Shown here one piece after another: positions 1 through 37,669 of a DNA stretch of 37,669 bases (position 1 is the stretch's first letter; every line of letters begins with the position of its first letter). The notes beneath the pieces are model-generated. The model worked only from the letters and a program-made list of their open reading frames with translations. It ran no database searches and had not been told where the DNA came from. The stretch comes from Phycisphaeraceae bacterium (GTDB taxonomy: Bacteria; Planctomycetota; Phycisphaerae; Phycisphaerales; Phycisphaeraceae), in assembly GCA_019634195.1 (NCBI GenBank), contig JAHQVV010000222.1, forward strand, positions 1-37,669, written 5' to 3'. Made by a program: the position numbers and the translations under genes.

Positions 1-3000
1 ACGTTGTCGCCCATCTCGAAGGCGAGGTTGAGCTTCTCGACTTCTTCGCGGGCCGAGGCATTGGGGGCTTCGTTGGGGTCCAGCGAGGTGACGCCGTGGC
101 CGATCGCCGGGCCGTTGATCTTCATGAAGACGATGCCTAGGCGGTTGGCGATGTACTCCATGAGCGTCGTCTTGCCGTAGCCGGGCGGAGAGATCAGCAG
201 GAGCAGGCCCATGCGGTCGGTGCGTTTGTTCTCGCCGGTCGTGCCGATCTGCTTGGCGAGGTTGTCGCCGATGAGTGGGAGGAAGACGGAGTCGATGAGC
301 TTGTTGCGGACGAAGCTGGTGAGTACTTTTGGCTCGAACTCTTCGAGGCGCATCTCGTCGCGGGCGTCGTCGATGAAGCGTTTCTTCATCTCGGTGTACG
401 CCTCGAAACGTGGCACGTCCTCGGCGGTGAACCGGGCGAGCCGCGACATGAAGCTATTGAAGTGCAGCTCGATCGTTTCGCTGTCGATGACGCGGTGCGT
501 GCCGATGAGCCCGTCGATGGTGCGGCGAACCGAGACGTCGAGCACGCGGCCCAGTTCGTCTCGGCCTTCGAAAACCAATGCGGCGGCCTCATCGATGTAC
601 TCACGCAAGGCGTCGACCTCGGCCGGCGAGGCGCCGCCATCCAGGAACGCGCCGAGCCAATCGCGGATCAGTGTGAACTTCTCGACCGCGTGGTCGGCCA
701 GGTCGGCGAGCGACTGCTCGAAGTCGGTCTGCTTGGCGGTGTCTTTGAGCTGGGTCTCGAATGCCTCGCGGAGGGCGGAGGCCTCGGGGCTCGTGACGAA
801 GCCGGTCGCGTCGGTGGTGAGCTGTTGGAAGAGGTAGGTGCCGGCCTGCTCGACGAGCGCGGCGTCGAACACCGGGTGCTGCGCAGTGAACTCATGCAGC
901 AAGGTTTGTGCGCGGTGGATGTAGAGCCGCTGCTTCTGCGCCCCCGGGAACAGCCGGCGGACCGCACCGAAGCCGACGAGTTGGGCGCGGAGCAGGGCAC
1001 GCTCGGCGTTGTCGCCGCGGGTCAGCCAGAACATCGACGCGATCGCACGCGCGGCGCTGGGGAAACGCAGCAGGCCGATCGATGAGCCGATATCGACCAG
1101 CTCACGGAGGATTTTTGTGGCGTCGGCGTCGTGGACGCCCTTGGTGTAGCCCTCGCTGTAGCGCGGGGCCATGTATTTCTGGACGAGCGAGAGCACCGCG
1201 TCGTCTTCGAGCGTGGCGAGGTCGTCGAGGGCCGGGACGGCGACGCGGTTGTCATCGCTGGCGCGGGCGAGCCGCGTCGCTTCATCGGTTGCTTCGGAAT
1301 AAATCAGGTACGCCAAGAACTCGGCGCGGTAAACGTCTCCGGATTCCGACACGACCTCGCGGTCCCAGACGGGGCGCGTCGCGTTGAAGGCTTCATCCGT
1401 GATGGGTTCGAAGAAGCGCGTCCCCGCCAGGTGCAGCTGCATCTGGTCGTCGCGCAGCACCGTGGTCAGGTCGATGTTCTGGGTGTTGATCGAGAAGCGG
1501 TGCTTGCCGAAGCGGATGACGTTGCCGCCTTCTTGCAGCTCGTTTCGGTCCTTGAGCTGGCGGACGGCGTCCTCACGGGTGGATTTCAGGCGCGACTGGA
1601 TGTCATCGACCTTGACGGTGTCGTCGAGGTCGGCGAGTTCCTCGATGATGTCACGGAGCTTGTCGATCATCAGGTCGCCGGCGTAGTAGCCGTTGATCGC
1701 CTCGACGTTGTCCATCGACTCGATGCGCGACCTGATGCCGCCGAGGATGCGGTCGGCGGCCTGTGCCAGCGCGTTGGCTCGCTTGTTCCGCTTTTCAACG
1801 AGCTGGACCTTGCGGTTCTCGAACGCGTTGTAGACCTCGTCGCGCTTCTCGGTGAGCTGCATCACGAACTCGTCGAACTCGGCGAAACGCCCTTCCAGTT
1901 CCTCGACCTGAACCATCATCTTGGTCAGGTACTGATCGGTCTTCTCGGGCGTGTCGCAGAGGTCCAGGTAGTTCACGACGGACTGGTTGAGCAGCTTGAG
2001 CTGGCTGTTGAACTCGGCGATCCCCTCGGTCCGGCCAAGCTCCTGCATCCTGTTGCGCAGGCGGGTTCGTGAGGCGTTGAGTTCGGCGAAGATCGCGCTG
2101 ATGCCGTCGATGATGGCGGTGCGCTGGGTGGCGTCGTCGATCTTGAGGTTGCCGACGATATCGATGAGCATCTCGAGCTCGCCGTTGGTCTTGAGGATCG
2201 CGTCTTCGAGCGCTTTGGCCTCGGTGACCTTGGTGACGGCTTCGATGGCGGCTTCGTGCTCGCTGGCGGCGACCTCGTAGGGCTGCAGCGACGCGTCCTG
2301 CAGCAGGAACTCGACGGTCCGCTGGCTGAGCGCCTCGACCTGCTCCTGGACCTCTTGCTCGAGCGAATCGATCAGGGCGGTGTCGGCGTAGCGCAGTTCT
2401 TTGAGCCCGATGATCTTGCCGCGCACGCCGCGCAGCGAGCCGAGCGCCTCGACGTAGACGTTAATGTTGTCGTAGATGCGCGTCGCGTTGCGGTTGACCA
2501 GGTCCTTGGCTTCCTGTGCGATCGCGTCGGTCTGCTGGCGGGTGTTCTTGCGGATGCGCGTGACTTTTTCGAACTCGCCCACGGCGGCCTGCGCGGTGTC
2601 GTTGATCCCTTTCAGGGTTTCAGCCAGCCCGAAGCACGCCGCATCACCGAGCCAGAAGAACGAATCGAGCAGGTCCTGCGTCGTCGAGACGATGTCGAGG
2701 TACAGCTCGGCATAAGGGTCGTCGCGGTCGATGAGCCCGAGCACCTGCGTGCACTCGGCCATGCCGCGGACGATGTCGCGGTTGCCGATCTTGAAGAGGT
2801 AGCTGTCGCTTTGTTCTTCGGGCACGAAGTTGGGGCCGACGATCGGCGTCTGCCAGACCTGCACGGCGTGGTGCTTCTGCGGCTCGCTGTCGGCGATGAA
2901 GTAGACGAGGGTGCCGTCTTCGAGGAACGAGTAGCCGTTGCAGATCGTCGGGGTCTCGACGCGTTGGCCGATGAGGTTGTACGCCATGAGCACGTAGGTG

Positions 3001-4097
3001 CCCGACAGGCGGTTGTAGAAGACGTAGAGGTGGTCTTCGCCGTTGGGCGCCGCGACGCGCTTCTCGAAGGTCAGGTTGTCCGGCACGTTGGGGAACGACT
3101 GCAGCTCGCCTGTCGCGAGGTAGTATCCGCCGGCGAAGATCAGGCCGTGGTCGTCCGGCAGCAGCACGCAGGCGTGGCCCAGCGCGTCGCAGCGGTGGAC
3201 CTCTTTGAGCTTGTCGTTGAAGATAAAGTAGCGGTGCGTGTGTTCCTGGTACGGGCGGATGCGCAGCAGGATCAGGTGGCCGTCGACGACGTACTCGTAC
3301 TCCGCGTCGTCGAGTGTCTGGTCCGGGTCATCGACGGGCTCGCTGTAGATGCCTTGGCCGGTCGCGGTGTTGTCTTCGATCTTGATGGTGAGGTCGCCGC
3401 CGGTCGTCTCGACGAAGATGCGGTCGTCGATAGCGATGTGCGGGTGGGCGCCGGGGCGCTGCTCATCGCGGCCGGCCCGTGTCCACTTGAAATCGTGCTG
3501 ATCGGGGTAGCGGACCTCGTGGTCGGATCGGTTGTCGATGTACTTGATGCTGCGGTCGTCGCCCGTCCCCTCGAAGGCCCACTTGAAGGCTTTGAAGTCG
3601 TTGACATCCCGCCCGACGCGGAACTTCATGTAGAGGAACGGCCCCTTCACAAAGAACTTCGCGAAGGTCGTGGTCTTGTAGTAGCGGTACAGGTCGGCGA
3701 AGTCTTTCTTGAACGCTTCGTCGTTCAGGATGTCTAGCGGCTTAGGCTCGAACTTGTTGTCGACGAAGTCGAAGCACGCGAAGACGTCCGTCAGGCTGAT
3801 CCCCTGCTTGAGGCCGAACTGCACGTTGTACCCGACGAGGACCTGCCTGCCGATCGAGACCATGTCGCGCGGGATGCAGTTGTGCGCGGTGGTGATGCGG
3901 TCGGTGTTGGTGAGCTTGAACTCGATCGAGCCGAAGACGTCTTTGCGCGCGGTGTTGAGCTGGTCAAGCTTGGTGCGCAGTGCGCCGCCCTGCGCGCCCA
4001 GGCGGTTCTTGATGACCTCGTAGGTGCCCTGGTCGAGCTGCTCGCCCTCGGCGTGCCCCGACTGGGTGGGCTGGGTTGTGTCAGATGATTCGGCCAT
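1..4097 (-). CDS. Very large AAA+ ATPase of the 'DNA repair ATPase' type (DUF3686-like), C-terminus beyond the left edge
   Basis: Manual reverse-strand translation from ATG at 4097 (MAESSDTTQPTQSGHAEGEQLDQGTYEVIKNRLGAQGGALRTKLDQLNTARKDVFGSIEFKL...) stays open to base 1 (~1365 codons). It has coiled-coil-like middle segments and a Walker A motif (LLLISPPGYGKTTLMEYIANRLG) near 160-200. Not in the ORF track because it runs off the window. Confidence 0.88.
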   Translation of the reverse strand, partial: MAESSDTTQPTQSGHAEGEQLDQGTYEVIKNRLGAQGGALRTKLDQLNTARKDVFGSIEFKLTNTDRITTAHNCIPRDMVSIGRQVLVGYNVQFGLKQGISLTDVFACFDFVDNKFEPKPLDILNDEAFKKDFADLYRYYKTTTFAKFFVKGPFLYMKFRVGRDVNDFKAFKWAFEGTGDDRSIKYIDNRSDHEVRYPDQHDFKWTRAGRDEQRPGAHPHIAIDDRIFVETTGGDLTIKIEDNTATGQGIYSEPVDDPDQTLDDAEYEYVVDGHLILLRIRPYQEHTHRYFIFNDKLKEVHRCDALGHACVLLPDDHGLIFAGGYYLATGELQSFPNVPDNLTFEKRVAAPNGEDHLYVFYNRLSGTYVLMAYNLIGQRVETPTICNGYSFLEDGTLVYFIADSEPQKHHAVQVWQTPIVGPNFVPEEQSDSYLFKIGNRDIVRGMAECTQVLGLIDRDDPYAELYLDIVSTTQDLLDSFFWLGDAACFGLAETLKGINDTAQAAVGEFEKVTRIRKNTRQQTDAIAQEAKDLVNRNATRIYDNINVYVEALGSLRGVRGKIIGLKELRYADTALIDSLEQEVQEQVEALSQRTVEFLLQDASLQPYEVAASEHEAAIEAVTKVTEAKALEDAILKTNGELEMLIDIVGNLKIDDATQRTAIIDGISAIFAELNASRTRLRNRMQELGRTEGIAEFNSQLKLLNQSVVNYLDLCDTPEKTDQYLTKMMVQVEELEGRFAEFDEFVMQLTEKRDEVYNAFENRKVQLVEKRNKRANALAQAADRILGGIRSRIESMDNVEAINGYYAGDLMIDKLRDIIEELADLDDTVKVDDIQSRLKSTREDAVRQLKDRNELQEGGNVIRFGKHRFSINTQNIDLTTVLRDDQMQLHLAGTRFFEPITDEAFNATRPVWDREVVSESGDVYRAEFLAYLIYSEATDEATRLARASDDNRVAVPALDDLATLEDDAVLSLVQKYMAPRYSEGYTKGVHDADATKILRELVDIGSSIGLLRFPSAARAIASMFWLTRGDNAERALLRAQLVGFGAVRRLFPGAQKQRLYIHRAQTLLHEFTAQHPVFDAALVEQAGTYLFQQLTTDATGFVTSPEASALREAFETQLKDTAKQTDFEQSLADLADHAVEKFTLIRDWLGAFLDGGASPAEVDALREYIDEAAALVFEGRDELGRVLDVSVRRTIDGLIGTHRVIDSETIELHFNSFMSRLARFTAEDVPRFEAYTEMKKRFIDDARDEMRLEEFEPKVLTSFVRNKLIDSVFLPLIGDNLAKQIGTTGENKRTDRMGLLLLISPPGYGKTTLMEYIANRLGIVFMKINGPAIGHGVTSLDPNEAPNASAREEVEKLNLAFEMGDN

Positions 4098-4206
4098 GAT
4101 CTTTGTGCTGCAAGCCTGGCGGTCCGGCACCGGGTCGGCCGGGGCATGCTTGCGCATGGCACCCGGCCTTCGTCCCCCGGAAGCCCCCCGGACGGGTGGA
4201 AACGGT

Positions 4207-6354
4207 TTAGTTCAACAGCCCAAGGGAGCCGACGGTCTTGTCCTCGACGCCGGCCTGCTTGGCCAGGCCCAGGAGGTCGCTGATCTGCTCCTTGAGCTTG
4301 CCGCCCTTGTCCTTGGTCATGATCTGCGTGAGCAGCGCGGCGACGGAGAGGTTCTTCGCGTCCTCGCTGTCGATCCCGACCTGATCGATGATGGACTTGA
4401 CTTGCCTCCCGAAGTACTCGCCGTCGCCGTTGAAGAACGTCGACTTGATGTCGGACAGGTGCTTGCTGGAGTCGAACAGGCGGTCGGCCCGCTTGCCCTG
4501 GGTGACCGAGTGCAGCAGCGTGTCGAAGATCTCGGTCTCGCCGCCGATGATGTCGATCTTCGCGGACTTGAGCGCCTCGCCGAGGATCTTGGCCTGCTCG
4601 GCGACGATGTCCTTCTTGATGTTGATCTCGGCCAGCTCGACCTTGAGGTCCTTGTCGAGCTGGAGCTTGTACTCTTCGTGCTCTTTGCCCACGCCGTCGA
4701 GCTTCTGCATCGCCTCGGCCTTCGCGGCGACGCCGTCGGCTTCCGCGGCGTAGCGTTTCTGCATGCCCTCGGCCTCGGCGTCGAAGCCTGCTCGTTCGGA
4801 CTCGGCTTCCGCCAGGCCCTTGGCCTTGATCGCTTCCGCCATCGCCAGGTCGCCCGCGGCTTCCGCCTCGGCCTTCTTCTGGACGACCTCGGCCTCGGCG
4901 CTGCCGTACTTCTGCACCGCGCCCGCCTTCGCGTTCATCACTTCCGCTTCGGCCAAGCCGGATGCGGCCTGCTCGGCACGCACCGCCTCGGCGAGCTTGA
5001 TCTTGCCGATCGCCTCTTTTTCGGCCGCCTGGCGACCCGCCTCGGCCTCGATCAGGATCTCGTCCGCCTCGAACTGGCTGGCCAGCTTGCTCGCCTCGGC
5101 CTTCTTCACTTCCTTGACCTTGTCTTCCTCGGCGACCGCTTGGGCTGCCGTCACGGTGACTTCCTTGGCACGCTTGGCCGCGGCGATCTCGTGCGTGTCC
5201 TTGATCTTCTCTTCTTCTTCCACGACCGCACGCTCGACGACGACCCGCTCGCGGATCACGTCCTGGATCGCCTTCTTCTCGACCTCGACGGCCTTGTCTT
5301 TTTCAATCGTCGCGAGCTCGACCAGCCGTTCACGCTCGGTCGCTTCGAGCTGCTGCTCTCGCGCGACGCGTTCGGCCTCGACTTTGTCCGCCTTCTCGCG
5401 GTTGCGGGCCGCGATGATGACCTGCCGCTGCTTGTTTTCTTCGGCGACTCCCAGCTCTTCCTCCGTCGAGATGCGCGCCTTCTCGGACTTGTACCGCTCT
5501 TCTTCTTCGACCTTCTGAGCCTCGGCCGCTTCGCGCGCCTGCACCGTCGCGATCTCGCGTTCCTGCTTCGCCACCGCGTCGGCTTCTTGACGCTCCAGTT
5601 CCAGGATCGCTTCGCGTGCTTCGACGTCCTGCTTCTTGATCGTCTTCTCTTTTTCTCGCGCGATATCGTTGGCTTGAACCGCTTCATGTGCGGTCAGGTC
5701 CGTGATCTTCTTAATGCCCTCGGCGTCGAGGATGTTGTTCGGGTCCAGCTTCTCGAGGTCGGTCTGCTCGAGGTAGTCGATCGCCGCGTCGTCGAGGATG
5801 TACCCGTTGAGGTCCGTGCCGATGTGGGCGAGGATCTCGTCCTTGAACTTGTCCCGCTCGGTGTACAGATCGGTGAAGTCGAACTTCTTGCCAACGGTTT
5901 TGAGTGCTTCAGAGAACTTGGCGTCGAACAACTCGACCAGCCGGTCCAGGTCGGAGGCTCGGCGGACGCCGATGGAGTCGGCAACCTGGAGCACGTCCTT
6001 GGCGACGTTGTTGACGCGGATGAAGAAGGCGACTTTGATGTCGGCGCGGACGTTGTCTTTACAGATCAGCCCCTCCGAGCCGTGTCGATAGATCTCTAGC
6101 CGTTTGACCGAGACATCCATGACATCGGCCCGGTGCAGGACGGGGATCACGACCTTGCCGTTGAACTCGGCCTTGGGCCCGCCCTTGCCGCGGATGACCA
6201 GTGCCGTGCCGGGCTCGACCTTGCGGTAGCACTTGATGATGAGCATCAAGAGGCCGAACAAGACCGCGAAGGCGACGAGGCCGACCACGATGATGATGCC
6301 CATCGTCGTGGGGTCCGGTGCCGCGAGAGTGGTAGGAACGTTAGCGATCGTCAT
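4207..6354 (-). CDS. Flotillin/SPFH-domain protein, YqiK-like (715 aa)
   Basis: N-terminal TM segment (MGIIIVVGLVAFAVLFGLLMLIIKCYRKVEPGTALVIRGKGGP), SPFH region, then long Glu/Ala/Lys-rich coiled coil with AEAE repeats typical of flotillins. Confidence 0.93.
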   Translation of the reverse strand: MTIANVPTTLAAPDPTTMGIIIVVGLVAFAVLFGLLMLIIKCYRKVEPGTALVIRGKGGPKAEFNGKVVIPVLHRADVMDVSVKRLEIYRHGSEGLICKDNVRADIKVAFFIRVNNVAKDVLQVADSIGVRRASDLDRLVELFDAKFSEALKTVGKKFDFTDLYTERDKFKDEILAHIGTDLNGYILDDAAIDYLEQTDLEKLDPNNILDAEGIKKITDLTAHEAVQANDIAREKEKTIKKQDVEAREAILELERQEADAVAKQEREIATVQAREAAEAQKVEEEERYKSEKARISTEEELGVAEENKQRQVIIAARNREKADKVEAERVAREQQLEATERERLVELATIEKDKAVEVEKKAIQDVIRERVVVERAVVEEEEKIKDTHEIAAAKRAKEVTVTAAQAVAEEDKVKEVKKAEASKLASQFEADEILIEAEAGRQAAEKEAIGKIKLAEAVRAEQAASGLAEAEVMNAKAGAVQKYGSAEAEVVQKKAEAEAAGDLAMAEAIKAKGLAEAESERAGFDAEAEGMQKRYAAEADGVAAKAEAMQKLDGVGKEHEEYKLQLDKDLKVELAEINIKKDIVAEQAKILGEALKSAKIDIIGGETEIFDTLLHSVTQGKRADRLFDSSKHLSDIKSTFFNGDGEYFGRQVKSIIDQVGIDSEDAKNLSVAALLTQIMTKDKGGKLKEQISDLLGLAKQAGVEDKTVGSLGLLN

Positions 6355-6369
6355 ATTGCAATCTCCATT

Positions 6370-6999
6370 TTAGAAGCCCCGGACGCGGTACACGCCGCTG
6401 TCTGGATCCTGTGACACGATGACCACTTCAGCGCCTTTGGGTAGCGGGTGGTCGGCGCCCTCCAACAGGGCGTTGAGTTTGATCGGTGAGCCTTGGGTCG
6501 AGACCTCGACCTGGCCGTGCTTGTCATCGAGCGTGCCGGACACGACGACGCATCGCTTGCCGATGAAGTCGATTTCGCCGCTGGACTCCGAGCGTTCCAG
6601 GTCCCTGAAGATGCGCTTCAGGGGCGTGCTCACTGCCTTGGTCAGCAGGGCCGCGCCGATGATCATCGGGATCAGAACCAGGAGTTGGAGCAAGATGCCC
6701 CAGTCCCCGACGTAGCGGTACGAGCCGACGCCAACAACCCAGAGGATGAGGATGAAGATCGAGGCGAGAACCGTGAGCGGCACCTCGCCGAGGTTGAAAA
6801 AGCGCATCAGGCTGATCGATGACATCCCCCCGGAACCGGCGTCGATGTCCACGTCGGTGTCGGCATCGAAATCGAAATCAAACGTGTCGATGTCCAACGC
6901 GCCCAGGCAGACCGTCAGCCAATAGAGGATGCAGCAAAGCAGCATGATGGTCAAGACGAGGTTGGCCGGGCTCAGAATGGCTTCGATGAATTCGCTCAT
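6370..6999 (-). CDS. YqiJ/NfeD-like inner-membrane protein with OB-fold C-terminus (209 aa)
   Basis: N-terminal TM, acidic DIDTFDFDFDADTDVDIDAGSGG segment, two further TMs, and C-terminal OB-like region (GEIDFIGKRCVVVSGTLDDKHGQVEV...); directly upstream of the flotillin gene, as in yqiJ-yqiK. Confidence 0.82.
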   Translation of the reverse strand: MSEFIEAILSPANLVLTIMLLCCILYWLTVCLGALDIDTFDFDFDADTDVDIDAGSGGMSSISLMRFFNLGEVPLTVLASIFILILWVVGVGSYRYVGDWGILLQLLVLIPMIIGAALLTKAVSTPLKRIFRDLERSESSGEIDFIGKRCVVVSGTLDDKHGQVEVSTQGSPIKLNALLEGADHPLPKGAEVVIVSQDPDSGVYRVRGF

Positions 7000-7232
7000 G
7001 GTGGTCTAGCAGGCCGCGTCGGCGCGGCAGGATCGCCTTAAACAGGCAACACGCCTGTCCTTGCCCGGGGCGGTGGTTTCCGGTCGTTCCTTCGACGCGG
7101 CTGGAGAAGATGGTTCCAGTGAAAGGCCCCTCGTTCCTTCGGCGACACAAGCATACCGACAGAGGCGTTCCCGCGTGTGAAAAAACAGGCCTCCCAAACT
7201 GCGAATGCGGAATTCGGCGCTAGACTCTACCT

Positions 7233-7613
7233 ATGGCAAAGGTCTTCCTCATCCTCAATGGCGTGCTCTACATCGGCCTGGCCCTGTGGTGCACCCTGCT
7301 GCCCATGAAGACCAGCGCCGCCATCGGCTTGGGCCTGCCCAACGACTCGGCCAAGAGCGAGTACCTGGTCGTCTATGGCGGGCTCGAACTGGCGATGGGC
7401 GTGTTCTTCCTGCTCTGTGCGTTTAAGGCCAACATGCTCGAGGCCGGGCTGTGGTTCGCTTTGCTCGCCTACGGCTGCCTGATGGTCTACCGCTGGTCGA
7501 TGGTCTTCACGCTCAAGAACCTATCGGGTTTTATCTACGCCATGGTCGTGATTGAAACGGTGATGGCCGCGGTGTCGGCGTGGCTGCTCTGGCGACAGAC
7601 GACGGCCGCATAA
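7233..7613 (+). CDS. Small hydrophobic membrane protein, about four TM segments (126 aa)
   Basis: ATG ORF in its own intergenic space with hydrophobic helices along its length (VFLILNGVLYIGLALWCTLLP..., ELAMGVFFLLCAF...). Confidence 0.7.
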   Translation: MAKVFLILNGVLYIGLALWCTLLPMKTSAAIGLGLPNDSAKSEYLVVYGGLELAMGVFFLLCAFKANMLEAGLWFALLAYGCLMVYRWSMVFTLKNLSGFIYAMVVIETVMAAVSAWLLWRQTTAA

Positions 7614-7726
7614 AATGAGCCCTGCCCTTTGGCGCCAACGCAAAACCAGTGGCCCATCTTCTCACGATTGCGATCTTCAATTGCGTTAGGATAGTTGCTC
7701 AAACATTTCGCATCGGAGCCCTCACC

Positions 7727-8281
7727 ATGGTCCTTCCCATCGTTATCGCTGCCGTCGTACTCATCATCGGCGGCATCGCCGCTTACTACATCGCCAGGTT
7801 TATGAAGGGCAGGCTCGAACTCGAACTGTCCCGCAGCTCCGCGAGCTCGGAAGAACTTATCAGCGGCCAGGTGACGCTGGAGGCGAAGAAGAACATCCGC
7901 GGGCTGCTGAAGGTGTCGCTGGTCGCGCGCGAGAAGCGGACCAAGCGTGACAGCGATGGCGACGAGTCCACCGAGTATGTCGAGGTCTACCGCTACGACC
8001 AGGTGCTCGAAGAAACCCGCGACTTCCAGGCGGGCTTCCGGGAGGCGTACCCCTTCGATCTGCTCGCCCCGACGGCCGAGGAGGTCCGCACCGGCGCGGC
8101 CGCGCTCAAGGGGATGGCGGACAAAGCAGGCGGCGGCGTCATGGGCGGCGTCCTCAAAGCCGCCGCCGGCGCGGCCAGCTTCATGTCCGGCCGGCTGTAC
8201 TGGCACGTTGAATCACGCCTGGACGCGGACGGTGTGGACCTGTTTACCAAAGAAAAATGCACGGTGAACCTGAAAGGGTGA
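7727..8281 (+). CDS. Membrane-anchored protein with arrestin-like beta-sandwich region
   Basis: Likely start is ATG 7727 (MVLPIVIAAVVLIIGGIAAYYIARF), in frame with the listed 7649 ORF. LELELSRSSASSEELISGQVTLEAKKNIRGLLKVSLVAREK resembles arrestin/Spo0M-type domains. Confidence 0.65.
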   Translation: MVLPIVIAAVVLIIGGIAAYYIARFMKGRLELELSRSSASSEELISGQVTLEAKKNIRGLLKVSLVAREKRTKRDSDGDESTEYVEVYRYDQVLEETRDFQAGFREAYPFDLLAPTAEEVRTGAAALKGMADKAGGGVMGGVLKAAAGAASFMSGRLYWHVESRLDADGVDLFTKEKCTVNLKG

Positions 8282-8375
8282 AGGCTGGGGTGCGTCTGTG
8301 AAGGCGCGGGCAGTTGGTCTGCTCAGGCCGATTAAACTCAGCCCCCTACCCCCACACACCAGATAGAGGTTTAGT

Positions 8376-9077
8376 ATGTTTAAGCGCCGCGCGTTCCTGG
8401 CCCTGATGGGTGTCTGCCTGGTGGCACCGGTGCGTGTATTCGGCGACATGATCAAGCGGGTGATCCCGGTCACGCTCGGCCAGGCCCACAAAGGCACGCT
8501 CGAGATCGACACGATGCTGCTGGACAGCTACGGCAAGCTGCCGGAGAACGTCCGGCAGTTCTACTTCGCCGCCCGCAAGGTCTTCGAGGCGAACCCCAAA
8601 GCCAACTTCACCGACCCGGCCATCGTCGCGGCGGCGAAGGCGCACGGCGTCAGGCTGATGGGCGGTCCGCTGCTCGGCGATCTTCAGCAAGACAGTGTCA
8701 CGATCTGGCTCCGGCCGAGCGAGGCGAAGACGCTCGTCGTTCGCGTTGCCGAGCAGGGGCAAGCCTCCAGCCAAATGTTTGGCACCGATGTGGAGAAGCC
8801 CGGCTCGGAGCAGCGTCTCAAGCTGTTCGGGCTGTCGCCCGCAACCGCGTACGACTACGAGGTGATGTCCGGGGGCAAGACGCTCGCCTCGGGCTCGTTC
8901 ACGACCGCGCCGAAAGCCGAGGAGCCGACGACCTTCCGCCTCGCCTTCGGCACCTGCTTCCACAAGATCGGGCTGCACAATCCGAACCTTATGCCCAGAC
9001 GTGGTAATCCGCTTCGGCAGAGATCGTTGCCGGGGAGATCTGGTTGTAGTCTACGAACGATGACATCGGGCAATTAA
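8376..9077 (+). pseudogene. Truncated N-terminal part of a PhoD-like alkaline phosphatase/phosphodiesterase
   Basis: N-terminal signal-like MFKRRAFLALMGVCLVAPVRVFG, Fn3-like region (WLRPSEAKTLVVRV...LFGLSPATAYDYEV), then FRLAFGTCFHKIGLHNPN, which normally opens the metallophosphatase domain. After ~8990 the frame is unrelated ([28 protein letters not shown]) and the catalytic domain is absent. Confidence 0.72.
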
Positions 9078-9381
9078 AGCCTGTATTGAGATCGAAGTAA
9101 TCCGCGTAGGTATCCAGGTCGCTCCAGCCGCCGCCGGCAACAACATTGGGCTTAAGCCCGAGTTGCTGCGTGACCGCCTCGCGCTCGAGGAACGTGTTCT
9201 TGTTGTCCACGGACCCCGCGATCAGGCCGGTCCCGAGCTGCTTGAGGTTGATGCCGCAAGTCACCAGCTTGGCGTCATACCGCACCGACCCAAGGACCGG
9301 GAGGAGTATGGCGATCAGGAGGGCAATAATCGAGATCACGACCAGAAGTTCGATCAGCGTAAATGCTCGGCAGGTTTTCAT
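8989..9381 (-). pseudogene. 3'-truncated prepilin-type (pseudopilin-like) protein
   Basis: ATG at 9381 gives [34 protein letters not shown], a canonical prepilin N-terminus. The ORF ends after ~130 aa without the C-terminal H-X9-DG motif present in the 27533-28339 homolog; its stop lies at the phoD junction. Confidence 0.7.
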
Positions 9382-9426
9382 GGCGGGTTTCCTGGGAAAA
9401 ACAAGAAGGCTAAGCGGCAGCGAAAA

Positions 9427-9452
9427 ATGGACGGATACGGCAAGGCGTCCAT
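9427..9452 (-). terminator. Rho-independent terminator downstream of the PEP-CTERM gene
   Basis: Minus strand ATGGACG-CCTTGCCGTATC-CGTCCAT followed by TTTTT (complement of aaaaa at 9422-9426). Confidence 0.65.
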
Positions 9453-9473
9453 CCATTGAAAAGCAAAACAAAA

Positions 9474-10244
9474 CTAACGGCGGCGACGCAGCATAACTAA
9501 GCCGCCTAGGCCGAGCAGGGCCAGCGAACTGGGCTCGGGAACCAGGCTAACAACCTCCTTAAAAGCCAATTCGCCCGACCAGATGGTGAACTCATCGACA
9601 CTGCCAACGAAATTGCTGTTCCACATGTTGGCTAGGTTTCCAATTTGCACATTAGCCGGCGCGTCCTCCAAGGCCACGTCACCGCTACCAACCCCGGCGC
9701 CGTCGAGATAAGTGATCATTCTCGAGGTGTCCGCGTTGTATGTGATCGTATACATGTGCCACTGCCCATCTACGATGTAAGCAGGGCCTGAATTCAAATC
9801 GCGCGATGACCCCCAGAAATAGACTCCCGCACCGAAGTTGAGGTAGCCTCTTGCCGTGCCGTCGAACCCTGGGCCGACGTTGTTGGTGTTGCCGCCGAAA
9901 CCGCCGAAATAGTTCAGGCTGGCCGGCGGGTTATCGAGTTTCAGCCAGACGTTCATGCTCCATGAATCCGTCGCGGCCGTAGTAGGGAGACCTGTTGCCG
10001 CGTTGTTCAAGACGCCTTCGTTAGCGGCAATGCTGATTGCCTGGCCTGACTGCCCGGCGACATAAACGGGCGTTGCAGGCGTAACGCCGTCGACATTGGT
10101 GAGCACGCCGGTGTTACCGTTGCCCGAGCTGTCGTTCAGGTTGCCATCGAAACTCCATTGGTGCACAATGGTTGCCGCCGAGGCGCTCCCGGCAGCGAAC
10201 AGTACTGCTACTGAAGTACAAAACATTGTCGATTGAATCTTCAT
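9474..10244 (-). CDS. LamG-domain PEP-CTERM surface protein
   Basis: Start ATG at 10244 ([46 protein letters not shown]), LamG-like body, C-terminal [22 protein letters not shown] sorting signal. Confidence 0.9.
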
Positions 10245-10343
10245 CTCAATATCTCCACTAAGAGGGGAAAGTACGCCTACCGTCCTCCGGTCGCACAACG
10301 CGATTTCGCCAGGGATAGACATCAAAAACTGAGTAAACAAACA

Positions 10344-12287
10344 CTATTGCAGGTCCTCCGCATCGGGAGCGCCTGCAGAATAAAGCGCGGCGATCTCGCC
10401 GGGCGTCATCGCACGCTTAAGGATGACGAGCTCATCGATCAAGCCGTCAAAAAAGATCCCGTCATTCGCTTTGCCGCCCAGCATGAGGGGCAGTTCAGAG
10501 CCAGACAGTGTCGGCTCGGCATAATCGAGGGGTGGCAGGTCAACCTCACGGCCATTGACATAAAGCCGGACCTTGCCGCCTGCGGTGATTGTGAACGCCG
10601 TATGAACCCAGCCCGCTTCCTGAACCAATGAGCCGCCGCTGCGTGCCTGGTCTTTCATGGACTGGGCATCGTCGCTCCAGATATGGAGGCAGACGCGCCG
10701 GTCTGCGGCCGGGGCAGCCTCACTATCGCCGTAGGCGTTGCCCAGCACCGCAAGGTGGAAGCGGCACGCGTCCCCGATTTCGACATCCCACTGTGATAAG
10801 ATTAAATTCCAGTCTTCTCGATTAGAGCTGGTGCGGAACCAGAGCGAAACGGTGATCTCTTCATCGGGCGCATGGACCGGCCAATCGTTGAAGACAACCG
10901 CTTGCTCTTGGGAAGACACGAAATGCATCGCCCGCTTGCCGGGTATCCGGCCGGCAGTCCAGCCCGGCGATCGCTTACCCACAAGTTCGCCGATGAGGAT
11001 CGGGGCCGAAGCAGAAGCGGGGGCGTGATTGAGAAGCTCGCCGGCCGCCCTGTCGGCATCATCGAAGAGGTACAACCCGATCAGCGCAGGATCACGTTTT
11101 AGGTCGTATATCGACGATAGCCATCGCGCACGGGCTGAAGCCTCAGACTGTGACCGGGCCTCAAACTCTGCGCGACGTACAAAGGCCAGGGGCTCTGATG
11201 CGGTATGCGATACCTGGCCTGTGGCAGCGGTGACGGCAGCCTGGCCGGTCTTCAATTGCACTTCGGCCCCGCCTGTAGAGGGGGCAATCCCGACGTGGCC
11301 GGTGAAAACCTCGGTCCTTGTCTCACCGTCTTGATCGACGATTACACCGAACTCGGTGCCGTAATCCGTAATAAAAGCGCTGGGGGTGGCAACGACAAAA
11401 CCATGCGCAGATTCAGGCACAGTCGCAACCAGCCGGCCCGACACTAGCCTCATGCTATTGGGGCTGGTCTGCTCGAACGTTGTGGGGGCTTGGACAATTA
11501 CGGCTGCGCCGTCCCCAAAAAGAATCTCGACGAGGCCCTGCTCAAGCGTCACCGGCACCTGGCTAGGCAGACCGCCCCGGAGGGAACTGGTGTCGCCCGA
11601 CCAGCTAGCCCCAACGGCCCTTCGGATCGTGGCAACATGATTGACGGCCGCTGCATTGTCTGTGGGGGCCTGCTCTGCGGGGGCCTGTTCTGCGGTTGGT
11701 GCGGAATGGGTTTGATCCGATTCGGTGCTGCTGAAGCTGACAATGAGCACAGCAATGAGGCCGATCGCTGCGGCAAGGCTCAACCAGGCAACCGGCTTAG
11801 GGATCACAATGACACGGCTTGAAGGGGGCGTCGTGGCAAGCGTTTGAGCGGGATCGACCTCTTGCTCGCGGTGAGTCGATTGATCTTGATTGTTTTTCTC
11901 ACGCTCGCGGCGGTCTAATTCGTCGCTCAGATCGATCAGCTCCGCGGCTGCGCGCCGCTCAATATCTAGCAACGCCCTTGTATCTGAGAACACGTCCTGA
12001 TCAGGGTCAAGCCCGGCTTCGAGTTCGAAGAAGTCCAGGTCTTGATCAATGCCTTCCGGCGCACCATCTGTTTTAGCTCGTTGTTCAAGCTGAGCGGTTA
12101 TTCGCATCAGGTCCAGATAGAACGAGCGGGCATTGGGATTTGTAGCAAGTTGTGAATCCAGCCAGGCAAACTCCTGGCTGGACACCGAGCCGTCAAGCAA
12201 GGCGAGGCTTACGCGAAGCAGTTCTCGATAGTGGTGGCTCGAGCTGGTCAAGTGAGATCCTCTGTGGCCAGTTGACGACGGATACAC
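10344..12287 (-). CDS. FecR-type anti-sigma regulator with C-terminal LamG domain
   Basis: Cytoplasmic N-terminus, TM (VAWLSLAAAIGLIAVLIVSF), FecR-like region (VPVTLEQGLVEILFGDGAAVIVQAPTTFE...TDYGTEFGVIVDQDG), C-terminal LamG (GLYLFDDADRAAG...GGKANDGIFFDGLIDELVILKRAMTPGEIAALY). In-frame TTG at 12251 overlapping the sigma stop is an alternative start. Confidence 0.88.
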   Translation of the reverse strand: MYPSSTGHRGSHLTSSSHHYRELLRVSLALLDGSVSSQEFAWLDSQLATNPNARSFYLDLMRITAQLEQRAKTDGAPEGIDQDLDFFELEAGLDPDQDVFSDTRALLDIERRAAAELIDLSDELDRREREKNNQDQSTHREQEVDPAQTLATTPPSSRVIVIPKPVAWLSLAAAIGLIAVLIVSFSSTESDQTHSAPTAEQAPAEQAPTDNAAAVNHVATIRRAVGASWSGDTSSLRGGLPSQVPVTLEQGLVEILFGDGAAVIVQAPTTFEQTSPNSMRLVSGRLVATVPESAHGFVVATPSAFITDYGTEFGVIVDQDGETRTEVFTGHVGIAPSTGGAEVQLKTGQAAVTAATGQVSHTASEPLAFVRRAEFEARSQSEASARARWLSSIYDLKRDPALIGLYLFDDADRAAGELLNHAPASASAPILIGELVGKRSPGWTAGRIPGKRAMHFVSSQEQAVVFNDWPVHAPDEEITVSLWFRTSSNREDWNLILSQWDVEIGDACRFHLAVLGNAYGDSEAAPAADRRVCLHIWSDDAQSMKDQARSGGSLVQEAGWVHTAFTITAGGKVRLYVNGREVDLPPLDYAEPTLSGSELPLMLGGKANDGIFFDGLIDELVILKRAMTPGEIAALYSAGAPDAEDLQ

Positions 12288-12787
12288 TGATGGAGCAACG
12301 CATAGATGCGGCTGAGCTGTCTGCTTATTTTCGAATCAGTCCACCCCATCTGCGCGGCGACACTGCGATTGGTGGCGCCATTCGCAAATCGCTTGCGGAT
12401 CAAGTCGTGATCAGTGTCAGCGAGTTTGCTCAAGCAGAGATCGAGTGCTTCCTGAGATTGGCTGGCGTCTTGCGCAGAATCGATCGCGTCTTGAGACAGA
12501 AGCTCCAGTGTTTCGCTGCTGAACCGGAGCCGGTCTTTTTGCTTCGTGCGGTAGTAGGCTAGGACAATCCGGTGGGCGATACCGCACAGCCAAACGTCAA
12601 ACGGCCGGTCGGGATCGTACGTCTCGAATTTCTGCCAAGCCACGGTCGCAACATCCTGAAGGATGTCCTCTACATCAGGCGAGAAGTAGACCATGCTTCG
12701 GACATACACATAAACGCTTGGCTGATGTTTGATCAGCAACTTGGCAAACGCGGCGCCGGCATTAGATTGATTGGAGCGCAGTGGCAT
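12248..12787 (-). CDS. ECF RNA polymerase sigma factor (179 aa)
   Basis: Region 2 (VYVYVRSMVYFSPDVEDILQDVATVAWQKFETYDPDRPFDVWLCGIAHRIV) and region 4 (LIRKRFANGATNRSVAAQMGWTDSKISRQLSRIYALLHQCI); directly upstream of the FecR gene. Confidence 0.9.
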   Translation of the reverse strand: MPLRSNQSNAGAAFAKLLIKHQPSVYVYVRSMVYFSPDVEDILQDVATVAWQKFETYDPDRPFDVWLCGIAHRIVLAYYRTKQKDRLRFSSETLELLSQDAIDSAQDASQSQEALDLCLSKLADTDHDLIRKRFANGATNRSVAAQMGWTDSKISRQLSRIYALLHQCIRRQLATEDLT

Positions 12788-13257
12788 GCTTTAGAAGCAC
12801 AGGCAGATGAGATGCGTGTGATGTGAGAGGTTGGCAGGGCTCTACTATGTATTGCGCTTTAGGGGTAATGTTTGCAGGTTATTTTGATAGTTTGCGATAA
12901 AAACAATTCTCAGGCTAGCGTATAGCGAGATATCATTTTTGTTTACAGTGACTTATGCGATGGATGGACGGGCGCTATTTGCTGCCCCTGCAAGGATTGA
13001 TGGGAATCAATAAAGCTGGTCGGCCTGACCCCCAGTAGCGCGGGCGGTGCAAAAAATGGCTTGGGTGGCAGATTCGCTGATGAGAATGGCTTGGGGGCGT
13101 TGTGTTTGGTGCGGCGGGCAATACTTGTGCGCGCATGGTTGATTCTGGGTATTTGAGCGGCGAGGATTTAAGGCGTGCTGAGGGGGATGTGTCGCGGGGG
13201 CGAGTGTTAGTGTGGCGCCAAACGCCCGAGGGAGAGACGATGTGTGTTAATTTTGCG

Positions 13258-13866
13258 TCAAGATTTGGTCAGCGATTGCCAATGGTCGGCGATGGCTTGT
13301 GGGTAAGCATCGCATTCGAGGGCAAAGACGCGGTCGGCGAGGTTGCCTGGCGTGTCGTCGAACCTGACTTCGCACTCTTTCTGCAGCAAGACCGGTCCGG
13401 TGTCGTAGGTGTTGTCGGCAAGGTGGACGGTGCAGCCGGAGGTCTTTTCGCGGGCCTGAAGAACAGCTTCATGTACATGCTCGCCGTGCATGCCCTTGCC
13501 GCCGAACTTGGGGAGCAGGGAGGGGTGGATGTTCAGGACGCGGTTGGTGTAGTCGTCGGGGATGACCAGTAGCGAGAGGAAGCCAGCGAGGATGAGTAGG
13601 TCGGCGTTGGCGTCGCGGCAGGCGGCGAAGACGGCGTCGGAGAAGGCGTGTTTGTCGGGGTAGGTCTTGCGGGGCAGGGCGTGGGCGGGCAGGCCGCGGG
13701 CTTGAGAGCGTTCGATGCCTTTGCAGTGGTTGTTGGAGGCGATGACGCAGGCGATCTCGGCGTCGAAGGTGCCGGCCTTGATTCGATCGTGGAGGTTGAG
13801 CAGGGTCGTACCTCCGCCGGAGAGGGCGACGGCGAGGCGGGGTTTACGAGGGACGTCGTGTGCCAT
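13258..13866 (-). CDS. purN: Phosphoribosylglycinamide formyltransferase
   Basis: MAHDVPRKPRLAVALSGGGTTLLNLHDRI..., VIASNN, LLILAGFLSLL, NIHPSLLPKFGGKGMHGEHVHEAVL, TGPVLLQKE: PurN motifs. Start set to ATG 13866. Confidence 0.93.
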   Translation of the reverse strand: MAHDVPRKPRLAVALSGGGTTLLNLHDRIKAGTFDAEIACVIASNNHCKGIERSQARGLPAHALPRKTYPDKHAFSDAVFAACRDANADLLILAGFLSLLVIPDDYTNRVLNIHPSLLPKFGGKGMHGEHVHEAVLQAREKTSGCTVHLADNTYDTGPVLLQKECEVRFDDTPGNLADRVFALECDAYPQAIADHWQSLTKS

Positions 13867-13885
13867 GGCGGTACGATAGCGGGTC

Positions 13886-14869
13886 GTGACAGACGTTTCT
13901 GAAACAACGCGTGTAACGAGGCTGGCCCCGTCGCCGACGGGGACGCTGCACCTGGGCAACGCGCTGACGTTCGTGGTGAACTGGGCGTTGGCGCGTCGTT
14001 TAGGCTGGCGAGTGGTGATGCGGATAGAGGACCTGGATAGTGACCGGGTGCGTGCGGGGGCGGCTGAGGAGGCGGTGGAGGTGTTGCACTGGCTGGGGCT
14101 GGACTGGGACGAGGGGCCTTATCAGCAAAGTGCGGACCTGTCGCCCTACTGCGCGGCGCTGGAGCGGCTGCGGGACGAGGGGTTGATCTACCCGTGCTCG
14201 GCGACGCGTAAGGAGATCGAGCGTGCGGCGTCGGCCCCACACGAATCGGATGGTGAGACGCGGTATTCGGGGATCAATCGGCCTGTTGGGGGGCGGTACG
14301 GGGTGACTGATGGCACTCCGCCGGTGCTGAGGGATGATCAATACGCGTGGCGGCTGATTGTGCAGGAGGGGCCGGTGGCGTTTGAGGACGCGTTACACGG
14401 GGCCCAGGCTGTCGATGTATCGGCGCAGGTGGGTGATTTCGCGGTGGCTACCAAGGCGGGATTGCCGGCGTATCAGTTGGCGGTGGTGGTCGATGACGCT
14501 CGGCAAGGTGTGACAGAGGTGGTGCGTGGGGAGGATTTGCTCAGCTCGACGCCGAGGCAGGTGCTGCTGTATCGGATGCTGGGGTTGGGCGATCCGCCCC
14601 GCTATTGGCACCTGCCGCTGGTGACGGGTCCGGACGGCCGGCGGATGGCCAAGCGGGATGACGCGGTGCGGCTGACGACCTACAGGGACGCGGGTGTCCC
14701 CGGCGAGCGGGTGGTGGGAATGCTGGCGAATTGGGCCGGCCTGGCCGATGAACGCGAGGCGGTGTCGGCGGCGGCGTTCGCTAAGCGGCTGGACCCCACG
14801 CGGCTCGCGTATGATGCGCCACGATTTACCGAAGAGGACGAGCGATGGTTGATGGCTGGCAAGACATGA
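13886..14869 (+). CDS. gluQ: Glutamyl-Q tRNA(Asp) synthetase (GluRS paralog)
   Basis: TRLAPSPTGTLHLGNALTFVVNWALAR HIGH region, MRIEDLDSDR, KMSKS-like MAKRDD; short (327 aa) and lacks a full anticodon-binding domain. Confidence 0.88.
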   Translation: MTDVSETTRVTRLAPSPTGTLHLGNALTFVVNWALARRLGWRVVMRIEDLDSDRVRAGAAEEAVEVLHWLGLDWDEGPYQQSADLSPYCAALERLRDEGLIYPCSATRKEIERAASAPHESDGETRYSGINRPVGGRYGVTDGTPPVLRDDQYAWRLIVQEGPVAFEDALHGAQAVDVSAQVGDFAVATKAGLPAYQLAVVVDDARQGVTEVVRGEDLLSSTPRQVLLYRMLGLGDPPRYWHLPLVTGPDGRRMAKRDDAVRLTTYRDAGVPGERVVGMLANWAGLADEREAVSAAAFAKRLDPTRLAYDAPRFTEEDERWLMAGKT

Positions 14870-15408
14870 AGATGGGTTTTCGACGGGTCGCGCTCGCTGT
14901 CTTGGCAGCAGTGCTGGTGTCGTGCTTGCCGGCCTGTGGTAACGGTGGTGAACCCGCGACTAAACCGGGTGGTGACACGGCGAAAGCGCCCGCCGAGTTA
15001 GAAACGATCGCGTTTCCGATTAAGGGCAAGGCCTTCACCCTCGAGTTGGCGATTGATGGCGATGCCCGCACGCAGGGGCTTTCGGACCGCAAGTCGATCG
15101 CGGACGATGGCGGGATGCTGTTTGTGTTTCCCTCGCCTGTAAAGACGCAGTTCGTGATGCGGCGTTGCTATGTGCCGATTGATCTCATCTTTATCGATGA
15201 GGACGGTTATATCGATTCGCTGCACGCGATGGAGGTGATCGAGCCGGTCGGTGGGGCGCGCTGGAAAAACCCGTTTACGGGCTACTCCACGGCGGGGTCC
15301 ATCCTCTACGCGGTAGAGCTTCAGGGCGGGAAGATCGCGGAGCTGGGCCTGAAGCAAGGGGAAAAGCTGGAACTGCCCGAGGCGGTGCTTCAGTTGAAGG
15401 CCCAATAA
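14866..15408 (+). CDS. DUF192 family lipoprotein
   Basis: Lipoprotein signal (LAVLAAVLVSCLPACGNGG), then DUF192 hallmarks (TQGLSDRKSIADDGGMLFVFP...FVMRRCYVPIDLIFIDEDG). Start likely ATG 14866. Confidence 0.85.
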   Translation: MKMGFRRVALAVLAAVLVSCLPACGNGGEPATKPGGDTAKAPAELETIAFPIKGKAFTLELAIDGDARTQGLSDRKSIADDGGMLFVFPSPVKTQFVMRRCYVPIDLIFIDEDGYIDSLHAMEVIEPVGGARWKNPFTGYSTAGSILYAVELQGGKIAELGLKQGEKLELPEAVLQLKAQ

Positions 15409-15469
15409 GTCGATGTCTCCGATAACTGCGAGGCTTGTAGGCCTCTAGCAGCGTTTAGGAGGCGTATCG

Positions 15470-16771
15470 ATGGGTCGCATGTTGGTTGTAACTGATGGGG
15501 GAGCCGCGCCAGACCGTGTGCCCAGTGGGGTGCAGAAGGTGCTTTCCTACTTTCGTGGGCTGGATCGGCCGCACGTGTCGATGCAGACGCTGAGCCGGGT
15601 GCTCGAAGACGCGTCGCTGCTCGATGATGTGGAGTCGGTCTGGCTGCTGCTGGATGACCCCGCGGCGGGCGACCTCTTTGCTATCACCGGCGAATGCGAG
15701 GACCGGCACCTGCCGACGCTGCTGACGCGCCCCGGCGGCAGCGAAACAGTGGGTGAGCAGTATGGCGAAGGCATTGTTGCCTGCCCGCCTGGCACCGCGC
15801 CCGAGGAGGCGTGCGTCGTGCTGCAAACACTGCTGAGCCAGGCGCCGATACTCGCCGCGATGCGCCGCGAGGTCAAGGTGCTCACCGTGCAGCACCACGG
15901 GCTTTGCTCGCAGATCGGCAAGCTCGACGAAGAGCTGCGCATGGCGGCGCAGTTCCAGCGTGAGTTTTTGCCCAATGAGCTGCCCAATATCGAGCCGGTC
16001 TCGTTCCACGTGCTCTACCGCCCCGCCGGCTACGTCAGCGGGGACATCTATGATGTTCAAAGGCTCGACGAGCACCATATTGGCTTCTTCGTCGCCGACG
16101 CGGTGGGCCACGGCGTGCCTGCGGCGCTGATGACCGTCTACATCAAGCGGTCGCTGCGCGGCAAACAGATCGATCCGAACGCCCCGAACGGCTACAAACT
16201 GCTGACGCCCGCCCAGGCGCTCGCACAGCTCAACGCCGACATGATCAGCACACAGAACGGCAAGGTCCGCTTCGCCACCGCGTGCTACGGCGTTCTGGAT
16301 ACGCGAACGATGCAGCTCACTATGGCCCGCGCGGGCCACCCGTTCCCCATGCTGCTGCGTGGCGAGGACGACCACGTCGAAACCGTCGAGCCCGAGGGCG
16401 GCCTGCTCGGCGTCTTCGAGGACGAGGTCTACGAAGAGACCACCTTCGAGCTCAAGCCCGGCGACCGCCTGCTGATCTACAGCGATGGCTTTGAATGCGC
16501 CTTCCCAGACGATGAAAACAGTGAGAACGGTAAGCGACGCGTTGCCAACGAGAATTATGCCAAGGAGTTCCTCGACCTGGGCAACGGCGATCCCGCTGCC
16601 GCGATCCAGCGGCTGGAAGACAAGCTCGATGAACAGGCAGGCTCGCTGAACCAGAAGGATGACCTGACGGTGCTGTGCCTGGCGGTGTCGAAAGAAGCGG
16701 GTGCCCTGGCGAACGATTCAAAGGCTGATAGTTCCAAGTCGCTGCGGCTGATGCGGTCGGACGTGGCGTGA
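15470..16771 (+). CDS. PP2C/SpoIIE (RsbU-type) serine phosphatase with an N-terminal uncharacterized domain
   Basis: AAQFQREFLPNELPNIEPVSFHVLYRPAGYVSGDIYDVQRLDEHHIGFFVADAVGHGVPAALMT...; MARAGHPFPMLL; GDRLLIYSDGFECAF. Confidence 0.9.
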   Translation: MGRMLVVTDGGAAPDRVPSGVQKVLSYFRGLDRPHVSMQTLSRVLEDASLLDDVESVWLLLDDPAAGDLFAITGECEDRHLPTLLTRPGGSETVGEQYGEGIVACPPGTAPEEACVVLQTLLSQAPILAAMRREVKVLTVQHHGLCSQIGKLDEELRMAAQFQREFLPNELPNIEPVSFHVLYRPAGYVSGDIYDVQRLDEHHIGFFVADAVGHGVPAALMTVYIKRSLRGKQIDPNAPNGYKLLTPAQALAQLNADMISTQNGKVRFATACYGVLDTRTMQLTMARAGHPFPMLLRGEDDHVETVEPEGGLLGVFEDEVYEETTFELKPGDRLLIYSDGFECAFPDDENSENGKRRVANENYAKEFLDLGNGDPAAAIQRLEDKLDEQAGSLNQKDDLTVLCLAVSKEAGALANDSKADSSKSLRLMRSDVA

Positions 16772-16779
16772 GTGGGTTG

Positions 16780-16874
16780 GTAGGACAGGGGCATTCCTGC
16801 CTGTCGATAGGCCGTAGGCCTAATCCCGACTCAATTCGGCTGCGCCGACTGACAGGCAGGAATGCCTGTCCTAC
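16780..16874. repeat. Inverted-repeat structural element, copy A
   Basis: GTAGGACAGGGGCATTCCTGCCTGTC ... GACAGGCAGGAATGCCTGTCCTAC outer arms are complementary apart from a 2-nt GG bulge; internal hairpins TAGGCC-GTA-GGCCTA and TCGGC-TGC-GCCGA. Same family as 35840-35932. Confidence 0.9.
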
Positions 16875-16878
16875 TTTG

Positions 16879-17544
16879 TCAATCGATAAACCCGGCCTCG
16901 CGTAACAACTTTGTCGTGACCGGCTGTTTCGCTTCGGTCTTGCTTCGCATGCGTTGCATCTGATGCACGGTCGTTTTTGCCAGGATGTCGGCTTCGATAT
17001 TGACGCGCTCGCCGACCTTGCGTTGACCGAGGGTGGTCATCTCAAGTGTCGCGGGGATCAGGGCGACGTCAAAAGTGTCTCCGTTGACGCGTGCAAGCGT
17101 GAGTGAGACCCCATCGATCGCGACCGATCCGCGCGGGATGATGTAGGCCATCAGGCCATCGGCGTCATCTGCTGGTTTCAGTGTGACCCGCCATTCACCG
17201 CCATCCGTGTGGATCGCATCGATCACCGCCAAGCCATCGACATGCCCCTGCATGAAGTGCCCGCCCATCGGTTGGCTCGGGGTGACGGCGGGCTCGAGGT
17301 TGACGAGGTCTCCCACACCAAGCGAGCCGATCGACGTCTTCATCAGTGTCTCGTGGATCACATCGAAGCCGAGCTGCTCATCGGTTATCTCGACGGCAGT
17401 GAGGCAGACGCCTGAGACGCAGATCGAGTCGCCGTGGTTGATTTGGCCTTGGAGCTTGCCGCGCTGGACCGTCAGGCGTTTGCCCGTTTCGGCTGGTGTG
17501 GCGGCGAGGATCTTGGCGGTGGTTTGGACGATGCCGGTGAACAT
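16879..17544 (-). CDS. ribE: Riboflavin synthase, alpha chain
   Basis: MFTGIVQTTAKI..., DSICVSGVCLTAVEI, MGGHFMQGHVDG, SVAIDGVSLTLARVNGDTFDVALIPATLEMTTLGQRKVGERVNIEADILAK: duplicated lumazine-binding motifs. Confidence 0.95.
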   Translation of the reverse strand: MFTGIVQTTAKILAATPAETGKRLTVQRGKLQGQINHGDSICVSGVCLTAVEITDEQLGFDVIHETLMKTSIGSLGVGDLVNLEPAVTPSQPMGGHFMQGHVDGLAVIDAIHTDGGEWRVTLKPADDADGLMAYIIPRGSVAIDGVSLTLARVNGDTFDVALIPATLEMTTLGQRKVGERVNIEADILAKTTVHQMQRMRSKTEAKQPVTTKLLREAGFID

Positions 17545-17604
17545 GGTGAGCTTTATGGGGTTTGAGGTTCCTTGAGAATGGTATCATGCCCCGCTCGGCC
17601 CAGA

Positions 17605-17629
17605 CCCCAAACCCCGGACCCCAGACCCC
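17605..17629 (-). other. Canonical G-quadruplex motif (four G4 tracts, 3-nt loops) on the minus strand
   Basis: Reverse complement reads GGGG-TCT-GGGG-TCC-GGGG-TTT-GGGG. Confidence 0.85.
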
Positions 17630-17633
17630 AAAG

Positions 17634-19421
17634 ATGCAACGCACCCACCACTGCAACGAACTTCGCAAAGACCACCTCGGCCAGACCGTCACCCTCGCGG
17701 GCTGGGTCAACAACTACCGCGACCTGGGCGGGGTCCGCTTCATCGACCTCCGCGACCGCGAGGGCATCACGCAGATCGTCTTCCACCCCGAATCCAAGGA
17801 CGCCCACGCCCTGGCTCAGAAGCTGCGGCGCGAGGATGTGATCGCGATCACGGGCAAGTGCATCGACCGTGAAGGCGGAGCCAACCCGAAATTGGAAACC
17901 GGCGAGATCGAAGTCGACGCGACCTTTGCGGAGGTGCTGGCCGATGCCGCGAACCCGCCGTTCATCCCCGACGAGGCGGAGAAGGTTGGCGAGGAGACCC
18001 GGCTGCGCTACCGCTACATCGACATGCGCCGCGCCCGCAGCCTGAACATCCTCAAGACCCGGCACCGCGTCGCGAAGCTGATGCGGGACTACTACGACGA
18101 GCAGGGTTTTTATGAGATCGAGACGCCCTTCCTCTGCCGTTCGACACCCGAGGGTGCGCGCGACTTCCTCGTGCCCTCGCGTTTGCAGGCCGGCGAGTTC
18201 TACGCCCTGCCGCAATCGCCGCAGATCTTTAAGCAGATCTGCATGGTTGGCGGTGTCGAGAAGTACTTCCAGATCGTCCGCTGCTTCCGCGATGAAGACC
18301 CGCGGGCTGATCGGCAGGCCGAGTTCACGCAGCTCGACATGGAGATGTCCTTCGTCGACCAGAACGACGTGATCACGACCAATGAGGGCATGATCCGCCA
18401 GCTTTGGAAAGAAGTCGCCGGGGTCGAGATCCCGAACCCGATCCCGCACATGACCTACGCCCACGCGATGGAGAAGTACGGCAGCGATCGGCCGGACCTG
18501 CGCTTCGGCATGCAGCTGCTCGACGTCACCGACGCCGTATCGAAGACGGACTTTAAGGTCTTCAGCGGGGCGATCGCGGCGGGCGGGGTTGTCAAGGCGA
18601 TCCGGGTGCCCGGCGGCGCGAAGATGTCGCGTAAAGAAACAGACGCGCTGGCCGAGTTCGCCAAGGAATTCGGTGCCGGTGGCCTGCCCACCACCAAGAT
18701 CGAGGGCGGCAAGCTCGCGACGGGCATCGCCAAGTTCATGGAGCCGATCACGGACGAACTGATCGCCGCGACCGATGCCGAGGACGGCGACCTGCTGTGC
18801 TTCGGCGTGGACGCCAAGCCTGCAACTGTTCACCGCGTGCTCGGGGAGCTCCGCGTCAAGCTCGGCCACGACCTGGGCCTGATCAAAGAAGGCGACTGGC
18901 AGTGGGTCTGGATCGTCGACTTCCCGATGGTCGAGTGGGACGACAAGACCAAACGCTGGAAGTCGCTGCACCACCCGTTCACCGCACCGAAGCCCGAGGA
19001 CATCGACAAGCTGGACAGCACCGACCACGGCACGATCGCGTCGATCAAGTCCAACGCCTACGACCTCGTACTCAACGGCAGCGAGCTCGGCGGCGGCTCG
19101 ATCCGTATCCACCGCTCGGACGTGCAGGGCAAGGTCTTCAAGCTGCTTGGCATCGATGATGAAGAAGCCAAGGCGAAGTTCGGCTTCCTGCTTGATGCGC
19201 TGAGCTACGGCGCCCCGCCGCACGGCGGCATCGCGTTCGGGCTGGACCGGATCGTCATGCACCTGTGCAACACGACGAATATCCGCGACGTGATCGCGTT
19301 CCCCAAGACGCAGAACGGCGCCGACCTGATGACCGAGGCGCCCTCGCCGGTAGACGAGGCGCAGAAGAAAGAGCTTCACCTGCGCACGGTCGTGCCGCAG
19401 AAGGCGCCGGCTGGCTCTTAA
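17634..19421 (+). CDS. aspS: Aspartyl-tRNA synthetase
   Basis: MQRTHHCNELRKDHLGQTVTLAGWVNNYRDLGGVRFIDLRDREGITQIVF, YRYIDMRRARSLNILKTRHRVAKLMRDYY, FRDEDPRADRQAEFTQLDMEMSFV, GGIAFGLDRIVMHL. Alternative in-frame start at 17586. Confidence 0.96.
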   Translation: MQRTHHCNELRKDHLGQTVTLAGWVNNYRDLGGVRFIDLRDREGITQIVFHPESKDAHALAQKLRREDVIAITGKCIDREGGANPKLETGEIEVDATFAEVLADAANPPFIPDEAEKVGEETRLRYRYIDMRRARSLNILKTRHRVAKLMRDYYDEQGFYEIETPFLCRSTPEGARDFLVPSRLQAGEFYALPQSPQIFKQICMVGGVEKYFQIVRCFRDEDPRADRQAEFTQLDMEMSFVDQNDVITTNEGMIRQLWKEVAGVEIPNPIPHMTYAHAMEKYGSDRPDLRFGMQLLDVTDAVSKTDFKVFSGAIAAGGVVKAIRVPGGAKMSRKETDALAEFAKEFGAGGLPTTKIEGGKLATGIAKFMEPITDELIAATDAEDGDLLCFGVDAKPATVHRVLGELRVKLGHDLGLIKEGDWQWVWIVDFPMVEWDDKTKRWKSLHHPFTAPKPEDIDKLDSTDHGTIASIKSNAYDLVLNGSELGGGSIRIHRSDVQGKVFKLLGIDDEEAKAKFGFLLDALSYGAPPHGGIAFGLDRIVMHLCNTTNIRDVIAFPKTQNGADLMTEAPSPVDEAQKKELHLRTVVPQKAPAGS

Positions 19422-19462
19422 GCAGTCAACTCCGAACCTGCTAGGGGCGATCGGCGTAATGC

Positions 19463-20872
19463 ATGGACCGACTTCTCCCGTTGCCGGAGCCGACTGTGCA
19501 GAATTGTGTGCGTCTCGTTGCCCTTGTCTTGGCCCTTGCCCTTGTTCGGGTGCCTTGCTTTGCGGGAGTGCTGACCGCCGAACATGCGGAGGCGGTTGCG
19601 GAATGGCTCAATACCGAGCGTGATCAGCGGGCTGATCCGGCCACGCTTGGCTTGCCGACGGGGCTGGACAAGGAGCAGTCCGCGCAACTCGCCCAGGCGT
19701 TGTGGGGCTTGCACAAAGAGCAGGCGCGCGATCCGGAGCTTGGTGACCTGCCGACCAGTCTGCAGGAAGCGGTCGCGAAGGCTGGGGGCGGCCGGGTTGC
19801 GTTGGAGGGCGGCCGGCTGACGCTGGGCAAAGAGTTGGTCATGCCTTTCGCGTTGGTCCGCAAGGAACAGAATGGACCCGCGGAAACAGGCCGGGCGTTG
19901 TTTATCTGCACGCACGGCGGGGGCGGCAACGGGAAGGTGGACGGCCCGCACGCCTGGCCGGTCAACACGCGGGAGTGGCGGACGCAGGTGCAACTCGCCG
20001 CTCGTTTGTATGAGCCCGAGGGGATCTACTTCGTGCCGCGGATGGTGGACGACCGCAAGGGCCGGTGGTTCCACGGTTTTAATCAAACCGCGTTTGAGCG
20101 GGTGATCGAGCACGCGATCGCGAACTGGGGCGTTGATCCGAACCGCGTCTACAAGCTTGGCATCTCGCAAGGCGGGTTCGGCACAAATAAGCTGGTGGCG
20201 TTTATGCCCGATCGCTTTGCCGGGGCGAACGCGATGGCCGGGGGAGTCAGTCCTGATGCGCACCCGCCGGGCAACTTGCGAAATGTCGCGTTCCGCAATG
20301 ATGTGGGTGAGGAGGACACGATGTTTGAGCGCGTTGGCAACGCGATCAAGTTTCACAAGCGGCTTGATCAATTCCATGCCGGAGACCCGGAGGGCTACAC
20401 GCACACGATCAGCGTGCAGAAAGGCCGTGGCCACGGCATCGATTACCGCCCTGGTGTCGCTTGGATTGCTCAGCACACGCGTAACCCTTGGCCCGACAGG
20501 CTGCACTGGGACAACCGGGAGCTGGGCGGCGAGCGTCGCGCACGGCATTACTGGGTCGAGCTCTGGGGCGAGCCGGTCGACAAACGGACGATGATGACCG
20601 TCTTTGCAGACCGCGAAACAAACACGATCACGATCGAGGCCATGTCGGGCAAGGTCGGTCAGGGCAATCCGCTATCGGGGGGCCAGCTTTGTGTGCTGCT
20701 TCACGATGAGCTGCTGGACCTCGACAAGCCGGTGAGGGTCTCGGTCAACGGCCGGGTCATGCACGACGGTGTGGTGAAACGCGACGCCTCTGTGCAGCTG
20801 CGCACACTTGCCGGTTATGGCGACCCGGCCATGACCGCGAGCGCCGAGCTTGTGTTCGCGTTGGATGAATAA
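19463..20872 (+). CDS. Secreted alpha/beta-hydrolase (esterase/PHB depolymerase-like)
   Basis: N-terminal hydrophobic signal, CTHGGGGNG oxyanion-like segment, GISQGGFGTNKL nucleophile elbow, late GRGHGIDY histidine. Confidence 0.75.
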   Translation: MDRLLPLPEPTVQNCVRLVALVLALALVRVPCFAGVLTAEHAEAVAEWLNTERDQRADPATLGLPTGLDKEQSAQLAQALWGLHKEQARDPELGDLPTSLQEAVAKAGGGRVALEGGRLTLGKELVMPFALVRKEQNGPAETGRALFICTHGGGGNGKVDGPHAWPVNTREWRTQVQLAARLYEPEGIYFVPRMVDDRKGRWFHGFNQTAFERVIEHAIANWGVDPNRVYKLGISQGGFGTNKLVAFMPDRFAGANAMAGGVSPDAHPPGNLRNVAFRNDVGEEDTMFERVGNAIKFHKRLDQFHAGDPEGYTHTISVQKGRGHGIDYRPGVAWIAQHTRNPWPDRLHWDNRELGGERRARHYWVELWGEPVDKRTMMTVFADRETNTITIEAMSGKVGQGNPLSGGQLCVLLHDELLDLDKPVRVSVNGRVMHDGVVKRDASVQLRTLAGYGDPAMTASAELVFALDE

Positions 20873-20924
20873 ACCACCCAAGACCTCTGCGACCGCTATC
20901 ATGTTCGCACAAAGGAGTGTGCAC

Positions 20925-21863
20925 ATGCTTTACACGCAACGGATTGTCTGGACGCTCGTGATGGCCTGCTTCGTGGTGCTGCCCGCGCTGGGCAAGCCCG
21001 TCACGGTCATGAGCTACAACGTCGAGAACATGTTCGATGTTTTTGATGACCCCTACAGCGACGACGACGGCGTGGCCGTAAAACGCCGAGGCGAGATCGT
21101 GGCGATCGCCAAGGCCATCGCGGCGGCCGACGCGGACGTGGTGGTGTTCCAGGAGTTGGAGAACGAGCACCTGTTGCAGGGCATGGTCGACACGTTCCTG
21201 AAGGATCAAGGGTACGAGTACGTCGCTTGCCAGCGGACGAACTCGGGCCGCGGGATCAACCTGGGCGTGATCTCGAAGCTGCCGATCAAGCGGCTGACGA
21301 GCCACCGGTTCAAGACGCTGACGCACCCGGATGCCCCGGGCCGGGCGTGGAAGTTCGCCCGGGACGCGATGCAGGTTACGCTCGATGTGGATGGGAAAGA
21401 ACTGCATCTTTTCAATGTTCACCTCAAGAGCAACAGCTCCCGCAATGGGGACCCGAACTCCAAGTTCTGGCGGACCGCCGAGGCGATGGCGCTCAAGGGC
21501 CTGATCCGCGAGATGTTCAAGAAGGACCCGGACGCGCTCGTCGTTGCACTAGGCGACTTCAACTCCAACATCGAGACGCGGCCTGAGCAGGTCCGCCCCT
21601 GGCCTGCGACGGAATACATACGCAAGCCCGAGGCCGACGGCACCCAGCTGCTCAACGACGCGCACGATGAGATCGACGACTACGACAAGCGCGTCACGAT
21701 CCCCGGCTCAGGCCGATACCCCGCGGCGATCTTTGATTACATCTACGCGAGCCCCAAGCTCCATACGATGTTCGTCAAGGGCAGTGCGAAGGTGATCAAC
21801 GATCCCAAGCTGGTCAAGGGCAGTGACCACTACCCGGTCTACGCGACGTACGATATTAAATGA
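20925..21863 (+). CDS. Secreted endonuclease/exonuclease/phosphatase family protein
   Basis: AAAGGAG upstream of ATG 20925; signal peptide; MSYNVENMFDVFDD, VVFQELENEHLL, LFNVHLKSN, VVALGDFNSN, GSDHYPVYATYDIK: EEP motifs. Confidence 0.9.
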   Translation: MLYTQRIVWTLVMACFVVLPALGKPVTVMSYNVENMFDVFDDPYSDDDGVAVKRRGEIVAIAKAIAAADADVVVFQELENEHLLQGMVDTFLKDQGYEYVACQRTNSGRGINLGVISKLPIKRLTSHRFKTLTHPDAPGRAWKFARDAMQVTLDVDGKELHLFNVHLKSNSSRNGDPNSKFWRTAEAMALKGLIREMFKKDPDALVVALGDFNSNIETRPEQVRPWPATEYIRKPEADGTQLLNDAHDEIDDYDKRVTIPGSGRYPAAIFDYIYASPKLHTMFVKGSAKVINDPKLVKGSDHYPVYATYDIK

Positions 21864-21869
21864 TTTGCC

Positions 21870-22538
21870 CTATCCCACGAGCCCATCGGGCCTGCCCGCC
21901 GGTTGGTTGAGGTAGGGGTTTGTGGCGCGTTCCTGGCCGATGCTGGTCTCCGGGCCGTGGCCGGGCAGGACGCGGGTGTCGTCGGGCAGCGTCATCAACT
22001 GCTCGCTGATGGACTGCATGAGGCGTGGGCCGTCCGAGGTGGGGAAGTCGAAGCGCCCGATGGAGCCTGCAAACAACGTGTCGCCGACGATGGCGAGGTG
22101 GTTGTCCGGTTGGTACAGGGTGATGCCGCCGGGGCTGTGGCCGGGGGTGTGGCGGATTTCGAAAGGGACGCCGTTGAGCGTGAGCTGCTCGCCGTGGTGC
22201 ATCAGGCCGGTGGCTTCGGGCGCGACGACGGGGTCGATGATCGCGGCGCTGAGGTTCAGCCGGGTGTCGGTGAGGAAGTCTTCTTCATCCGCGTGTACGA
22301 GGACCGGCACGTCCGGGTAGCGGTGGCGCACGGTGTGCAGCCCTGCGATGTGGTCCAGGTGGGCGTGGGTGAGGACGACCTGCTCGATATGGAGCCCCCG
22401 CCCATCGATCGCGTCCAGCATCGGCTCGGGGTCGAAGCCCGCGTCAACAATCCAGCACGACTTGCCGACGGACAGGACGAAGCAGTTGGTCTGCCACTGG
22501 CCTAGCGTGAAGGTCTGGATGGAAAGGGGATCGGGCAT
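21870..22538 (-). CDS. MBL-fold metallo-hydrolase (glyoxalase II-like)
   Basis: VLTHAHLDHIAGLHTVRHRYP (HxHxDH), RHTPGHSPGGITLY, VGDTLFAGSIGRFDFP, VLPGHGPETSIGQE. Confidence 0.92.
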   Translation of the reverse strand: MPDPLSIQTFTLGQWQTNCFVLSVGKSCWIVDAGFDPEPMLDAIDGRGLHIEQVVLTHAHLDHIAGLHTVRHRYPDVPVLVHADEEDFLTDTRLNLSAAIIDPVVAPEATGLMHHGEQLTLNGVPFEIRHTPGHSPGGITLYQPDNHLAIVGDTLFAGSIGRFDFPTSDGPRLMQSISEQLMTLPDDTRVLPGHGPETSIGQERATNPYLNQPAGRPDGLVG

Positions 22539-22638
22539 CTCTGCACAGTTTAACGACTAGCCGCAAACGCAAGATGGGGGTTTAGATTGTCTGTTACTCG
22601 GACCCTATCCTGCGTTTTCGGGCTATTGAGCCCACCCA

Positions 22639-23829
22639 TCACGAGATGAAGGTCTTGCTCTTTTTGCCCGAGAGGTAGCTCTCGACCACGGTCGAGCTCA
22701 AATCATCGCTGGCGCAATAGAACGCTGTCCCGCGGGTCAGGCGGGTGAGCCGCTCGATGAAATCGACCCAGTCCATGCCCCAGTAGTCCTCGATCAGGGC
22801 GAAACTGGCGAAACGGATGCCTGCCTTCGCGCACATCGCTGCTTCTTTGAGTGTCTCGGTCGCGGTGCGTTCGTCCGGCGGGTAGAGTAGGTAGAGCATC
22901 TCCTCGCCGGTCTCGGGCGAGGCCTCGACGTGGGCCGTGGGCTGGCCATCGGTGATGATGAAGACTTGTTTGTTCGCCGCGCCGCTGCGGCGGAGGATCC
23001 GCCTTGCCTCGCGCAGGCCCAGGTGCAGGTTCGTGAAGTGCAGCGGCAGCTGGGCCGGGTCCGCTTGGTCCAGCGGGACGCGGATGCGCACCTGGTAGTC
23101 GCGGATGCTCACCGGCTTGGGCATGATCAGCGGGACATCCTTCTCGTGCACACGCTCGGCCAATGAATAAAACGAAACGAAGTCGAGCGTGTCCTGTGGG
23201 AAGCGTTGCCGGATCAACTCGCTTAAGCCGAGGCAGACCCGCTTGGCCTGGAGGAATCGGCCGTAGCGGTACATCGAGCCGGACAGGTCGATGAGTACCA
23301 CGGTCGCGCAGTCGGTCCGCCCTTCCGTTTCGTGCACCACGAAGTCGTTCATGCCCAGCTTCAGCGGGAGGCTGCTCTGGCCTGCGGCGATCGCCTCGGT
23401 GTTGTTCGCCAGCGCGTTGCGGAGCGTCGCGTTGAGGTCGATGTCAGACAGTGGGTCGCCGAACGTATAAGGCCGACTGCCCTCGGTGCGTTCGCTGGTC
23501 TTGCCGGATTGATCGGTGCTGTGGCCGTCGCGGTTGCCGCGTTTGAGGCTCTCGAAGATCTGCAAGAGCGCCTGGTGCTGCATGCCGTTGACCATGCGGG
23601 CGGTGAGCTTGAGCTGTTTGTTGCCGTGCTCGTCGGTGACTTCCTCGAGCAGCCCCGCGTCGATCATCTGCTGGATGAGGTCCTGCTCGTCGGGGTTCTC
23701 CAGGTTCTGTAGCGCGTCCATCGCCTGCTCGCCGTACTGCAGGATGAACTCGACCAACTGCGGCGAGGGGAAGAGCTCGTCCGGGCCGAGGAAAGGCTTG
23801 CCGTCATAGGGGCCGTAGGTGTGCTTCAC
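22639..23829 (-). CDS. von Willebrand factor A domain protein
   Basis: CATVVLIDLSGSMYRYGRFLQAKRV (MIDAS DxSxS), FIITDGQPTAHVEAS. Likely GTG start at 23829 (VKHTYGPYDGKPFLGPDELF). Confidence 0.88.
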   Translation of the reverse strand: MKHTYGPYDGKPFLGPDELFPSPQLVEFILQYGEQAMDALQNLENPDEQDLIQQMIDAGLLEEVTDEHGNKQLKLTARMVNGMQHQALLQIFESLKRGNRDGHSTDQSGKTSERTEGSRPYTFGDPLSDIDLNATLRNALANNTEAIAAGQSSLPLKLGMNDFVVHETEGRTDCATVVLIDLSGSMYRYGRFLQAKRVCLGLSELIRQRFPQDTLDFVSFYSLAERVHEKDVPLIMPKPVSIRDYQVRIRVPLDQADPAQLPLHFTNLHLGLREARRILRRSGAANKQVFIITDGQPTAHVEASPETGEEMLYLLYPPDERTATETLKEAAMCAKAGIRFASFALIEDYWGMDWVDFIERLTRLTRGTAFYCASDDLSSTVVESYLSGKKSKTFIS

Positions 23830-23920
23830 GACTCTATGGTAGGCCCGATTCCTGCAGATATACTTGGCTGGTCGCTTTTGCGATGCTAATCTAGTATTTT
23901 CGGGCCCCAAAGGCGTGATT

Positions 23921-26629
23921 ATGGTCGAGCCACAGTTTTACCAGCTCAACAGCCGGATGATCCCGCTGCGCGATATCCTCCCCGGCGCCGCTAATCTGTA
24001 TCAACGCTGCCTTCTCCTAGTGCTGTGGCCGCTCTGGAAATTTTTCCGGGTCAACACGCCGATCACGACCGAGGCGATCAATGCCCCGGAACTCGGGCCC
24101 TTCCGTGTGCCGGCATCTGATTTTGCGCCTGCCCGGCAAGAAGGGCTGGCCGAGTTGGATGAGGCGGCCCGCCGATTGGGCTATGAGCCGGTCGCCTGGT
24201 ACCAGGCGCACGACCGCCAGACAGCGACCGAGTTTTATGTCGTGCTCTACCGATCCGCCGACGCGAGGGCGATCGCTTTGGCCAAGCAGCGTGTGTGGAA
24301 GTACATCCACCCACCAAGGGTCGATACCGAGTTGGCACTAGTCTCGCGTGACCCCTCGGGCGGCCTGGTTCGGAGCGGGACGACGGGGCCAGACCTGTCG
24401 CGCGTCCTCGGCGTGACGACGCATGTCATGCGGGGAGCAACGTTTGAAGATCTCGACACCGCGCATCGTTCTAAAGCGTCTGCCACCGGCTACGACCGGC
24501 TCGACCACGATGATCGAGCCTTGGAATTGCATGAAGCGTTGCACGCGATGGACCGCGATGCCAATCTTGCGCAGGGGATCTACACCGAGCCAGATCCCGG
24601 GCTAGTGATTGTAGAAGATCTATCGGCCGCCTCATATACAACGGGGGGCGCCTACGGCACGGTTGCCCTGCCCGCCGCCTTCGAGGCTTCCGACAATGCT
24701 CCGATCCTCAGGGCACTGGTCCACCTCGAACAAAAGAAGTGGTCGTTGTCGTCGTTGCTGATCCTGCTCGCTGTTTCTGTCGGACTATTCGTCGCTGGGG
24801 GTTGGGCGGTCTGGGACCTGAGCCTGGTCCTGATGCTGGTCGGGATCCTGTTCGTGCATGAGTTGGGCCACCTATTGGCCATGAAGCTGTTCGGGTACCA
24901 GAACGTCAAGATGTTCTTCATCCCGCTGATGGGTGCCGCGGTGAGCGGGCGTGCCGTCGATGTCGCGGGTTGGCGTAAGCTCGTTGTGTACCTCGCGGGC
25001 CCGCTGCCGGGCATTGCGCTTGGCCTCGCCGCACTCGCCGGGGCGGTCCTCAATGAGCAGGACTGGCTGTACCAGATCGCCCTCTTAACGATTGTGCTTA
25101 ACGCCTTAAACCTGCTGCCGATCCTCCCGCTGGATGGTGGCCGGGTGATCGACACGACTCTGACGTCGCGTCACCCCATGGCCGACCTGATCTTCCGGGT
25201 TCTCACCGTTTTCGTACTCCTCGTTTTGTTCTTGATCCTGCAGGACAAGATCCTGCTGTTCCTGGGGATTTTCATGGCCATCGGGATCGCTCCTTCGTAT
25301 AAGATCGCGAAGGTGGCGATCGGGCTGCGCCAGGGCCCGCGGTTGCCCGACCCCGAAGCGGACCAGTGCGTGCCTCTGGCAGCGGCGGACTTGATCGCGA
25401 CGCGCGTTAAAGAGGTTCTCCCGAAGAGCCTTAGCGCGAAGGCCGCCGCGCAGTACGTGCAGATGATTTATGAGCGTGTGATGTCAAAGCCGCCGGGCCT
25501 GCTGGCGACAACGCTCGCCCTGCTGGTTCAGTTCGGCGCATTCTTTGGAAGCGTCGCGGGGATCATCCTGATCCTTGCGGTTGGGCCGTATGGCTATTGG
25601 GGGCAGGACTATATCGAGGAGCCGCTGGCGCACGCATATGACCCGCAAGACCGAGGTGACTGGCCCGCCGATACCGCCGCAGTCCACCGTGATTCCTTGA
25701 TCACGTTGGTGGTGGCCTGCGCGGATGCGGACCAATCAGAGCGTATCGCAGGTCGTCTCGCTCAACAGGCCGCGGGCGAAGCCGGGCTATTGCGTCTTGG
25801 GCCGGTGCTCTTGATCGATCTCGACGGGGCGAGCCCGCTGCGCGCATCATGGATTGATCAGCTCGAGTCCGAGGCCGAGATGGTCCTGGTGCAGACTTCA
25901 GATGTGACGGTTCGCTTCAATGTCTCGGCGGTCGCTGGTGACGAGCCGCAGGCCGAGGCACTTGCCCAATCGTTCAGTACGCTATTGCCCCTTGGGCAGA
26001 ATCACACGATGGTCCCGCCTTGGCACCCCGACCCGTCGCGGTTCGAACCCTTTGAAGACGCACGGCGGACGTACGCGTTGGTGGCCGGTTTTACACTGGA
26101 TGACCCGGTTTACGATGAAGAGCGGGCGGAGCGTGAGCAGCGATTGAGCGCCAAGCATCAAGCGGCGATTAAACGCGGCGATCCCGAGCTGATCCGCAGC
26201 ACCGAAGAAGACCTCAATCAGTATAGGGCCGAGCGATACGGCGACGAGATCGATCTCGCCGCCGCGCAGTTCGGTGACTCACTGGACCCCGCGGTTGTCC
26301 AGGCCCTGCGGGATCGGCCGCAGTACGTGTGGAACGAGCAGGCAACGGACGCTAACTACGAGGCGTTTGGGAAGCAATTGGACCAGTGGCATATCGGGCT
26401 GGGGCGGCTGCTCGGAGCCAGCAGCGTGGACGACCCTTATCGCGGGGCGTCACTGCTCGGCGGCTATTTTTATTCCGGGGGTGAACAAGTCTGGATGCGA
26501 GACCTGGTGTTGGATCACCCGACGCTCGGCTTGCCGATGATGCTGGATTGGCTGATCAAGCAAGGCTATGGGGAGGTTCGGTTTGAACCGATCGATCCGT
26601 TGCAGGGCACCGACTTTTTGGGCGAGTGA
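23921..26629 (+). CDS. Large multi-domain site-2 protease family (M50) membrane protein
   Basis: Core LMLVGILFVHELGHLLAMKLFGYQNVKMFFIPLMGAAVSG (HELGH) and LNLLPILPLDGGRVID (LDG). About 280 residues precede and about 370 follow the TM core. Start likely ATG 23921. Confidence 0.88.
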   Translation: MVEPQFYQLNSRMIPLRDILPGAANLYQRCLLLVLWPLWKFFRVNTPITTEAINAPELGPFRVPASDFAPARQEGLAELDEAARRLGYEPVAWYQAHDRQTATEFYVVLYRSADARAIALAKQRVWKYIHPPRVDTELALVSRDPSGGLVRSGTTGPDLSRVLGVTTHVMRGATFEDLDTAHRSKASATGYDRLDHDDRALELHEALHAMDRDANLAQGIYTEPDPGLVIVEDLSAASYTTGGAYGTVALPAAFEASDNAPILRALVHLEQKKWSLSSLLILLAVSVGLFVAGGWAVWDLSLVLMLVGILFVHELGHLLAMKLFGYQNVKMFFIPLMGAAVSGRAVDVAGWRKLVVYLAGPLPGIALGLAALAGAVLNEQDWLYQIALLTIVLNALNLLPILPLDGGRVIDTTLTSRHPMADLIFRVLTVFVLLVLFLILQDKILLFLGIFMAIGIAPSYKIAKVAIGLRQGPRLPDPEADQCVPLAAADLIATRVKEVLPKSLSAKAAAQYVQMIYERVMSKPPGLLATTLALLVQFGAFFGSVAGIILILAVGPYGYWGQDYIEEPLAHAYDPQDRGDWPADTAAVHRDSLITLVVACADADQSERIAGRLAQQAAGEAGLLRLGPVLLIDLDGASPLRASWIDQLESEAEMVLVQTSDVTVRFNVSAVAGDEPQAEALAQSFSTLLPLGQNHTMVPPWHPDPSRFEPFEDARRTYALVAGFTLDDPVYDEERAEREQRLSAKHQAAIKRGDPELIRSTEEDLNQYRAERYGDEIDLAAAQFGDSLDPAVVQALRDRPQYVWNEQATDANYEAFGKQLDQWHIGLGRLLGASSVDDPYRGASLLGGYFYSGGEQVWMRDLVLDHPTLGLPMMLDWLIKQGYGEVRFEPIDPLQGTDFLGE

Positions 26630-26636
26630 CGATCGG

Positions 26637-26663
26637 CCTGCCCTAGCGCTGCGCGGCGGCAGG
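26637..26663. terminator. Possible bidirectional terminator between convergent genes
   Basis: CCTGCC...GGCAGG stem in the 40-bp gap between the convergent M50 and rsmG stops; no strong T tract. Confidence 0.35.
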
Positions 26664-26669
26664 AACTGA

Positions 26670-27386
26670 TTACAGCGGGTCTTTCTTTGGCACGCCCGGC
26701 AACCTTGGGTACTCCGGCGGCGTGCTCGAGCCCTTGATGATCGAAACGATCACCAGGTCATTGTCGAACGATTCGGGGTACGCATCGATCACGGCCAACT
26801 CGCTGGCACCTAGTGCCGTCAGGGCATCACCGGCTTCCTCTAATTCTTGCTCCGCACGCGGCCCCTTCATCGCTAGTACCCGCCCGCCGGTCTGCACCAA
26901 TGGCAGGGCAAACTCGAGCAGCACATTCATCGGCCCGACCGCTCGGTTGATGCACGCGTCGTACGCCTCGCGGTGATCGCTGGACTGCCCCGCCGTCTCG
27001 GCCCGGTCGTGCAGCACGGTGGCGTTGTCCAGGCTCAGCGCCTCAATCGCCCGGCGGATGAAGTCGGCCTTCTTGCCCGTCGATTCCAGCATGGTCAGCT
27101 GCAGGTTCGGCCGAGCAATCGCGACCGGCAGTCCCGGCAGCCCCGCCCCGCTACCGACATCGATCACCCGGCTGCCCGGGTCCAATTCATCCAGCCCCGG
27201 CAGGACCGTTAGCGAATCAATGATCAGCCGATGCCAAGCCGCTTCCGGATCACGGATAGCCGTCAGGTTGGTCGTGCGGTTCTCGTCCAGCACCAGAGCG
27301 AGGTAGCGATCAAGTTGATCAAGCTGTACGGGCGTTAGCTCGATGTCGAGTTCACACAGTTGGTCATGGACAAAACATGGAATCAT
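26670..27386 (-). CDS. rsmG: 16S rRNA (guanine-N7)-methyltransferase RsmG
   Basis: LYLALVLDENRTTNLTAIRDPEAAWHRLIIDSL-type N-terminus, VIDVGSGAGLPGLPVAIARPNLQLTMLESTGKKADFI, CINRAVGPMNVLLEFALPLVQTGGRVLAMKG. Confidence 0.95.
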   Translation of the reverse strand: MIPCFVHDQLCELDIELTPVQLDQLDRYLALVLDENRTTNLTAIRDPEAAWHRLIIDSLTVLPGLDELDPGSRVIDVGSGAGLPGLPVAIARPNLQLTMLESTGKKADFIRRAIEALSLDNATVLHDRAETAGQSSDHREAYDACINRAVGPMNVLLEFALPLVQTGGRVLAMKGPRAEQELEEAGDALTALGASELAVIDAYPESFDNDLVIVSIIKGSSTPPEYPRLPGVPKKDPL

Positions 27387-27477
27387 ACGGCTTAAGATAT
27401 GTCAATTAGCGGCAGCCTGTTCCCGCGTGACGGTGCCAAGCTGAGATTGGTGTTATTACCGCCGAAATGAATAAACA

Positions 27478-27504
27478 CCCCACATGAAACGATTCCATGA
27501 GGGG
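27478..27504 (-). terminator. Rho-independent-like terminator downstream of the prepilin gene
   Basis: Minus strand CCCCTCATGGAATCGTTTCATGTGGGG followed by T-rich TGTTTATT. Confidence 0.55.
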
Positions 27505-27532
27505 CGCGAAGGAGGGTTGGGGATGTCTTGAG

Positions 27533-28339
27533 CTACTTGATTCCCTTGGATAGATAAACATCGTCGAACGATTCGGGCTGCAGGGATTCGTTGTGCCCAT
27601 CAAGGAATGTGATGTTCATACTTCCGTCATGGCGGTCGAGGTCGAAGGCGGTATATCCGCTGTCGTACCGGGTTTTTAGTGTGTCTTTGTCGCCCGACGA
27701 GCCGCTTGCGTTAGGGTAAGTGACCCAGTCGGCGGTCAGGGGTGGCTGGTTGCGTGGCTGGGCGTCTCCAAACAGCATGGTCTTGCTGGAATCACGGACA
27801 CGGTTGATGTTGCCCGCGACGCGGAGGGTGCCGGCTTCCTGGCCGAACACCGCCTCATTTAGCCCGAAGCTGATTGCGCTACGCGGGCCCTTGTAAGAGA
27901 CCGCAACAAATTCGAGGTAGAGCGCCGAATCGGGTACCTGCTCTTGGCGCGGGCATAGGAACGGGGCCATGATGGACAGGTCCTGCTGTTGCTGTTCTAT
28001 CTTGAGGGTCGTGCTCGTGTCGAAACCCAAGCCCATGTAGTCGGCGAGCAAGGCTGGCAGTGTCATCGGGTTGCCAGATCCGTCGTAAGACATCTGTGTG
28101 ATCTGTGCCGGTGTCCGCTGCCATATCTTCCCGGCGATCGGGATGTGCCCATCGTGCTCGCTCTCGAACGCCAAGGTTGCGATGCCCATTTGACGTTGAT
28201 TGGAGGCACACTGGACCGACTGTGCCGACCGCCGGGCCGCGCCGAGCGCTGGCAGCAGGATCGCGATTAGCAGTGCGATGATCGAGATGACTACGAGCAG
28301 TTCGATCAGCGTAAACGCGGATGATGGCTTGCTTCTCAT
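27533..28339 (-). CDS. Prepilin-type N-terminal cleavage domain protein with C-terminal H-X9-DG motif
   Basis: [38 protein letters not shown]-terminal [12 protein letters not shown] is an exact H-X9-DG. Confidence 0.93.
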
Positions 28340-28390
28340 GGGTTACCCTTCTTTGTAATTGTGACTCAGCGAGTTTGATTGATGGAAAAA

Positions 28391-28416
28391 CCCGATGCCG
28401 TGCTGACGCCATCGGG
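28391..28416 (-). terminator. Rho-independent terminator downstream of the PEP-CTERM gene
   Basis: Minus strand CCCGATG-GCGTCAGCACGG-CATCGGG followed by TTTTT (complement of aaaaa at 28386-28390). Confidence 0.7.
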
Positions 28417-28432
28417 CCGAAAAAAGGAAGAG

Positions 28433-29131
28433 TCAACCGCGGCGGCGAGCGACCAGTAGGCCCGCGAGGCCGAGCAGTGCCAGGCTGCTTGGTTCGGGGA
28501 CTTGGTTGAAGCTGAGGTTGTCGACTGCGTAGCGGCCGTTAATCGGGTCGCCGACCGCGTCAAAGGCCAGCGTGTAGCTCTCGCCGGCTGCGCCCGTGAA
28601 GCCCGGAGTGACAGTCACAACGTCAGAGTTGGGGTTGGTTAGTGTGACCTGTTGGCTCCAAACAACGTTGTCCGAAGAATCGGTCAGGGTCAGGTCCCAA
28701 ACGCCGCTGTCCGAAGTCTCTTCGGTATTGCCGAAATCAAATGAGTTGAGGACTAGAGCAAACCCCGGGTCAGCCGAGAACCCGATCGTGTGGTTGTCGG
28801 TGTCGAGCTGCGCAATACGAGGGATACCGCCTTCGTTGTCCCAGTCCCCGCCTCCCGCTGTCTGGTCTTCAATCTCACTAAAAAAGCCGGATGTATGGAC
28901 GTCCCATGCGTCGTCCCACGTCAGCGTGATATTCGGCGTTGCGCCGTTGGAAATAGTTAGGCCGTTGGCGTCGGCGCTAGCGTTTGAGCCGAAGCCAGAT
29001 GCGATAGCGGTGTTGCTCCCGCCGATTTGACCGAAACCGAGGGTGGTGGCATGCCCGGCAGGTGCTAAACACGACACGGCAGCGAAAGCGGCGATGGAAA
29101 GGGTGAACTGTTTGTTGATGAGTTTTTTCAT
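28433..29131 (-). CDS. PEP-CTERM sorting domain protein
   Basis: MKKLINKQFTLSIAAFAAVSCLAPAGHATTLGFGQ signal peptide; C-terminal [22 protein letters not shown]. Confidence 0.9.
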   Translation of the reverse strand: MKKLINKQFTLSIAAFAAVSCLAPAGHATTLGFGQIGGSNTAIASGFGSNASADANGLTISNGATPNITLTWDDAWDVHTSGFFSEIEDQTAGGGDWDNEGGIPRIAQLDTDNHTIGFSADPGFALVLNSFDFGNTEETSDSGVWDLTLTDSSDNVVWSQQVTLTNPNSDVVTVTPGFTGAAGESYTLAFDAVGDPINGRYAVDNLSFNQVPEPSSLALLGLAGLLVARRRG

Positions 29132-29410
29132 AATCGTTAATCTCCAAATGAGGTTTGGTTCAAGCCGGTGTCGACGCGTGTCGAACCGTACCGGCGCGTA
29201 TCAAAAGCAAAATGGTTTTTCTTACAAAGGGCTGTGGCCTAAGATCATCTCGCCCTGTGAAGGGGATTGACCCTGCTTCTCCTTTCCTGTTTTTTAGACG
29301 TATTCATATCGGTGGCCTAGTGGCATTGACCGGTCCCAGCATCACACGTGTTCGTTAGTCAATACAGATCAAAACGATATGTAAATCATTAAGTAATCAA
29401 TTGCTAATGA

Positions 29411-29608
29411 TTAGGTGGGGCTGGTGCATACCAGGCCCATCTCGTACGCCATTTGTCGGGGTGAACTGGGGCCAGACGCTACACAGCCACCAAGGAATTG
29501 AGTCGTTAGTACGACGGCGATGAAGCATTCGTATCCTCCTAATAGAATTAGTCTTCCTAAACCTGTGCCAATCGTCTGTTCATGATGATGCTTACGGTTT
29601 GCCCGCAT
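29411..29608 (-). CDS. Possible small lipoprotein (65 aa) overlapping the 3' end of the FecR gene
   Basis: Basic N-terminus then LILLGGYECFIAVVLTTQFLGGC, a hydrophobic stretch ending in a lipobox-like LGGC; start overlaps the FecR stop by 17 bp. Confidence 0.35.
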   Translation of the reverse strand: MRANRKHHHEQTIGTGLGRLILLGGYECFIAVVLTTQFLGGCVASGPSSPRQMAYEMGLVCTSPT

Positions 29609-31400
29609 CGTGGAGCAGTTGGATGTCGTCTTCGCTAAGTTCCCGGCGTGCGATGAGCAGCTCGCTCATCTCGCCATACAGAGGCCTTAAGCCGCTTTGG
29701 ATCGGCGGCTTAAGATCGGGAGATGATGTCCCGACTAGCAGTGGTGTGTTGTTTTCTAGAGACGGGAGCGTCTGATCCGCTTGATGAACCAATCGTCCGT
29801 TGACGAAATAGCGCAGGCGTGAACTGTCGCTTGTTACCGCGAGGTGGGTCCATGTAGAGCTGTTTGCATTGATCTCGGGCGTTTGCTGAAATCCTTGCAC
29901 AGCATTGTCGTCCGTGCCGGCGCCAAACTGGAAGCGGGTTTTGTCTGGGCTGGAGCCTCTCACTGCAGAAAATTGGTAGTTCAGGCGCATTGGCGGGATT
30001 TCACGCTTGCTTACCAGAGTGTTCCATGTTTGATGTGCCGGGTCGAGTTTGACCCACATCGCAATCGTCATCGGCCCCGTGATGTCTAGTGCGTCGCTGT
30101 CTGGCACGACAACCCCTCGGCAGCGGCCCCGGTCATCCACCCCAAACCGCAGTGCACGGGTCTCTTGGAAACGGCCGGAAACCCATTGGGGAGTGGCGAT
30201 CTTATGGCCATCGCCCAGCCGTCCATCCCCAGCCTGCAAGACGCCGTTGGACCGATTGATGAGCTTAAACTGATCGGCGTCCATGCGATCAAATAAATAG
30301 TAAACCACGACTTCAGGGTCGCGCCGCATCATGTAGGTCATTGTCAACCAGCGGTGGTAAGCCGAGCCCTTGTCTGCGTGTACTCGCGCATTAAATTCCC
30401 GGGCGAGTACATAATGCAGTTCATTCGCGGGCATGCGACGCACATGCAGGGCCTTGTCGATCACCGCCGCGCCGCCCTCTGTAAACCGCATTGGTGCAGC
30501 GGTATCGCCGTGCTTATCTAAAGCTAGTTCTACCTCGCCGTTGAAGACGTCCAGCCGGGTTTGGCCTTGGTCGTCCACTTCGACACCGAACTCGGTGCCT
30601 AGATCGGTGATCGTGGCCTGACTCGTCAGCACGTCAAAGCCCTTGCCCCGGGTATACACCGAGGCGCTCAGCCGGCCATAGTTCAGAAGGATTGCTTTCT
30701 CGGATTCAAGCTGGACCGAGACCGGCCCCTGGAGCAAGACTTTTGCGCCGTTTAGCATTTCTAGCTCTACGAGCCCATTGTCCAAGGACAAGGCTTGGCC
30801 TGACATGACCTGGGCCCCGGTTCCTGGTGCATCTTCGGTTCCCTCGGCCCAAACCGCGTTACGCACGCGCAGTATCCTTGCGACTGTTATGGGGTGTTCT
30901 GCCTCGGCCGATATCTCTAAGGCGGGACTAGATGGGGGGGGAGAAAAGATCTGCCACAAACTGAAGCAAATCGCTAGCATTGCCGCGATCCCGCCGTACA
31001 CCACCCAGTGGGGGATCACAACGACGATGGGTTTTTTTGTCGTGCTGTTATCAGCATTTTGTTGGTTAAGCTCTTTACCCTGTCGCGGGTCCGCTTCGGG
31101 AGGAGTTTGGTCCAAAACGATGATTCGCGTATTGGCCTCTTGTTCGGCACGCTGTAGCTCTAGCAAGGCTTTGGACGATTCGCGAAGGTCTGTGCGGTTG
31201 TCGAGCCCGTAAAGGGGCGCAGCCATCACTTCTGCCGACAATTGTTCCTGGTAGCAGATCGACACGAAGCGATCTAAGAGGACGGGGTCTCGTTTCAGGT
31301 CCTCTGCTAGTTCTTGGGCCTCTGTGTCAGTGGGGCTTGCGTCAAGGTATCTCAGCACCCTCACTGTGAACTCATTGTCGTATTCAAGATGATCAGGCAT
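29592..31400 (-). CDS. FecR-type anti-sigma regulator with C-terminal LamG domain (second copy)
   Basis: TM (PHWVVYGGIAAMLAICFSLWQIF), FecR-like region (GQALSLDNGLVELEMLNGAKVLLQGPVSVQLES...ITDLGTEFGVEVDDQGQTRLDVFNGEVEL), LamG region (VVYYLFDRMDADQFKLINRSNGVL...LYGEMSELLIARRELSEDDIQLL). Confidence 0.88.
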   Translation of the reverse strand: MPDHLEYDNEFTVRVLRYLDASPTDTEAQELAEDLKRDPVLLDRFVSICYQEQLSAEVMAAPLYGLDNRTDLRESSKALLELQRAEQEANTRIIVLDQTPPEADPRQGKELNQQNADNSTTKKPIVVVIPHWVVYGGIAAMLAICFSLWQIFSPPPSSPALEISAEAEHPITVARILRVRNAVWAEGTEDAPGTGAQVMSGQALSLDNGLVELEMLNGAKVLLQGPVSVQLESEKAILLNYGRLSASVYTRGKGFDVLTSQATITDLGTEFGVEVDDQGQTRLDVFNGEVELALDKHGDTAAPMRFTEGGAAVIDKALHVRRMPANELHYVLAREFNARVHADKGSAYHRWLTMTYMMRRDPEVVVYYLFDRMDADQFKLINRSNGVLQAGDGRLGDGHKIATPQWVSGRFQETRALRFGVDDRGRCRGVVVPDSDALDITGPMTIAMWVKLDPAHQTWNTLVSKREIPPMRLNYQFSAVRGSSPDKTRFQFGAGTDDNAVQGFQQTPEINANSSTWTHLAVTSDSSRLRYFVNGRLVHQADQTLPSLENNTPLLVGTSSPDLKPPIQSGLRPLYGEMSELLIARRELSEDDIQLLHDAGKP

Positions 31401-31932
31401 TGGTGCGCCTGCCTCTAGGCGATATGCCCAGTCGATCTTGGATGCACTTTCTTAGCGTGGCATGGACGCGGGAGAGCATCACATACGTCGATGTTGTCGG
31501 CCGGTTTAGTTGCTTTGCCAGTTGCTCCCCGGTCATCCCCTCGCTGTACCGGAGATGCACCAAACGCTTAGCGTTGGCTGTGAGTTGGCCGATACAGCGC
31601 TCTAGCGCCTCTCCCTCCTCGGACAGGTGTTTCTCGTCGTAGGCGGACCAAGCATCGTCGAGTTTGGTGGCAAGTTCTTCGTCGAGCGGGAGGCCGCGGC
31701 GGTTATTCTTTTTAGATGCATTGATCGACCGATGCCGGGCAGACAGGCGCAGCCACGCCATCAGGTGCGATTGGTCATTGATTTCGTCTGCCTTGCGGAC
31801 CGCGAGTATCGAAATCTCTTGGAATACATCCTCGGCGATGTGGTAGTCCGGCACAATGCTACGGATGTAAGCCATCAGCTTCACCCGTTCTTCTATCAGC
31901 ACTTGGACGAGTTCATCGGGCGAGATCGCCAT
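31393..31932 (-). CDS. ECF RNA polymerase sigma factor (second copy, 179 aa)
   Basis: LMAYIRSIVPDYHIAEDVFQEISILAVRK..., HLMAWLRLSARHRSINASKK, LVHLRYSEGMTGEQLAKQLNRPTTSTYVMLSRVHATLRKCI; stop overlaps the FecR start (ATGCCTGA). Confidence 0.9.
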   Translation of the reverse strand: MAISPDELVQVLIEERVKLMAYIRSIVPDYHIAEDVFQEISILAVRKADEINDQSHLMAWLRLSARHRSINASKKNNRRGLPLDEELATKLDDAWSAYDEKHLSEEGEALERCIGQLTANAKRLVHLRYSEGMTGEQLAKQLNRPTTSTYVMLSRVHATLRKCIQDRLGISPRGRRTNA

Positions 31933-32146
31933 TGTTATATGCCTCCATTAGTAAACACAATCAAGCCTGGAAAAACCTAACATCGATTTGTGAGATTTTA
32001 GTTTTTTGCGATACTTAGGCGGCATGTGCGCAATGCATAATCTCTTTATCACAAACTGCTTAGTTATCACATCCACGGCATTCTCTGCCCCAGCGGGGCA
32101 TGGTCATGTGTAGTAGCTGGTCGGATAGGACGGCTGGGGCCGAGTG

Positions 32147-32165
32147 CGGGGCGTGATTCGCCCCG
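32147..32165. terminator. GC-rich hairpin downstream of rodA
   Basis: CGGGGCG-TGATT-CGCCCCG, 22 bp past the rodA stop; no T tract seen. Confidence 0.4.
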
Positions 32166-32187
32166 TGCACAGGGGGGTGTCTCAGCC

Positions 32188-33402
32188 TTATTGGAAGATC
32201 GCGTCCGCGTTATCAAACTCGAAGCTCGGCCTCGCCAGCATCTGCGGGCGTCTGGCGGCGAAGTTGATGACCAGGCCGACCATGATGAAGGTAAAGAGCA
32301 TGGACGAGCCGCCGTAGGAGATCAGCGGGAGCGTGATACCGGTGATGGGCAGGAGGCCGACGGTCATGCCGATGTTGATCGAGGCCTGGGTGAAGATCAT
32401 GCCCGCGAAGCCGACGCAGGACATGCGCGCAAAGGGGTCCTTGGAGCGCGCAGCGACGAGCAGGATCGACGTGACCAGCACGCCGTAGAGCGCCATGGTG
32501 CCCAGCCCGCCGAGGATGCCCCAGCGGTTGACGATGACGGGGAAGATCATGTCGTTGTAGTCGAAGGGCAGGTCGTTGTAATCGATGATGGTCGCGGCGC
32601 GTTCCTTGCCGAAGCCGGTGGTGCCACCGGCCGCGACCATGCGTTTGGCGACCATCTGCTGGTAGCCCTCACGCTGGGTCATGCGGTCGTCGCCCATCAT
32701 GTCGAAATACATCGCTTTGATGCGGTCTTGCTGGTGGCCCTTGAGGACCTGAAACTGGTCGGGTGCGTAAATCGTGACCGCGCCAACGACCCCGACGATC
32801 GCAACCGACAGGCCTAGTATCGTGCCGAGGTGTCTGAGCTTGGCTCCTGCGGCGACGAGCATGACGAACAGCGTGGGCGCGAACAGCAGCGCCGAGCCGA
32901 GGTCTGGTTCTTTGAGGATCAGGATCACCGGCACGAACATGATCGCGAACGGGATGAGCAGCCCCAGCAGCGAGCGGTGGTTGCCCCGGAAGCGCAGGTA
33001 CCACGCCAGCGCGAGCACGAACCCGACCTTGGCCATCTCCGAGGGCTGGAAGGACATGAACCCGAGGTTGATCCAGGCGGTTGAGCCGTTGCGGACCGGG
33101 ACGATCGAGCGCGGCACGCCCGGGAGGATCACGAAGATCAGTAGCAAGATCGCTGCGACCATCACGGGGTAGGCCATGTGCCCGATCCATCGGGGGCTTG
33201 GGATCATCATCAGCACCATGGCCGTTAGCGCGACGGGCAGCCATCGCGAGGTCTGCACTTCCGCGTGGCCCGGCGAGACCGTCTCGATCGCACTGCTGCC
33301 CAGCCAGGTCAGCATCAGCGCGGCAACTAAGGCGTACCAGCCCGCGTGCGGTCGGAGCAGCACGCGGAGCTGTTGGCCGAGTTGTTTGACGATCGGGTTC
33401 AT
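32188..33402 (-). CDS. rodA: Rod shape-determining SEDS protein RodA
   Basis: SEDS polytopic protein: STAWINLGFMSFQPSEMAKVGFVLALAWYL, LKEPDLGSALLFAPTLFVML, INIGMTVGLLPITGITLPLISYGGSSMLFTFIMVGLVINF. Confidence 0.93.
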   Translation of the reverse strand: MNPIVKQLGQQLRVLLRPHAGWYALVAALMLTWLGSSAIETVSPGHAEVQTSRWLPVALTAMVLMMIPSPRWIGHMAYPVMVAAILLLIFVILPGVPRSIVPVRNGSTAWINLGFMSFQPSEMAKVGFVLALAWYLRFRGNHRSLLGLLIPFAIMFVPVILILKEPDLGSALLFAPTLFVMLVAAGAKLRHLGTILGLSVAIVGVVGAVTIYAPDQFQVLKGHQQDRIKAMYFDMMGDDRMTQREGYQQMVAKRMVAAGGTTGFGKERAATIIDYNDLPFDYNDMIFPVIVNRWGILGGLGTMALYGVLVTSILLVAARSKDPFARMSCVGFAGMIFTQASINIGMTVGLLPITGITLPLISYGGSSMLFTFIMVGLVINFAARRPQMLARPSFEFDNADAIFQ

Positions 33403-35714
33403 CGTGTCGGCGGCCAGTCCAGGTACTGATGGCGTTGCAAGGCGTGGATGATCTGGTTCACGATCGGCCCGGCGATCTGGCCGCCCGAGCCCGCGTACTC
33501 CACGACCGCCGCGACCGCGTGCGTCGGCTGCGGTGCCCCCTCGGGCTGAACGAGCGCGACGACCCAGGCGTGGTCGCGCAGCGAGCGTTCGATCTCGTCT
33601 TCCTGCGGCTCGCCGTCGCGGTTGTAGTCGATCCAGCGGTACTTGCCGGGGTCGGCGGTGCCGGACTTGGCCATGACGCGGACGCCGGTGATGTTGAAGA
33701 TCGGCTCGCCATTGACCGGGCTGCTGGGGTGGCTGAGGTGGTGGGTGGTGCCCTTTTTAGTCGTCGCGCTGAGGTGCATGCCTTCGAGCGCCTGGTTGCG
33801 GGCGACGGGCGAGATCGCCTCGGCGTTAGAGCGCGTCGGCCTGTTGGGGCGCTCGGGCGAGACGACCAGCCGCGGCTGGCGAGCGAGGTCTCGCGAGGCC
33901 AGGCGCATGTACGCCGTCGCGGCTTGCAGTGGCGTCCATGAAACGGGGCCCTGGCCGATCGCCATGAAGCAGACCTCGTTGTGCTCAAGGTTAGCGTTGC
34001 CGACCTTGCTCGCGATGAGCTCAGGCAGGCGCAGGTCTAGCGGTTGTCCTAGGCCGAAGCCGCGGTACCAGTCGGGCAGCCGGTCCCTGCCGAAGCGACT
34101 GATTAAACGCTCTGCCAGGAGCCCGAAGAACGGGTTGGACGAGACTTGGATCGCCTCGACCCCGTTAATCTCACCGCGCAGGAGCGCGTACTTCTTCCAG
34201 TACCAATCGCGATAGACCGTCGGCTTATCCTCCCAAAGAAAGCCCGGTGTGTCGATGGTTTCGCTGGGCCCGAGCACGCCCTCGGACAGTGCCGCGGCGA
34301 GGACCAGCGGCTTGAGTGTTGAGCCGGGCTGGTATGGCACCGCGACCGCGCGGTTGACCATCGGCTGATTCACCAGATCGTTCCACAGCAGCGCGCTGTC
34401 CTCATCGAGCAACGCACGCGGCGCATTGGGCATCGACACCGCCGCGAGGACATCCCCCGACGCGATATCGATCACCACAGCGGCGCCGTTGTACGGCTCG
34501 CCCATGCGATCCGGCGAGTCGTCCGTCTTCAGGTGCCAGGGCAGCACCGTCATCAAGCCGAACTCCGGCGACAGGATCGCCTGGACCTGTGCCTGAAGGC
34601 GGATGTCCACCGAGAGCACGACGTCCTTGCCGGCCCGCGGATCGATCTTGTGCGTGGTCTCGCCGGTGTCTTTGTTGAAGATCCGCAGCCCGCGCGAGCC
34701 GCGCAGCTCTGTTTCCATCGACTGCTCGATGCCTGACCGCCCCAGCCGGTCGCCGTGCGTGTAGCCGTGGGCGTCGTACTTGCCTGCCCGATCACGCAAG
34801 GGTTTACTGCCAACATCTTCCGCCCACGCGTCACGCATCAGCCCGATCAGGTGCAGCCCGACCCCGGACACCTCGAGCTCGACCGGTTCGTCTTTCGCGA
34901 TCGGGCTGGGCAGCGAAGAGCGATCGATCTCGACCGTCATCCGGTCCATCGGGTATCGGCGGATCGTCGTGCGGCGGAGCTGGACCATGGTCCAGGGCAA
35001 GGCCGATCGTGCCTGTTCATCGCCGCTCTGCTTGGCCCGATTACCCTCATCGAGAAAGTTCTCGATCAGTAGCCGCAGCTCGTCGGGCAGGTCCGTGATC
35101 AGGACGTGGTGCTGTGTCTCGGCCTCGATCGGCTTGGCGACCTCGGACAACGGCACGGGCTCGCCACGCTCCTCGGATTCCTGCTTCTGCCACTGATGCC
35201 AGAGGTGGTTCTGCATCTTGTGGATCCGCTCGACGGTGTTCTTCCGCCGCTCGTTGAGTTCCGCGAAGCCGACGCCGGAGAGCTCGCCGAGCGTGACGAA
35301 CATCGACTGGGCCTGCTGGTCGTACTCGAGCTGCAGGGCGGCGACCTTTGACTGGCGCTGGGCTTGGCTCATCTCGCCCCAGGCGAGCTTGTCCCGTGAG
35401 GCGTCGCGGTAGGCGTTTTTGTAGCCCCACTTGCCGGTGAGCAGGTCGAAGTGGACCGCCAGTTCCCAGCCCGGCTCGTCCTCAGCCAGCACCACCCCGT
35501 TGCGGTCCACGATCGCGCCCCGCTTGGTCTGGATGTCCTGCCAATCCCGGAGCTTTGCCTCGGCCGTCTCGCGGGCCTCCTCGTGCGTCGCCCCCGTCGC
35601 CAGCATCGTCATCTTCGTGCCCAGCACGGCCAACACCACAAGCATCACCGCGGTCAGCAGCAACAGCCGGCGGTGGAACATGCTCGGCAACAGGTCTCGA
35701 ACGGTGGATCGCAT
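33399..35714 (-). CDS. mrdA: Class B penicillin-binding protein (PBP2-type transpeptidase)
   Basis: N-terminal TM (MRSTVRDLLPSMFHRRLLLLTAVMLVVLAVLGTKMTML), YQPGSTLKPLVLAAAL (SxxK), KSGTADPGKYRW (KSGT); overlaps rodA by ATGA. Confidence 0.88.
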   Translation of the reverse strand: MRSTVRDLLPSMFHRRLLLLTAVMLVVLAVLGTKMTMLATGATHEEARETAEAKLRDWQDIQTKRGAIVDRNGVVLAEDEPGWELAVHFDLLTGKWGYKNAYRDASRDKLAWGEMSQAQRQSKVAALQLEYDQQAQSMFVTLGELSGVGFAELNERRKNTVERIHKMQNHLWHQWQKQESEERGEPVPLSEVAKPIEAETQHHVLITDLPDELRLLIENFLDEGNRAKQSGDEQARSALPWTMVQLRRTTIRRYPMDRMTVEIDRSSLPSPIAKDEPVELEVSGVGLHLIGLMRDAWAEDVGSKPLRDRAGKYDAHGYTHGDRLGRSGIEQSMETELRGSRGLRIFNKDTGETTHKIDPRAGKDVVLSVDIRLQAQVQAILSPEFGLMTVLPWHLKTDDSPDRMGEPYNGAAVVIDIASGDVLAAVSMPNAPRALLDEDSALLWNDLVNQPMVNRAVAVPYQPGSTLKPLVLAAALSEGVLGPSETIDTPGFLWEDKPTVYRDWYWKKYALLRGEINGVEAIQVSSNPFFGLLAERLISRFGRDRLPDWYRGFGLGQPLDLRLPELIASKVGNANLEHNEVCFMAIGQGPVSWTPLQAATAYMRLASRDLARQPRLVVSPERPNRPTRSNAEAISPVARNQALEGMHLSATTKKGTTHHLSHPSSPVNGEPIFNITGVRVMAKSGTADPGKYRWIDYNRDGEPQEDEIERSLRDHAWVVALVQPEGAPQPTHAVAAVVEYAGSGGQIAGPIVNQIIHALQRHQYLDWPPTR

Positions 35715-35743
35715 CGGCCCATCCTTAGGCGGATCGCAAGGTG

Positions 35744-35762
35744 GACAGGCATCGTGCCTGTC
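35744..35762. repeat. Single-hairpin element related to the inverted-repeat family
   Basis: GACAGGC-ATCGT-GCCTGTC perfect 7-bp stem, upstream of the PBP2 start and ~77 bp from copy B. Confidence 0.6.
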
Positions 35763-35839
35763 ATAGGGGATACAGCGGTTGCGCACGTACACAACCGCCC
35801 CGAACCCCTATCGACACTATCTTAGACCCCCGGCAAAAA

Positions 35840-35932
35840 GTAGGACAGGCATTCCTGCCTGTCGATTGGGCGCAGCCCAAAAAAACTCGTATTTGGCTTC
35901 GCCAAACTGACAGGCAAGAATGCCTGTCCTAC
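35840..35932. repeat. Inverted-repeat structural element, copy B
   Basis: GTAGGACAGGCATTCCTGCCTGTC ... GACAGGCAAGAATGCCTGTCCTAC (one mismatch); internal hairpins TTGGGC-GCA-GCCCAA and TTTGGC-TTC-GCCAAA. Confidence 0.92.
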
Positions 35933-35941
35933 CGAAGCAAA

Positions 35942-36205
35942 TCAGCCTAATTCCTCGGCTTTGTCGGTCAGGATCGCCAGCGTGTTGCCCTTCATCTGGG
36001 CAAAACCGCCGCTGATCTGCACCTTGGTCTCTTCCGCGGGTCCGGTGACGGTCAGGACCCCCTCGCCCAGCTTGACCAGCAGGGGCGCACGATTGGCCAT
36101 AAACCCCATCTGCCCGTCATGGGCGGGGAGATCGACGTAAGAGGCCTCTTTTTCGAAGACTTCTTGTTCGGGCGTGATCAGGCTGCAGGTGATGGTGCCG
36201 GGCAT
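35942..36205 (-). CDS. atpC: F1F0 ATP synthase epsilon subunit, short form (87 aa)
   Basis: MPGTITCSLITPEQEVFEKEASYVDLPAHDGQMGFMANRAPLLVKLGEGVLTV...ISGGFAQMKGNTLAILTDKAEEL: epsilon N-terminal beta-barrel; no C-terminal helical domain. Confidence 0.9.
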   Translation of the reverse strand: MPGTITCSLITPEQEVFEKEASYVDLPAHDGQMGFMANRAPLLVKLGEGVLTVTGPAEETKVQISGGFAQMKGNTLAILTDKAEELG

Positions 36206-36255
36206 GGGGGTTCCTTATCGGTGAGGAGGCATGATAGTCGGGAGCCGATCGACCC

Positions 36256-37669
36256 TCAAACCATCGCCGGCAGGTGCTCACGCAGGAAGTGACCTGTGTA
36301 GCTGTCGTCGTGCTCCGCGACGTCTTCGGGCGTGCCCTGAGCCACGACCGTGCCGCCGCGGTCGCCGCCCTCGGGGCCCAGGTCGATCAGCCAGTCGCTG
36401 TGCTTGATGACGTCCATGTTGTGTTCGATCAGCAGTACCGTGTTTGCGCCGATCTCCCGGCCCGCAGAGTCATCCACCAACCGATCGAGCACGGACAGCA
36501 GCTTCTTTACGTCCGCGAAGTGCAGGCCTGTTGTCGGTTCGTCGAGCACGTAGAGCGTCCGGCCGGTCGATCGCTTGCCGAGTTCCGTTGCCAGTTTGAC
36601 ACGCTGGGCTTCGCCGCCGGAGAGCGTCGTGCTGGGTTGGCCCAGTTGCACGTAGCTCAGGCCGACGTCGTTGAGTGCGGTGAGCAGGCGTTTGACGTCT
36701 GAGAAACTATCGAAGAAGGTCAAGGCCTCCTCGACCGTCATGTCCAGCACATCGCTGATGTTCTTGCCGCGGTAGGTGATCTCTAAGGTCTCACGGTTGT
36801 ATCGTTTGCCCTTGCAGACGTCGCACTCGACGAACACGTCCGGGAGGAAGTGCATCTCGATCTTCTTGACACCCTGGCCCTGGCAGGCCTCGCAGCGCCC
36901 GCCCTTGACGTTGAAGCTGAACCGGCCTGGCTTGTACCCACGGATCTTCGACTCCTTGGTCTTCGTGAACAGGTCGCGGATCATGTCGAAGACGCCGGTG
37001 TACGTCGCGGGGTTGCTGCGTGGTGTTCGGCCGATGGGCGACTGGTCGACCTCGATGATGCGGTCGATGTTGGTCCAGCCGGCGAGTTTGTCGTGCAGGC
37101 CGGGCTTCACTCGGCTGCCGAGCAGCGCTTTCTTCGCGGCTTTGAGCAGGACTTGATTGACGAGCGTGGATTTGCCGCTGCCGGACACGCCGGTGACCGT
37201 GACGATCCCGCCCAGGGGAAAATCGGCATCGATGTTCTTGAGGTTGTTGTGCCTTGCCCCCTTGATCTTCAGGCATTTTTTGTGGTCGAGGACACGCCGC
37301 TCGTCGGGGACCTCCACCATCTCGTCGCCGCGGAGGTACTTGGCGGTGAGGGATTTTGACTTTCGCTTGACCTGCTCGAGTGGGCCGTGCGCGACGACGG
37401 TGCCGCCGTGCTTGCCCGGGCCCGGGCCGATGTCGATGAGGTAGTCCGAGGCGTTGATGGTGTCCTCGTCGTGCTCGACAACGAGGACGGTGTTGCCGAT
37501 CTCGGTGAGGTGGCGGAGGGTCTTGATCAGCCGCTCGTTGTCGCGTTGGTGTAGACCGATGGTCGGCTCGTCGAGCACGTAGCAGCAGCCGACGAGCCCG
37601 CTGCCCACCTGCGTGGCCAGGCGGATGCGCTGTGATTCACCGCCGGAGAGGGAGCCCGTGTTCCGTGAG
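36256..37669 (-). CDS. uvrA: Excinuclease ABC subunit A, partial (N-terminus beyond the right edge)
   Basis: [121 protein letters not shown]. Frame continues to the window end. Confidence 0.97.

Follow-up and report, generated by a model that had tools for sequence, protein, structure and literature searches.

The window, that is, the whole 37,669-nt stretch of contig JAHQVV010000222.1 (Phycisphaeraceae bacterium, assembly GCA_019634195.1), contains two copies, A and B, of a short dispersed element which very probably represent one family of REPINs, non-autonomous and moved by a RAYT transposase. REPINs are RAYT-mobilised inverted REP doublets in which compensatory spacer changes have been noted before (PMC3116915), and the kind of element is in itself already known. 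The unusual feature of this family is the presence of two extra mini-hairpins, in which the pairing tends to persist while the letters change.

Architecture of the element

An initial annotation of this DNA had placed the two copies at the coordinates that we also read from the sequence (Table 1). Its internal hairpins were borne out as well (TAGGCC-gta-GGCCTA and TCGGC-tgc-GCCGA in copy A, TTGGGC-gca-GCCCAA and TTTGGC-ttc-GCCAAA in copy B). The near-identity of its 24-nt arms stands with two corrections, namely that the left arm of copy A has 26 nt, with two extra G (GTAGGACAGGGGCATTCC...), and that the right arm of copy B carries one mismatch. In a scan of the window the copies were the two strongest nearby inverted repeats, and the chance expectation for the 20-nt arm core in the window is 0. 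When folded as DNA they lie 8.5-9.6 standard deviations below shuffled sequence. The centroid of copy A is the three-way form, with the arms paired and two inner hairpins, and in the fold model of copy B the inner stems pair with each other, the long stem thereby becoming longer.

Table 1. Positions in the window of copies A and B, read here as REPINs, of their parts and of the neighbouring genes
Feature	Position	Strand	Basis or remark
SpoIIE-domain protein, neighbour of copy A	15470-16771	+	convergent with 16879-17544
Copy A, complete REPIN	16780-16874		95 bp; arms, inverted repeat, empty site in G002
Copy A, left REP	16780-16805	+	GTAG head and hairpin; 2-nt GG insertion
Copy A, mini-hairpin, type A	16808-16822	+	TAGGCC-GTA-GGCCTA; GNA loop, left-head strand
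Copy A, mini-hairpin, type B	16836-16848	-	TCGGC-GCA-GCCGA; GNA loop, right-head strand
Copy A, right REP	16851-16874	-	perfect, GTAGGACAGGCATTCCTGCCTGTC
Lumazine-binding protein, neighbour of copy A	16879-17544	-	convergent with 15470-16771
Penicillin-binding protein	33399-35792	-	gene preceded by copy B
Copy B, complete REPIN	35840-35932		93 bp; arms, inverted repeat, inverted ortholog in G001; immediately past the 3' end of a minus-strand reading frame, the end of which resembles ATP synthase epsilon
Copy B, left REP	35840-35863	+	perfect
Copy B, mini-hairpin	35866-35880	+	TTGGGC-GCA-GCCCAA
Copy B, mini-hairpin	35892-35906	-	TTTGGC-GAA-GCCAAA
Copy B, right REP	35909-35932	-	one mismatch (TTCT loop)

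The genome that contains the window (G000) is an assembly of 3.62 Mb with a completeness of 89.6%. Genomes G001 to G004 share its genus, G001 and G002 being sister species, and G032 belongs to another genus. Throughout the family each end of the element is a REP, made up of a tetranucleotide head followed by an 8-bp hairpin, GACAGGCA-TTCC-TGCCTGTC. The head is GTAG in 58 of the 74 heads of G000 and mostly GGGG or GGAG in G001, where GGGG is the commonest; GTGG also occurs among the relatives. About 2 nt inward of the REP, at a near-constant offset of 7 or 8 nt, there is a mini-hairpin with a stem of 5-6 bp and a loop of 3 nt. Two types of it were recognized, A (AGGCC-GNA-GGCCT) and B (TCGGC-GNA-GCCGA), and one of each is present in 62 of the 68 elements with both halves resolved. 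Copy B is atypical, as both its hairpins resemble type B.

In the direction from the head towards the interior, the loop reads GNA in 134 of 170 halves and TNC in none of them. Any of the four bases may take the middle position (A 75, C 42, T 21 and G 12 among 150 well-paired halves), and the GNA sits on the head-bearing strand, its polarity following the REP head and not the neighbouring gene. Most halves have as their loop a C-GNA-G core that leaves the middle base free, the same loop as in the unusually stable DNA mini-hairpins (PMC4686876). Inside the cell the GNA mini-hairpin would fold as single-stranded DNA.

Dispersal, insertion and the link to RAYT transposases

The initial annotation had made its reading depend on the existence of further copies and had proposed a genome search with the 24-nt arm. 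This search gave 77 arms in G000 at three mismatches or fewer, with 0 for a reversed-pattern control, and most of these arms form inverted pairs that span about 92-95 bp. Full inverted-pair elements number 85 in the genus (37 in G000, 32 in G001 and 16 in the others), and arms were found in all five genomes of the genus and in 7 of the 51 genomes of the family. Identical arms also occur, there without the mini-hairpins, in MAGs labelled Chloracidobacterium, Acidobacteria gp2, Pyrinomonadaceae and Zipacnadia; these were not taken as evidence of transfer because bin contamination is possible.

The REP doublets are mainly extragenic, 8 of the 85 elements lying inside an ORF, and most elements start within about 50 nt past a stop codon, both by crude ORF calling. 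Such a position would suit elements that the host keeps as 3' untranslated RNA structures (terminators or mRNA stabilisers) with the fold selected as RNA, and REPs elsewhere are known to influence termination and mRNA stability (PMC6006769, PMC8049555). We nevertheless consider this unlikely, since few loci are common to the sister species (3 of the 37 G000 elements against the 32 G001 elements fetched), the orientation relative to the upstream gene has no clear bias (23:15) and the polarity of the loop is set by the REP head and not by the gene. Moreover, a scan of the window against Rfam gave nothing at the gathering threshold, for which reason an Rfam RNA was rejected.

At the locus of copy A, G002 has an empty site which aligns gap-free once the 95 bp are removed, and the insertion thus added exactly the element and no duplication. 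Over the 85 elements no target-site duplication was found, matches occurring as often as expected for 2-9 nt; in 86% of cases a purine occupies the position outside the head. A second analogy drawn in the initial annotation was with MITEs, which in their classical form are moved by a DDE transposase acting on terminal inverted repeats. In spite of the inverted terminal repeats, the length of about 95 bp and the high copy number, we hold this to be very improbable and have rejected it, because target duplications of any length are lacking over the 85 elements and at the empty site, and the arms, each of which is itself a hairpin with a GNNG head in front, delimit RAYT genes.

The analogy with REP/BIME elements and RAYTs has held up well, as the same repeats delimit RAYT genes in relatives, the empty site is without target duplication and the anatomy is that of a GTAG head with a hairpin. 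In G001 two complete elements with GGGG heads enclose the gene of a RAYT that matches REP_Tyr_transpos (NF047646) with 100.9 bits, the cut-off being 80. The RAYT of G004 (88 bits, 58% identity) lies inside a split element with a REP and a mini-hairpin at both ends, the REP stem being altered on both sides to GGCAGACA/TGTCTGCC, and this genome also holds a miniature element with the arms of its RAYT unit. The residues of the RAYTs that match REP_Tyr_transpos are 26-155 of 164 and 37-166 of 172. Moreover, G032 has a RAYT relative with a broken frame placed directly between two arms identical to those of the window, and the upstream end of this unit carries the mini-hairpin TTGCC-GAA-GGCAA. Since RAYT genes are found between these arms in G001, G004 and G032, the arms behave like termini of RAYT units, and the elements of the window like versions of such units without the gene.

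The search for a Y1/RAYT gene in G000 itself, also proposed initially, did find Y1 genes, on contigs C50 and C198, but none close to the RAYTs of this family (best 22 bits, in an assembly 89.6% complete). The cognate RAYT of G000 may have been lost or may be unassembled. The two Y1 genes were rejected as cognate, having no arms of this family nearby and only distant sequence similarity. In G002 and G003 arms are present and no close RAYT was found.

Several of the elements contain a second inverted repeat, GAGCACGAAGCGTNAGCGAGTG, which is itself dispersed, with 55 arms in G000. Two copies of this second, unrelated REPIN family flank the Y1 gene on C50, and the family has in its core, GC-GTNA-GC, the GNNA sister form of the ultra-stable DNA mini-hairpin.

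In the mechanism that we propose, a RAYT (TnpA-REP, Y1/HuH) acting in trans would recognise the GNNG head and the REP hairpin on single-stranded DNA, the recognition of single-stranded REPs having been shown for enzymes of E. coli, Stenotrophomonas and Marinomonas (PMC8266576). It would then move the folded single-stranded element, which would insert without target duplication and mostly just past stop codons. The mini-hairpin would be part of the folded transposon end, where it may aid the folding into separate hairpins as against one long arm-to-arm stem (fold nucleation), or the enzyme may contact its shape.

Covariation of the stems and the inverted ortholog of copy B

Paired substitutions had initially been read from the comparison of copy A with copy B. 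We dropped this comparison as evidence of covariation because the element is polar and copy B is atypical, and the paired changes appear instead across the family. The counts relied on come from halves chosen by sequence and not by pairing, as the choice of halves already selected for pairing inflates the compensated share. In the stems of the mini-hairpins 55 cells are changed on both sides, about five times the roughly 11 expected under independence, and 47 of the 55 are Watson-Crick; as the copies are mutually related, these and the other covariation counts are not probabilities. The same stems have 70 broken and 20 wobble cells, and non-compensatory changes in the internal stems, which the initial annotation had counted against its own reading, thus do occur in part. 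Because the two-sided excess stands beside these broken and wobble cells, we conclude that the pairing is favoured yet decay affects many copies.

In the REP stems it is the sequence itself that is conserved, with 12 two-sided changes where 1.9 are expected (1360 cells). The contrast between both kinds of stem suggests recognition by sequence for the REP hairpin and recognition by shape for the mini-hairpin. A wider idea, which we put forward tentatively and think rather unlikely, is that the mini-hairpin is a further recognition module of the transposon end, the RAYT recognising the REP hairpin by its letters and the mini-hairpin only by shape and loop, so that the stem of the latter is free for paired changes, and that, with the GC-GNNA-GC of the second family placed beside a Y1 gene, ultra-stable mini-hairpins are a general feature of HuH substrates in planctomycetes.

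Selection on the structure, or a copying mechanism that preserves it, had both been offered as the origin of the paired changes. The covariation is real and incomplete, with 47 compensated cells beside the broken and wobble ones, and it does not separate the two. It is possible, though somewhat less likely than not, that the mini-hairpins owe their covariation mainly to mutation, template switching during replication rewriting one arm from the other and perhaps inverting the interiors, with no selection on structure. This would compete with selection on the fold and not with the identity of the elements as REPINs. Homogenised arms and inverted spacers are known outcomes of template switching between inverted arms (PMC8604942), and template switching also creates and maintains hairpins by templated compensatory changes (PMC8794818).

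The ortholog of copy B in G001 speaks for such an event, as it stands in the same place with its interior inverted relative to the flanks. The two score 34 in inverted and 13 in direct alignment, the best of several hundred random pairs reaching 33; they have the same two unusual stems, found in no other element, and both their heads differ together (GTAG in copy B, GGAG in G001). Excision followed by reinsertion in the opposite orientation is a possibility as the source of this ortholog. The heads of the two ends also agree in 21 of 32 cases in G001, where 13.4 are expected, whereas in G000 their agreement is at chance level. Moreover, homogenisation is not seen in the long arms, with 9 mirrored deviations against 143 confined to one arm, and template switching as the sole cause sits poorly with a loop that keeps its strand polarity, with no TNC among the 170 halves, and leaves its middle base free.

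A loop polarity that stays fixed around a middle base free to vary favours selection and the inverted ortholog favours template switching, and both may contribute to the covariation of the mini-hairpins. The family offers a compact, naturally occurring way to test whether covariation in the DNA hairpins of mobile elements comes from selection on folded single-stranded DNA or from template switching in replication.

Comparison with known systems

With the REPINs of Pseudomonas and enterobacteria and the REP doublets of BIMEs (PMC3116915, PMC2817692) the present elements share inverted REPs of about 24 nt, the GTAG head, a variable spacer, intergenic dispersal and the link to RAYTs. They differ in that each half adds a second, defined hairpin, the GNA triloop of which is strand-polar, and that the two halves follow the A/B rule, and in that the cognate RAYT is missing from the G000 assembly. 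No description of a strand-polar GNA mini-hairpin in each half, or of the A/B rule, was found in a literature search which covered few of the subscription journals, and this is weak evidence of novelty. REPs of the GTAG type have been reported from Planctomycetes, and there are earlier descriptions of RAYT genes that have double palindromes or GGGGWSAS repeats on their flanks (PMC3733652). Among the latter are the TIRYT/TIRtrons (Di Nocera 2013, PMC3733652), in which, likewise, inverted repeats enclose a RAYT-like gene; the GGGG-headed ends in G001 hold GGGGACAG, which fits GGGGWSAS, and this motif is absent from the GTAG-headed copies of the window. In contrast to TIRtrons, the repeats described here are hairpins with heads of the GTAG type and have a high copy number, and the RAYTs, with 153-172 aa, would have no room, judged by length only, for the C-terminal helix-turn-helix typical of TIRYTs.

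The IS200/IS605 family (IS608, ISDra2) also has a Y1/HuH transposase, subterminal hairpins, a 5' guide tetranucleotide and no target duplication. However, NCBIfam scores the RAYTs above the cut-off as REP-associated and below it as IS200, and the ends of the present elements are symmetric inverted REPs. The class 3 TnpA-Y1 REPtrons (Quentin 2018, PMC6006769) fit the second repeat family of G000, with its CNGA foot and the Y...EQ motif of its transposase, whereas the family of the window differs from them in head, stem and transposase class.

The REPINs thereby gain an architecture with two hairpins per end, in a phylum with few REPIN descriptions. The closest likeness of the added hairpin, with its C-GNA-G core and free middle base, is to the extraordinarily stable d(GCGNAGC) mini-hairpins (cited in PMC4686876). 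These are known mainly as an oligonucleotide motif, whereas in the Phycisphaerae family the motif is conserved within a mobile element found in nature, and a well-known ultra-stable mini-hairpin is in this way tied to a natural transposition system.

Edges and orthologs of first-family elements

Immediately external to the head, the 85 full first-family elements collected across the genus have a purine (A or G) in 86% of cases and T in just 5%, and the two sides do not differ in this. At about ten element edges the adjoining reading frame terminates 4 nt within the element; its stop codon may thus be the TAG contained in the GTAG head.

Copy B (window 35840-35932) is orthologous to L105:2064-2156, with the interior inverted between them and the heads changed jointly (GTAG/GTAG versus GGAG/GGAG).

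The exact 20-nt arm pair was also observed, with the inner mini-hairpins missing, in five pieces (L087, L091, L092, L093 and L098) from MAGs labelled Acidobacteria, Pyrinomonadaceae and Zipacnadia. A degenerate version is present in L102, from a MAG labelled Myxococcota, and this occurrence may be bin contamination.

GTGG-headed REP-like elements

A solitary GTGG-headed hairpin of the window is missing at the orthologous place in G001, a genome of the same genus, when the loci are compared. Comparable GTGG-headed elements, without mini-hairpins, were seen in L006, L019 and L020. The REPs bounding a third RAYT gene in the congeneric genome G004 carry a C-rich extension and no mini-hairpin, and this unit is apparently an insertion within a long open frame.

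A second REPIN family and its transposase

The source genome contains a second REPIN family with 55 GAGCACGAAGCGTNAGCGAGTG arms, a CNGA foot and a GC-GNNA-GC core. Its copies are recurrently nested between the two halves of first-family elements, as if that spacer were a preferred landing site. The two copies bracketing the family's own Y1 transposase gene on contig C50 are near-identical to each other, and this transposase has a Y...EQ motif of class 3-like type.

Positions of second-family and GTGG-headed features
Feature	Position	Remark
Copies in first-family spacers	L007:219-284; L009:1549-1620; L062:1551-1617; L017:1728-1797; L129:1193-1259	
Flanking copy, first	L041:3805-3872	C50
Flanking copy, second	L041:4412-4479	C50
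Y1 transposase gene	L041:3824-4399	C50
Solitary hairpin	window 35741-35762	GTGG-ACAGGCATCGTGCCTGT(C)
Third RAYT gene	L076:1319-1844	G004; inverted GTGG-CACAGGCATCCTGCCTGTG REPs
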